This document shows positions 1-47,852 of a DNA stretch of 47,852 nt, piece after piece. A program made the translations under genes and the position numbers. How positions within the stretch are numbered: the first letter of the stretch is position 1; each line of letters starts with the position of its first letter. Location of the stretch: positions 1-47,852 of the IMG/VR virus record IMGVR_UViG_3300022925_000041. The stretch is one strand, 5' to 3'. The notes beneath the pieces were generated by a model. It ran no database searches, had not been told where the DNA came from, and worked only from the letters and a program-made list of their open reading frames with translations. Source of the stretch: a virus.

Positions 1-1
1 A

Positions 2-3000
2 AACCAGTCAGCCGCAAAACAAACAGAAGAAAATACCCAACAACAAACAACTGCTTCTAATAAAAAGACAGAATCAGATAATAAAGCCGGCGAACAAATA
101 AAAACAACTGCTGAAAAAATGTCAGGAGCATTACGAACTGCTACTGGTGCAGTTATTAGTTTTTCAGGTGCATTAGTTTCAGGTGTTGACGGTTTTGACA
201 AATATACTAAAGCAGTATCTGGCTTTGGAGACTCAGCAAAAGAAACTGGTGACGCATTAGGTGGATTTGGTAAGTTTTTAGGTAACGCAGTAAACATATT
301 AGCCGAGTTTACAGTCGTTACAATGAAACAGGCTGATGCACAAAACGAGTTTGCAAAACAAATGAACAGAATGGGTGCTGTTGTTGACACAACTACCCAA
401 GGTTTAGCAGAACAAGCAAGAGCCGCAGGAGCAAGTGCAGGTGACTTACAAGAATTAGCCGTAATTATTACTCAAAGTTCTCAAGCATTAGCATCGTTTG
501 GTGCAGGTACTTCTGAGGGTACAGCAAAAATGTTGGAAGTCTTCAGATTATCTGATGACCAAGAAAGAGAAATGCGTAGATACGGATTAACTCTAAGAGA
601 AGCCCAAGAACAACAAGCATATTATATAGAACTACAAAGAACATCTGGTATTAATATGCAAGCCCAAGAACTGTCTGAAAGACAAGTTCGCACCAGATCA
701 TTACAATATGCAAAAACATTAACAACATTATCAGAGTTAACAGGTATTCAAGCCGGTCAACTCAAAGAAGAACAAGCCGCAGTCCAAGCAGACTTACGTA
801 ATAAAATTCGTAATATACGTGATCAAAATGATATTGAAAGACTTAAGAAACAGTTAGACGGCGACATTACTGCTGAAAAGAGAGCATCAATAGAAGCAGA
901 AATAAAAGCAAGAGAACAAGAAGTACAAGTAAGAGTTGATGCTGGTAACCAATTTGCAGGTTTATTAGGCAGAGATATGGCTGCCAAAGTGATGAATGTT
1001 ATTGGCACTGGAGCATTTGACGAGAATACAAAAGAACTAGCAAACTTAGGTCTTAATGCCGCAGAACTTAAAGAAAGATTTGCAGGCTTGACTGCTGGTT
1101 CAGACGAATACAGACAAGCAGTTGCCGAAACAACAGGTGAACTCGTAGGTGGTGTCAGACGAAACGTAGATAGGTTCGGTAAGTCTATGGAACTTGCCGC
1201 CAACGCAAGTGAGATCGGCGCCGCAGTAGGCATCAACGAGAGAACAACAGATACAGCCAGACTCTTTGCTTCCCAAGATGAGGCTACGAATAGAGTATTA
1301 GAAAGTTTTGATGAAGTAGCAGAATCTACAAAAGAAGGTGCAGATACACAAAAAGATTTGGCTGCCACTCTCCAAGTATTTGAAACCAATGTTAGAACAG
1401 CCGCAGACGAGTTTTTAAATCAATTTAATCCGTTTACAGGTGGATTAAGTTTAGCAGGTATTGCTCTTACTGGACTTACCGCGGCTGCCACTTCAGCCGC
1501 AATTGCATTAGGAAGTATGTCGCCCGGAGGCGGAGTACTTAGTAATCTATTTGGTGGTGGCACCAAAACTGGCGCCGGCTCAATGGGGTCAAAAGGCACA
1601 GCGGCCTTAAAAGGCGCGGGTAGCATGTTTAAAGGCATGGGAAGATTAATACCTGGTGCAGGCGCTCTAATGGCTATTGGTGGCGGTTATATGGCCGCAG
1701 AGGATGCAAAAGACGAGGCTGATTTACAACTTAATGAAACATTACTTGATGACAGTGCTACAGAGTATGAAAAAGATTTTGCTCGTAAACAACATGAAAT
1801 AGACACTACACAAGCCAATAATAAAGGATTAGGTATAGCAGGTGGTGGCGCCGGTGGCGCCCTTGCAGGTGCAGCCGCAGGTGCAGCCTTAGGTTCAGTT
1901 GTCCCAATTCTCGGAACAGCAATCGGTGGTATTTTAGGCGCTGCCTTAGGAGCGGCAGGCGGTTCTATGCTTGGAAGTTCGGTAGCAGGAGCCTTATCTC
2001 CTGAAGACCTAACAATGTACGGAACAAAGTTAGACAAAGATTCTGAAGAATATAATATGATGTCTGAGGATGAAAGGAAAGAGTATCATAGAATTCAAGA
2101 CCTAATTGCGGAGCAAACAGCAGAACAAGATAGATTGTCAAAACTCACTTTAGATGAAGCCAAAAAAGATAGAGATGGCCGAGTTCTTTATGAAGAAAAA
2201 TTCTTTGGTAATAGTAAAGTAGACTTTGACTTGCTCGCCGAAATGAAAGAATCAGGTGAACTAACATCCGACATGCTTGAGGCTATACTGCTGGACAATG
2301 ATATTAGCAAAGGAACAGAAGACCTCATAAGAAAAGAATTAGACTTACTTAAAAAGAAAGATGCAAAAGACGATGCAAAAGATCAAAAAGATGAAGCAAA
2401 AGTAGCAGAAGCAAAAGAAGAAGAAGTAGGCGGCAGAACATTAGACATGTCTTCTGAAAATCTAGCCAAAATATTTGAAGCAGATATAAAAGCAGAAGAA
2501 AAAAGAAATGCAGAAAAACAAGCAGAACAACTTGCACTTGCACAAGCAAAAGAAGAATCTGTTACAGAACAAATTACACCTGAAGTCGTTGCTAATGCAT
2601 TAAAAGAAACAGGAAGTGGCGCGCCTATTCCAGGAGTAGTTGATACAGAACAATTATTAGCAACAACACAAGTTGTTGAAAATATGATAGCAGATGCAGG
2701 GCAACTTACAGGTGCACCTGTACTAGAAGAAATCGAAACTACAGCAGAACGTATTCCTATAGATAGTATTTTAGAAGAAGTTAAAGTTTCTTCATCTAAA
2801 GTAGCAACTCTTATAGAATCACCTGCAATTAAAAAAGCAGTAACTACTGAGCCAATGAATGAGGCTACAAAGGAATTTATTGCTTGGGCTGATTCAGACG
2901 AAGGTAAAGCAGAGATTGCTCAGAACAAAGCAGAACGTGCTGAAAGAATGGCAGAAATGAAAACTTCTGCTGAAAATCAGATGCTATCAAAAGAAGATCA

Positions 3001-3376
3001 ATACCGAGAAATCTTAGCAAGTGGTGAGTATAAAGGTGAAGCCGCTAGTGAAAGTATCCTAGGACAGGCTGAGACATACCTTGCATCTATTGAAGAAACT
3101 AAAAAGAGTCGAATGGCTATAGATGAATCTAGTCTTCTAAGTTCACCTCTTGTTGACATTAGTCCAGAACCAACTGAAGAAGAATCTGGTGATGGTATGT
3201 CGGCTGAGGAGAAATTTGCCCAAACGGGGAAAGAATATAATGATATGTTAGCAGAAAAGATAGACCTACTAATAGCGGCACAAACAGAGAATAATATGAT
3301 TGCTAAAGGCATTAAAGATGCGACGGTTGAAGGCGCAGAAGCCTCCCAAAAAATTGCAGTCAACTCGGCAGTTTAA
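2..3376 (+). CDS. Large tape-measure-like virion protein, 5' end outside window
   Basis: The frame is open from the first bases of the window, so the gene is 5'-truncated. The first ATG in view is at 119, and at least 1124 codons are present. The N-terminal part in view is Gln/Thr-rich, then helical and coiled-coil-like (about 320-1400). There are Gly/Ala-rich hydrophobic stretches at about 1435-1525, 1645-1710 and 1828-2000 (small-residue zipper pattern), followed by a long charged Glu/Lys/Ala-rich C-terminal half. This layout resembles tape-measure or membrane-penetrating virion proteins. T4 has its tape measure gp29 elsewhere and has gp19 just before gp20, so the family is not identified. 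It lies 33 bp before the portal gene, which supports a structural role. Function is inferred from position and composition only. Confidence 0.55.
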   Translation, partial: NQSAAKQTEENTQQQTTASNKKTESDNKAGEQIKTTAEKMSGALRTATGAVISFSGALVSGVDGFDKYTKAVSGFGDSAKETGDALGGFGKFLGNAVNILAEFTVVTMKQADAQNEFAKQMNRMGAVVDTTTQGLAEQARAAGASAGDLQELAVIITQSSQALASFGAGTSEGTAKMLEVFRLSDDQEREMRRYGLTLREAQEQQAYYIELQRTSGINMQAQELSERQVRTRSLQYAKTLTTLSELTGIQAGQLKEEQAAVQADLRNKIRNIRDQNDIERLKKQLDGDITAEKRASIEAEIKAREQEVQVRVDAGNQFAGLLGRDMAAKVMNVIGTGAFDENTKELANLGLNAAELKERFAGLTAGSDEYRQAVAETTGELVGGVRRNVDRFGKSMELAANASEIGAAVGINERTTDTARLFASQDEATNRVLESFDEVAESTKEGADTQKDLAATLQVFETNVRTAADEFLNQFNPFTGGLSLAGIALTGLTAAATSAAIALGSMSPGGGVLSNLFGGGTKTGAGSMGSKGTAALKGAGSMFKGMGRLIPGAGALMAIGGGYMAAEDAKDEADLQLNETLLDDSATEYEKDFARKQHEIDTTQANNKGLGIAGGGAGGALAGAAAGAALGSVVPILGTAIGGILGAALGAAGGSMLGSSVAGALSPEDLTMYGTKLDKDSEEYNMMSEDERKEYHRIQDLIAEQTAEQDRLSKLTLDEAKKDRDGRVLYEEKFFGNSKVDFDLLAEMKESGELTSDMLEAILLDNDISKGTEDLIRKELDLLKKKDAKDDAKDQKDEAKVAEAKEEEVGGRTLDMSSENLAKIFEADIKAEEKRNAEKQAEQLALAQAKEESVTEQITPEVVANALKETGSGAPIPGVVDTEQLLATTQVVENMIADAGQLTGAPVLEEIETTAERIPIDSILEEVKVSSSKVATLIESPAIKKAVTTEPMNEATKEFIAWADSDEGKAEIAQNKAERAERMAEMKTSAENQMLSKEDQYREILASGEYKGEAASESILGQAETYLASIEETKKSRMAIDESSLLSSPLVDISPEPTEEESGDGMSAEEKFAQTGKEYNDMLAEKIDLLIAAQTENNMIAKGIKDATVEGAEASQKIAVNSAV

Positions 3377-3383
3377 CTAAATA
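3376..3383 (+). promoter_or_regulatory. Late-type promoter box ACTAAATA before gene 20
   Basis: ACTAAATA overlaps the stop codon of the upstream gene and ends 26 bases before the portal ATG. The boxes at 12474 and 14093 also sit 26 bases before their ATGs. It is a variant of the T4 late box TATAAATA; activity is inferred. Confidence 0.45.
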
Positions 3384-3409
3384 TATAATATAAAGAGAAC
3401 CTATACCAC

Positions 3410-5203
3410 ATGGCATATACAAAGAAATTTTTAAACAAGAGCGGAGTATCAAGTCCGATATCGGGAGGCAACAGTAATCCTGGGTCTTGGAACGGTGTAG
3501 GCGCTTCAGAAGAAGGCTATTCAAATACTGACTTCGGTTACAAAAACTACATGAGTAGACTTCCTGAAGTTTACACAGGACATCCTAACAGAATAGAAAG
3601 ATACAATCAGTATGAGATGATGGATGTCGATGCTGAGATCAATGCTTGTTTAGATATCATTGCAGAATTCAGCACACAAAAGAATGATCACAATCATACA
3701 CCATTTAACTTTGAGTTTAGAGATGAACCTACTCCACATGAGATGGACTTATTATCTAAACAGTTACAACAATGGTGTAAGTTAAATGAATTTGATACTC
3801 GTATGTTTAAGATGTTCAGAAACGTCATTAAGTATGGAGATCAAGTCTTTGTAAGAGATCCAGAGAACTTTAAACTCTACTGGGTTGACATGGTTAAAGT
3901 TATTAAAGTTATTGTTAACGAGAGTGAAGGTAAACTTCCTGAGCAGTATGTTATTAAAGACTTAAACATTAACTTACAGAACTTAACAGTTGCACAAAAA
4001 ACAAACACAGATTTTGCCGCTAATCCAACAACAGGATTAGGTGGTACTGGTGGCGGTGGTGGAGCAGGTGGAGGCGGATATACAGTCCCATCTATGCCAT
4101 ACAACACATCAGGTAGTAGATTTACATTAGGACAAGCAGAATCAGCAATCGATTCTAATCATGTTGTTCACTTGTCATTAACAGAAGGCTTAGATCGTTT
4201 TTGGCCTTTCGGACAATCAATCTTAGAGAACATCTTTAAAGTATATAAACAGAAAGAACTGTTAGAAGATGCTATCTTAATCTATCGTGTACAACGTGCA
4301 CCAGAACGCAGAATGTTTAAAATTGACGTAGGTAACATGCCTAGTCATTTAGCAATGGCATTCGTAGATAGAATTAAAAACGAAATTCACCAAAGACGTA
4401 TTCCAAGTATTCATGGTGGTCAGTCTGTAGTTGATGCTACATATAATCCACTATCAATGAATGAAGATTACTTTTTCCCTGTAACAGCAGAAGGTAGAGG
4501 ATCATCTATCGAAGTTCTCCCAGGTGGACAAAACTTAGGTGAAATTGATGACTTAAAATATTTCAATAATAGATTAGCAAGAGGACTGCGTGTACCTAGT
4601 TCATACTTACCCACAGGTCCTGATGACAACACAACACCTCTAAACGATGGTCGTGTTGGTACTGCTATGATACAAGAGTTTAGATTCAATCAGTACTGTG
4701 AAAGACTACAGAACTACATCTGTCAAAAACTTGACGATGAATTTAAATTATTCTTGCGTTGGAGAGGATTCAACATTGATACACAGATGTTTGACTTATC
4801 ATTTAATCCACCGCAAAACTTTGCCGCTTATCGTCAAAGTGAATTAGATACTGCAAGAGTTGGTACTTTTGGAGCAATGGAAGCATTCCCTTACATGTCT
4901 AAACGTTTTGCACTAGAAAGATTCTTAGGATTAACAGAAGAAGAAATCAACAAGAATGAAAAACTTTGGGCAGAAGAAAACACTGAAGCACAAGACGCAG
5001 ATCCATCAGGCTCTGATCTTAGAAACATTGGAGTATCTACCGGAGACTTTGATGCAGATATGGATACTAGTGAAGAAATTGAAGACCAAGAAAACTTAGA
5101 AGACTTCGGGGACATGGATGTTGCTGGACCAGTAGGAACGCCAGGTACAGCAACCGGCTCAGTTGAAGGTGCTGGAGAAGTAGGCGGCACTCAAGGCGTC
5201 TAG
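3410..5203 (+). CDS. 20: Portal vertex protein gp20
   Basis: This 597-residue protein is the T4-type portal, the dodecameric head-tail connector through which DNA is packaged and where head assembly starts. It is somewhat longer than T4 gp20 (about 524). The conserved core is visible as the segments YNQYEMMDVDAEINACLDII, LNEFDTRMFKMFRNVIKYGD and LARGLRVPSSYLPTGPDD. A Gly-rich insertion (residues about 209-224) interrupts the middle, and the C-terminal about 70 residues are acidic and Gly-rich. The start is an ATG with a weak purine RBS. The following gene starts with a GTG that overlaps the stop codon by one base. It heads the head-gene cluster 20-core-21-22-23. Family identity is secure. Confidence 0.95.
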   Translation: MAYTKKFLNKSGVSSPISGGNSNPGSWNGVGASEEGYSNTDFGYKNYMSRLPEVYTGHPNRIERYNQYEMMDVDAEINACLDIIAEFSTQKNDHNHTPFNFEFRDEPTPHEMDLLSKQLQQWCKLNEFDTRMFKMFRNVIKYGDQVFVRDPENFKLYWVDMVKVIKVIVNESEGKLPEQYVIKDLNINLQNLTVAQKTNTDFAANPTTGLGGTGGGGGAGGGGYTVPSMPYNTSGSRFTLGQAESAIDSNHVVHLSLTEGLDRFWPFGQSILENIFKVYKQKELLEDAILIYRVQRAPERRMFKIDVGNMPSHLAMAFVDRIKNEIHQRRIPSIHGGQSVVDATYNPLSMNEDYFFPVTAEGRGSSIEVLPGGQNLGEIDDLKYFNNRLARGLRVPSSYLPTGPDDNTTPLNDGRVGTAMIQEFRFNQYCERLQNYICQKLDDEFKLFLRWRGFNIDTQMFDLSFNPPQNFAAYRQSELDTARVGTFGAMEAFPYMSKRFALERFLGLTEEEINKNEKLWAEENTEAQDADPSGSDLRNIGVSTGDFDADMDTSEEIEDQENLEDFGDMDVAGPVGTPGTATGSVEGAGEVGGTQGV

Positions 5204-6057
5204 TGAAACTTAAACACATTATTACATGTGGTTGTAGTTTTGGAGATGCTTATACTTCATGGACATGGCCTCACGTATTAGAATCACATATCAAATCATT
5301 AGACCCTAACGTAACATTTGACCACAGAGGTATGGGTCATCAAGGTCAAGAACTCATACAAAAGAAAACAACAAATGCTATTGTAGATGCATTAGACGAT
5401 GGTATTGATCCATCTGAAATAGGTGTCGTTGTTTCTTGGAGTGGCAATGATCGCAAAACTTGGTACATAACAAACAAAGATTATATTAGTGACATCAAAG
5501 ATCACTGGAGTACGTCTGGTGGAGATATGTGGCATGTACAGTTCTGTGATCTTAAAAACAGTAAAGAAGGTGTGGAAATATTAGAATATAATAATAAAAA
5601 TGGAAATTATTTTGTTCAATATAATCCTAACGGCGGTTGGTATCACTCTGCATGGAATCATAGAGAACCTAAATTTATCAATGATTATATGATGTTTACT
5701 GAACCTGTTACTGACAGAGATTATGATAAACATAACATACACTCATTGCATCTTGCATTAGAAAATATGATTATGTTACAAAATACATGTAAAGTACACG
5801 GTATTAAATTTTATCATCAGTATTACATGGATCATACATACAAAGATATTGAAGCATGTAAGGATCACCCTATCATAGAATATCTTTATAAACAATTAGA
5901 TCAAACGATTAGAGTAAAGCCAGCAATACATGAATATGTTAAACCTTTTGGCATGACAATATCAGAAGAAGATGTGCATCCTAATGAAGAAGGACACAAA
6001 AAATACTTTGATGATATTCTAAAACCCTTTTTAGAAGAAAAAAACTTTTTTGAATAA
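5203..6057 (+). CDS. SGNH/GDSL-type hydrolase inserted after portal gene
   Basis: This 284-residue protein has all four SGNH hydrolase blocks. The nucleophile Ser is in GCSFGD near residue 12, a block II Gly is in GMGHQGQE, block III is WSGNDR (GxND), and the catalytic Asp-His pair is in DVHPNEEGH near the C terminus. Such enzymes are esterases or deacetylases acting on acyl/acetyl groups, often on carbohydrates. There is no signal peptide. The start is GTG at 5203, whose G is the last base of the portal stop codon, so translation is probably coupled. T4 has no such gene between 20 and 67/21. A role in modifying virion or host glycans is inference. A second SGNH-like gene lies at 35201. Confidence 0.7.
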   Translation: MKLKHIITCGCSFGDAYTSWTWPHVLESHIKSLDPNVTFDHRGMGHQGQELIQKKTTNAIVDALDDGIDPSEIGVVVSWSGNDRKTWYITNKDYISDIKDHWSTSGGDMWHVQFCDLKNSKEGVEILEYNNKNGNYFVQYNPNGGWYHSAWNHREPKFINDYMMFTEPVTDRDYDKHNIHSLHLALENMIMLQNTCKVHGIKFYHQYYMDHTYKDIEACKDHPIIEYLYKQLDQTIRVKPAIHEYVKPFGMTISEEDVHPNEEGHKKYFDDILKPFLEEKNFFE

Positions 6058-6060
6058 ATA
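6053..6060 (+). promoter_or_regulatory. Late-type box AATAAATA, 5 nt before ATG (leaderless candidate)
   Basis: AATAAATA-TTAAT-ATG. The box overlaps the stop codon of the upstream gene and lies exactly five bases before the start at 6066, which has no Shine-Dalgarno sequence. Confidence 0.45.
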
Positions 6061-6065
6061 TTAAT

Positions 6066-6296
6066 ATGAAATTATTTGAAATGTTTGATGCGGCAACACC
6101 AGGATACCAAGAAGTTGGAGATGACAACTCTAAACCTATATGGAGAACATCTAGGAAAACAAAACTTACATTAAGTCAAATAAGAAAATTACGAAAAATG
6201 TTAGATGTTAGAAATTATGAAAAAGCAAAGCATTTGACCAAAGTTAGAAATCAGTACGGGGCAAAACCAGATCCAGAGGCTGGTCCTAGTATTTAA
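6066..6296 (+). CDS. Small basic head-region protein (gp67-position)
   Basis: The protein has 76 residues and is rich in Lys/Arg in the middle, with LSQIRKLRKMLDVRNYEKA followed by a short acidic/Pro tail. It occupies the position of T4 gene 67 (an about 80-residue prohead core protein) between the portal and the prohead protease. Small proteins of this kind with an RKLRKM-DVR-YE core are, from memory, common in marine T4-like phages. The composition is unlike the acidic T4 gp67, so orthology is not claimed. No RBS is visible. Instead AATAAATA stands five bases before the ATG. A small core or assembly role is inferred from context. Confidence 0.7.
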   Translation: MKLFEMFDAATPGYQEVGDDNSKPIWRTSRKTKLTLSQIRKLRKMLDVRNYEKAKHLTKVRNQYGAKPDPEAGPSI

Positions 6297-6358
6297 TTTC
6301 CTCTAGTCAGAAAATCGACGGATTTGTCTATTTTCGCCTCAAATACACCAAAAACGCA

Positions 6359-6386
6359 AAAAAGTAGTACTTAAATAGTACTTTTT
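6359..6386 (+). terminator. AT-rich hairpin, possible bidirectional terminator
   Basis: AAAAAGTA (6359-6366) pairs with TACTTTTT (6379-6386) across a 12-base loop. It lies in the 150-bp gap between two head genes. The stem is weak and AT-only apart from one pair, so termination would be partial. Confidence 0.35.
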
Positions 6387-6396
6387 ATAACTACGC

Positions 6397-6404
6397 ACTA
6401 AATA
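6397..6404 (+). promoter_or_regulatory. Late-type promoter box ACTAAATA before prohead core gene
   Basis: The box is 42 bases upstream of the ATG at 6447 and just downstream of the 6359-6386 hairpin. The same ACTAAATA octamer recurs at 3376, 38079 and 40459. Confidence 0.4.
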
Positions 6405-6446
6405 TCTCTACAAAGCCATACTTTATTATATCAGGAGAAAAGTACA

Positions 6447-7259
6447 ATGGAAAACAAGAAATTTGAACAATTAATCGATCTCATTATTAATGAAGACGAA
6501 GAACAGGCGAAAGAACTGTTTCACAACATTGTTGTCGAAAAATCAAAAGAAATTTATGAATCAATCATGGAAGAAGAAATGAAAGATTCTGATGACCTCG
6601 AAGAGGGCATGGGCGGACAAGTTGGCGATCTTGCTGATGAAGTCCAAGCAGAAGAATCTGGAGTTGCTGAAGATGCTGAAGAAGAAATTGACATTGATTC
6701 AGAAGAAGTATTTGACATCGAAGGTGATGATGAAGTAGATGCTACTTTAGACATCGAAGCAAACTCATCTGAAGAAGTAGAAGATGCAGTTGTAAGAATT
6801 GAAGACAAACTCGACACATTACTAGACGAGTTTGAAGAACTCATGGCCGACCAAGATGAATTAAAAGGTCGTGATGACGAGATGGATGCAGACTTGCATG
6901 ACATCGAAGACGAAATTGAAGACCAAGAAGTTGACGTAGACGTTTCTGTTGATGATGAAGAAGTAGTTGCTGAAGCAATTAATCTTCCTAAAGTAACAGC
7001 ACACATGGGAGACAACGGTGAAAACACTAAGTCCCCTGTAGACGCAAACTCAGGTCAAAAAGGAATGGATTCACACCCAGTCGATTTTGACAAAGGTAGT
7101 GATGAAAAAGGACGCCCTGCTCCGACTGCTAAAGACGTAGATGGCGCATCTTCATTCCAAAACGTTCCTGGAAACAACAAAGGACCTAAATTAAGTCCTG
7201 CTCCAAAGCCCGTGACATCACAGGCTGAAGGTACGAACACTAAATCTGTAATAGATTAA
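6447..7259 (+). CDS. Acidic prohead core/scaffold-associated protein (gp68-position)
   Basis: This 270-residue protein is strongly Asp/Glu-rich over residues about 15-175, with heptad-like helical stretches. It is followed by a low-complexity Gly/Pro/Lys tail (MGDNGENTKSPVDANSGQKG onward). It lies directly upstream of the prohead protease, where T4 has core genes 67/68, and prohead core proteins are acidic and cleaved by gp21. A strong RBS (aggag, 6432-6436) precedes the ATG. The role as an internal scaffold/core component is inferred from location and charge; no specific family motif is recognised. The reverse strand has a long Ser-rich open frame here, which is only a by-product of GAA/GAT codons. 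Confidence 0.7.
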   Translation: MENKKFEQLIDLIINEDEEQAKELFHNIVVEKSKEIYESIMEEEMKDSDDLEEGMGGQVGDLADEVQAEESGVAEDAEEEIDIDSEEVFDIEGDDEVDATLDIEANSSEEVEDAVVRIEDKLDTLLDEFEELMADQDELKGRDDEMDADLHDIEDEIEDQEVDVDVSVDDEEVVAEAINLPKVTAHMGDNGENTKSPVDANSGQKGMDSHPVDFDKGSDEKGRPAPTAKDVDGASSFQNVPGNNKGPKLSPAPKPVTSQAEGTNTKSVID

Positions 7260-7271
7260 GGACTGATACAA

Positions 7272-7913
7272 ATGGCTTTGTATCTTAAAGAACACTTATC
7301 ATTCGACCGTGCTGAAATGATGGTCGAATCGGTGAAAGAAGGTGATTCTAATTTGAAGACTCTTTATATGAAGGGTATCTTCATTCAGGGAGGGGTAAAA
7401 AACGCCAATGAACGTGTTTACCCCGTTTCTGAAATCAAAGACGCCGTAGACACACTCAACGGCCAAATACAAGAAGGTAATTCTGTATTAGGTGAAGTTG
7501 ACCATCCCGATGATTTAAAAATTAATTTAGATCGTGTTTCACATATGATTACTAATATGTGGATGGATGGACCTAATGGCTACGGTAAATTAAAGATTTT
7601 ACCAACTCCGATGGGTCAGTTAGTTCAGACCATGTTAGAGTCAGGGGTAAAACTCGGAGTATCTAGTAGAGGTAGCGGAAACGTTAACGATTTAGATGGC
7701 CGAGTCAGTGATTTTGAAATAATCACTGTAGATATTGTTGCCCAACCAAGTGCTCCTAATGCATATCCTAAAGCAATATACGAAGGTCTTATGAATATGA
7801 CCAACGGACATAAAGTTTTAGAAGTCGCAAGAGAAGCAAGAGGCAATAAACAAGTAGAACGGTTTTTGAAGGACGAGGTAACTCGTCTTATCAAAGATTT
7901 AAAAATCGACTAA
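7272..7913 (+). CDS. 21: Prohead core protease gp21
   Basis: This 213-residue T4 gp21-type serine protease matures the prohead by cleaving scaffold and capsid proteins, then degrades itself. The herpes/HK97-protease-like catalytic elements are visible: His78 in GEVDHPD and Ser131/132 in KLGVSSRG. Their spacing matches the T4 enzyme (His85, Ser140). The N-terminal region MKGIFIQGGVKNANERVYP is also typical. It follows the core-protein gene by 12 bp and precedes the scaffold gene by 19 bp, so the genes are probably cotranscribed. Confidence 0.92.
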   Translation: MALYLKEHLSFDRAEMMVESVKEGDSNLKTLYMKGIFIQGGVKNANERVYPVSEIKDAVDTLNGQIQEGNSVLGEVDHPDDLKINLDRVSHMITNMWMDGPNGYGKLKILPTPMGQLVQTMLESGVKLGVSSRGSGNVNDLDGRVSDFEIITVDIVAQPSAPNAYPKAIYEGLMNMTNGHKVLEVAREARGNKQVERFLKDEVTRLIKDLKID

Positions 7914-7932
7914 AAATAGAGGGGAAAACAGC

Positions 7933-9036
7933 ATGTTAGATGCTATCAAACCATTAATTGATTCAGGTCTTATTAACGAAGATGTCGCAGGTGAATTAGA
8001 AAGCACTTGGGAATCTAAGTTAACTGAGGCTAAAGATCAAGTTCGTGGTGAACTTAGAAATGAGTTCGCACAAAGATACGAACATGACAGAAGTGTGATG
8101 GTTGAAGCCCTGGATAAGATGATTACAGAATCTCTCTCAGAAGAAATTAAAGAATTTCATGAGGAGAAGACTGCAATTAACGAAGACCGCGTAAAAGCAA
8201 AAATGAAACTTAAGGAAAGTGCAAAGAAATTTAATAACTTCATGGTAACCAAGTTAGCAGAAGAAATTAAAGAACTACGTGCAGACCGTAAAGTTCAGTT
8301 GGAAAACCAAGATAAACTTCAAAAGTTTATCACTCATGCATTGGCTAGAGAGATCAAAGAATTTGCTCAGGACAGACAAGCAGTGGTAGAACAACGAGTC
8401 AAGTTAGTTGCTGAAGGTCGTACACAATTAGAAGCATTGAAAGAGAAGTTTATCTCTGAAAGTGCCTCAAGATTGAGTAAGTCAGTATCATCTCATCTGA
8501 AAGGTGAATTATCACAACTTAAAGAAGATATTCAAATTGCTAGGGAGAATAACTTCGGTCGTAAGATTTTTGAAACATTTGCAGGTGAATTTAGCACAAC
8601 TTATCTTAATGATAAGGCTGAAACACGTAAGATTGTTTCTGAGTTAGACGACAAAGAAAAAGAACTAGCCGAATCAAGGGTTCAACTTGCGAAAGCACAA
8701 GAACTCATTGAATCAAAAGAACGTGAAGTAAACATTATTAAAGAATCTACTCAACGTGAAAAGACTTTAGACACTTTAGTGTCATCTTTGAACAAAGAGA
8801 AGGCTCAAGTAATGCGATCTTTATTAGAAAGTGTTCAGACGCCAAAACTGAAGAACGCATTTGATAAGTATTTACCAGCAGTATTGAACGAAGGAAGTGA
8901 CAAGAAAACTGAAAAGGCTTCTTTAACTGAATCAGTATCAACTGCACAAACAGGTAATAAATCTGCCAAGAAAGAACAAGAGGTTGAGGTAGATGACAGC
9001 AATGTTATCGATCTTAAGCGCCTGGCAGGGCTTTAA
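7933..9036 (+). CDS. 22: Major prohead scaffold protein gp22
   Basis: This 367-residue, almost fully helical charged protein has the length and position of the T4-type scaffold gp22, between the protease and the major capsid gene. Residues about 70-170 contain three related segments with the pattern SEEIKEF / AEEIKEL / AREIKEF, spaced about 42 residues, consistent with a repeated coiled-coil unit. L-x-E motifs near the C terminus (for example VLNEGSD) are plausible gp21 cleavage sites. RBS gagggga is at 7918-7924. The scaffold shapes the prohead interior and is destroyed before packaging. Confidence 0.88.
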   Translation: MLDAIKPLIDSGLINEDVAGELESTWESKLTEAKDQVRGELRNEFAQRYEHDRSVMVEALDKMITESLSEEIKEFHEEKTAINEDRVKAKMKLKESAKKFNNFMVTKLAEEIKELRADRKVQLENQDKLQKFITHALAREIKEFAQDRQAVVEQRVKLVAEGRTQLEALKEKFISESASRLSKSVSSHLKGELSQLKEDIQIARENNFGRKIFETFAGEFSTTYLNDKAETRKIVSELDDKEKELAESRVQLAKAQELIESKEREVNIIKESTQREKTLDTLVSSLNKEKAQVMRSLLESVQTPKLKNAFDKYLPAVLNEGSDKKTEKASLTESVSTAQTGNKSAKKEQEVEVDDSNVIDLKRLAGL

Positions 9037-9074
9037 TATATAAACTAGACATAGAAATTTAGGAGAAAATAACC

Positions 9075-10274
9075 ATGTCACAAGTACTCTTAGAAAGCCG
9101 TTGGGACGAGACAAAAGACGCCCTGTTAGAAGGCTTAAAAGGCACTCGCCGATCAACAATGGGTGTTATCCTTGAAAACACTCGCAAAGGTCTCTTAAAT
9201 GAGAATGCTACCGCAGGTAGTACCTCTGCAGGAAATATTGCTACACTTAACCGTGTGATTTTACCAGTAATTCGTAGGGTTATGCCTACTGTTATTGCTA
9301 ACGAACTAGTCGGCGTTCAGCCAATGACTGGTCCTGTTGGACAGATTCACACTTTACGTGTACGTTATGCTCAGTCATTGACTGACAATTCAGCAGCCGC
9401 TACTTCTGTAACTGCTGGTGAAGAAGCATTATCACCATTCAAAATTGCTCAGGCTTACTCACGTACAGCCCAAGCAACTGCGACTGCAAACTCTTATACT
9501 GGTGCTGATACAGCAACTTTAGAAGGTAACGGTGGTAAGCAAATCAGTGTGCAAATCTTAAGACAGGCTGTAGAAGCCAAGTCACGTAAGTTACAAGCAC
9601 GTTGGACTTTTGAAGCCGCTCAGGATGCTCAGTCTCAACACGGAATCGATGTTGAAGCAGAAATCATGGCCGCTTTAGCACAAGAAATCACTGCTGAAAT
9701 TGATCAGGAGATTTTACTATCTCTTAGAACATTGGCAGCAACTGAGTTCACATATAACCAGGCAGCGGTATCAGGTACTGCTACTTACGTTGGTGACGAA
9801 CATGCCGCATTAGCAGTTCTAATCAACAGAGTTGCAAACTTGATTGCACAAAGAACACGTAGAGGCGCAGGTAACTGGGCTGTTGTTTCTTCTGCCGCAT
9901 TAACTGTATTACAATCTGCTACTACATCAGCATTTGCACGTACAACTGAAGGTACTTTTGAAGCACCTACTAACACTAAGTTTGTTGGTACGTTGAACGG
10001 CGCTATGCGTGTTTTCGTTGATTCATATGCTCCTGATACTCAAGCAGTATTAGTTGGATACAAAGGATCATCTGAGACTGATGCGGCGGCATTCTACTGC
10101 CCATATATTCCATTAATGAGCAGTGGTGTTGTACTAGATCCATCAACATTCGAACCAGTCGTTTCATTTATGACACGTTACGGATATGTAGAGTTAACTA
10201 ACACTGCATCATCATTCGGTAACGCGGCTGACTACGTTGGTGAAATCGCAGTTCAAAACTTAACTTTCCAATAA
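9075..10274 (+). CDS. 23: Major capsid protein gp23
   Basis: This 399-residue T4-type major capsid protein (T4 gp23 is about 521) forms the hexameric head lattice. Typical marine gp23 segments are present: TRRSTMGVILENTRKGLL, NRVILPVIRRVMPTVIANEL and GPVGQIHTLRVRYA near the N terminus. A candidate gp21 maturation site is L-N-E at residues 41-43, just before the Ala/Thr/Gly-rich stretch. The RBS aggag at 9061-9065 is strong. The gene ends 35 bp before a strong terminator. The shorter length than T4 fits marine and cyanophage gp23. Confidence 0.96.
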   Translation: MSQVLLESRWDETKDALLEGLKGTRRSTMGVILENTRKGLLNENATAGSTSAGNIATLNRVILPVIRRVMPTVIANELVGVQPMTGPVGQIHTLRVRYAQSLTDNSAAATSVTAGEEALSPFKIAQAYSRTAQATATANSYTGADTATLEGNGGKQISVQILRQAVEAKSRKLQARWTFEAAQDAQSQHGIDVEAEIMAALAQEITAEIDQEILLSLRTLAATEFTYNQAAVSGTATYVGDEHAALAVLINRVANLIAQRTRRGAGNWAVVSSAALTVLQSATTSAFARTTEGTFEAPTNTKFVGTLNGAMRVFVDSYAPDTQAVLVGYKGSSETDAAAFYCPYIPLMSSGVVLDPSTFEPVVSFMTRYGYVELTNTASSFGNAADYVGEIAVQNLTFQ

Positions 10275-10309
10275 GCCGATTATTATATAATCAACTTATT
10301 ATAAGTTTT

Positions 10310-10340
10310 AAGGAAGAGTCATTAGGCTCTTCCTTTTTTT
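10310..10340 (+). terminator. Rho-independent terminator after gene 23
   Basis: AAGGAAGAG (10310-10318) pairs with CTCTTCCTT (10327-10335) over an 8-base loop and runs into a T-tract to 10340. It closes the head-gene transcript. Confidence 0.9.
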
Positions 10341-10367
10341 GTGGTTGCCCTTTTTTGTAGTAAATAC

Positions 10368-10396
10368 TTGACAATATTAACCAAAGGTTGTATAAT
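10368..10396 (+). promoter_or_regulatory. Perfect sigma70-type promoter TTGACA-N17-TATAAT
   Basis: TTGACA is at 10368-10373 and TATAAT at 10391-10396, with a 17-base spacer, directly after the gene 23 terminator and 25 bases before the next ATG. Both hexamers match the bacterial consensus completely. This implies host-RNA-polymerase (early) expression of the next two genes inside a late structural region. Confidence 0.85.
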
Positions 10397-10421
10397 AGTA
10401 AGATAAGTTTGGAGAACACAT

Positions 10422-11357
10422 ATGGCAAAAAGAATTTTTAGAATCGAAGCCGGTCGATATGGCGGTGAAACAGTAATCGGAGAAGTAGACGATTCATTTG
10501 TAGAAGCAATGATCAATGAAGACCAAGAAAAATTAATCGAACATTGTACAAGTGCAGACGAAGAAGACTTTGAAGGTCCTATTCCTTGCGAAGGGTATTA
10601 TATGTGGGAGTGTGATGAAATAGAACATCTCAACTCAGCATATGCAGACAGCGGATTTATTGTTACTGAAGTAACTAATGAAGAAAACAAGTACGATTAC
10701 TCAGAAACTGAAACTGACTTTGAACCAGTAGCATGTCTTTATAGTAGAGAAGCATATACACAAAATAGTGAACCGGATTGGGAAGATATTGACAAAGAAA
10801 AAGATGATTACATTCCAGTTCTAAACTTTCACAGTTCTGAAAAAGGTAATTTTGGTTGTTGGTTTGTAGAAACAGAAGGCGAACCATTCGACAAATATAA
10901 ATTTACATATGGTATCGTTGAAACTAATATGGGAGAATTTATTGATAGAGTTTACTATGATGGCAAAGAATTAGATTGTGAATATGATTATTCTGATAGC
11001 ATCGGTAAGGCTTATTATGCAGAAGTAGGCTGGTTCAATAGAAGATGGCATGATAGTTATGACAAATATGATGAAGATCAATTAGACTCTCTCTATTGGG
11101 AAGACTTTGCAGAAAATGTAGACTACGAAAAGAAAGAAGCATCTACAACAGTGCCCTTAAATATTTCAGCAGAAGAAATTATCGGAGAAGTAGGCACAAT
11201 AGAAAATCCAGGGGAAATTGATCCTACAATTGAACCTATTAACGAACCACCTGTTGTCGGAGAAGCAGAAGCAGAAACTTATAAAGAATTACAAGACCAA
11301 CTAACTCAACTCAACGGACACGGAGATGGTAGAGGGGAAGAAGGCGAAGAAATCTAA
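10422..11357 (+). CDS. Acidic protein of unknown function
   Basis: This 311-residue, very acidic (Asp/Glu/Tyr/Trp-rich) protein matches no family I recognise. The N terminus MAKRIFRIEAGRYGGETVIGEVDD looks like a beta-rich start. The middle contains many aromatic residues (WECDE, PDWED, CWFVETEG, RRWHDSYDKY). The C-terminal about 70 residues are low-complexity Glu/Pro/Gly. There is no signal peptide or membrane segment. The RBS ttggag precedes the ATG. It is driven by a perfect sigma70 promoter and is followed without gap by the next gene (TAA then ATG). Early expression and high acidity would suit a host-takeover or DNA-mimic protein, but that is speculation. Confidence 0.7.
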   Translation: MAKRIFRIEAGRYGGETVIGEVDDSFVEAMINEDQEKLIEHCTSADEEDFEGPIPCEGYYMWECDEIEHLNSAYADSGFIVTEVTNEENKYDYSETETDFEPVACLYSREAYTQNSEPDWEDIDKEKDDYIPVLNFHSSEKGNFGCWFVETEGEPFDKYKFTYGIVETNMGEFIDRVYYDGKELDCEYDYSDSIGKAYYAEVGWFNRRWHDSYDKYDEDQLDSLYWEDFAENVDYEKKEASTTVPLNISAEEIIGEVGTIENPGEIDPTIEPINEPPVVGEAEAETYKELQDQLTQLNGHGDGRGEEGEEI

Positions 11358-12074
11358 ATGGCTAGATGTCGCCCGGAAGACTGTAATTTAGAAACAGACA
11401 ATTTAACTATAATTTGGTATCATAATTACTCAGGTGGCAAATTTATGGCTAACTGTCTAAGTCTATCTGATCATGGGTTATTCGGTCACAAAGAAATGAC
11501 TGAAGCACAACTTAAAGGAGAGTTGTCTTCTGATGATAAATTAAACTATTTGTTAGGTCAAATAGACGAAATTGAAAAAGGAGTCTTTTGGACTGATCTT
11601 AATATATCAGATAATAAATTTTTTGGTTTTGATAAAAAAGATTATATCGATCCTTGGAGAGGTATATCATACCATAGTTATGTCAAAGATATATCATATG
11701 GTGATTATAAATTTTTTATAGCATCGCATTTTAATCCAGAAGTTATTGAAATCAAAAAGATTTGGAAGAATGCAAATATTATATTGTTTACTCATCCTCA
11801 TGGGTATGTCGAAAAAAGAGCAAAGAACGATCCGAAAATCAGTGTTTTTTATGATAGACTTGTTGATTACGAAGACAATATAGCAGAAATGAGAGCATTG
11901 CCTAATGTCGTATATGAATTTGATGTGCGAAAGTATGAGTCTGAAACCGAAACATTAGATGCAGTCAAAGAAATGTATGATATATTAAATATCAAAGGGT
12001 ATGACAGAGAAAAACTTGCAATCTATTATAATCACTGGTACAACAAAATCGAAGAAATTAAATACGAATCGTAG
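11358..12074 (+). CDS. Putative sulfotransferase-like / P-loop-fold protein
   Basis: This 238-residue protein starts on the base after the upstream stop codon, so translation is coupled. The N-terminal segment IIWYHNYSGGKFMANCLSLS has a hydrophobic strand followed by a Gly-rich turn and Lys, like the phosphosulfate-binding loop of sulfotransferase-fold proteins. The middle NANIILFTHPHGY could be the second strand of the fold. The C terminus (REKLAIYYNHWYNKIEEI) is helical. The loop is not a strict Walker A, and the assignment rests on my reading of one motif. It may simply be a conserved marine-phage hypothetical protein. Confidence 0.4.
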   Translation: MARCRPEDCNLETDNLTIIWYHNYSGGKFMANCLSLSDHGLFGHKEMTEAQLKGELSSDDKLNYLLGQIDEIEKGVFWTDLNISDNKFFGFDKKDYIDPWRGISYHSYVKDISYGDYKFFIASHFNPEVIEIKKIWKNANIILFTHPHGYVEKRAKNDPKISVFYDRLVDYEDNIAEMRALPNVVYEFDVRKYESETETLDAVKEMYDILNIKGYDREKLAIYYNHWYNKIEEIKYES

Positions 12075-12411
12075 AATCTACTGACATTTCTAATTGTTTT
12101 CGACCCTCTCGTAATTTCTTATTGCGTAATCTACTACAGTTAGCACAGATTGTTAATATGTTTTCTTTTGTTTTGTTATTAGGATTAAAATCTTTATAAG
12201 CAATATCTAATTGAATTAAATCTTCAGGTACAAATCCACACTCAATACACATTGTATTTTTCATTGGTATTTTTTTATTATAGATTGCTTTAGCACAATC
12301 TGTACAATATTTGTGCCATTTTTGAAAGCCATGTTTACTAACGCCGTTTGGTTTAGCAAAAGATATGTTGCAATTACTACATTTTGGTCTTGCCGGTTGT
12401 CTTGTAAGCAT
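12058..12411 (-). CDS. HNH-like zinc-finger protein with degenerate active site
   Basis: The protein has 117 residues with two treble-clef-like Cys pairs: CSNCNISF and CTDC near the N terminus, then CIECGFVPEDLIQLDI and CANCSRL. The layout matches the small HNH endonucleases common in T4-like marine phages, which read roughly C-x2-C...QLDVDHID-N...LQTLCANCHRLKT. Here the catalytic DH is replaced (LDIAYKD) and the final CH becomes CS, so nuclease activity is doubtful. It lies antisense to the structural transcript and overlaps the previous plus-strand gene by 17 bp. It has no RBS; AATAAATA lies five bases before the ATG. Confidence 0.65.
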   Translation of the reverse strand: MLTRQPARPKCSNCNISFAKPNGVSKHGFQKWHKYCTDCAKAIYNKKIPMKNTMCIECGFVPEDLIQLDIAYKDFNPNNKTKENILTICANCSRLRNKKLREGRKQLEMSVDSTIRI

Positions 12412-12416
12412 AATTT

Positions 12417-12424
12417 TATTTATT
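12417..12424 (-). promoter_or_regulatory. Late-type box AATAAATA, 5 nt before ATG (leaderless candidate)
   Basis: On the minus strand the sequence reads AATAAATA-AAATT-ATG. There is no Shine-Dalgarno sequence between box and start. Confidence 0.45.
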
Positions 12425-12473
12425 AAAAAGATTCATAGGGTTCTTTTTTCTAAACTAAATTTTATTATATCAG

Positions 12474-12481
12474 TATAAATA
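12474..12481 (+). promoter_or_regulatory. T4-type late promoter TATAAATA
   Basis: An exact T4 late consensus octamer lies 26 bases upstream of the first fibre gene ATG, in a non-coding gap between divergent genes. Confidence 0.75.
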
Positions 12482-12507
12482 CAGTATATAATTAATGGAA
12501 CCTATAC

Positions 12508-14031
12508 ATGGCCGCAGACAAATTTAATGCATTAACCGGATTATCAGTTGGCTTGCCTCCAATTGATGTAGTAGCCGCTAATGGTAATATCGTTACAAAT
12601 CATAACTATCCACAGGGTAATGTAACATCTAATAGTGTTTATGCAAACAATTACTTTTTTGCTAACGGAGTAGCATTTACAAGTGATCCTGCAGGATCAA
12701 ACACCGAAGTTCAATTCAACAATGATGGTAATTTTGGTGCTAGTCCAAATTTAGTATTTGATTCTAGTGCTGGAACATTGATCTCAGAAAATCTTACAGT
12801 AACAGGCAATACACTATTGGGAGATGTCGAAACAGTAACAATATTAGGTGGAACAAACGGATATGTTTTACAAACAGACGGTTCAGGTGGATTAAGTTGG
12901 ACAGCCCAAACAGGTAATGGTGGCGGAAACGGATCACCAGGCGGCGCCAACATGCAGGTACAGTTCAATAGTGCTGGTTCATTTGCCGGAGATGCAGGAT
13001 TTACATATGATGTAGATGATGATTTACTATCAGCAATACATATTGAAGGTGAAGGCGGCAACTTATCTAACTTAACCTATGCAAACATTACAGGTATAGG
13101 AAACATATCAGCAATCAATCTTACAGGAGCAAACAATACTGTTTTATATGCTAACGGCGTGTTCGCAGATATTTCAGCAGGTGCAAGTGCAAACTTTGCT
13201 AACTATGCAGGTAATGTTACAGTTGCTAGTCAACCAAACATTACTTCAGTAGGTACATTAACAAGTCTTCAAGTCGGTGGCGGATTATCTGTAGTGGGTA
13301 ACATCGGCGGAGCCAATATTGCAATCACAGATACTGCTACATTTACTGGTCCAGTAAATATTGATTCTCTTGGATCACTTGCAGTATCAGGTAATGCAAA
13401 CTTAATGACATCACCTAACATAGAACTTCCAGTAGCAAACTTACACATCGACGGTGGACTTAACGGATATGTATTAGCCACAGATGGAGCAGGTAATCTT
13501 TCTTGGACTCTTAACTCAGGTGGCGGTGGTGGTGGCACCCCAGGCGGAGCCAACACACAAATGCAATTTAACAATCAAGGTGCATTTGGCGGTTCTGCTA
13601 ACTTTGTTTATGACAGCACATTAAACAAAGCAACAATGGCAGGAGAGTTTGTTGCAAATAATTTAACAGTAGGTTCAGGTGCATATTCATTTAGAACTAC
13701 TAAAGTAAAAAACGGTGTAACAACTACTACGTCAGCAGTTGAAATATGTGCAACAGAAGCAGACACAGTATCAGCAATTGATTATACTATTGTTGCTACA
13801 GATCCTGCAAATTCATCCAGACAAACAGTAAAAATTACAACAGCAGTATACGGAACAACAGTGAACTACTCAGAATATGCAACGATTTCTGTGGGTTCAT
13901 TACTTGCTGATTTTGAAGTAACTTATGTTCCGGGAGATGCATTTAGAGATGCCCAAGTAGTACTTTATGCTACTCCAGCCACAACAAACGAAACAACTTA
14001 TAAAATTTTATTAGAGGAATATTCTTCTTAA
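12508..14031 (+). CDS. Repetitive tail-fibre/structural protein, paralogue 1
   Basis: The protein has 507 residues and is Gly/Asn/Thr/Ala-rich, with repeated short beta-strand units. The N-terminal cap (KFNALTGLSVGLPPIDVV) is shared with the genes at 14127 and 19249. Three copies of a module follow the pattern G-x-N-x-[QE]-[VM]-QFN-x(2)-G-x-F-G/A...F (residues about 60, 145 and 345), and there is one QPNITSVGTLTSLQV unit. A C-terminal domain of about 110 residues (TTTSAVEICATEADTVSAID onward) resembles the C termini of the genes at 16301 and 19249. Such modular beta-rich proteins form trimeric fibres in marine myoviruses. It has a TATAAATA promoter. Exact fibre position is unknown. Confidence 0.75.
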   Translation: MAADKFNALTGLSVGLPPIDVVAANGNIVTNHNYPQGNVTSNSVYANNYFFANGVAFTSDPAGSNTEVQFNNDGNFGASPNLVFDSSAGTLISENLTVTGNTLLGDVETVTILGGTNGYVLQTDGSGGLSWTAQTGNGGGNGSPGGANMQVQFNSAGSFAGDAGFTYDVDDDLLSAIHIEGEGGNLSNLTYANITGIGNISAINLTGANNTVLYANGVFADISAGASANFANYAGNVTVASQPNITSVGTLTSLQVGGGLSVVGNIGGANIAITDTATFTGPVNIDSLGSLAVSGNANLMTSPNIELPVANLHIDGGLNGYVLATDGAGNLSWTLNSGGGGGGTPGGANTQMQFNNQGAFGGSANFVYDSTLNKATMAGEFVANNLTVGSGAYSFRTTKVKNGVTTTTSAVEICATEADTVSAIDYTIVATDPANSSRQTVKITTAVYGTTVNYSEYATISVGSLLADFEVTYVPGDAFRDAQVVLYATPATTNETTYKILLEEYSS

Positions 14032-14050
14032 AAAAATAATAAAAAAATAA

Positions 14051-14087
14051 ACGCAAAAAACCATTAGTTAGCAGTTAATTTTTGCGT
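14051..14087 (+). other. Hairpin between fibre genes
   Basis: ACGCAAAAA (14051-14059) pairs with TTTTTGCGT (14079-14087), a 9-bp stem with a 19-base loop, six bases before the TATAAATA at 14093. There is no T-tract after it, so it may be an mRNA 3'-end structure rather than a terminator. Confidence 0.5.
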
Positions 14088-14092
14088 AAAGA

Positions 14093-14100
14093 TATAAATA
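14093..14100 (+). promoter_or_regulatory. T4-type late promoter TATAAATA
   Basis: An exact late consensus lies 26 bases upstream of the ATG at 14127. Its place shows that the longer open frame with a TTG start at 14082 is not the gene start. Confidence 0.75.
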
Positions 14101-14126
14101 CAATTATAGTTTACGGAGACCAAACC

Positions 14127-16298
14127 ATGGCAATCAAAGCATTTAACTCGGTTGCGGGATTTTCAGTAGGAGAAACCCCGGCCAACATAATTTTATCGAA
14201 CGGTTATATCACAACGAACGGCGCAACGTTTACAGCAAACATTGCGGCATTGGGTGTATTAACCGATAACTTATATTACGCAAACGGCGTACCTTGGGAC
14301 TTACAAGAACCAGCAGGCGCTAACACTCAAATCCAGTTTAACGATGATCAGGATTTTGGTGCAAGTGCGAATCTCACATTTGACACTGCTACATCTAACT
14401 TAGATGTCGTAGGTAATGTCACAGCAACAGCATTTTTTGGAGATGGTGCTAACTTAACAGGTATTGATGCGACAGGCATTCAAAACGGAACATCAAATGT
14501 CCGTATACCAGCAACAGATGGCAATATCGAATTAAATTCAGGTGGCAATTTAATTGCAAACATTACAGATACAGGCGCAAACATTACTGGTACATTAAAT
14601 GTATCAGGTATAGTTACTGTTCCTAGTACTACTGGTGCAATTGATGTTGCATTAGGAACACCTACTCAAGGAAATCTAACATCTAATGCTTTAACTTTAA
14701 CAACAGCATCATCGGTCTCCAATTCGATTGCACAGTTAAATGAAGTTTTAGGTAAATTAGTTCCTGAAAGCCCAGATAACTTCCCAGGAAGTCAGTCTAT
14801 TACTATTCAAAGCACATCTTCATACAGAATGGCAGATAACTTTACTCAGCCTGACAACACAGCAGGTGGATCAGCGGCAGTGGCTGCAGGTACAACTGTA
14901 TCTAAAACAAGAAGATCAGCAACGTATGATGTGAATGCAATAACAAACACTGGCCCAGGTGATAATGGTACAGTTTCTGTTCAACTTAATGGTTCAGCCG
15001 CAGGAAGCAGAACTCTTACTACATCACTCGACGGTGACGGTACTTACGGTAACCTAATCATCTCAAATAACGTAGACTATAGTGATGTAAATTCAAACGT
15101 AGCGGCAGGCTTCTGGTCAGTCTTTACAGCAGATGCATCAGGTTCTGTATCAGACGGTTGGAACGAAGTATTAATAGATGATACTGCAACTGCATCTACA
15201 AACAAAGAAACTTGGTACTATGATTCATCGAATCCTGGTACACCTCAGTTTACATCAACATCATTTACTGCACCAGGTGCACCTAGTTATACGTACAGTT
15301 CAACTGTACCTCATTATAACAACACAAATGATTTTGATATAGCATTTAATGTTAATAGATTATCAGGTAACATGTATCCAACAAGTGATACATTTGTCAC
15401 AGGATCTTCAGGCGGTGCTTTTGCATCACCAAGTAGTGTAACATATTCAACTGCTGGAGTAACAACTCCACTAGAGGCTCAGTTGCACGTAGCATCAGGA
15501 AGTCAAGCAGTTACAACTACTTCTTCTATTATTTCAGGATTCGGTTCAAGTGCATCGGGTCCATCAGTTTCTGTCTTTAACTCTTATTCAACAGGAGTAC
15601 AAGCATTTACTCCATCAGGTACAGTACTTTATAAGACAGGTACTTCATCTTCTTCAAGCAGAATTGAAGAAGCAAACGTGTATATTGGTTCATCAATTGG
15701 TTCAGGATCAGGGTTAGCACAACGTATTGAAAACCCAGGATCAGGAGATACACCTGCATTCTCTGCAAGTGCAACAGTATTTGATAGTGAAAACAGCACA
15801 TTACAGACTTATGATGCAACGGTTGTTGCAGATTCACTAAGCCATGACGAGACAGATTATTCTTCTGGTTACTTACCAGTAGGACCTGACTTATCAGCAG
15901 GTAGATCAGGGACACAATATTTCACATTTAAATTTGTAAGAACATCAGTTTCTAAATTTGATGTTAAATTTTCAGGGACATTGGCAGGATGTTGGGTAGC
16001 ACTACCCGGATCAACAATCGATTCATCTTCTTCAGAGAATGGATGGATTGATATGACGGTGTCTTATGCAGGATCGGGTGTTCCCGGTGCTAACACAGGG
16101 TCAGGAGGAAACGGTTCAAACGGTTGTGCATTAGGCGGTGTAATACCAACAGGATCCTCTCAAACAAATAAATCAACGACTGCTACTTTCGGTACAGTAA
16201 GTTCATCTAGTACATCAACTAATGAAATTTATGTTCGTATCGCATTAACAAGCGGTCAATCGATAACAGCCTTATCACTAGAATCTGCGAGTAACTAA
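14127..16298 (+). CDS. Repetitive tail-fibre/structural protein, paralogue 2
   Basis: The protein has 723 residues. The start is the ATG at 14127, preceded by ggagac (14115-14120) and by the late promoter. The N-terminal cap (IKAFNSVAGFSVGETPANII) matches the genes at 12508 and 19249, followed by one NTQIQFND module and the GIxNGTSNVRI unit shared with the genes at 16301, 18500 and 19950. The central and C-terminal 450 residues are different: Ser/Thr-rich, with FTFKFVRTSVSKFDVKFSG and a Gly-rich segment GWIDMTVSYAGSGVPGANTG. They end in a beta domain (NEIYVRIALTSGQSITALSL). This unique part may be a receptor-binding or decoration region. Structural role is inferred from composition and neighbours. 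Confidence 0.72.
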   Translation: MAIKAFNSVAGFSVGETPANIILSNGYITTNGATFTANIAALGVLTDNLYYANGVPWDLQEPAGANTQIQFNDDQDFGASANLTFDTATSNLDVVGNVTATAFFGDGANLTGIDATGIQNGTSNVRIPATDGNIELNSGGNLIANITDTGANITGTLNVSGIVTVPSTTGAIDVALGTPTQGNLTSNALTLTTASSVSNSIAQLNEVLGKLVPESPDNFPGSQSITIQSTSSYRMADNFTQPDNTAGGSAAVAAGTTVSKTRRSATYDVNAITNTGPGDNGTVSVQLNGSAAGSRTLTTSLDGDGTYGNLIISNNVDYSDVNSNVAAGFWSVFTADASGSVSDGWNEVLIDDTATASTNKETWYYDSSNPGTPQFTSTSFTAPGAPSYTYSSTVPHYNNTNDFDIAFNVNRLSGNMYPTSDTFVTGSSGGAFASPSSVTYSTAGVTTPLEAQLHVASGSQAVTTTSSIISGFGSSASGPSVSVFNSYSTGVQAFTPSGTVLYKTGTSSSSSRIEEANVYIGSSIGSGSGLAQRIENPGSGDTPAFSASATVFDSENSTLQTYDATVVADSLSHDETDYSSGYLPVGPDLSAGRSGTQYFTFKFVRTSVSKFDVKFSGTLAGCWVALPGSTIDSSSSENGWIDMTVSYAGSGVPGANTGSGGNGSNGCALGGVIPTGSSQTNKSTTATFGTVSSSSTSTNEIYVRIALTSGQSITALSLESASN

Positions 16299-16300
16299 AA

Positions 16301-19246
16301 ATGAGTATACCTATTTCACAAAAAGTCGACCTACTTTATAAACAGGCATTCGGAGTCACTAAAACTGATACCGAATCTAACAAGAGCCCGAGTAACGAGG
16401 CAATAGCAAGTCCACTACTTAATCGTGGTGATACTTTATGGACTCAGGCTGATCAAATACCAGGAACAGCGGCAGCCGTTGCTAGTATTGTTCAAGCATA
16501 TACAGGATCTAACGCAGTCGAATGTACAGCAGATAATACTACTGTGCCAGTTGGCAGTGTTTACCCCACATGGAAAACTGATTTAACTTATTGGATTCCA
16601 GCAGAATTTGGTGCTACATATGCAGTCCAAGTTTGGGTAGATGATTCAGGAGTTGCCGATCCTACTTCAACAGGTACGCAAATATTTGCGGCAGGTTCAG
16701 GAGGAACAGGTGAGTTCTTCTATAACTATCAATCAGGTGTTCTCAACTTTATCGGAGAAACAATTCCGACTGCTCTAACAAGTAGCAAAGTTCTTTACAT
16801 CGTAGGTTATAGATACATTGGTAAAACAGGTGTTAACAACTTACCTGACTCACAGATTGGTAATTTAGACATAACTGATCAGACTATTACAGGTCAAGAT
16901 ACAGATGCTAATATCGTTCTTGTTGCAAATGGTACAGGTCAAGTAACAACATCAGGTAACATTACTGCTTCATACTATTATGGAGACGGTTCTCAATTAA
17001 CAGGTATTGACACATCAGGTGTTTCAAATGGTACATCAAATGTTCGTATTGCAGTCGCAGATGGCAATATTGAACTAAACGTTAACGGCGGACTAACAGC
17101 AAACGTTACTGATTCTGGCATGGTAATGACAAGTGGTAATTTAGACCTCGGTAATGTCATTGCAACAGGAGTAGGTACATTCACAGGCAATGTTTCAGCA
17201 GGAAATATTAGCACAGGTGGACAAGCAGACGTAACAGGTAATTTAACTGCCGGCAACGTAGACGGTGGTAACTTAGTAACAGCATCATTCTTTACAGGTA
17301 CATTAATCGACGGTACATCAAATATCACAGTCAACAACAATGGTAACATTGATTTAGTAGCCGCAGGAAACACAACTGCTGTTATTACTGATACTGGAGC
17401 AAACATTGTTGGTACGATTAATGCTAACGGTACAGGTACTTTAGGAGCATTAATTACTCCGACTGTTACTGGTACTACAGGTAACTTAACATTAACAGCG
17501 GGTTCATCAGATGATTACGTTGAGATCAGACCTACAGGTACTGGTCAAGTTCACGTAGGTGGATTTAGAATCGAATCTGTTGGGACACCAACAGCATCAA
17601 CTGACGCCGCTACTAAGCAGTACGTAGATGACGTAGCACAAGGACTTGCAGTTCATGCACCTTGTGTCGTAGCATCAACAGATACATTGGCAACAATGTC
17701 TGGTGGTACTGTAACATATGACAATGGCACATCAGGTGTCGGAGCGACTCTTACAATTGCTGGCTCAACATTAACAGCAATTGATGGAGTAACTTTAAGT
17801 ACAGATGATAGAATTTTAATTAAAGACGAATCTACATCAGCACACAATGGTATCTATGTATACACAAGTTCAACTGTCTTAACAAGAGCATCAGACTTTG
17901 ATACACCAACTGAAATGGCAGGCGGTGACTTTACATTTGTATCACAAGGTACAGTTTATAACGATACTGGATGGGTAATGACAGATCCAGTAACAACAGT
18001 TGGTACTTCTGACGTTAACTTTGTTCAGTTCTCTGGCGCAGGATCATTCACAGCAGGTGCAGGTCTTACATTAACAGGTACTGAATTCTCTGTCAACGTT
18101 GATGGCTTAACAACAGATATTCAAGGCGGAAACGTAGTTGTTAAAACTTCTGCTCAGTTGACTACTCCAAATATCGGAGAGGCAACAGGTACAAGTTTAA
18201 CTGCAACTGGTAATGTAGCAGGTGGTAACTTAACAACAACAGGTGTTGTAAGTGCTACAGGTAACGTAGTCGGCGGTAACTTAACAACAGCAGGTGTTGT
18301 AGATGCAACTGGCAATATATCAGGTGGTAACTTAACAACAAGTGGTGTTGTAAGTGCAACTGGTAACGTAGCAGGTGGTAACTTAACAACAGGCGGTGCA
18401 ATCGAAGCAACAGGTAATATTGACTCTACAGGCGGTATCTTTAATGGTGATGGTTTTGGACTATCAAATATCCCAGCCGCAAACATTACAGGCTTAAGTC
18501 TTTCAGGTATCGCAAATGGTACATCTAATGTAGACATTGCATCTGTAGACGGTAACATCACAATGGGTGTTAACGGTACTGGGGACGTAGTAGTTGTATC
18601 AGACGGTGGAATTGAAGTAACAGGTACAGCAGACGTTAGTTCTACTGTAACAGCACCCGCATTTACTGCTAACACAGGCTTATTCACTGGTGACGGTGGC
18701 GGTTTATCTAATGTAGCAGGCGGCAACGTAACTGGTGAAGTATCATTTGCGGCGACTGCTAACGCAGTAGCAGGTGCTAACGTATCAGGTCAAGTAGCAA
18801 ACGCACTTGTATCAGGTACTGTATATACAGCGGCACAGCCTAACATTACTTCTGTAGGTACTTTAACAAGTGTTGAAGTAAGTGGTACAGCAAATGTAGC
18901 AGGTAACTTGAACGTCGGTACTAGTGAGATTTCAACACTAGCGGCAGGAACAGTAACTACTACAACTACATCTCAGACAGCAATTGCTAGTTTTGCAGTT
19001 ACAGGAATAAACGGAATTGAATTCTTAGTAAAAGGTATAGACTCAACATCAGGTAATGTAAGTGTTGCTTCAGTGTTAACAGTTACAGATGGTTCTACAG
19101 TTGATTACTCAGTTTATGGTCAATCATATTTGACAGGTAGTCCGGGTACATTAGCAGTAGGCTTAAACGGTAGTGACTTAGAATTGTTGGTAACACCAGC
19201 ATCAACTAACTCAACTGTTTGGGTTACACAATATAGGTTCATTTAA
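16301..19246 (+). CDS. Large repetitive tail-fibre protein with 17-residue tandem repeats
   Basis: The protein has 981 residues. The N-terminal about 180 residues are distinct (SQKVDLLYKQAFGVTKTDTE, then a globular-looking region to YIVGYRYIGKTG) and probably form an attachment domain. Beta-repeat modules follow. Residues about 421-595 are closely related in protein and DNA to residues about 828-1003 of the gene at 20871. A 51-bp tandem repeat lies at 18203-18406, and an FAATANAVAGANVSG unit near 18745. The C-terminal domain (about 100 residues) resembles those of the genes at 12508 and 19249. Little RBS is visible; it starts two bases after the previous stop, suggesting coupling. Long tail fibre is the likely role. 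Confidence 0.72.
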   Translation: MSIPISQKVDLLYKQAFGVTKTDTESNKSPSNEAIASPLLNRGDTLWTQADQIPGTAAAVASIVQAYTGSNAVECTADNTTVPVGSVYPTWKTDLTYWIPAEFGATYAVQVWVDDSGVADPTSTGTQIFAAGSGGTGEFFYNYQSGVLNFIGETIPTALTSSKVLYIVGYRYIGKTGVNNLPDSQIGNLDITDQTITGQDTDANIVLVANGTGQVTTSGNITASYYYGDGSQLTGIDTSGVSNGTSNVRIAVADGNIELNVNGGLTANVTDSGMVMTSGNLDLGNVIATGVGTFTGNVSAGNISTGGQADVTGNLTAGNVDGGNLVTASFFTGTLIDGTSNITVNNNGNIDLVAAGNTTAVITDTGANIVGTINANGTGTLGALITPTVTGTTGNLTLTAGSSDDYVEIRPTGTGQVHVGGFRIESVGTPTASTDAATKQYVDDVAQGLAVHAPCVVASTDTLATMSGGTVTYDNGTSGVGATLTIAGSTLTAIDGVTLSTDDRILIKDESTSAHNGIYVYTSSTVLTRASDFDTPTEMAGGDFTFVSQGTVYNDTGWVMTDPVTTVGTSDVNFVQFSGAGSFTAGAGLTLTGTEFSVNVDGLTTDIQGGNVVVKTSAQLTTPNIGEATGTSLTATGNVAGGNLTTTGVVSATGNVVGGNLTTAGVVDATGNISGGNLTTSGVVSATGNVAGGNLTTGGAIEATGNIDSTGGIFNGDGFGLSNIPAANITGLSLSGIANGTSNVDIASVDGNITMGVNGTGDVVVVSDGGIEVTGTADVSSTVTAPAFTANTGLFTGDGGGLSNVAGGNVTGEVSFAATANAVAGANVSGQVANALVSGTVYTAAQPNITSVGTLTSVEVSGTANVAGNLNVGTSEISTLAAGTVTTTTTSQTAIASFAVTGINGIEFLVKGIDSTSGNVSVASVLTVTDGSTVDYSVYGQSYLTGSPGTLAVGLNGSDLELLVTPASTNSTVWVTQYRFI
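18203..18406 (+). repeat. Four tandem 51-bp coding repeats
   Basis: Units begin at 18203, 18254, 18305 and 18356, with a partial fifth at 18407. Each encodes A-T-G-N-[VI]-x-G-G-N-L-T-T-x-G-V-V-x (17 residues), likely one rung or turn of a beta-helical fibre shaft. Confidence 0.9.
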
Positions 19247-19248
19247 TA

Positions 19249-20796
19249 ATGGGAATTAGATCCTTTAACTCAGTTGGAGGGTTTTCGGTAGCCGAAACAC
19301 CCGTTGAGATAGTCAGTAACATAGGTAATGTTACACCTACTAACTTAGATGTTAGTAGTGGACTATCTGATCTAGGTGCTATTGGCAATATTACGATTAC
19401 TGGAGGCTCCGCAAACCAAGCAATCATCACTGATGGTTCAGGTACATTATCATTTGGTGATGCAGGTCTTGCGGCTAATACAGCCGCAGTTATGCCCTAC
19501 ATCATCAATGCATCTGAATCATATACAGTTGGCGCTAACCTTCAGGGTCTATTTTCGCAACCTATAGAGATCGACGGTGAATTAGATGTAGAAGGTATTC
19601 TTATCGAAGTAGGTGTCTCTCAAAATGCAGAATCATCACAGATTTATTTTGATAATTCAGGTACATTCTATGGTAACACAGGATTTACATTTAATATAAA
19701 TTCTGGTAACGTAGATATACCGGGTAACGTTAATCCAACAGGAAATATTATTCCTTCAGGTAACGTAACTTATGATTTAGGATCATCAACTGCTAGATGG
19801 AAAGACCTTTATCTTTCTGGTTCATCTATCTATATAGGCACTTCAAAAATAGAAGAAGACAGTAACGGAAATGTCATCATTACTAATGGCGACGGTGGAC
19901 GGTTTATATTTAGTGGTTCTTCAGATTGGAATGAATATGCTATAGAAAATGGAACATCTAATGTTTCTATAGACTCTCCTAATGGAGATGTAACAATGGG
20001 TGTTGGTGGAAACGCAGATGTTTTCACAATGACAACATCAGGTGTTTTAACTACGACAGGTAATGTCGTACCATTAGGTATTAAAACAGACAACTATTAC
20101 TATGCAAACGGAGCCGCAATTACTTTTGGTGAAACAGCGGCTGGATCAGATACACAAGTACAGTTTAATGACAATGGGTCATTTGGTGCATCAGGTAATT
20201 TAACATTTGCAGATGCTTCGGGATTATTAACAGCATCAGGTAATGTAGTAGGTAATAACTTTATCTCTACATCTGGCACAATGCTATTTGGCACTGGTGC
20301 CGGACAAGGAACAATTTCTGTGGATACAGGCACAACAACTGCCGGTGTATTCACAACTACCATGACTGACGTTAACATTGGTTTGAATGCTAACGTTGTA
20401 ATATGTGGTACAGGTAAAACATTAACAGCACGTGGTAACGTGTCTGCGGATAACTTAAATTCAACAACGTTATCTGTTGATGATTTGTATAGTAGTAGAA
20501 CAGCAGTTTCAGTAGGTAGTGCAAACACTACTATTGATACGTTTGCCGCATCTACTTACAGATCAGCAAAATATACAATTAAAGTTTCTGATAACACAGG
20601 TTATCAGGCAATTGAAGTATTATTAGTACATGACGGTGTAACTCCAATAATGACAGTATACGGTTCTATATCGACAACAAGTGCAGATTTAATAACATTA
20701 TCTACTGTAATGTCAGGATCTAATGTATTGTTAAGAGCATCACCAGAAAACAGTAGTACAAGTGTTAATTTAATGGGTACGTATGTCCCAGACTAA
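19249..20796 (+). CDS. Repetitive tail-fibre/structural protein, paralogue 3
   Basis: The protein has 515 residues. The N-terminal cap (IRSFNSVGGFSVAETPVEIV) is shared with the genes at 12508 and 14127. In order there follow a variable region, the phage-fibre unit YDLGSSTARWKDLYLSG (residues about 175-191), the NGTSNVSI unit, a TDNYYYANG unit also present twice in the next gene, and one SDTQVQFNDNGSFGASGNLT module. The C-terminal about 100-residue domain (ISVDTGTTTAGVF and YRSAKYTIKVSDNTGYQAIE) is related to those of the genes at 12508 and 16301. It starts two bases after the upstream stop. Fibre or fibre-accessory role inferred. Confidence 0.72.
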   Translation: MGIRSFNSVGGFSVAETPVEIVSNIGNVTPTNLDVSSGLSDLGAIGNITITGGSANQAIITDGSGTLSFGDAGLAANTAAVMPYIINASESYTVGANLQGLFSQPIEIDGELDVEGILIEVGVSQNAESSQIYFDNSGTFYGNTGFTFNINSGNVDIPGNVNPTGNIIPSGNVTYDLGSSTARWKDLYLSGSSIYIGTSKIEEDSNGNVIITNGDGGRFIFSGSSDWNEYAIENGTSNVSIDSPNGDVTMGVGGNADVFTMTTSGVLTTTGNVVPLGIKTDNYYYANGAAITFGETAAGSDTQVQFNDNGSFGASGNLTFADASGLLTASGNVVGNNFISTSGTMLFGTGAGQGTISVDTGTTTAGVFTTTMTDVNIGLNANVVICGTGKTLTARGNVSADNLNSTTLSVDDLYSSRTAVSVGSANTTIDTFAASTYRSAKYTIKVSDNTGYQAIEVLLVHDGVTPIMTVYGSISTTSADLITLSTVMSGSNVLLRASPENSSTSVNLMGTYVPD

Positions 20797-20816
20797 AAAT
20801 CAATACGGGAAATAAC

Positions 20817-20824
20817 GATAAATA
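20817..20824 (+). promoter_or_regulatory. Late-type promoter box GATAAATA
   Basis: The box is 46 bases upstream of the ATG at 20871, in a 74-bp gap. Confidence 0.55.
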
Positions 20825-20870
20825 GAATTATGCTGAAAAGGCAAATTTAACTATAATAGGGTAATAGGAA

Positions 20871-23800
20871 ATGTTAATATTAAAACAAAATACGGCGGCA
20901 TCAGTCCCCACCCCGGCTGCGGGAAAAGGTACAATCTTCTTAAGTGATTCAGATGTACTGTCAGTCAAAAAGAGTTCGGGATCGGTCGAATCGTTCCCTA
21001 CAGTAAGTGGTTCAAATACGCAGGTCTTCTTTAATGATGACAATGCTATTAATGGTAATGCAAACTTAACATTTGATAAAGCCACTAGTGTTCTTACTGT
21101 TACAGGTAATGTAGGCGCTACTAGAATTTTAACAGACAATCTGTTATATGCTAATGGTAATCCATACGATTTTCAACAGCCAGCAGGTTCAAACACGGAA
21201 GTTATCTTTAATGATGAAGGTGATTTCGGTGCAGATTCAACATTTACCTTTGACAAAACAACTGATACCCTATCAGCAACTAATGTTGTTGCAACTGCAT
21301 TAACAGGTGAATTACAAACTGCATCTCAAACTAATATTACAAGTGTTGGTACCCTAACATCACTATCAGTAACAGGTAATTCAGATGCTGGAAACCTTAA
21401 TGCAACTAGTACAGTAAGCGGTACAGACTTAAGCCTTTCAGGAAATGCAACTGTCGGTGGAAACTTAACAGTTAACGGCAATCTTACGTATGTTAATGTA
21501 AATTCTTTCGATGTCGAAGATCCAATTATTACAATGGGAGGTGGCCCAAACGGAGCGGCTCCTACTTCAGATGACGGTAAAGATAGAGGTACAGCATTAC
21601 AATATTATGACGGCGGTGCAATTGTAGGATTCATGGGTTGGGATAACTCAGGATCAGAGTTTATTTTCGGTGCTGATGTTACTAACACAGACGAAGTAAT
21701 CTCAGTTAACACATACGGTAACGTTCACGGTAACGTATTCATAGGTGATGCAGGTGGATTATCTAACGTAATCGCCGCAAATATTTCAGGTACAGTAGCA
21801 AACGCAACTCACTCATCAACAGCAAATACAATAGTTGATGCGGCACAACCTAACATTACAAGTGTTGGTACGTTAACAAGTGTTATTGGTGGAGAAGGTT
21901 CTTCATCAGACTTCGGAAACGCAACAGCAATATTCGGCAAAGACAACACAGGATCATCATTAGGTGATAACATCGGTGTTGTTGGTGAAGCCGCGGCAAA
22001 CTCAACAGCAGGCATCAATGGTATTGGTGTATACGGATACGGCGCAACAAACGGATCAGATAAAGGTACTGGTGTTTATGGACAAGGTGTCATAGGAGAC
22101 ACTAATGATACTGGAGCGGCAGTAGGTGTACGAGGTACAACAGCCGGAGTACATGCTAGTGGTATGAACGTAGGTTTATACGGTCTTGCTTCTGGTTCTA
22201 GTGTTTCTAACTATTCTTTGTATCTTGTACAAGGTAGTATCGGAACTATAGAAAACCCAATTACATGGGAAGTTGCAGATAACGAAGCAGGTGCATTAAG
22301 ATGGAGTTCAGCAGGTAAAGCAAACATCTTTATGATCGAATCTACTGACAATGCTGAAGGTATTTCAACAACAGGTTACTTAAACGTAACAGGTAATATT
22401 ACTGCAACAGCAGGTATTAAAACAGACAACTATTATTATGCAAACGGAGCACCAGTTGACTTTCAACAGCCAGCAGGTTCAAACACGGAAGTTATCTTTA
22501 ACGATGACGGAGATTTCGGAGCAGATTCAACATTTACATTTGATAAAGACACTAACGTCTTATCAGCAACAACTGTAACAGCAACTACATTAAATGGTAC
22601 TTTAGGTACTGCATCACAAACTAACATTACTTCAGTAGGAACATTAGGTTCATTATCTGTAACAGGTAATGTTGGTGCAGGTAACGTTAATGGTACAGGC
22701 GGTGTATTCACATACGTATCAGGAGATGGTGCTAACTTAACATCAACTGCTGGTGCTAATGTAACAGGAGAAGTATCATTCGCCGCAACAGCAAATGCAG
22801 TAGCAGGTGCTAATGTAAGCGGAGAAGTTAACTTTGCAGCCACAGCAAACGCAGTAGCAGGTGCTAATGTCAGTGGTGAAGTAGACTTTGCGGCAACAGC
22901 AAATGCAGTAGCCGGCGCAAACGTATCTGGTACAGTTGCTCTTGCTTCAGTAGCAGGCACAGTGTCAGGAGCCGCACAAGCAAACATTACATCATTAGGT
23001 ACATTAACTGGTTTAGGTGTCAACGGTACAATTACTGCTTCAGCAATCACAGCAAACACAGGAGTGTTTACAGGTGATGCAGGTGGTTTATCAAACGTAG
23101 TCGGCGCTAATGTAACAGGTACAGTATCAAGTGCTACAACAGCAGGTACTGTAACAACAGCCGCACAACCTAACATTACTTCAGTAGGAACTTTAAGTTC
23201 TGTAACAACTTCTGGTAATGTTGATACAACAGCAAACGTTGTAACTGATGATATTGTTGGTAAAACAGGCGGAGTTACAATTACAGCAATCGGCACAGAT
23301 CAACCTATCTCATTAGTAACAACAGGAACAGGTTCAGTTGATGTAAACTCAGCAAGAATTACAGAACTAGCAACACCAACAGCCGCAACAGATGCCGCAA
23401 CAAAAGCATATGTTGACAGTGTTGCAGAAGGTTTACACGTACATGAGTCTTGTGAAGTTGCAACTACAGGAACACTTACATCTATCACAGGTGGAACAAT
23501 CACTTATGATAATGGAACATCAGGTGTTGGAGCAACATTAACAACATCTTCTGGTAACTTTGATACAATTGACGGACAATCATTCTCAAACGGAGAAAGA
23601 ATTCTTGTTAAAGACGAATCAACAGCCGCAAACAATGGTATTTACGTTAAAACATCATCTACAGTTCTGACAAGAGCAGATGATTTCGACACACCAACTG
23701 AAATGGCAGGTGGAGATTTCACATTCGTATCAACAGGTACACAATACAACGATACAGGTTGGGTAATGACTGATGCAGTAGCAACAGTTGGTACTAGTGC

Positions 23801-25037
23801 AGTAAATTTTGTTCAGTTCTCAGGTGCTGGTACATTTACAGCAGGCGCAGGTCTTACACTAACTGGCTCAGAGTTCTCTATTACAGATACAGCAGTATCA
23901 GCCGCATCTTACGGTAATGGAACTCACAATGCAACATTTACAGTTAACAGCAGAGGTCAATTAACAGCGGCGGCTAACGTTGCTATTACAGCAAATGCTG
24001 AAGCATTGACAGGCACAACTCTTAACTCAAGTGTTGTAGACTCATCATTAACATCAGTTGGTACAATTGATACAGGTGTATGGCAAGGTACAGCAATTGG
24101 AGCGGCTTATGTTTCAACACTTAACCAAAACACAACAGGTTATGCCGCAACTGTTTCAAGTGCCGCACAACCTAACATTACTTCTGTCGGTACACTAACA
24201 GGATTAACAGTATCATCTACAATCTCTGGTTCAATTGACGGATCAGCCGCTTCTGCTACAACAGCAGGTAGTGTAGATAACTCTGTTACATTTAACAACA
24301 GTGGTTCAGGTGCAACTTCAGGCACAACATTCAATGGTGGAACAGCAAGAACTGTTTCTTATAACACTATTGGAGCACCTAGCACAACTGGTACAAATGC
24401 ATCAGGTACTTGGGGCATCAACGTCTCAGGTTCAGCCGCTTCTGCTACAACAGCAGGCACAGTAACTACTGCGGCTCAACCCAACATCACATCTGTTGGT
24501 ACTCTTAGTTCATTAACTGCATCTGGTCAGATTCAGGGTGGATCTTTACGATCAACTACACTGACAACAGGTAGTAACTCAACAGCAGGTTCAGTCACAG
24601 GTGATTGGACTCTGACTGCAGGTTCTACATGGAATGCAACATATGCTGACTTGGCGGAGAAATACACAGCAGACTCAGACTATGAGCCTGGTACAGTTGT
24701 AGTATTCGGAGGAGATGCAGAACTATCAGTAACAGGACAACATGCAACACATACTGTTGCAGGTATTGTAACAACTAATCCTGCTCAAGTCTATAATGCA
24801 GAATGTACTGCAGGCGAGGGTGAATTTGTTGTAGAACTAGCACTGATCGGTCGTGTACCATGTAAAGTAATCGGCCCAATTGAAAAAGGTGATCTAATTG
24901 TTACTTCTGATCAAGCAGGATTTGGATGTAAGGGTGATCCTGATAACATCAAGCCCGGTAGTGTAATCGGTAAAGCAATCTCGGCATTTAATGATGGCCT
25001 AGACGGCGTAGTCGAAGTACTAGTAGGCAAAAACTAA
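20871..25037 (+). CDS. Very large tail-fibre protein with C-terminal chaperone/autoprotease-like domain
   Basis: The protein has 1388 residues, the largest in the window. The N terminus (AAGKGTIFLSDSDVLSVK) differs from the other fibres. The body has NTEVIFNDxGDFGADSTFTF modules, seven [AT]-x-Q-x-NITS[VL]GTL units, a segment common in marine phage fibres (FDVEDPIITMGGGPNGAAPT and ALQYYDGGAIVGFMGWDN), three 18-residue tandem repeats, and the 175-residue block shared with the gene at 16301. The C-terminal about 140 residues begin with TYADLAEKYTADSDYEPGTV and look like a compact beta domain found at the ends of phage fibres. An intramolecular chaperone or self-cleaving role is possible (inference). 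RBS taggaa precedes the ATG. A strong terminator follows. Confidence 0.75.
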   Translation: MLILKQNTAASVPTPAAGKGTIFLSDSDVLSVKKSSGSVESFPTVSGSNTQVFFNDDNAINGNANLTFDKATSVLTVTGNVGATRILTDNLLYANGNPYDFQQPAGSNTEVIFNDEGDFGADSTFTFDKTTDTLSATNVVATALTGELQTASQTNITSVGTLTSLSVTGNSDAGNLNATSTVSGTDLSLSGNATVGGNLTVNGNLTYVNVNSFDVEDPIITMGGGPNGAAPTSDDGKDRGTALQYYDGGAIVGFMGWDNSGSEFIFGADVTNTDEVISVNTYGNVHGNVFIGDAGGLSNVIAANISGTVANATHSSTANTIVDAAQPNITSVGTLTSVIGGEGSSSDFGNATAIFGKDNTGSSLGDNIGVVGEAAANSTAGINGIGVYGYGATNGSDKGTGVYGQGVIGDTNDTGAAVGVRGTTAGVHASGMNVGLYGLASGSSVSNYSLYLVQGSIGTIENPITWEVADNEAGALRWSSAGKANIFMIESTDNAEGISTTGYLNVTGNITATAGIKTDNYYYANGAPVDFQQPAGSNTEVIFNDDGDFGADSTFTFDKDTNVLSATTVTATTLNGTLGTASQTNITSVGTLGSLSVTGNVGAGNVNGTGGVFTYVSGDGANLTSTAGANVTGEVSFAATANAVAGANVSGEVNFAATANAVAGANVSGEVDFAATANAVAGANVSGTVALASVAGTVSGAAQANITSLGTLTGLGVNGTITASAITANTGVFTGDAGGLSNVVGANVTGTVSSATTAGTVTTAAQPNITSVGTLSSVTTSGNVDTTANVVTDDIVGKTGGVTITAIGTDQPISLVTTGTGSVDVNSARITELATPTAATDAATKAYVDSVAEGLHVHESCEVATTGTLTSITGGTITYDNGTSGVGATLTTSSGNFDTIDGQSFSNGERILVKDESTAANNGIYVKTSSTVLTRADDFDTPTEMAGGDFTFVSTGTQYNDTGWVMTDAVATVGTSAVNFVQFSGAGTFTAGAGLTLTGSEFSITDTAVSAASYGNGTHNATFTVNSRGQLTAAANVAITANAEALTGTTLNSSVVDSSLTSVGTIDTGVWQGTAIGAAYVSTLNQNTTGYAATVSSAAQPNITSVGTLTGLTVSSTISGSIDGSAASATTAGSVDNSVTFNNSGSGATSGTTFNGGTARTVSYNTIGAPSTTGTNASGTWGINVSGSAASATTAGTVTTAAQPNITSVGTLSSLTASGQIQGGSLRSTTLTTGSNSTAGSVTGDWTLTAGSTWNATYADLAEKYTADSDYEPGTVVVFGGDAELSVTGQHATHTVAGIVTTNPAQVYNAECTAGEGEFVVELALIGRVPCKVIGPIEKGDLIVTSDQAGFGCKGDPDNIKPGSVIGKAISAFNDGLDGVVEVLVGKN
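22767..22928 (+). repeat. Three tandem 54-bp coding repeats
   Basis: Units begin at 22767, 22821 and 22875. Each encodes G-E-V-[SND]-F-A-A-T-A-N-A-V-A-G-A-N-V-S. Synonymous codon differences between units show they are not very recent duplications. One related unit lies in the gene at 16301. Confidence 0.9.
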
Positions 25038-25077
25038 TTCTAACTACCTTAGAATCGTTAAGTCACACTTAACATGT

Positions 25078-25103
25078 AGAGAGAGTCGAAAGACTCTCTT
25101 TCC
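25078..25103 (+). terminator. Strong hairpin terminator with GAAA tetraloop
   Basis: The AGAGAGTC/GACTCTCT stem is extended by G-T and A-T pairs, closed by a GAAA loop at 25088-25091 and followed by TTTCC. It ends the fibre-gene transcript. Confidence 0.8.
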
Positions 25104-25135
25104 ATATATGGAATTTGTTCGACAACCTGATTTAA

Positions 25136-25143
25136 GATAAGTA
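25136..25143 (+). promoter_or_regulatory. Variant late-type box GATAAGTA, 5 nt before ATG
   Basis: GATAAGTA-GATAT-ATG. It has one mismatch to GATAAATA, with the same five-base gap as the other leaderless candidates. Confidence 0.3.
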
Positions 25144-25148
25144 GATAT

Positions 25149-25586
25149 ATGAATACTTTTACGATGAGTTTCGATACTCGGATGGCTGAATGGTATCAAT
25201 TGCGTGAATCACTAAAAGATTCAGATTTAGAAAAAATATGTATAGACGTAGATAAATTTTGGCAACAATGTCCACTAAATAACTATTATCTACATCCACA
25301 TGATATAAAAGATTGGCCCAATCCATGGCAACTCTTACAAGATAATCATTACTGTTTTTATGCACGTGCATTGGGTAACATATATACTTTGGCAATATTG
25401 GGCATAAAAGGTGTTGACTTAGTATCAGCAATAGATTATACTGATACAGAAGTAGTATTAGTCCTAGTAGACAACGCAAAGTATGTGTTGAATTACTGGC
25501 CGGACTCTGTAGTAAATACAGTGCTGTCGGATTTTAAGAATGTCAAGCATATTGACATAGAACCGTTGTATAACAAAATAAATTAG
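25149..25586 (+). CDS. Conserved-looking protein of unknown function next to nrdA
   Basis: The protein has 145 residues. I recognise no family. It is rich in Trp/Tyr/Asp, with MAEWYQLRESL, VDKFWQQCPLNNYYLHPHDI and DWPNPWQLLQDNHYCFYARA. It looks like a soluble globular protein with a helical N-terminal half and a beta C-terminal half (VLVLVDNAKYVLNY). It ends 7 bp before nrdA and is probably cotranscribed with it. No Shine-Dalgarno sequence precedes the ATG at 25149; a second in-frame ATG at 25164 is an alternative. Its link to nucleotide metabolism is only by neighbourhood. Confidence 0.65.
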   Translation: MNTFTMSFDTRMAEWYQLRESLKDSDLEKICIDVDKFWQQCPLNNYYLHPHDIKDWPNPWQLLQDNHYCFYARALGNIYTLAILGIKGVDLVSAIDYTDTEVVLVLVDNAKYVLNYWPDSVVNTVLSDFKNVKHIDIEPLYNKIN

Positions 25587-25593
25587 GTAAAGA

Positions 25594-27924
25594 ATGAACA
25601 TTAAAGTCACTAAAAGATCAGGAAAGGTAGTAGAATTACAACTAGAAAAGTGGCAAGCACAAGTAGCAAAAGTATGTGAGGGAGTATCAGATGTATCACA
25701 ATCGATGATTGAAATTACATCGCAACCACACTTCTTTGATGGTATCACTACTAGAGAAATTGATGAACTTACTTTACGTGCTATAGTTGATTTGATTGAC
25801 GAAGAACAATCTCCTGAAACAGGTCATACAAACTATCAATTTGTAGCAGGCAAACAACGTCTATCTATGTTGCGTAAAGATGTGTACGGAGATTATCAAC
25901 CGCCGCATCTATATAAAATTGTTAAGAAGAATATAGAAGCAGGATTATATAGTACAGATTTACTTAAATGGTATAGTGAAGATGATTGGAATAAAATGGA
26001 AAAGATCATCAACCACGAAAAAGATGAAAACTTATCTTATGCCGCTATCGAACAAATGATAGGTAAATATCTTGTCAGAAATAGGTCGACAGGGCAGATA
26101 TACGAGACTCCGCAAGTTAGATATATGATTGCGGCCGCAACAGTATTTCATAAAGAAGAACCGCTGTCAGCAAGAATGAGATATATTAAAGAATATTATA
26201 ATTGTGCAAGTGATGGTTTATTTACATTAGCAACTCCGGTATTGGCAGGGTTAGGAACACCCACTAAACAATTTAGTTCTTGTGTATTAATTAAAAGTGA
26301 TGATGACTTAGACAGTATTTTTGCATCAGGCGAAATGATGGCAAAGTATGCCAGTAAACGTGCTGGTATTGGTCTTGAAATAGGGCGTTTAAGACCCCTA
26401 GGAGCGCCTATAAGAGGCGGAGAGATCATGCATACGGGAATGATACCCTTCTTAAAGAAGTGGTTCGGAGACTTGCGTTCATGCTCACAAGGCGGTATTC
26501 GTAATGCTAGTGCAACAGTCTTTTATCCTATTTGGCATCATCAATTTGATGATTTAATTGTACTAAAAAACAATCAAGGTACTGAAGAAACAAGAGTAAG
26601 ACATATGGATTATGGTGTGTGTCTTAATGCATTCTTTTGGAAACGTTTTAAAAACAAAGAAAATATTACATTCTTTGATCCAAATGAAGTGCCTGATTTG
26701 TATGAAGCATTCTATTCAGATACTGCTAAATTTGAGGAACTGTATCTCAAATATGAAAAGTCCCGTAGCCTGCGTAAGAAAGTAATGTCAGCAGAAGAAG
26801 TATTTAAGTCCGGTATTTTAAAAGAAAGAACAGATACAGGAAGAATATATTTAGTTTACGTTGACAATGTATCTAATCAAGGCCCATTTGATACTACAGA
26901 GCATCCTATCTATCAAAGCAACTTGTGTTGTGAGATATTATTGCCTACAAAGCCTTTTAAACGTTTAGATGACGATAAGGGACGTATTGCATTGTGTACA
27001 TTGGGATCGTTGAACTGGGGAGCATTCAGACACCCTGAGGACATGCGTAGAGCATGTCGTATACTACAACGTAGTCTGTGTAATATTTTAGATTACCAAG
27101 ATTTCTTATCGATTCAAAGTCAACTAAGCAACGATGAAATACAACCATTGGGTATTGGTGTCACTAATTTAGCATATTGGCATGCAAAACGTGATTATCA
27201 TTATGGTGACAAAGATGCATTACAAGATGTTAAATCTTGGATAGAACATCAAGCCTTTTATTTAACTGAAGCAACTGTTGAATTAGCAAAAGAAAGAGGC
27301 AAGTGTTTAGATAGTGATAAAACATGGTATGGCAAAGGCAAGTTTCCTTGGGAACGTAGAGCAAAGGGTGTTAATAAATTAGCCAACTTTAAGCCAGAGT
27401 GTGATTGGGAATCATTAAGAAAAGAAATGAAAGAGCATGGTGTTAGAAATGCAACTTTAATGGCAATTGCCCCAGTAGAATCATCTAGTGTAGTTATTAA
27501 TTCTACAAACGGTATTGAAATGCCAATGAGTTTAATCTCTGTTAAAGAAAGTAAAGCAGGATCATTAACACAAGTAGTACCAGACTATCATATCAAACGT
27601 GTAAGAAACTCTTATCAGTTGATGTGGGAACAACAAGACTGTGATGCATATCTAAAGACTGCGGCAGTACTAGCGGCCTATGTAGACCAAAGTATATCAA
27701 CAAACACATTTTACAATCCAGCACACTTTAAAGATCAAAAGGTGCCTACAACATTGATTGCAAAAAACTTAATGCAGGCACACCAATGGGGACTTAAGAC
27801 TTTTTATTATTCTTTAATAAATAAAGCGGGAGTTAAAAGACAAGACGAACAACTAGTAGAAATAGCAAAACAATACATTGACGAACCAGCATTTGATGAT
27901 GATTGCGAAGCATGTAAACTATAG
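25594..27924 (+). CDS. nrdA: Class Ia ribonucleoside-diphosphate reductase, alpha subunit
   Basis: The 776-residue NrdA reduces ribonucleoside diphosphates to deoxy forms for phage DNA synthesis. An N-terminal ATP-cone is present (residues 1-95, starting KVTKRSGKVVELQLEKWQ), so allosteric activity control is likely kept. Active-site residues are visible: Cys230 (SSCVLIKSDDD), N443-x-C445-x-E447 (NLCCE, equivalent to E. coli N437/C439/E441) and Cys468. The radical-transfer Tyr738-Tyr739 is in KTFYYSL, and the C-terminal redox pair is Cys771/Cys774 (DCEACKL). All catalytic elements are intact. It is followed by nrdB and glutaredoxin, its partner subunit and probable reductant. Confidence 0.97.
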   Translation: MNIKVTKRSGKVVELQLEKWQAQVAKVCEGVSDVSQSMIEITSQPHFFDGITTREIDELTLRAIVDLIDEEQSPETGHTNYQFVAGKQRLSMLRKDVYGDYQPPHLYKIVKKNIEAGLYSTDLLKWYSEDDWNKMEKIINHEKDENLSYAAIEQMIGKYLVRNRSTGQIYETPQVRYMIAAATVFHKEEPLSARMRYIKEYYNCASDGLFTLATPVLAGLGTPTKQFSSCVLIKSDDDLDSIFASGEMMAKYASKRAGIGLEIGRLRPLGAPIRGGEIMHTGMIPFLKKWFGDLRSCSQGGIRNASATVFYPIWHHQFDDLIVLKNNQGTEETRVRHMDYGVCLNAFFWKRFKNKENITFFDPNEVPDLYEAFYSDTAKFEELYLKYEKSRSLRKKVMSAEEVFKSGILKERTDTGRIYLVYVDNVSNQGPFDTTEHPIYQSNLCCEILLPTKPFKRLDDDKGRIALCTLGSLNWGAFRHPEDMRRACRILQRSLCNILDYQDFLSIQSQLSNDEIQPLGIGVTNLAYWHAKRDYHYGDKDALQDVKSWIEHQAFYLTEATVELAKERGKCLDSDKTWYGKGKFPWERRAKGVNKLANFKPECDWESLRKEMKEHGVRNATLMAIAPVESSSVVINSTNGIEMPMSLISVKESKAGSLTQVVPDYHIKRVRNSYQLMWEQQDCDAYLKTAAVLAAYVDQSISTNTFYNPAHFKDQKVPTTLIAKNLMQAHQWGLKTFYYSLINKAGVKRQDEQLVEIAKQYIDEPAFDDDCEACKL

Positions 27925-27933
27925 GAATTAATT

Positions 27934-29034
27934 ATGAGTAAAGAACAGTATGATTTATCAAAGAAAACTAATTATTTGGAAAGCACAATGTTTTTAGACC
28001 CTTCGGGTCCGGTAACTATTCAAAGATTTGAAGAAGTAAAATATGACAAAATAGCAAACTTTGAAGAAACTGCTAGGGGTTTCTTTTGGATACCAGAAGA
28101 AATTAGTTTGACAAAGGACGCATCTGATTTTAAAGATGCCAGTGATGCTGTTAAACATATTTTTACTGCAAATCTCTTACGACAAACTGCATTAGATAGT
28201 TTACAAGGCAGAGGACCTGCACAAGTTTTTACTCCTGTAGTGAGTTTGCCTGAGGTAGAAGCATTATGCTACAACTGGTCTTTCTTTGAAACTAACATTC
28301 ACTCACGTTCTTATAGTCATATTATTAGAAACATATACAATGTACCCAAAGATATTTTTAACACAATACATGATACAAAAGAAATTGCTGATATGGCATC
28401 TAGTGTAGGTGAATATTACGAAGCATTGCATCAAATTAATTGTAAAAAAGAAATGGGTCATAAGATTGATGAACATGAACACATTAAAGCAATTTGGATG
28501 GCACTACATGCAAGTTATGCCTTAGAAGCATTAAGATTTATGGTTTCGTTTGCTACATCGTTAGCAATGGTAGAAAATAGAATCTTTATTGGTAACGGCA
28601 ATATCATTTCATTGATTTTACAAGATGAATTATTACATAAAGGTTGGACGGGTTGGATTATCAATCAAGTAGTAAAAGAAGACAAACGATTCTTAAAAGC
28701 ACAAAAAGAATGCGAACAAGAAGTATATAATATGTATATGGATGTAATTAGAGAAGAAAAAGAATGGGCAGACTATTTGTTTCAGAAAGGTCCTGTAATT
28801 GGTTTGAATGCAAACATTCTTAAAGAATTTGTAGATTATACAGCATTAGAATCACTTAAAGCAATAGGTATAAAATACAACGAACCTGCTCCAAAAGTAA
28901 GTCCTATTCCATGGTTTAATAAACACAGTGATACTAGCAAAAAACAAACAGCATTACAAGAAAATGAATCAACTAACTATGTAATAGGTGTCATGTCAGA
29001 ATCACTTGATTACGAAGCCTTACCCGAGTTGTAA
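27934..29034 (+). CDS. nrdB: Class Ia ribonucleotide reductase, beta subunit
   Basis: The 366-residue NrdB carries the di-iron centre and tyrosyl radical that start catalysis in NrdA. Ligands by comparison with E. coli: Asp88 (LDSLQGRG), Glu119 and His123 in FETNIHSRSY, radical Tyr127, then Glu in ALEALRF and DELLH. The Glu-to-His spacing is E-T-N-I-H, one residue longer than E. coli E-T-I-H, while the His-Tyr spacing is unchanged. The C-terminal tail (SESLDYEALPEL) is the acidic NrdA-docking type. It starts 9 bp after nrdA and requires iron and electrons for cofactor assembly, relevant to the Fe-S/redox genes downstream. Confidence 0.95.
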   Translation: MSKEQYDLSKKTNYLESTMFLDPSGPVTIQRFEEVKYDKIANFEETARGFFWIPEEISLTKDASDFKDASDAVKHIFTANLLRQTALDSLQGRGPAQVFTPVVSLPEVEALCYNWSFFETNIHSRSYSHIIRNIYNVPKDIFNTIHDTKEIADMASSVGEYYEALHQINCKKEMGHKIDEHEHIKAIWMALHASYALEALRFMVSFATSLAMVENRIFIGNGNIISLILQDELLHKGWTGWIINQVVKEDKRFLKAQKECEQEVYNMYMDVIREEKEWADYLFQKGPVIGLNANILKEFVDYTALESLKAIGIKYNEPAPKVSPIPWFNKHSDTSKKQTALQENESTNYVIGVMSESLDYEALPEL

Positions 29035-29067
29035 GCGCCAAAAAATATTATTTGACTGTAATACTGC

Positions 29068-29075
29068 ATTAAATA
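29068..29075 (+). promoter_or_regulatory. Late-type box ATTAAATA before glutaredoxin
   Basis: The box is 32 bases upstream of the ATG at 29108, in the 73-bp gap after nrdB. It has the same variant octamer as 33460, 38024 and 46327. Confidence 0.35.
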
Positions 29076-29107
29076 AACTTATAACATTTAACTATCTAGG
29101 AGAAAGA

Positions 29108-29332
29108 ATGAAAGCCATTGTATGGAGCAAAGATAATTGCACATTTTGTGATCAAGCAAAAAAATTGTTAGAATCTAAAGGTGTTGAGTTTGAAGAAAGA
29201 AAAATCGGACACGGGTACACATTAGAAGACTTATTAGCAGTAGTCCCTAATGCACGTACTGCCCCACAAATCTTTTTAGATGAAGATTATGTTGGTGGAT
29301 TTACTGAATTAAAACAAAAATTGGAGTCATAA
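29108..29332 (+). CDS. Glutaredoxin
   Basis: The 74-residue glutaredoxin has the thioredoxin fold, with a CTFC active site near residue 11 (SKDNCTFCDQAKKLL), the cis-Pro segment RTAPQIFLD and the GG motif YVGGFTEL. It likely re-reduces the NrdA C-terminal cysteines, as its place after nrdAB suggests. The start at 29108 is chosen because aggagaa lies seven bases upstream; the open frame extends further into nrdB but without an RBS. The dithiol CxxC is of the T4 NrdC/Grx type. The stop overlaps the next start region. Confidence 0.93.
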   Translation: MKAIVWSKDNCTFCDQAKKLLESKGVEFEERKIGHGYTLEDLLAVVPNARTAPQIFLDEDYVGGFTELKQKLES

Positions 29333-29637
29333 TGAGTAGTATAATTAAATTAGGGCAGGTCTACTCTTTTAAACTAAACAGCGGAGAAGAAGTAGTATCT
29401 AAAGTAGTAGGGAATGAAGATGGATTTTTTGAACTTGAAGATCCAGTATCTCTTGCACCCAGTCAGACTGGCATGGCTCTTATCCCTAGTGTATTTTCTG
29501 CTTCAACCGCTGAAAATCCAAGACTAAATACTAATAGTGTTTCTCTTATTGCTGTTACAGCAGATGAAGTCAAGGACAAATACAGAGAAGCAACAACCGG
29601 AGTAACAGTACCGGAGAAAAAAATATTAGTAGGATAA
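29332..29637 (+). CDS. Small Sm/Lsm-like phage protein
   Basis: The 101-residue protein is probably an all-beta small barrel. GQVYSFKLNSGEEVVSKVVG followed by a loop and FFELEDPVSLAP resembles the first strands of Sm-like folds, which recur as small conserved proteins in marine T4-like phages. The C-terminal about 25 residues are charged. The start ATG overlaps the last base of the glutaredoxin stop codon. RNA binding (as for Sm/Hfq) is not shown and should not be assumed. An alternative is a small virion chaperone, since the next genes are structural. Confidence 0.5.
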   Translation: MSSIIKLGQVYSFKLNSGEEVVSKVVGNEDGFFELEDPVSLAPSQTGMALIPSVFSASTAENPRLNTNSVSLIAVTADEVKDKYREATTGVTVPEKKILVG

Positions 29638-29643
29638 AATTAC

Positions 29644-29922
29644 ATGGCGAAATTAAGCCGCAAGGGAGATAAGAACACTACAGGTGGTAAAATTCTCAAA
29701 GGCTCAGAAACTGTCTTTGCAGAAGGCAAACCTGTAGGTCTCCACGTTAGTGAAATTTCTCCGCACGATCCAAAACCAAATAAAAAACCTCACAAAGCCG
29801 CAAAAACAACTGAAGGTAGTCCCACAGTGTTTTGTGAAGGTAAACCTGTACTCAGAGTAGGTTCCGGAAACGATTGTAAACACAAAATCGTAGAAGGAGC
29901 AGAAACGGTATTTGTTCCGTAA
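29644..29922 (+). CDS. PAAR-type spike tip protein
   Basis: The 92-residue protein has two copies of the PAAR-like strand unit: GSETVFAEGKPV (residues about 20-31) and GSPTVFCEGKPVLRVGSGNDC (about 57-77), with a third partial EGAETVFVP at the end. PAAR proteins cap the membrane-piercing spike of contractile tails. In T4 this is gp5.4 (97 residues), and the length agrees. A Lys/His/Pro-rich linker separates the two halves. It lies directly before a large virion protein, consistent with a baseplate hub cluster. Confidence 0.8.
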   Translation: MAKLSRKGDKNTTGGKILKGSETVFAEGKPVGLHVSEISPHDPKPNKKPHKAAKTTEGSPTVFCEGKPVLRVGSGNDCKHKIVEGAETVFVP

Positions 29923-29930
29923 GGTAATAT

Positions 29931-32900
29931 ATGGCAGACACAGGTAAACAAAGTCCTTTAGGTCAAAATGTATTAGGCGGCCTTTTACAAAACAGATGTC
30001 TTAGGATCAACCCTAACGCCCAATTCTTTATGGGTATTAGCAGATCAAACTCAGAGTATATATTCGGTACACTTGTACAAAATACTGTGCTTAGAATGCT
30101 TGTATGGTCTATTAATGATGCTTATTTAAGAGGGGTTGTGGGAAGTGGCACATATAATAATCTTATTTCAATTAGTGGATATGGCAGTTGCTACGCATTA
30201 GGAAATTCAAAACCTCCTACATATATTGCAGAAGATGCATCAGAATCGTGGGCAGGAAAAACATCAGGATCATCTGACTGTAAAGCAGTCGAATATGCTG
30301 AATCTTTAGGTATAACAGGTGCATTACCTGGACCCGCAAACGCAGGATATTCTGTAACAGGCGTAACAGATTATGGGCAACAAGCCACATGGTTACCTTA
30401 TAACATGTCAAACCCAAATCATAGTATTACTCAATGGGGTTGGATTAGATGTCATGCTTTACAGGCACATAATGAATTTAATTGGCATGCTCAACCTGGC
30501 AGAGAAGGCCAAGCATCACCTAGATACGAAGATTTTTTAGGTTCTTTTAACGAAGCATACAGTTTTGCACAATATAATAATAGAACAATATCTACAGCAC
30601 AAAACGCCGATACGTTTTTAGAAGGTTCTTTCAGTAATATGGATGATCTAATTACTGGAGATATCACCGGTGTATCTTTGTATACACAAGGTCTTGCAGC
30701 CGATTTACAATGTTTACAAAAGATATTTGACTTTAAACGACTAGATCGTTTTGGATTTCCCTCAACATTATTACAGCAATTATATGAACATGGTGGACTA
30801 ACAACAGATTTAAATTTAGCCTTAGGAGCCGCCGGACTTGAAGAAAGAGAAATTAGAAGTTTATCCAAAGCAAACGATCATGGTACTGCCGAACAAGAAC
30901 GAAAAATATATACGGCGTTTTTATCTATTGCCGGAAAAAACTTACAAGTTTGTTTATCATCATTAACAAACAATGCATTTCTTTTAAATTATCGTTGTGA
31001 TCCAGACAATCCAGGGGAGGATTCTGGATTCACATCAAAAATACGTACATTAGCGGATATGTTAAACCCTTGGTATCTATTTTATAATTGTAGAGAATCT
31101 CTTACAGTACCTCTGTACAATACTACAACGGGTTTACCTACAGGCTCTAAAACATATTATTTAATTTATTCTGATGCAACGGATTCGGGCGCCGTAAACC
31201 CGGCACTTGACTCTACAGCAGTAAGAAATGTTGTGGGTACGTTATTCACTAAAGGAAAACCAGGTCCACTAGAAACTGTAATTGATGCAACACCTAATAA
31301 TACTCTTCCTAAAGGATATGATTCATACTTAGGAAAACAGAATGAAGTTATACCTGAAGCCATAGCAGTAGCCGCAGGAGCAGTGAGATATGCCTTCTTA
31401 CAAATCAGTAATATTGAACAAATTACTCCTGGTGAATTAGGTAACTGTCTTCAAAATTTAGAATTAATGTCAGACGATACTGTTGATGCAAATGGAACAC
31501 AGGCATCCGGATCTTCTTTACAAAAACCAGTAGATGAACTTTTAGTACAAGAAATACAAGAGCAAATGGGACTAGGTTCAAATGTAGGCGGTAACTATAG
31601 AATGGATGACTTTTTTGGCAATATGTCAGGTAATCCATATAATTGGCGTGAGTTGTATAGTTATCTAGCAGGAGATAAAGAAATACAAAATGTTACTGCT
31701 TCTGCACAATCTTCAGATTTGGCTGCTATCTATCAACAATTGTTTTTAGCAGTATCCTGGGAGCCATGTGCAATTACTTTAGAATTAGAATATACTGTCA
31801 CCAACGATGGTCCTGGCACTAGGGACGCAATTATGAATCCGGATAATCCGAATTACGATCCTGTAGAAGAAATTCCTAATCCTGATTGGGATCCAGCAGA
31901 TCCACTAAGTCCTGAGTTTATACCTAATCCGGATTATGATCCTGTCCCCTTTGAACTTTTAGATGCATCTACTGGAACTGTCAGCCCGAGCGGTAAAATT
32001 GTAGGGCCTTACGCACCATATAATCCTCCGCAATACACATATGATCAATGGCAACCTTCACTTTGGGCCGCGGGGTATAGAATTAAACCAAGTGAAGGTG
32101 AGTATATCCCACTAACTAATGACGGTGGAGGATATGGTAGGGGCGGCGCACCAGATCCAGCAGTCTTTATTAATTACACAACATTTAATTCAGACGGTTC
32201 AACTATTAAGATTACTGGTATAGGTAGAAATGATGCACAAACAGCCAGTAATGGTGGCGGAACATTTGGAAGAGTTCAAGGCGCAGAAATTTATGGTGGT
32301 GGTGCAGTTTATTTTGCTACAGGCATCGAAGGCGCAAATTGGCAAGGTGGTGCTGGGACACCATACCCGGGTAGTCCACCTGTCGGTTATGAAGATCCAG
32401 GTGGTATTTTTCCTAACTACCAAGATCCGTATCCAGGATACGGCGCTCCTGTTGCTAATACAGATGTTATTGCAGAACCTGAATATCCCCCAGTAGGCAC
32501 TTATAATTGGAGACCTGCAACAGGGGGAACAAATTCAACTTACGGCTCTAGTTATAGTTATAACTCTGTTACTCAATATTATATTAATGCGGCTAATAGT
32601 GAAATCTCTCAAATTTCTAGTCAATCTTCGGCTGATATAAATCAAGTAAATATGATTTGGGAAATCATGGGAAAACAAATGAAGGTAGAACAACGTAGTA
32701 GATATAATGGATTAGGAAGGGTAGAAATTCCTAGAGACCCCTTTACATATTCCAATCAAGACCTGGTATCATTTGTAGATAGTATGCCTGATTATTCTGA
32801 CTATAGGACAGGTCTTCAAGGTAGGGTTACTATAGAATTAATTATAGATAGAGTATGTAATGTTGGGCAAAACATCATGGCTCAAATGAGACAAGAAAGA

Positions 32901-33431
32901 AATGAAAAAACTCTTGCAAATTGCGGCATACCATTAAACAATAACATTCCAGATAGAACTCCTGCTTCAACGATACGTACACTAGTAACAAACGGAACAG
33001 TGCCTGGTGCATTAGAAGGAATTGTTATCGACAATATTGAATGGGTCAACCCGGGCTGGCCTCAAATTGATTTACCCGGTGGAGTCGTAACTACTGCTCC
33101 AGGAGTTGTAGATAACGGAGTTTTCTTAACTCCTATATCAGGGACAGGCCCCGGAGACTTTACTCCTTTAACTACCGATGTAGAATATCCAGTTATAGGA
33201 CCAGTTATATCTGTTGGTCCTCCTGATACAGTTGTCAGTGGACCTGTCGATCCCAATGAAGGCGAGCCAACAACAAATATACCAGGCGGCGGCGGTGGCG
33301 GCGGTGGAACTAACTCAGGGGGAGGAACCCCGTCAGGTCCAAACACTCCATTTGTTCCCCCACAATCAGTTCAAAGTGCAATCGATAAAGTTATTCATTG
33401 TAACTGTGATTGTTGGGACTTGCTCGGCTAA
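29931..33431 (+). CDS. Large virion/baseplate-associated protein (1166 aa)
   Basis: I recognise no named T4 counterpart. Proteins starting like this (NVLGGLLQNRCLRINPNAQF) follow PAAR genes in marine T4-like phages, so a baseplate or spike role is inferred. Residues about 1-550 look globular and helical. Residues about 630-680 carry a Pro/Asp-rich repeat (NPDNPNYDP, NPDWDPADP, NPDYDPVP). A Gly/Tyr-rich region follows, then a coiled-coil-like segment (about 870-930). The last 120 residues are a Pro/Gly linker with poly-Gly and end in VIHCNCDCWDLLG. The start is 8 bp after the PAAR gene. The Cys-rich tail could bind metal or form disulfides; untested. Confidence 0.6.
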   Translation: MADTGKQSPLGQNVLGGLLQNRCLRINPNAQFFMGISRSNSEYIFGTLVQNTVLRMLVWSINDAYLRGVVGSGTYNNLISISGYGSCYALGNSKPPTYIAEDASESWAGKTSGSSDCKAVEYAESLGITGALPGPANAGYSVTGVTDYGQQATWLPYNMSNPNHSITQWGWIRCHALQAHNEFNWHAQPGREGQASPRYEDFLGSFNEAYSFAQYNNRTISTAQNADTFLEGSFSNMDDLITGDITGVSLYTQGLAADLQCLQKIFDFKRLDRFGFPSTLLQQLYEHGGLTTDLNLALGAAGLEEREIRSLSKANDHGTAEQERKIYTAFLSIAGKNLQVCLSSLTNNAFLLNYRCDPDNPGEDSGFTSKIRTLADMLNPWYLFYNCRESLTVPLYNTTTGLPTGSKTYYLIYSDATDSGAVNPALDSTAVRNVVGTLFTKGKPGPLETVIDATPNNTLPKGYDSYLGKQNEVIPEAIAVAAGAVRYAFLQISNIEQITPGELGNCLQNLELMSDDTVDANGTQASGSSLQKPVDELLVQEIQEQMGLGSNVGGNYRMDDFFGNMSGNPYNWRELYSYLAGDKEIQNVTASAQSSDLAAIYQQLFLAVSWEPCAITLELEYTVTNDGPGTRDAIMNPDNPNYDPVEEIPNPDWDPADPLSPEFIPNPDYDPVPFELLDASTGTVSPSGKIVGPYAPYNPPQYTYDQWQPSLWAAGYRIKPSEGEYIPLTNDGGGYGRGGAPDPAVFINYTTFNSDGSTIKITGIGRNDAQTASNGGGTFGRVQGAEIYGGGAVYFATGIEGANWQGGAGTPYPGSPPVGYEDPGGIFPNYQDPYPGYGAPVANTDVIAEPEYPPVGTYNWRPATGGTNSTYGSSYSYNSVTQYYINAANSEISQISSQSSADINQVNMIWEIMGKQMKVEQRSRYNGLGRVEIPRDPFTYSNQDLVSFVDSMPDYSDYRTGLQGRVTIELIIDRVCNVGQNIMAQMRQERNEKTLANCGIPLNNNIPDRTPASTIRTLVTNGTVPGALEGIVIDNIEWVNPGWPQIDLPGGVVTTAPGVVDNGVFLTPISGTGPGDFTPLTTDVEYPVIGPVISVGPPDTVVSGPVDPNEGEPTTNIPGGGGGGGGTNSGGGTPSGPNTPFVPPQSVQSAIDKVIHCNCDCWDLLG

Positions 33432-33450
33432 AACTTTTTCTACCTACCCC

Positions 33451-33479
33451 TTGATTCGCATTAAATATTAGTATACAAT
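33451..33479 (+). promoter_or_regulatory. Sigma70-like promoter for metK (TTGATT-N17-TACAAT)
   Basis: TTGATT is at 33451-33456 and TACAAT at 33474-33479, with a 17-base spacer, ending 16 bases before the metK ATG. There are nine of twelve matches to the consensus hexamers. Confidence 0.5.
33460..33467 (+). promoter_or_regulatory. Late-type box ATTAAATA before metK
   Basis: The box lies within the sigma70-like promoter spacer, 28 bases before the ATG, so metK may be read both early and late. Confidence 0.35.
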
Positions 33480-33495
33480 ATACTAAAGGAAACAT

Positions 33496-34629
33496 ATGAG
33501 TTATTATTTTACGAGTGAAAGTGTCTCAGAAGGACACCCAGATAAAGTTGCGGACGCAATCAGTGATGCAATACTTGATTCATTTATGCAACACAGAGAC
33601 CCTAGTTTACGATGTGCGTGTGAAACTCTAGTAACTACAAATAAAGTAGTAGTTGCAGGAGAATATAAAGGAGCAATTGACAGTTTAGATGTTGAATATC
33701 TTGTACGTAGAGTTGTTAAAAATATTGGTTATGAGCAAGAAGGCTTCCATTGGAACAACTTAGACGTACAAAATTTACTACATGGACAGTCGCCTGATAT
33801 TGCATTAGGTACAGATAATTTTGGAGCAGGTGATCAAGGTATTATGTTTGGTTATGCAACCAAAGACACAGAAAATTTTATGCCGGCCCCTCTTTTCTAT
33901 TCACATAGAATTGTAGAAATGCTTTCATATGTAAGAAAGCAAGGAATTCTTCCTTGGCTAGGCCCTGACTCTAAATCACAAGTTACTGTAGAATACAATG
34001 ACGATAACACAGTTAAACGTATCGATAAAGTAGTTTGTTCTACTCAGCATGTTGAACAGGTCGATATAGAGACTGTGAGGGCACAAATACAAGAAGTAAT
34101 TCAAAAGACTTTGCCAGCAGAACTTTTAGATGAAAACACACAATATTTAATTAATCCAACAGGTAGATTTGTTGTAGGTGGACCAGATGGAGATACAGGA
34201 ATCACAGGAAGAAAGATTATTGTTGACACATATGGTGGCATGGCCCCTCATGGTGGCGGAGCATTTTCAGGAAAAGATCCTTCTAAAGTAGATAGATCAG
34301 CGGCATACATGGCTCGTTATCTTGCAAAAAATATTGTAGCATCAGGTCAAGCAGATTGGGCTAACATTCAATTAAGTTATGCAATTGGCGTAGAACAACC
34401 TACAAGTGTTTATGTAGAAAGTGATAGAGATAGTAGAGATTTAACTAAATGGATTACAGATAACGTAGATTTATCACCTAAAGGTATTATTGATAGATTT
34501 AATTTATTCTCTCCTATATACGGAGCCACTACTAACTACGGACACTTTGGAAAAGAATATTTACCTTGGGAAAAACTCGACTTGTTCCCGGAAGAAAAGC
34601 CAAAGAAGAAAACAGTAAAGAATAAATAG
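33496..34629 (+). CDS. metK: S-adenosylmethionine synthetase
   Basis: The 377-residue MetK (E. coli 384) makes SAM from methionine and ATP. Signature motifs are intact: ESVSEGHPDKVADAISDA at the N terminus (ATP/Mg binding), the hexapeptide GAGDQG near residue 113, NPTGRFVVGGPDGDTG, and the P-loop-like GGGAFSGKDPSKVDRS. The C-terminal YGHFGKEYLPWEKLD is typical. RBS aaagga precedes the ATG. A complete metK is rare in phage genomes. It could supply the two methyltransferase-like proteins encoded at 37467 and 39695 or replace host SAM. It starts the accessory block with iscU 65 bp downstream. Confidence 0.97.
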   Translation: MSYYFTSESVSEGHPDKVADAISDAILDSFMQHRDPSLRCACETLVTTNKVVVAGEYKGAIDSLDVEYLVRRVVKNIGYEQEGFHWNNLDVQNLLHGQSPDIALGTDNFGAGDQGIMFGYATKDTENFMPAPLFYSHRIVEMLSYVRKQGILPWLGPDSKSQVTVEYNDDNTVKRIDKVVCSTQHVEQVDIETVRAQIQEVIQKTLPAELLDENTQYLINPTGRFVVGGPDGDTGITGRKIIVDTYGGMAPHGGGAFSGKDPSKVDRSAAYMARYLAKNIVASGQADWANIQLSYAIGVEQPTSVYVESDRDSRDLTKWITDNVDLSPKGIIDRFNLFSPIYGATTNYGHFGKEYLPWEKLDLFPEEKPKKKTVKNK

Positions 34630-34651
34630 AATTAGACAAAGGAGTCTAATT
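34630..34651 (+). promoter_or_regulatory. Hairpin presenting an SD in its loop, upstream of iscU
   Basis: AATTAGAC (34630-34637) pairs with GTCTAATT (34644-34651) around the loop AAAGGA, and an ATG follows immediately at 34652. AAAGGAG is the best Shine-Dalgarno sequence in the region. A late-type box AATAAATA lies just upstream at 34621-34628. Confidence 0.55.
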
Positions 34652-34705
34652 ATGAATCAGACTATCAAAGCAGTATCAACGAGAGTTGGTACTCATGGCT
34701 TATAG
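34652..34705 (+). CDS. 17-residue upstream peptide overlapping iscU start
   Basis: ATG at 34652 to TAG at 34703-34705 encodes MNQTIKAVSTRVGTHGL. It has the strong SD (aaaggag, 34638-34644) that iscU itself lacks, and it ends 10 bases inside iscU. This geometry suggests translational coupling or a leader peptide. It is too short for homology to help. Confidence 0.35.
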   Translation: MNQTIKAVSTRVGTHGL

Positions 34706-35075
34706 TGATAAAGTATTAGATCATTACGAAAATCCTCGCAATGTAGGTAAAATGAATGATAACGACTCAGATGTGGGTACAGGCATGGTAGGTGCTCCCG
34801 CATGTGGAGACGTTATGAGATTGCAAATTAAAGTAAATGACGAAGGAGTTATTGAAGATGCTAAGTTTAAAACGTATGGGTGCGGGTCTGCAATTGCATC
34901 AAGTAGTCTCCTCACAGAATGGGTCAAAGGACAAACCCTCGAACAAGCAGAAACAATTAGAAATACTCAAATCGCGGAAGAACTCGCACTCCCCCCGGTC
35001 AAGATCCACTGTTCAGTTTTAGCAGAAGATGCAATCAAAGCCGCAGTCAACGATTACAGAAAGAAACAGCAGTAA
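34695..35075 (+). CDS. iscU: Fe-S cluster assembly scaffold protein
   Basis: The 126-residue IscU is colinear with E. coli IscU. Cluster ligands are Cys37, Asp39 (APACGD), Cys63 (TYGCGSA) and Cys106. The HscA-binding LPPVK at 99-103 is complete. It receives sulfur from IscS, builds 2Fe-2S clusters and passes them on through HscBA chaperones. The start is the ATG at 34695 (MAYSDKVLDHYENPRNVG); a TTG nine bases upstream adds only three residues. iscS, iscA, hscA and fdx are not in this window, so the phage protein must use host partners. Retention of LPPVK implies a host with an ISC/HscBA system. Confidence 0.97.
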   Translation: MAYSDKVLDHYENPRNVGKMNDNDSDVGTGMVGAPACGDVMRLQIKVNDEGVIEDAKFKTYGCGSAIASSSLLTEWVKGQTLEQAETIRNTQIAEELALPPVKIHCSVLAEDAIKAAVNDYRKKQQ

Positions 35076-35235
35076 GTCTCCATGTAAAGGCATATGCAAT
35101 TTAGATTTTGAAACACATCAAGTATGTCAAGGTTGCGGGAGAACAATAGATGAAATTGCTAATTGGTCGATATATACTAACGAAGACAAAATGCTAATAA
35201 ATGAAAAAGCAACCCAACGATTACAAGGATTTTAA
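35029..35235 (+). CDS. DUF1289-family Cys-rich small protein
   Basis: The 68-residue protein matches the DUF1289 pattern: SPCKGICNLDFETHQVCQGC, then GRTIDEIANW (in the family typically CxGCxRTxxEIxxW). The four Cys (in CKGIC and CQGC) probably bind a metal or Fe-S cluster. The function of the family is unknown. The only upstream start is the ATG at 35029, which makes it overlap iscU by 47 bp in another frame. The first about 16 residues before SPCKGIC may be dispensable. It also overlaps the next gene by 35 bp. Close packing with iscU suggests a related role. Confidence 0.85.
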   Translation: MQSKPQSTITERNSSKSPCKGICNLDFETHQVCQGCGRTIDEIANWSIYTNEDKMLINEKATQRLQGF

Positions 35236-36178
35236 AACAGAAATGGATATGACTCCCAAAGGATTCGGTTTACCAAAAAAACTTTGGAGACAACTTTTAA
35301 AGTATCGCAATAAAACAGTAGATAAATGTGCATCTGATGAAATGTTTAGTAAGATGCCATTCTATAATGCATATATGCAACTACATCCAGTTAGAGATTT
35401 TCAATACACATTCAATTCATGGGGATTTCGTGCTGATTACAACTATGAAGATTTAAATGTAGACGGTAAAAAAGCAAAAATCATACTAGCAATCGGTGAT
35501 AGTTTTACTATGAATGTTGGTGGACCGTTAGAACATAGTTGGCCTAGTCAGTTACAAGAACGTTGTAATATCCCAATTCTTAATGGTGGAGTAGATGGTT
35601 TGGGTCCTGATTCTTATCATCTTATCGTAGACAAAATGAGAAAGTACTTTGATGTGCAACATACATTTTGTTTGTTTAATTTACATGGTGGAGCCTCAGC
35701 AGATCAACTAGCAGATGCTAATTCTACAGAACAAAAAATACATATCTTAAAAGAATACGAATGGCCAATTGGATCTGAAATCGCATTTATTCCACCTTGG
35801 TGCTGGAACCCTGATATGCGAAAAATTTTGCTATCACATTTTCCAGATGCATTTGATTATATGAGACAGATTCCATTAGTTTGGAAAGACATACCTTATG
35901 ATGTCTTTATGTTAATGGCACAACAAGATTATCAAACATATTCTAATAGCAACTGGCCTTCATTAGATGCTATCTATACACAATTAGCAGGACACAATCA
36001 TATGGATAACATGTTAAGTGATGTAGATAGACATTTCTTTATGAAACAACTTACTGAAAGATGCGGTGGGTATGCCTATCGTAACAGAGACTTTAGACAT
36101 ATGAGTGAACAAACAAACGGGTTTGTTGCTGATTATTTTTACGAGAAACTAGATCCAAAATTTATAAAACTTAGATAG
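35201..36178 (+). CDS. SGNH-hydrolase-like protein
   Basis: The 325-residue protein has a block I motif AIGDSFTMNVGG (GDS nucleophile, residues about 98-105) and a block II-like Gly in PILNGGVDGLGPDSY. A candidate C-terminal Asp-His is in RDFRHMSEQTNGFVADYF. A GxND block is not obvious (FCLFNLHGGA lies at the expected place), so catalysis is less certain than for the gene at 5203. An alternative start is the ATG at 35243, which has aagga at 35225-35229 upstream and avoids the overlap. No signal peptide. Acyl or acetyl esterase activity on glycans is the general family expectation; the substrate is unknown. Confidence 0.6.
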   Translation: MKKQPNDYKDFKTEMDMTPKGFGLPKKLWRQLLKYRNKTVDKCASDEMFSKMPFYNAYMQLHPVRDFQYTFNSWGFRADYNYEDLNVDGKKAKIILAIGDSFTMNVGGPLEHSWPSQLQERCNIPILNGGVDGLGPDSYHLIVDKMRKYFDVQHTFCLFNLHGGASADQLADANSTEQKIHILKEYEWPIGSEIAFIPPWCWNPDMRKILLSHFPDAFDYMRQIPLVWKDIPYDVFMLMAQQDYQTYSNSNWPSLDAIYTQLAGHNHMDNMLSDVDRHFFMKQLTERCGGYAYRNRDFRHMSEQTNGFVADYFYEKLDPKFIKLR

Positions 36179-36198
36179 TTAATAAGGGGACATATCTA

Positions 36199-36315
36199 AT
36201 GAGTGCAAGACGTAGGTTTACGAATCGGGTGCGATCCAACCAACAACGGAATCGTAGAATTCAGTTTTCTAATCAGAAAAAGAAAGTTAAAATTGAAGTA
36301 AAATCTAGTCAGTAA
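36199..36315 (+). CDS. Small highly basic protein (38 aa)
   Basis: ATG at 36199 with aagggga at 36183-36189 upstream; stop TAA at 36313-36315. The product is Arg/Lys/Gln-rich (SARRRFTNRVRSNQQRNRR, then KKKVKIEVKSS). The strong RBS and position favour a real gene. The charge suggests nucleic-acid binding, but no family is recognised. Its end overlaps the minus-strand peptide at 36305-36388 by 11 bp. Confidence 0.6.
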   Translation: MSARRRFTNRVRSNQQRNRRIQFSNQKKKVKIEVKSSQ

Positions 36316-36388
36316 CTAATTTTATTACTTTGTTTAATCTTCCTGCTTTCATCATTTTATGAAAGTCTTTCCATAATCTTTTTACCAT
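36305..36388 (-). CDS. Small basic peptide (27 aa), coupled to upstream periplasmic gene
   Basis: On the minus strand an ATG at 36388 lies one base beyond the stop of the gene at 36390-36701. It encodes VKRLWKDFHKMMKAGRLNK plus a short tail, ending TAG at 36305-36307. gagagg precedes it within the upstream gene. The size and basic composition make it a tentative call. Confidence 0.4.
   Translation of the reverse strand: MVKRLWKDFHKMMKAGRLNKVIKLVTD
36346..36365. terminator. Hairpin between convergent small genes
   Basis: CTTTCAT (36346-36352) pairs with ATGAAAG (36359-36365) over six bases. There is no clean T-tract on either side, so only weak termination is expected. It falls inside the minus-strand 27-aa frame. 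Confidence 0.25.
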
Positions 36389-36389
36389 A

Positions 36390-36701
36390 TTAAGCAATCC
36401 TCTCTACATTTGTAAATCTACAAGTACGGAAGCCTTCTCTATGATATAGTTTAAATTCATTACTGAATTCGTCCTGAAACCCTACTTTATATCTTGCTGA
36501 ATAATTGCAATGTCTAGGTTTTACTATATCACCTTTAAGGTAACTGTCATCTTTCATGTGAAAGTATATTGAATTATCTTTGGTAAAAATGATTTGTTGT
36601 ACTTCATCTTTTTTGATAACAATTTTTTCTTTGGTTTCATCAGTTGCATATGAAGGTACTGACAGACCAAATAATAGTGCTAAAGTTAATGTATATTTCA
36701 T
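36390..36701 (-). CDS. Small secreted/periplasmic protein of unknown function
   Basis: The 103-residue protein has a clear Sec signal peptide (MKYTLTLALLFGLSVPSYA, cleavage after residue 19). The mature part of about 84 residues is beta-rich with two Cys (PRHCNYSAR and FRTCRFTN) that could form a disulfide in the periplasm. RBS aagggga lies just upstream (minus strand). It is divergent from the peroxiredoxin gene across a 145-bp gap holding inverted repeats. The family is not recognised. Targeting the periplasm fits the other envelope-directed genes of this region. Confidence 0.75.
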   Translation of the reverse strand: MKYTLTLALLFGLSVPSYATDETKEKIVIKKDEVQQIIFTKDNSIYFHMKDDSYLKGDIVKPRHCNYSARYKVGFQDEFSNEFKLYHREGFRTCRFTNVERIA

Positions 36702-36722
36702 GTGTTCCCCTTATTACAGTTG

Positions 36723-36752
36723 TGTAACAGTTTTGTTACAAATTTGTTACAT
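36723..36752. promoter_or_regulatory. Inverted/direct TGTAAC-GTTACA repeats in divergent intergenic region
   Basis: TGTAAC (36723-36728) and GTTACA (36735-36740) form a palindrome with a six-base centre, and GTTACA recurs at 36746-36751. They lie between two divergent genes, where an operator would be expected. The binding protein is unknown. Confidence 0.35.
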
Positions 36753-36846
36753 ATAAGTATATATGCCTTTTGGCGCCAAAAAAATATTTTTATACTCAAA
36801 TTTCATGTTAAATACTACACAATTATATTACTACAGGAGGAATAAA

Positions 36847-37368
36847 TTGAAAACAGTAGGCGATAAATTTCCAGCATTTTCACTGCAAGGAATAAATGAA
36901 AACAATGAGTTTGTACAAGTTAACGTAGACGAAGGTTATACCCCGCACAAAAAAGATTGGTCTGTGGTATATTTTTATCCAAAAGATTTTACATTTATTT
37001 GTCCAACTGAAATTGCAGGTATGGACGTGTTAGCAGAACACGCAAATGTTATCGGTATCTCTGGAGACAATGAATTCTGTAAACTGGCTTGGAAAAAGGA
37101 TAATGAATTAATAGGAAATATTAATCATTGTTTGGCTGCCGATTGTGGTCTTGGATTATCACATGAATTGGGTATTGTAAATGAAGAAGCAGGTGTTGCA
37201 TATCGTGCAACGTTTATCTTTGATAAAGATAGAACTATTCAACACGTATCTATCAACGCATTAGATACAGGAAGAAACGCACAAGAAATCCTACGAACTT
37301 TAAAAGCATTACAAGCAGGTGGATTGACCGGTTGTGCTTGGGACGAAGGCGACGAATTACTAGGCTAA
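36847..37368 (+). CDS. AhpC/TSA-family peroxiredoxin
   Basis: The 173-residue thiol peroxidase detoxifies H2O2 and organic peroxides. The active-site signature PKDFTFICPTE gives peroxidatic Cys52 with Pro45 and Thr49 (PxxxTxxC). The conserved Arg is in YRATFIFDKDR. A second Cys near the C terminus (GLTGCAWDEGDE) is a candidate resolving Cys, so a typical 2-Cys mechanism is likely. The start is the TTG at 36847, because aggaggaa (36835-36842) stands immediately before it; upstream codons in the frame lack homology and an RBS. tRNA-Ser begins 8 bp downstream, so both are probably on one transcript. Confidence 0.92.
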   Translation: MKTVGDKFPAFSLQGINENNEFVQVNVDEGYTPHKKDWSVVYFYPKDFTFICPTEIAGMDVLAEHANVIGISGDNEFCKLAWKKDNELIGNINHCLAADCGLGLSHELGIVNEEAGVAYRATFIFDKDRTIQHVSINALDTGRNAQEILRTLKALQAGGLTGCAWDEGDELLG

Positions 37369-37376
37369 AATAAATC

Positions 37377-37466
37377 GGAAGATTGGCAGAGTGGTTGAAT
37401 GCACTGGTCTTGAAAACCAGCATACGAGAGATCGTATCGAAGGTTCGAATCCTTCATCTTCCGCCA
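37377..37466 (+). tRNA. tRNA-Ser (anticodon UGA), CCA encoded
   Basis: The 7-bp acceptor GGAAGAT/ATCTTCC is present, with anticodon loop CTTGAAA (TGA at 37411-37413), a long variable arm (ATACGAGAGATCGTAT) as in class II tRNAs, T-arm GAAGG-TTCGAAT-CCTTC, discriminator G and CCA at 37464-37466. It reads UCA, frequent in this AT-rich genome. Confidence 0.96.
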
Positions 37467-38018
37467 TTACTTTTTACCGATTAACATAAATCGGTTATAA
37501 CTAGAACTTCCATAATCAAAATGTTTTGTTTCTGAATATAAAAGTTCTGACATTGGAAATCTTTCTTGTAATGACCCAATACTAGTACACGGATTCGATA
37601 CAAGCCAAGGTTTTTTATGTTCTGTAACATCACTGGACTGAATACATACTAATGCATTTGGGTCAACATTATTAAACCAATCGTCTTTCATATGCTCTAC
37701 ACTACAGTTAATTACTACATTATGTCCTTGTAAATTGTAGGTATCTGCGTTTGCACATGTATTTCTAATCTGTGAATCTGTGCCTAACATAAAGCCCTGA
37801 CATAGCATATCAGCGCCTCTAATCGCCTCTGAGTCAATATCTATGCCTAAGATGTGTTGATACTTGTTTTTATTACGAGTTAAAAGCATAAAACCTAATA
37901 AATTATACCAGCACCCGGGCACTGCAACTACAGCATCTTTTGGTATATACGGTTCGATAGTTTCACACAACCAAAGTTTAGATTGTGTTTGACCATGTGA
38001 AAAAGATAATGGATCCAT
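37467..38018 (-). CDS. Class I SAM-methyltransferase-like protein
   Basis: The 183-residue Rossmann-like protein has a strand/turn AVVAVPGCWYNLLGFML in the motif I position (GxG degenerate), the acidic end of strand 2 in HILGIDIDSEAI, and a motif IV-like strand NVVINCSVEHM. The SAM-binding Gly motif is not canonical, so activity is uncertain and the substrate unknown. The stop codon starts on the base next to the CCA of tRNA-Ser. It lacks a Shine-Dalgarno sequence and has ATTAAATA five bases before the ATG. It is divergent from the tRNA-Thr promoter region. Confidence 0.6.
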   Translation of the reverse strand: MDPLSFSHGQTQSKLWLCETIEPYIPKDAVVAVPGCWYNLLGFMLLTRNKNKYQHILGIDIDSEAIRGADMLCQGFMLGTDSQIRNTCANADTYNLQGHNVVINCSVEHMKDDWFNNVDPNALVCIQSSDVTEHKKPWLVSNPCTSIGSLQERFPMSELLYSETKHFDYGSSSYNRFMLIGKK

Positions 38019-38023
38019 AATAC

Positions 38024-38031
38024 TATTTAAT
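38024..38031 (-). promoter_or_regulatory. Late-type box ATTAAATA, 5 nt before ATG (leaderless candidate)
   Basis: The minus strand reads ATTAAATA-GTATT-ATG. Confidence 0.45.
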
Positions 38032-38045
38032 GGGTAAAAAAACCG

Positions 38046-38074
38046 TTGACAAAAAATAATGATGCTGATATAAT
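38046..38074 (+). promoter_or_regulatory. Perfect sigma70-type promoter TTGACA-N17-TATAAT for tRNA/fpr unit
   Basis: TTGACA is at 38046-38051 and TATAAT at 38069-38074, with a 17-base spacer, 23 bases before tRNA-Thr. This is the second complete consensus promoter in the window. Confidence 0.88.
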
Positions 38075-38078
38075 GACT

Positions 38079-38086
38079 ACTAAATA
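38079..38086 (+). promoter_or_regulatory. Late-type box ACTAAATA beside the sigma70 promoter
   Basis: It lies just downstream of the -10 hexamer and 11 bases before tRNA-Thr, suggesting dual early/late transcription of the tRNA unit. Confidence 0.35.
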
Positions 38087-38097
38087 AATGAACAAAT

Positions 38098-38173
38098 GCT
38101 CCAGTAACTCAGTTGGTAGAGTAACTGATTTGTAATCAGTAGGTCGGCGGTTCGAATCCGTCCTGGAGCTCCA
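38098..38173 (+). tRNA. tRNA-Thr (anticodon UGU), CCA encoded
   Basis: Acceptor GCTCCAG/CTGGAGC, anticodon stem ACTGA/TCAGT with loop TTTGTAA (TGT at 38131-38133), T-arm GGCGG-TTCGAAT-CCGTC (one G-T pair), discriminator T, CCA at 38171-38173. It reads ACA. Confidence 0.96.
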
Positions 38174-38190
38174 TATTTTAGAGGGAAAGT

Positions 38191-38403
38191 TTGAACCTTA
38201 AAGAGAAGATTAATGATAGAATGGATCAATTGCAAGCCTGGATGGAGAGCAATTATCATTTAAATCATGCAGAAGAAGTCTACGAACACACTCTTAATAT
38301 CAGTAAGTTTTGGTCTGTTTTGACAGAAGAAGACAGAGAATATATACAGTGTGCCCAAGATGCCATCGAAGAATCTACTCCATGGGGAGATCCAAATAAA
38401 TGA
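38191..38403 (+). CDS. Small acidic conserved-type protein between tRNAs
   Basis: The 70-residue helical protein has segments MDQLQAWMESNYHLNHAEEV and SKFWSVLTEEDREYIQCAQD. From memory, proteins with this late DREYI-CAQDAIEE pattern are found as small hypothetical genes in marine T4-like phages. The start is the TTG at 38191 with agggaaag just upstream; the next ATG (38221) would lose ten residues. It sits 17 bp after tRNA-Thr and ends three bases before tRNA-Ala, so it is transcribed within the tRNA unit. Function unknown. Confidence 0.7.
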   Translation: MNLKEKINDRMDQLQAWMESNYHLNHAEEVYEHTLNISKFWSVLTEEDREYIQCAQDAIEESTPWGDPNK

Positions 38404-38406
38404 AAG

Positions 38407-38482
38407 GGGGCCGTAGTTCAGTTGGGAGAACGTCTGGTTTGCAACCAGAAGGTCGGCGGTTCGACCCCGCCCGGCTCCACCA
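38407..38482 (+). tRNA. tRNA-Ala (anticodon UGC), CCA encoded
   Basis: Acceptor GGGGCCG/CGGCTCC contains a G3-U70 wobble pair, the alanine identity element. Anticodon loop TTTGCAA has TGC at 38440-38442. T-arm GGCGG-TTCGACC-CCGCC, discriminator A, CCA at 38480-38482. It reads GCA. Confidence 0.95.
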
Positions 38483-38498
38483 GTGTTCAAAAAGTTTT

Positions 38499-38585
38499 GC
38501 CCGAGTGGTGGAATTGGTAGACACAAGGGACTTAAAATCCCTCGACCTTACGGTCATGCCGGTTCAAGTCCGGCCTCGGGTACCA
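38499..38585 (+). tRNA. tRNA-Leu (anticodon UAA), CCA encoded
   Basis: Acceptor GCCCGAG pairs with CTCGGGT (terminal G-U). Anticodon loop CTTAAAA has TAA at 38533-38535. The long variable arm (CGACCTTACGGTC region), T-arm GCCGG-TTCAAGT-CCGGC, discriminator A and CCA at 38583-38585 are present. It reads UUA. Confidence 0.95.
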
Positions 38586-38590
38586 ATCAC

Positions 38591-39304
38591 ATGTTAAAAG
38601 AAAAAGTAATACAAGTCAATCATTGGTCTGATCGCACATTTAGTTTTAGAACAACTAGAAGTGAATCGTTCAGATTTAACTCAGGTGAGTTTGCAATGAT
38701 TGGACAAAAAGTAGACGGTAAAAATGTATTACGTGCTTATAGTATTGTTAGTCCTGATTGGGCTGAATATTTAGAATTTCTAAGTATTAAAAATGTAGGG
38801 CCTTTAACTAATCAACTTAGTACAGTAGAAGAAGGCGCAGAAGTATTGTTGCTTCCAAAATGCACTGGAACATTGCGTGATACTTTTCTTACTGAAGGTG
38901 GTAAAAGATTAGTATTGTTGGCAACAGGAACAGGTCTTGCCCCTTTCATGTCAACTATAAGAGATATTAATTTAATAGAAGCCTATGATAAAATTCATTT
39001 AGTTCATAGTGTAAGACACAGAGACGATCTTGCTTACAATGATGAATTATTGTCTACGTTTGCAGACGAACCTGATTTAAATGAGTTGTTAAAAGATAAA
39101 CTAGAGTACACTTCACTAGTTACAGGCGAAGGAGATCAACGTATAGATGCAAGATTTATACAAGCAGATGATCGGGTAATGGCATGTGGTAATTTACAGT
39201 TTAATTATGATGTCGTTGAATGGTGTAAAGCATTAGGCATGACTGAAGGATCAAATAGAGAACCTGGCCAGTTCGTTATTGAAAAAGCATTCGTGGATCA
39301 ATAG
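38591..39304 (+). CDS. fpr: Ferredoxin/flavodoxin-NADP+ reductase
   Basis: The 237-residue FAD enzyme of the E. coli Fpr type moves electrons between NADPH and ferredoxin or flavodoxin. The FAD-binding motif RAYS is at residues 48-51, and the NADP-binding segment LLATGTGLAPF is at about 109-119. CGNLQFNYDVVEW forms the last nucleotide-binding turn, and the C terminus is QFVIEKAFVDQ. The length agrees with bacterial Fpr (about 248). The start ATG lies five bases after the CCA of tRNA-Leu with no RBS; the open frame continues upstream through the tRNA but that part is not coding. It could drive Fe-S assembly and NrdB cofactor repair via host ferredoxin. Confidence 0.9.
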   Translation: MLKEKVIQVNHWSDRTFSFRTTRSESFRFNSGEFAMIGQKVDGKNVLRAYSIVSPDWAEYLEFLSIKNVGPLTNQLSTVEEGAEVLLLPKCTGTLRDTFLTEGGKRLVLLATGTGLAPFMSTIRDINLIEAYDKIHLVHSVRHRDDLAYNDELLSTFADEPDLNELLKDKLEYTSLVTGEGDQRIDARFIQADDRVMACGNLQFNYDVVEWCKALGMTEGSNREPGQFVIEKAFVDQ

Positions 39305-39309
39305 CCAAT

Positions 39310-39335
39310 AAAAAGCAGACCGAAGTCTGCTTTTT
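39310..39335. terminator. Bidirectional terminator between convergent genes
   Basis: AAAAAGCAGAC / GTCTGCTTTTT is an 11-bp stem with a CGAA tetraloop (39321-39324). The A-tract and T-tract make it work on both strands, for fpr (plus) and the 39348-39569 gene (minus). Confidence 0.93.
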
Positions 39336-39347
39336 AATATTCTAAAT

Positions 39348-39569
39348 TTACTCTTTTGTAAATAAATGAATTAATATGATTGCTACTAATAGTCCAACTA
39401 GTCCGGATTCACCGAGAGTGTTAACTAAGTTTAGCAATCCGCCGACAACATCGACACCCATTAGGTCACCGAATAGAATGCCTGCTAAAACACCAAGACC
39501 TAATAGGCCCATAAAGATGCTTGTTAGTCCTTTGACCAAGTCATTGACTATTGCTATTACATTATTCAT
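39348..39569 (-). CDS. Two-TM membrane protein, holin-like
   Basis: The 73-residue protein has two hydrophobic segments (GLTSIFMGLLGLGVLAGILF and GLVGLLVAIILIHLF) separated by a Gly/Asp/Asn-rich turn, with a short charged end (FTKE). The RBS aggagg is very strong. Size and topology fit class II holins, but no family motif proves it. It is also compatible with a small inner-membrane accessory protein. It is the distal gene of a minus-strand pair with the methyltransferase at 39695. Confidence 0.7.
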   Translation of the reverse strand: MNNVIAIVNDLVKGLTSIFMGLLGLGVLAGILFGDLMGVDVVGGLLNLVNTLGESGLVGLLVAIILIHLFTKE

Positions 39570-39623
39570 ATTGAGTCCTCCTCAAATATTTTGCATTATT
39601 GCATTTCCTCACTAATATTTAGT

Positions 39624-39675
39624 GGATTTAAGGATGTTTATAAAGAAGTATACTTAAATCCTTGGATTTTCAAGG
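39624..39675. other. Two nearby inverted repeats in intergenic gap
   Basis: GGATTTAAG (39624-39632) / CTTAAATCC (39653-39661) has a 20-base loop, and CCTTG (39660-39664) / CAAGG (39671-39675) a six-base loop. They overlap and could form alternative structures in the mRNA between the genes at 39695 and 39569. No terminator-like T-tract on the minus strand. Confidence 0.35.
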
Positions 39676-39694
39676 AAAAAACGGGTAAAAATGT

Positions 39695-40324
39695 TTATAA
39701 TTTCTTAATAACCCACATTTTTGACTCTGCTGTTGCATTATTATCAGGTAATACAACAAATGGTTCTGTAACTTCATCAACAATAATTTTATTATCTTTT
39801 TCTAGTTGTAATATCTTATCAGCAAATCCATATGATTCATAAATGTTTTCTCCAATAGAACAAATTAAATGTCCACCTGGCTTGAGTATTCTAAACACTT
39901 CATCTAATATCGGCGCTCTCATATGTCCTCTGCAAAAAAAGCCAGTACACATAATTGCATCAATACTATTTGAATCGATTACGTCTATTGGCTTTGTCAA
40001 GTCTGCTTCGGTTAATGTTTGATATATCTTTTTCTTTTCTGCTTGTGATAACATACTAGTAGAATAATCTATACCATGTAAATCAGTATATCCTTCTTCA
40101 TGTAGAGTTTTTCCTACGTAGCCTGAGCCACAAGCCAAGTCTAAAATTTTAGCAGTTTTGTAAACCCACTTAGAAAAAAGTTCTTTTATATACCTATTAT
40201 ATGCATATCCATATTCGACCATTTCATCGTCATAACATTTAGACCAGCCGACATATAGATTTTTTAATTTTGAGTTGTCGGTTTCCTCATAGGTAACCTT
40301 CAACCAATTGATTTTATCTTCCAT
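39695..40324 (-). CDS. Class I SAM-dependent methyltransferase
   Basis: The 209-residue protein is of the UbiE/Methyltransf_11-like type. Motif I AKILDLACGSGYVGKTL (residues about 57-73), the strand 2 acid in HGIDYSTSML, motif IV-like DAIMCTGFF, and RILKPGGHLICSIGE (post-motif III) are all present and canonical. The substrate is unknown; small-molecule or lipid/protein targets are as likely as nucleic acid since there is no target-recognition domain. RBS aggag precedes the ATG. A TATAAATA box lies 50 bases upstream. It would use SAM that the phage MetK could supply. Confidence 0.85.
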   Translation of the reverse strand: MEDKINWLKVTYEETDNSKLKNLYVGWSKCYDDEMVEYGYAYNRYIKELFSKWVYKTAKILDLACGSGYVGKTLHEEGYTDLHGIDYSTSMLSQAEKKKIYQTLTEADLTKPIDVIDSNSIDAIMCTGFFCRGHMRAPILDEVFRILKPGGHLICSIGENIYESYGFADKILQLEKDNKIIVDEVTEPFVVLPDNNATAESKMWVIKKL

Positions 40325-40374
40325 TTTATCTCCTATAGATAATTAGTTAATTGCCAGTCGACACCTGACACATT

Positions 40375-40382
40375 TATTTATA
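40375..40382 (-). promoter_or_regulatory. T4-type late promoter TATAAATA
   Basis: An exact consensus on the minus strand (TATTTATA on plus), 50 bases upstream of the methyltransferase ATG. Confidence 0.6.
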
Positions 40383-40406
40383 GAGTACATGGAGAGTTTA
40401 AAATTT

Positions 40407-40435
40407 TTGTAAATGTTGCTGTTTATTAGTATAAT
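40407..40435 (+). promoter_or_regulatory. Sigma70-like promoter TTGTAA-N17-TATAAT
   Basis: TTGTAA is at 40407-40412 and a perfect TATAAT at 40430-40435, with a 17-base spacer, 89 bases before the ATG at 40525. Confidence 0.55.
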
Positions 40436-40458
40436 ACTATTTTAAACACCGTTTTTTG

Positions 40459-40466
40459 ACTAAATA
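40459..40466 (+). promoter_or_regulatory. Late-type box ACTAAATA
   Basis: It is 58 bases before the ATG at 40525 and downstream of the sigma70-like promoter, giving the same early-plus-late pairing as at 38046-38086. Confidence 0.35.
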
Positions 40467-40524
40467 ATAACACGGAAAAGCATTTATGCTATTTCGTAAG
40501 GAAAAATCTAATGGAGGAAACAAT

Positions 40525-40674
40525 ATGGATTTTCAAACAATACTAGCAATTGCTATCATAGCAGGTATAGTCTTTTTTGTAGTTAAGAAACGTGGCGACA
40601 GCAAAAAATCTTCAGGTGGTGGCACCGGAGGTTCTGGCGGCGGTTCTATCTCAAAAAGGGCACAACGCAAATAA
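40525..40674 (+). CDS. Small single-TM protein with Gly-rich basic tail
   Basis: The 49-residue protein has an N-terminal membrane helix (FQTILAIAIIAGIVFFVV), then KKRGDSKK, a Gly/Ser linker and a basic end (SKRAQRK). The start is the ATG at 40525, chosen for ggagg at 40513-40517; the longer frame from 40486 has no RBS. By the positive-inside rule the tail is cytoplasmic. The function is unknown. It precedes the porin-like gene and is probably cotranscribed. Confidence 0.7.
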   Translation: MDFQTILAIAIIAGIVFFVVKKRGDSKKSSGGGTGGSGGGSISKRAQRK

Positions 40675-40728
40675 GAATTAACCCACCTTATAATAATAAC
40701 AATTGCAATTAAAGCAAAGGAGAAATAT

Positions 40729-41385
40729 ATGTTAAACAGCATTAAGGGTCTTTTATCGGCCCATTTCGATAACGTAATCAAATTAGTGGTAGCACTATCA
40801 CTTGTTTGTATTGCATCAGGAGTCAACGCCGCCCCTACAGTAGGCGGATCAGTTGGCGTATCATCAGACTATCTTATGCGAGGGCAATCCATGCACATAG
40901 GTAACCATCAATTATCTGCTAGTTTAGACGCAGAGTGGTTAGGTATGTACGGATCTGTTTGGGCATCAGAAGTAGACGCAGGCGATGGCAAAGCCACGCA
41001 TGAAATCGATACAGTCATCGGTCTTAAAAAAGACTGGGAACATATCGGCTTCAATGTAGCCTACATTGATTATGCTTATAGAGGCGACTCAAGTAGAGAC
41101 TTTGAAGAAATTATGCTGTCTGCAACCTTAGCAGGTATCACAGTGTCGCATTACATGGGACAAGATGATGCACAAGACTATACATCATTTTCAACAGGAC
41201 TTTTAAAAGTCGTTGATCTGACATATGGTGATAGAGAAGGTTTCGGTACTCACTGGACAATTTCAAAAGATTTTGAATTTATGAAAGGTCACGTAACCGT
41301 GGGATGGTCAGAGTTTTCAGCAGATGACAACTCACATCACGTTGATGAAGATAATTTATATATGAGTTACGTATACAAATTCTAA
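40729..41385 (+). CDS. TorF-family (Gcw_chp) putative outer membrane porin
   Basis: The 218-residue protein has a long signal peptide (hydrophobic VIKLVVALSLVCIASGV, cleavage after VNA, residue about 36). The mature protein looks like a beta-barrel: alternating strands such as VGGSVGVSSDYLMRGQSMH, DTVIGLKKDWEHIGFNVAYID and LYMSYVYKF, with the terminal Phe typical of BAM-assembled outer membrane proteins. SSDYLMRG near the N terminus is characteristic of the TIGR02001/TorF family. RBS aaaggag precedes the ATG and a strong terminator follows. A phage-encoded outer membrane protein could alter receptor availability (superinfection exclusion), nutrient uptake or lysis. That is inference. Confidence 0.85.
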   Translation: MLNSIKGLLSAHFDNVIKLVVALSLVCIASGVNAAPTVGGSVGVSSDYLMRGQSMHIGNHQLSASLDAEWLGMYGSVWASEVDAGDGKATHEIDTVIGLKKDWEHIGFNVAYIDYAYRGDSSRDFEEIMLSATLAGITVSHYMGQDDAQDYTSFSTGLLKVVDLTYGDREGFGTHWTISKDFEFMKGHVTVGWSEFSADDNSHHVDEDNLYMSYVYKF

Positions 41386-41400
41386 ATCAATAAAAGCAAC

Positions 41401-41433
41401 AAGGCGCCTTTCATTTGATTGGCGCCTTTTTTT
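41401..41433 (+). terminator. Rho-independent terminator after porin gene
   Basis: AAGGCGCC (41401-41408) pairs with GGCGCCTT (41421-41428) around 12 bases, then a T-tract to 41433. Its GC-rich stem stands out in this AT-rich region. Confidence 0.93.
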
Positions 41434-41463
41434 ATGGATAAAATATACTTTTGTTATTCCAGG

Positions 41464-41471
41464 CATAAATA
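41464..41471 (+). promoter_or_regulatory. Late-type promoter box CATAAATA for small-peptide operon
   Basis: It lies between the porin terminator and the first tiny membrane gene (ATG at 41540). Confidence 0.5.
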
Positions 41472-41482
41472 GAGTCGAAACA

Positions 41483-41503
41483 TTTATAACCACACGTTAT
41501 AAA
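41483..41503 (+). other. Perfect inverted repeat in 5' UTR
   Basis: TTTATAAC (41483-41490) and GTTATAAA (41496-41503) are separated by CACAC. It is an 8-bp stem directly downstream of the promoter box and could be an mRNA-stabilising hairpin or an operator. Confidence 0.5.
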
Positions 41504-41539
41504 GTTTTATAAGACACATGAATAAAGGGAATGACACAC

Positions 41540-41632
41540 ATGCATAGACATTATAAGATAAAAGATAGATTAGAACTTCTAACACTCGTCTCTATTTTCC
41601 TTCTGTCGATCATGGCCGTTAGTCCCTCATAA
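41540..41632 (+). CDS. Tiny membrane peptide (30 aa)
   Basis: ATG at 41540 with aaaggga (41524-41530) upstream; stop at 41630-41632. The basic N terminus (HRHYKIKDR) is followed by a hydrophobic helix (LLTLVSIFLLSIMAV). It is the first of a run of small membrane genes. No homology claim is possible. Confidence 0.5.
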   Translation: MHRHYKIKDRLELLTLVSIFLLSIMAVSPS

Positions 41633-41650
41633 ACACACAGAGGGAACAAG

Positions 41651-41788
41651 ATGTTAAACACAGTTAGATTTAGTTTTTACGCAATGTTGATGGTGTCACT
41701 TCACGTATTAGACAGTGGAGCCGGCATACATTCAACACTACGTCAAATAAAAGATTTACAACACTACAGACATACAGGAGTATTATGA
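41651..41788 (+). CDS. Small protein (45 aa), overlapping next start
   Basis: ATG at 41651 with aggga at 41641-41645 upstream; stop TGA at 41786-41788, overlapping the next ATG as ATGA. It has a short hydrophobic N-terminal part (FSFYAMLMVSLHVL) and then a polar His/Arg-containing tail. The overlap argues for a genuine coupled gene. Confidence 0.5.
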   Translation: MLNTVRFSFYAMLMVSLHVLDSGAGIHSTLRQIKDLQHYRHTGVL

Positions 41789-41916
41789 ATACTATTAAAT
41801 TAGTAATTGACAAATCAGGCATTTTTAAAAAAGTTGATCAAAAAGTAGAAGTATTATGTTATGCAATGCTTTGGGGATCGATGTTTGTATGCATGTCACA
41901 ACTAGCATACATGTAA
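41785..41916 (+). CDS. Small membrane protein (43 aa)
   Basis: It starts in an ATGA overlap, with caggag (41775-41780) just upstream. A charged N-terminal half (DKSGIFKKVDQKVEV) is followed by a C-terminal hydrophobic helix rich in Met and Cys (LCYAMLWGSMFVCMSQLAYM). The stop is at 41914-41916, followed by aaggaa for the next gene. Confidence 0.5.
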   Translation: MNTIKLVIDKSGIFKKVDQKVEVLCYAMLWGSMFVCMSQLAYM

Positions 41917-41924
41917 GGAATAAT

Positions 41925-41984
41925 ATGAAGAAGTTAAAAGCAATCATTTTTAAATATTGGATTCAGCCATGGCACCCAGCATAA
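41925..41984 (+). CDS. Very short peptide (19 aa)
   Basis: ATG at 41925 with aaggaa at 41915-41920 upstream; stop at 41982-41984. It encodes KKLKAIIFKYWIQPWHP. It overlaps the next gene by 16 bases. It could be a coupling leader for the 59-aa membrane protein rather than a functional peptide. Confidence 0.35.
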   Translation: MKKLKAIIFKYWIQPWHPA

Positions 41985-42148
41985 AAAACGCAACACCAAA
42001 ACAACAAAAAGAATGGCTAGAAACTGACTTCTTTATGAAAGGCGATTTTAGTGTAATGAAATTATTTGTAGTTGTACCTGCTATTATTCAAATAATGTGT
42101 CTAGGTATGATGGGTGCAGTAATGTATCTAAATTCGTTTCTTTTTTAA
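41969..42148 (+). CDS. Small membrane protein (59 aa)
   Basis: The start ATG at 41969 lies inside the preceding 19-codon frame. An N-terminal polar segment (SIKNATPKQQKEWLETDFFM) is followed by one membrane helix (LFVVVPAIIQIMCLGMMGAV) and a short end. Its TAA stop overlaps the ATG of the next gene (TAATG). There is no recognised family. Confidence 0.6.
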   Translation: MAPSIKNATPKQQKEWLETDFFMKGDFSVMKLFVVVPAIIQIMCLGMMGAVMYLNSFLF

Positions 42149-42303
42149 TGTTAAAAAATGCTTTAAAGGCTTTTGCAGGCCTGGGTAAACCGAGTGGACC
42201 AATTGAACCAACTGCTTCAAATATTTTGTTATTTGCATTCCTCCTTGCATCATTATTTTTAGGAACAGTTGCGATTTGTCTACTCGGCTTCTATCTTTTT
42301 TAG
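42148..42303 (+). CDS. Small membrane protein (51 aa)
   Basis: It starts by TAATG overlap with the upstream stop, so termination-reinitiation is likely. A basic amphipathic N terminus (LKNALKAFAGLGKPSG) is followed by a long membrane helix (ILLFAFLLASLFLGTVAICL). It ends convergently over the 3' end of the GNAT gene (24-bp overlap). Function unknown. Holin-like or superinfection-exclusion roles are possible but unproven. Confidence 0.6.
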   Translation: MLKNALKAFAGLGKPSGPIEPTASNILLFAFLLASLFLGTVAICLLGFYLF

Positions 42304-42855
42304 GTTTTCTTTATATAGACTAGAAAATACATTGTTTATTTTAGTTCGATCAAAAACTCTTATTGCTTTACTATTCATTTGATTATTGGCATTTATTTCC
42401 CAATCAAAATTAAATTCTTCTCCTGTTAATATAAATCCTGCATATGCGTATGACATCCATGCTTTTCTATTAGGATAACTCCAAACACCAATTGCGTTTT
42501 CAAAATATCCCTGTGAGATTGTTTTAAGTAATAATTTTATTCCTATACCACATCCTCTATATTTTTCTTCAACATATAAACCTCGTGACCGATATAACTC
42601 ATACAAAGTCATATGACCTGAGTTAACACCGACTAATGTATCATTATCAAATGCTCCCCAAAAGGTAGGTGTAAAATTTTGATTTTGTAAATCATATGTA
42701 TCAATTTCTATTAGTTTATAATCGTCTGTGTTATCATCAAACGCAAGACTTTTTGGACATGTCATTGCACTTGTTGGTTCAATAGACATGTTTGGCATAT
42801 GCATTTTCCACATGTCTCGGATTTGTTCCCATGTGATCTTTTTAATAGTAATCAT
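42280..42855 (-). CDS. GNAT-family N-acetyltransferase
   Basis: The 191-residue GNAT-fold protein has the acetyl-CoA pyrophosphate-binding loop YRGCGIGIKLLLKTI (R/Q-x-x-G-x-G/A) preceded by strand SRGLYVEEKY, and the later motif NAIGVWSYPNRKAWMSYAYAG. The substrate is unknown. The start is the ATG at 42855, which overlaps the upstream oxygenase stop as ATGA; an open extension to 42876 is ignored for that reason. Last gene of the minus-strand operon. Protein or metabolite acetylation is the family expectation. Confidence 0.8.
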   Translation of the reverse strand: MITIKKITWEQIRDMWKMHMPNMSIEPTSAMTCPKSLAFDDNTDDYKLIEIDTYDLQNQNFTPTFWGAFDNDTLVGVNSGHMTLYELYRSRGLYVEEKYRGCGIGIKLLLKTISQGYFENAIGVWSYPNRKAWMSYAYAGFILTGEEFNFDWEINANNQMNSKAIRVFDRTKINNVFSSLYKENLKKIEAE

Positions 42856-43625
42856 GTTGGAAAGTCTATACTCCACATCGATTTTTCAGGAGAGCCGGGT
42901 AAATATAAATCATCTTTATGTGCCCATCTGACTGTAAATGCTAAACGAGGTTTTTTATCTTTGCTCATGTTAGAGTTAACACCATGCACTGCACAATTAC
43001 CGTTAATTGATATTGCTTCATTTTGTTTAGGTTCATAAATATAACCACTCAAAGAATATAATTCTCCACCGCAGTCTCGTACATGATCATGTAGATAAAA
43101 TGTCAATGATCTTGCCCTAGCAGTTTTGCATGTCGGAGTATTAAAAAATTGATCAGCCATGTCAACGTGAGTATGAAGATAACTTTGATATGGTAAATAA
43201 TTAAGATGTAATCTATGCGGTACCCAATTTTGATCAATAGGTTCTTTATCTTTGAAGTAATTTATATGATGATAAAATATAGGATGAATAGAATTTTTTA
43301 GTGTGTCCCAACTCCAGTCAACAACTGTGTCGGATGTTTGATTCCACCAGCCTTTTTCAGCAGTTAAATCGTATATTACTTCTTGTTCTCTTGTGTTTTG
43401 TTTGTGTGATATAATATGATGACGTTTATCATTGTGAGTAAATGATGTTCTATGAGTCAAATATGTAAGTTTATTCGGTCTGTCTAAGTGCGATTGAACT
43501 GTGTCTTTTAATAATTTATAATAATTTTTATCATACACATTAGAATATTTGTACACATGCAACGGCTGAGTCATGTCTGACCAATGCTTGTTGGGCTTGT
43601 CTTCTTTGTATTCGGTAACGTCCAT
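42852..43625 (-). CDS. 2-oxoglutarate-Fe(II) oxygenase
   Basis: The 257-residue protein has a jelly-roll 2OG oxygenase core. The iron ligands are His153-x-Asp155 (HTHVDMAD) and His214 (CAVHGVN), the 2OG-binding Arg is probably Arg227 (KPRLAFTV), and there is the typical CGGELYSL strand (residues 185-192). Prolyl-4-hydroxylase-like oxygenases of this kind are frequent in cyanophages. The substrate is unknown (protein, glycan or nucleic acid). It needs Fe(II), 2OG and O2, so it links to the iron/redox genes upstream. There is no Shine-Dalgarno sequence; CATAAATA is five bases before the ATG. Confidence 0.85.
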   Translation of the reverse strand: MDVTEYKEDKPNKHWSDMTQPLHVYKYSNVYDKNYYKLLKDTVQSHLDRPNKLTYLTHRTSFTHNDKRHHIISHKQNTREQEVIYDLTAEKGWWNQTSDTVVDWSWDTLKNSIHPIFYHHINYFKDKEPIDQNWVPHRLHLNYLPYQSYLHTHVDMADQFFNTPTCKTARARSLTFYLHDHVRDCGGELYSLSGYIYEPKQNEAISINGNCAVHGVNSNMSKDKKPRLAFTVRWAHKDDLYLPGSPEKSMWSIDFPT

Positions 43626-43630
43626 AAAGA

Positions 43631-43638
43631 TATTTATG
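43631..43638 (-). promoter_or_regulatory. Late-type box CATAAATA, 5 nt before ATG (leaderless candidate)
   Basis: The minus strand reads CATAAATA-TCTTT-ATG, in the 27-bp gap after the peptidase gene. It would give the oxygenase and GNAT genes their own transcript. Confidence 0.5.
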
Positions 43639-43652
43639 ACGTTTAGGTTTGA

Positions 43653-44051
43653 TTAATTATTAACTTTAAACCATTGTCCTGGATCATCAAACTTCATAAA
43701 GTATTTAAAATCATACTTTGGTTTGCTTTTCCAATCATAAGGATTATCATATCTGTTTTCTAAAATGTATGTTTTGCCATCTACAGCAACACCACAAACT
43801 AAATGATCTTCGCCTGTTTCAGTTACACAGTATATTACAGAAACGTCTGACTTGTCAATACCTTCTTTGATTAATAGTTCTGCACATGTGTTGGCAAACC
43901 CATCACAATCATCACTAAAGTCTTCGCCTGCTAATACTTTATCAGCATGACTAGTCCAATGTTCGGCTTGCATGTATTGTTTATCATCGTGTAGATAAGT
44001 AAATTTACTTTCGACTAATGCATGAACTTTATCTGCGATTTCCTTACTCAT
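43653..44051 (-). CDS. Transglutaminase-like cysteine peptidase (BTLCP-like)
   Basis: The 132-residue protein has a Cys-His-Asp/Asn triad pattern: Cys49 in DDCDGFANTC, His83 in EDHLVCGVAVDG, and an acidic/amide residue in YILENRYDN (98-99 or 102). The order and spacing match bacterial transglutaminase-like cysteine peptidases. No signal peptide. The start overlaps the lipoprotein stop by 8 bases (minus strand). Possible roles are an internal protease/amidase or cell-wall-directed enzyme in the lysis cassette. The exact reaction is not predictable from sequence. Confidence 0.75.
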   Translation of the reverse strand: MSKEIADKVHALVESKFTYLHDDKQYMQAEHWTSHADKVLAGEDFSDDCDGFANTCAELLIKEGIDKSDVSVIYCVTETGEDHLVCGVAVDGKTYILENRYDNPYDWKSKPKYDFKYFMKFDDPGQWFKVNN

Positions 44052-44247
44052 CTACTTCTTCCTTTTTACAAAGAGTCGATTCAGGTTCACGTTCACACAT
44101 TTCTTTTTGTCCTTTAAGGACGATGTTGACAGGTTCTCCTGTCATTTCTGTTGGTCCTGTTTCTTCAACAGTTGTGGCGCAACTTACTAAAAAGCAAATT
44201 GCAAATAGACTAATTAGCCTTTGTATTCTTCTTTCCATAATGTCCAT
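44044..44247 (-). CDS. Small lipoprotein, possible outer-membrane spanin subunit
   Basis: The protein has 67 residues, with a type II signal peptide and lipobox: basic RRIQR, hydrophobic LISLFAICF, then LVSC with the lipidated Cys at residue 22. The mature part of about 45 residues contains two more Cys (MCEREPESTLCKKE) and is acidic at the end. The gene overlaps the upstream small membrane gene by 34 bp in another frame. Overlap with a small membrane gene recalls i-spanin/o-spanin pairs, but the mature part is not Pro-rich, so this is a suggestion only. An alternative start is the ATG at 44238. Confidence 0.75.
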   Translation of the reverse strand: MDIMERRIQRLISLFAICFLVSCATTVEETGPTEMTGEPVNIVLKGQKEMCEREPESTLCKKEEVDE

Positions 44248-44414
44248 GCACCGTATGCGATAGCGGCATAAGCAACTAGTGTTGCAATACCTTTAAACAT
44301 TAAGAAACATACGCCTGCGGTAATTAATGCGGCTCCGTCCCAAGATGTTCTTTCTTTTAATCTAGCACTTACCCAGCCTTTAGCAAAACTGAAAATTGAT
44401 TTAATTTTATCCAT
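44214..44414 (-). CDS. Small membrane protein, holin-like candidate
   Basis: The 66-residue protein has an amphipathic N terminus (KIKSIFSFAKGWVSARLKER), then TSWDGAALITAGVCFLMFKG and IATLVAYAAIAYGAWTL as two hydrophobic segments, and a charged end (WKEEYKG). RBS aaagga precedes the ATG. It lies 12 bp after the subtilase gene and overlaps the lipoprotein gene. The topology suits a holin or pinholin beside other lysis-type genes; no decisive motif. Confidence 0.7.
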   Translation of the reverse strand: MDKIKSIFSFAKGWVSARLKERTSWDGAALITAGVCFLMFKGIATLVAYAAIAYGAWTLWKEEYKG

Positions 44415-44426
44415 GATATTATCCTT

Positions 44427-46226
44427 TTATTTTAATGAAGCACCCCAATTCGCAAAGAAACTGATGCTGTTAACATCTGTCAATGCTAGGGTAACGTCTG
44501 CTTCTAATGAATCATATGCTTCTTGGTCGCTCCATGAGTTTGAATGGAAGTAAAAAAGTGTAGTAGATTTAATTGTAGTTCTACTTGATTTTGCTATGCC
44601 CACAAACTCAACCATTTCTAATGCTGTGTCTGCGGGTAATAAGATACCTGTTGCAGTTTTAATTTCAATTATACCTGTCGCAGGATCTAAAACTAGATAT
44701 TCACTATACTTTTCTTTAATATCTTCTTTTAAAAACTCAATAGAATATGTAAATTCATCATTTGGATATAATTTTTTCCATTTTGACAAATCTATGTTTG
44801 AGTTTAAATCAACTACAATAGCATCACCGTCTAGTGAGTTTGCAACACCTATATATGATACCATGTCTGCGTCTTTGTAGTTAACAAGTGGATCAGCAGT
44901 AAAAACGTATGCTAATTTATTTTGTTCTTCTGTAAATGTTGTATCTTCAAACAAGAGTGCGTTAGGAGTTGCAGTATCTAAAATCATACTTTTCATTTCA
45001 GTTGCTGTAACCATATCTTCATTCATTGAACCGATAACACCTGCGATACCTGCGACTAATGGAGCCGCAAATGATGTACCAGATGTGATACCGTATGGTT
45101 GACTTGAACCAACGCAGTGTGCTACCATTACTGATTCGCCCGGAGCAAATAAATCTAATGATAAACCTGCACCTGATGTGAGCCCTTCATCACTAGGTGA
45201 AATATTGTTGAAACCTGCCGGGATATCATACTTATCAGTTGCACCGATTGTTAAACAATCATCAATACCCGCCGGAGTAACTAACTCAACGTCAATACCG
45301 CTGTTACCGGCTGCCGCAACAACTGTCACACCTGCTGACATTAGTGATTGAAATTTAGCATCTAAGTATGCTGAACGAGCAACACCCCAAGACACATTTA
45401 AGATACGTGTTTTGTTTGGATTTGCTACTACTTCTGCTTCTAATGCATCTAATGCTTTACCTAACTGTAAAATTGATGCTTGTTTGCTTACGCCCGGGTC
45501 TATTAAGTTGCCGTTTTCGTCTGTTTCGTTTCCTGCAATTTTGATAACTCTAAGTTTTACGTTATCTGAAATACCTAAGTTGGTACCGACTGCCATTGAT
45601 GCTACAGCAGTACCGTGACCCTTCTGATCACCTGCTTCCCATATACCGTCTAAGCACCAAAATGTATCAATCTCTAAATCTGTACCCTGAAATTCAGCAT
45701 GAGTAGAATCAATCCCTGTATCCATAATATAAAGTTCAGGTTTGCTTAAAAAATTTGAGTCATGCATTGAGTATGAAGTAACTAGTGGACGATATGTTGA
45801 TGCAACTCTAATGCGAGCCCATTGTCCTTCAGCACTATTTGGATTGATATCTGTATCTGTTGAATTCATTTGAGATACAGTACTTGTACCTAAGAATTCT
45901 ACAGGAGAATCTGAAGGATCAATTCCTTCAACTGCCTCTCCTAATGCTAAACCTTTAGTTGACTTAACTCTAAAGAATCCTTTACCTAAATCTTCTTCGA
46001 CGGTTGTTCCTTCACATGCTTCGATTGCGGCTTTATCGCCTTTAACAATAAATTCACGTTCATCTTCGTCTTTTTGTTCTAGTGAACATGATTGATCTTT
46101 TATTGCATCTTCTGCTAGATGCCACTCTATGTCGAGTGTATCGCCTTCAGGGGCAGACAGTTTCCACTTATCAGCAAATGCCTTAGCATTTACATCACTG
46201 TCAAATGTGACTTTTAATTTACTCAT
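44427..46226 (-). CDS. Subtilisin-like serine protease (S8), no signal peptide
   Basis: The 599-residue protein has a complete S8 catalytic set: Asp169 (IMDTGIDS), His204 (KGHGTAVAS), oxyanion Asn308 (AAAGNSG) and Ser385 (TSGTSFAAP). Residues 1-145 are a charged non-catalytic N-terminal region, perhaps a propeptide or virion-anchoring domain. Residues about 430-599 form a C-terminal beta-rich extension. There is no Sec signal, so it acts in the cytoplasm or inside the virion, or is released at lysis. The start is the ATG at 46226 with ggag nine bases upstream; a TTG further up is ignored. It heads a six-gene minus-strand operon with its own late box. Confidence 0.93.
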   Translation of the reverse strand: MSKLKVTFDSDVNAKAFADKWKLSAPEGDTLDIEWHLAEDAIKDQSCSLEQKDEDEREFIVKGDKAAIEACEGTTVEEDLGKGFFRVKSTKGLALGEAVEGIDPSDSPVEFLGTSTVSQMNSTDTDINPNSAEGQWARIRVASTYRPLVTSYSMHDSNFLSKPELYIMDTGIDSTHAEFQGTDLEIDTFWCLDGIWEAGDQKGHGTAVASMAVGTNLGISDNVKLRVIKIAGNETDENGNLIDPGVSKQASILQLGKALDALEAEVVANPNKTRILNVSWGVARSAYLDAKFQSLMSAGVTVVAAAGNSGIDVELVTPAGIDDCLTIGATDKYDIPAGFNNISPSDEGLTSGAGLSLDLFAPGESVMVAHCVGSSQPYGITSGTSFAAPLVAGIAGVIGSMNEDMVTATEMKSMILDTATPNALLFEDTTFTEEQNKLAYVFTADPLVNYKDADMVSYIGVANSLDGDAIVVDLNSNIDLSKWKKLYPNDEFTYSIEFLKEDIKEKYSEYLVLDPATGIIEIKTATGILLPADTALEMVEFVGIAKSSRTTIKSTTLFYFHSNSWSDQEAYDSLEADVTLALTDVNSISFFANWGASLK

Positions 46227-46264
46227 GTGTTTGGGCTCCAAAATTTGTGTGCATAACTATATTG

Positions 46265-46272
46265 TATTTATC
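46265..46272 (-). promoter_or_regulatory. Late-type promoter box GATAAATA for the minus-strand operon
   Basis: The minus strand reads GATAAATA, 38 bases upstream of the subtilase ATG, in the divergent gap 46227-46339. Confidence 0.55.
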
Positions 46273-46326
46273 ATTAATCGCAGATACACAAGGATAAGCA
46301 CAATATTTTTACAGTACTATTTATCG

Positions 46327-46334
46327 ATTAAATA
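46327..46334 (+). promoter_or_regulatory. Late-type box ATTAAATA, 5 nt before ATG (leaderless candidate)
   Basis: ATTAAATA-TCATT-ATG, the same octamer and gap as before the gene at 38018 (minus). Confidence 0.45.
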
Positions 46335-46339
46335 TCATT

Positions 46340-47164
46340 ATGTCTTTCAAAGTGCATTTAATACATGATTTATACTATGGTTTTAATGAACCTACTGATC
46401 CTGCTGATTTAGAGTTGCCTGAATGTGATTTAGTCATTCTTAATGGTAATATAGCAGAAAACGGCAAACGTAGTATATTCTATGCATTTGAACTTGCAAC
46501 GGTGTATCCTAACATACAGTTTGTGTATAATGACGGATATATAGAAAGATATCGATTTACATCGGATAAATGGGAATACGAATATGAAAATAGTATATCT
46601 ACACGCATTCAGCAAAAAGAATGGCCTAAAAACTTACATTGGAAAGATCCTAGGTCACCACAAGGCTTAGAAATTTTATTGCAAACAGGTCAAACTATAT
46701 CTGTTTGGTGTGCATTTGGTTTCCCCAATATCGTAAAATGTAACATTGATTGGGAAGACACTTGGTTCTATCGTAATATAAGTCAAGGACAAATTCCAGT
46801 ATATAATTTAGACTCAGATATTCTTCCCGGCACAGATTTAAAACTTTTTGGAGATATGGATAAGTGGGCTAGTAAAGAATTTATAGAACAAAAGTACACA
46901 GAACAACTCGACATGATTAGAGATTGGGAAACTAAACAAATAGCAAACAAACATTATGGTATATTAGTAACCCATCTTAGTCCATACAAGGATACTAGAT
47001 TAGAAGGCCTATCATACACAGGCTACAACATACATTTACATAATCGTATATGGGCTACTACTCATATAAAAGAAAAAGTAAATTACGTAGGCGCAGATTT
47101 AGTAAGTAATCCAGGACGAGGATCAGGGCCTAGAGGGAAAGTGTTTGAAGTAGATAGAATCTAA
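46340..47164 (+). CDS. Divergent calcineurin-like phosphoesterase
   Basis: The 274-residue protein has a strand-turn pattern of metallophosphoesterases: HLIHDLYYGFNEP at the N terminus (DxH region, degenerate), DLVILNGNIAENGK (GDxx/GNH-like), FVYNDGYIERY, and GILVTHLSPYKD (GH-like) near residue 210. Several metal ligands are replaced compared with the canonical D-x-H / GD / GNHE / GH set, so catalysis is uncertain. No RBS; it has ATTAAATA five bases before the ATG. Its 3' end overlaps the convergent gene by 42 bp. It could be a nucleotide or nucleic-acid phosphatase; low certainty. Confidence 0.5.
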   Translation: MSFKVHLIHDLYYGFNEPTDPADLELPECDLVILNGNIAENGKRSIFYAFELATVYPNIQFVYNDGYIERYRFTSDKWEYEYENSISTRIQQKEWPKNLHWKDPRSPQGLEILLQTGQTISVWCAFGFPNIVKCNIDWEDTWFYRNISQGQIPVYNLDSDILPGTDLKLFGDMDKWASKEFIEQKYTEQLDMIRDWETKQIANKHYGILVTHLSPYKDTRLEGLSYTGYNIHLHNRIWATTHIKEKVNYVGADLVSNPGRGSGPRGKVFEVDRI

Positions 47165-47852
47165 AAATACCTTTTGATCTTTAGGCACATCAATTTCATA
47201 GTCATTATTATCTACTTTAATTCCGGGTAGTTTACTTAAAGGGTGTCTAAATTGTTTTTCAAATGCCCAACCGTCTCCGGTTTTTTCTTCAAATAATTCT
47301 TTAACTTTTTCAAATCCTGTATACTTAGTTGGCTGTTGCATAATATCAAACCCTACACGTTTGTAACCGATTATTTTTTGTTCATATTTAAGGTGACGTA
47401 ATCTTTGATATTCTTCCCAGTCTGTAAAATTATCAGGAAGTTTTTCCCATATTTGAGGAGTAGATACTGCTAATGCTAGTGCTAGTTCAGGACTGAACGA
47501 TAAAAAACTACCTTGCACTGCTATCTGAAATTTATCATGGCATGTTACCCAATGCATTTGATTTTTTTCTAAATTTTTACCATAGCCTGTTAAGTTCTTG
47601 TCTGGAGCATTACCACCAAAGCATACACCAGTATATCCCATATGTGTTAATACTTCTATAAATCTATAATGCGTATTAAACTGAGGACTAAATCCACCAT
47701 AATGTTCAGTCATTGATACATTATCTCTAGTTAAAAACGAAACAATATCAAACTCTATTTCTCTATATGGTATGTCAAAAGTATGACAATATGCTTTGGC
47801 ATGATCAACATCATGTTTATTTAAATCATCGTTGTACTTAAATATAACAACA
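47123..47852 (-). CDS. PP-loop/HUP-type ATPase-like protein, 5' end outside window
   Basis: The frame stays open from the ATG at 47711-47713 to the right edge, so that ATG is internal and the gene is truncated. At least 243 residues are in view. The upstream part reads KYNDDLNKHDVDHAKAYC...DIPYREIEFD, a pattern seen in N-type ATP pyrophosphatases (asparagine-synthase/QueC-like: YNDxLNxHDxxxA, then an acidic strand). MGYTGVCFGGNAPDKNLTG and GSFLSFSPELALAL would be the acceptor-binding part. The SGGxDS loop expected upstream lies outside the window. Assignment is by pattern only. Confidence 0.45.
   Translation of the reverse strand, partial: VVIFKYNDDLNKHDVDHAKAYCHTFDIPYREIEFDIVSFLTRDNVSMTEHYGGFSPQFNTHYRFIEVLTHMGYTGVCFGGNAPDKNLTGYGKNLEKNQMHWVTCHDKFQIAVQGSFLSFSPELALALAVSTPQIWEKLPDNFTDWEEYQRLRHLKYEQKIIGYKRVGFDIMQQPTKYTGFEKVKELFEEKTGDGWAFEKQFRHPLSKLPGIKVDNNDYEIDVPKDQKVFLDSIYFKHFPSRP

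Follow-up and report, generated by a model that had tools for sequence, protein, structure and literature searches.

In a T4-like phage genome fragment and its relatives, a set of genes carries a late-promoter box at a fixed distance of 4-5 nt from the start codon, and these genes are best interpreted as late genes that are transcribed without a 5' UTR and translated by leaderless initiation. They exist beside ordinary leadered late genes. The start of transcription is inferred from the spacing of the T4 late promoter, the leaderless mode of translation is also inferred, and we are confident, although not certain, of this interpretation. The class was first recognized in the window, the whole stretch of 47,852 nucleotides analysed here (IMG/VR virus record IMGVR_UViG_3300022925_000041, positions 1 to 47,852). 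Six boxes of this type had been noted in a preliminary description and all six were confirmed, each followed by five bases and an ATG that opens an ORF. Five are exact TAAATA-N5-ATG at gene starts and the sixth is a one-base variant. The boxes and the associated features of the window are as follows:

6053..6068 (+), late box AATAAATA, spacer TTAAT, ATG at 6066 (76-aa gene after the portal region, phrog_13986); the TAA of the box is the stop codon of the upstream ORF 5203-6057
12409..12424 (-), late box AATAAATA, spacer AAATT, ATG at 12411 (117-aa protein, no family above its cut-off)
12425..12448 (-), hairpin ending in a T run directly before the 12424 box, a terminator-like element between the box and anything transcribed from upstream
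25079..25100 (+), stable hairpin between the preceding 1388-aa gene and the 25136 box, terminator-like but followed by only a short T run (-13.5 kcal/mol, z -2.7)
25136..25151 (+), variant late box GATAAGTA, spacer GATAT, ATG at 25149 (145-aa protein)
38016..38031 (-), late box ATTAAATA, spacer GTATT, ATG at 38018 (183-aa protein)
43623..43638 (-), late box CATAAATA, spacer TCTTT, ATG at 43625 (257-aa protein)
46327..46342 (+), late box ATTAAATA, spacer TCATT, ATG at 46340 (274-aa protein); the upstream neighbour 44427-46241 is divergent
20819..20850 (+), a further TAAATA-GAATT-ATG whose ATG opens only a 6-codon ORF upstream of the 1388-aa gene at 20871; not counted in the class
3378..3412 (+), leadered contrast, TAAATA 26 nt before the portal-protein ATG at 3410
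12476..12510 (+), leadered contrast, TAAATA 26 nt before the ATG at 12508
33462..33498 (+), leadered contrast, TAAATA 28 nt before the ATG at 33496, with the Shine-Dalgarno (SD) motif AGGA

The window has 55 exact TAAATA sites on both strands. Five exact boxes at a gap of 5 nt were found among 44 gene starts, while the mean in shuffled sequences was 0.10 with a maximum of 2, and none of 4,000 shuffles reached five. The chance of about 0.002 per gene given in the preliminary description is of the right order. In a hexamer-by-position scan of 40 window starts with no motif chosen beforehand, TAAATA at gap 5 is the strongest signal (5 of its 12 occurrences). None of the six genes has a strict SD 4-mer (GGAG, GAGG, AGGA) in the 20 nt before the ATG. 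However, the earlier claim that most other genes have an SD is overstated under this strict definition. An SD was found in 12 of 25 other starts in a hand-made list, from which a 26th entry was dropped because it was not a start codon, and in 36% of 958 starts of genes of 100 aa or more in the clade.

The same spacing was sought in ten contigs of related phages, without the window, using 200 shuffles of each. TAAATA ends 4-5 nt before the first ATG of an ORF 67 times against about 4.3 in shuffles, is at chance at 8-15 nt (19 against about 16), and rises again at 16-30 nt (147 against about 32). The observed number exceeds every one of the 200 shuffles in 9 of the 10 long relatives. The exception, contig G009, has 0 by the first-ATG rule and 3 when any in-frame ATG near the ORF start is allowed. 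Counted once per protein family by the latter rule in 11 contigs, 49 families have the box at gap 4-5 (46 without the window), against 3 to 8 per two-gap bin at 8-15. An SD motif is present in 1% of 81 gap 4-5 genes and in 53% of 167 genes at gap 16-28, although part of this difference follows from the box lying where an SD would. The distances are bimodal, with predicted leaders of about 0 or of about 10-25 nt, while leaders of about 3-10 nt are at chance, as leaderless initiation predicts. The ORFs of these scans came from a simple longest-ORF caller, and deposited annotation was used for HTVC008M, Mosig and Melnitz only. Of the clade contigs, G001 was represented by 220 of 223 kb and G008 by 60 of 61 kb, and G004 was only pattern-searched.

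The class is not special to one genome but occurs in two clades. In the Pelagibacter phage HTVC008M, 12 of 14 TAAATA-N5-ATG matches are deposited CDS starts, seven of them of virion genes by name. Two divergent genes of this phage (starts 18916- and 18943+) have 26 nt between their ATGs, which hold both boxes. Deposited CDS starts also agree in 7 of 11 matches in Mosig and in 3 of 5 in Melnitz, although Melnitz is weak alone (3 against 0.57, shuffle maximum 4). A capsid tree needs two changes of the label. In contrast, T4, KVP40, CBB (part), PA5oct, Syn9 and S-PM2 show no excess at 4-5 nt, and their boxes near gene starts lie mostly about 16-36 nt before the ATG. By the looser any-ATG rule the gap 4-5 counts in controls are T4 1, P-SSM2 4, PA5oct 3, Vibrio phage 2.275.O 1, and 0 for Syn9, S-PM2, KVP40 and CBB. 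Of these, KVP40 was represented by 240 kb of 245, and 2.275.O and CBB by 100 and 160 kb of stretches, not all adjacent, that were chosen because they hold pattern matches and structural genes and were joined for scanning. phiM12 (80 kb) shows no TAAATA peak at all and is uninformative.

Homologous upstream regions gave further support for two of the window genes. Of 46 distinct homologous regions with an ATG for the 76-aa gene, 33 have the box at gap 5 and 41 at gap 4-7, and the three with a box at 15-19 all carry an SD. For the 117-aa gene, 17 of 18 distinct regions have the box at gap 4 (9) or 5 (8). In these counts identical regions were merged and hits starting beyond residue 12 were dropped (61 hits to 49 rows for the 76-aa gene, 3 of them without an ATG nearby, and 22 to 18 for the 117-aa gene). 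Homologues of the proteins at 38018- (2 weak) and 25149+ (4) gave no informative upstream regions and none were found for 43625- and 46340+, so for these four the argument rests on the window and on the class as a whole. Of the four homologues of the 25149 gene, three have an ATG near the expected start and none of these has TAAATA in the 40 nt before it. However, TAAGTA also peaks at gap 5 in 81 loci (11 against 0-8 at other gaps), although loci L009-L088 of this count overlap with contigs G001-G011 and are not independent of them.

The promoters appear to be of the T4 late type. They share the core (N)(A/T)TAAATA with the T4 box TATAAATA, with a relaxed first base as described for other T4-likes (PMC1524935), and the same core marks the leadered genes. 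The late sigma family phrog_234 (gp55) was identified in 10 of 11 relative contigs. It was not found in the window, a fragment in which absence shows nothing. The T4 box spans -13 to -6 (PMC1524935; PMC2988020), so a gap of 5 nt puts +1 on the A of the ATG, provided that the spacing known for T4 with E. coli polymerase applies here. Consistent with a pyrimidine-purine initiator at the ATG, base -1, which is not part of the box, is a pyrimidine in 90% of 50 gap-5, 67% of 30 gap-4 and 100% of 22 gap 6-7 genes, against 43% of 689 other genes (Fisher p 3e-11 for gaps 4-5; p 0.012 against 66% of 176 leadered-box genes). The gap-4 genes are also common (30 of 81), would need initiation one base earlier, and their share of -1 pyrimidines is no higher than that of leadered genes. 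A sharp TSS signal in leadered boxes was found only weakly, with pyrimidine-purine steps at offsets 6 and 7 of 0.35 and 0.30, against 0.25 and 0.22 from base frequencies and 0.30 and 0.15 in intragenic boxes. No clear preference for ATG was seen, although leaderless initiation should prefer AUG: non-ATG starts are 7 of 88 at gap 4-5 (81 ATG, 4 GTG, 3 TTG) and 24 of 191 in the leadered class (167, 7, 17). A-richness of codons 2-5 also did not separate the classes.

Function does not separate the classes cleanly, as judged from the 25 commonest families of each scan. The gap 4-5 proteins (77 of the 80 genes so assigned, three being lost at segment borders) include portal, gp25, baseplate, homing endonucleases, methyltransferases and sugar enzymes. 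The leadered proteins (73 of 166, all from G001-G003, with very long and some short ones left out) include virion proteins, RNR and homing endonucleases.

Translational coupling is an unlikely alternative, in which the genes are read from longer polycistronic mRNAs, ribosomes reinitiate at the ATG after ending the upstream gene, and the box is a secondary promoter. In its favour, 30 of 81 gap 4-5 genes in the clade have a same-strand stop codon within 15 nt upstream, so reinitiation is possible for them, and for the 76-aa gene the stop codon lies in the box itself. However, 51 of 81 do not have this layout, and 22 have an opposite-strand upstream neighbour, so they need a promoter of their own. 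A terminator-like hairpin abuts the box in some members of the 117-aa family; it is strong in L010 and L012 (-11.9 and -11.7 kcal/mol), weaker in the window (-5.1, z -2.3) and not significant in L015. Reinitiation does not explain the fixed distance between box and ATG, the chance-level zone at 8-15 nt, or the -1 pyrimidine.

It is equally doubtful that transcripts start a few bases upstream or at several positions, leaving a very short leader of 1-5 nt, with SD-independent translation through AU-rich, unstructured RNA or protein S1. Gap 6-7 (a leader of 1-2 nt by the T4 spacing) is also enriched (22 genes, 11 per gap against 3.1 at 8-15), and start selection by polymerase may wobble by a base or two. 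However, the gap 6-7 genes have T at -1 in 91% and a pyrimidine in 22 of 22, again placing a preferred start on the A, and starting 5 nt earlier would leave the T4 spacing.

Chance in AT-rich sequence or misplaced start codons is very improbable: although raw counts of TAAATA-N5-ATG are not much above the reversed-pattern control in several genomes (T4 itself has 10 against 5), which were too noisy and led us to anchor the tests at gene starts, the anchored excess is about 15-fold in relatives and absent in similarly AT-rich T4 (0 against 0.94) and PA5oct (2 against 2.4), deposited CDS starts agree as described above, and N-termini are alike from the first residues in the six members examined of the 76-aa family and, more loosely, of the 117-aa family.

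Leaderless mRNAs are known in bacteria, for example the 171 leaderless TSS of Sinorhizobium meliloti (PMC3616915). These have a TSS on the first base of the AUG, which is only predicted here, and share with the class described here the lack of an SD and a promoter element a fixed short distance before the ATG, but here the promoter is a phage late-type box and the class is presumably tied to the late phase. Leaderless phage genes such as lambda cI and P2 gene V appear to be single genes with a promoter placed at the start codon, while here dozens of families share one promoter type. In T4, homing endonuclease ORFs also have a late promoter close upstream (PMC2988022). In one cluster of 23 genes that we judge by eye to be homing endonucleases, 22 have the box at gap 5 and 1 at gap 4, although the cluster was made from genes with gap 4-7. 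The late transcripts of I-TevI, however, keep an SD and are freed from an inhibitory hairpin; they are not leaderless. We found no report of the present class in the literature searched, which did not include most subscription journals.

A more speculative and rather unlikely possibility is that two separate lineages of T4-like phages converged on a leaderless late regulon, in which part of the virion and accessory genes are made at late times by a translation route that does not need the anti-SD, perhaps favoured by a change of the ribosome during infection. A candidate is the phage-encoded ribosomal protein bS21 found in HTVC008M, Mosig, Melnitz and three contigs of the window's clade (G002, G003, G004). 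The match is only partial, since PA5oct and 2.275.O carry bS21 without showing the class, and the other eight clade contigs, which may be incomplete, gave no bS21 hit.

T4 late transcription is a textbook system in which boxes stand a leader's length before the gene. A gene class in which the same promoter defines the start codon would mean that in some aquatic phages late genes are translated by two routes. It would also improve gene-start annotation, as a box 4-5 nt before an ATG marks the start, and would give natural leaderless/leadered homologue pairs with which to ask what leaderless initiation is good for.

The window is a 47,852-base linear IMG/VR fragment of a T4-like phage. The portal (phrog_213), head protease (phrog_207) and major head protein (phrog_138) are clear. 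By major head protein its nearest named phages are Vibrio phage 2.275.O (69%), Sinorhizobium phage Phosso (67.5%), the PA5oct-like Pseudomonas phages (67%) and the CBB/GAP32-like jumbo phages (66%). The one 8-kb stretch that was compared has no near DNA match in the phage collection. Other features of the window are as follows.

34686-35075: NifU-like Fe-S protein
36763-37368: AhpC/TSA peroxiredoxin
37377-38585: four tRNAs
44427-46241, minus strand: subtilase
13207-24527: large structural genes that share diverged repeats; the 3-kb stretch 20871-23871 matches nine other places in this interval at 71-100% identity over 21-494 bases

The preliminary description reported six genes with a late-promoter box 5 nt before the ATG, and all six boxes and ATGs are exactly as described. 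Five are exact TAAATA-N5-ATG at ORF starts, and the sixth (25136+) has one mismatch. Dinucleotide shuffles of the 44 upstream regions give a mean of 0.10 exact boxes at that position and a maximum of 2, and none of 4,000 shuffles reaches 5. In a scan of every hexamer at every distance, TAAATA at gap 5 (five nucleotides between box and ATG) is the top signal of the window. However, the statement that most other genes have an SD is overstated, as an SD was found by a strict definition in 12 of 25 starts in a hand-made list. The following features lie at or near boxes of the window.

6055-6057: TAA of the late box, which is also the stop codon of the upstream ORF 5203-6057, so that box and stop codon share bases
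12425-12448: hairpin with a T run directly before the late box of the gene for a 117-aa protein
20819-20850, plus strand: a further TAAATA-GAATT-ATG, which opens only a 6-codon ORF 41 nt before the start of the 1388-aa gene; it could be a leaderless leader peptide or a chance ATG at +1

The arrangement is replicated in related phages. In 81 loci (888 kb; 80 relatives plus the window) TAAATA precedes an ATG of an ORF of at least 40 codons 86 times at gap 5 and 29 times at gap 4. Clustering of the genes at gaps 4-7 gives a 76-aa protein after the portal region (44 genes; 36 at gap 5), a group that looks like homing endonucleases (23; 22 at gap 5), the 117-aa protein on the other strand (18; 9 at gap 4 and 9 at gap 5), and many smaller groups and singletons. 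In the six members of the endonuclease-like cluster that were inspected (loci L018, L021, L022, L028, L033 and L038) the gene lies directly after the major capsid gene, with the box at gap 5. The N-termini of these six differ, so different endonucleases seem to use the same slot.

In eleven long contigs (ten relatives and the window) the distances between box and ATG are bimodal. Counted once per protein family, there are 49 families at gap 4-5 and 15 at gap 6-7, then 3, 8, 6 and 8 in the two-gap bins from 8 to 15, and 14-26 in the bins from 16 to 27. Against shuffles, the ten relatives together give 67 boxes (about 4.3 expected) at gap 4-5, 19 (about 16) at gap 8-15 and 147 (about 32) at gap 16-30. 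Nine of the 10 relatives exceed all of 200 shuffles at gap 4-5.

Some isolated phages show the same spacing. Pelagibacter phage HTVC008M has 11 boxes at gap 5 against 0-3 at any other gap. Of its 14 genome-wide TAAATA-N5-ATG matches, 12 are deposited CDS starts: a dioxygenase, CsgF, a cyclase, tape measure, end protector, head closure, tail tube cap, baseplate wedge subunit, baseplate wedge initiator, tail completion, a regulator and one hypothetical gene. The other two matches (97647 and 142692) are not deposited starts. The divergent pair at 18916- and 18943+ has 26 nt between the ATGs, and both boxes lie within it. In Pelagibacter phage Mosig 7 of 11 matches are deposited starts, and in Methylophilales phage Melnitz 3 of 5. 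Genes of like annotation and N-terminus keep the layout, namely the end protector in HTVC008M and Mosig and the cyclase in HTVC008M and Melnitz. In Melnitz, the gene after the major capsid gene has the box, an ATG 5 nt later, and its deposited start 17 nt further with an SD-like AAGGG, which looks like the leadered form of the same layout. This phage resembles the window at 20819-20850 in having an extra ATG, 17 nt before a deposited gene start (MZ577097.1 129255).

Several other T4-like phages lack the class. The counts at gap 4-5, with expectation in parentheses, are T4 0 (0.94), KVP40 0 (0.54), CBB part 0 (0.67), PA5oct 2 (2.4), 2.275.O part 0 (0.43), Syn9 0 (0.26), S-PM2 0 (0.43) and P-SSM2 3 (1.1, shuffle maximum 4). 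All of these show the leadered peak. The part of phiM12 examined has 0 at all three ranges and is uninformative. A major-capsid tree of 22 phages needs two changes of the label, and its well-supported branches force two, so the class probably arose, or was kept, more than once. However, the labels of Melnitz and of G009, one of the ten relative contigs, rest on weak numbers alone. The ribosomal protein bS21 is encoded in 8 of the 23 phage records searched (contigs G002, G003 and G004 of the window's clade, HTVC008M, Mosig, Melnitz, PA5oct and 2.275.O), which is only a partial overlap with the putative leaderless class.

The late box of T4 lies at -13 to -6 (PMC1524935) and about one helical turn before +1 (PMC2988020). 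With a five-base gap and the spacing of T4, +1 would be the A of the ATG. Three results bear on this beyond the box itself. First, distances that would give leaders of about 3-10 nt are at chance, while those of about 0 and 10-25 nt are enriched. Second, the base before the ATG is a pyrimidine in 90% of 50 gap-5, 67% of 30 gap-4 and 100% of 22 gap 6-7 genes, against 43% of 689 other genes and 66% of 176 leadered-box genes; polymerases generally prefer a pyrimidine at -1 and a purine at +1. In the pelagi/methylophages it is a pyrimidine in 95% of 20 gap-5 genes against 48% of 340. The contrast with leadered genes is much weaker (p 0.012 and 0.017) than that with other genes. Third, within the 76-aa family 41 of 46 upstream regions have the box at 4-7, and the three with the box at 15-19 all have an SD. 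One more (locus L032) seems to start at a GTG with an SD, and the last (PA5oct) has no box in 40 nt.

ALTERNATIVES. Reinitiation from the upstream gene could serve the 30 of 81 genes whose neighbour stops within 15 nt, but 22 have an opposite-strand neighbour. In addition, in the 117-aa family a hairpin with a T run abuts the box; of the four sequences folded, it is strong in two (loci L010 and L012), weak in the window and not significant in the fourth. Very short leaders cannot be excluded for gap 6-7. Chance is made very unlikely by the family counts and by the deposited starts.

The promoter is of the T4 late type, with the same core and a gp55-family sigma in 10 of 11 relatives, although the sigma was not found in the window fragment. 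Leaderless mRNAs are known in bacteria, for example 171 in S. meliloti, all starting with AUG (PMC3616915), and phage transcripts have been called 'often leaderless' (PMC5312081). A leaderless late class in T4-like phages was not found in the literature searched, which included work on the late promoters of cyanophages (PMC2984593, PMC3037559), a methylophage genome (PMC9004378), T4 homing endonucleases (PMC2988022) and a reference line in a paper on Pelagibacter RNA (PMC2704228).

The observation and its enrichment are near certain, and confidence in the identity of the promoter is high. Overall confidence in the leaderless interpretation is fairly high, but is slightly reduced by the modest contrast in the -1 pyrimidine between these and leadered genes. 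In the absence of any mapped 5' end, transcription starting on the ATG is considered likely. Leaderless translation is likely if this start site is right, since no other start site is then available in the RNA.
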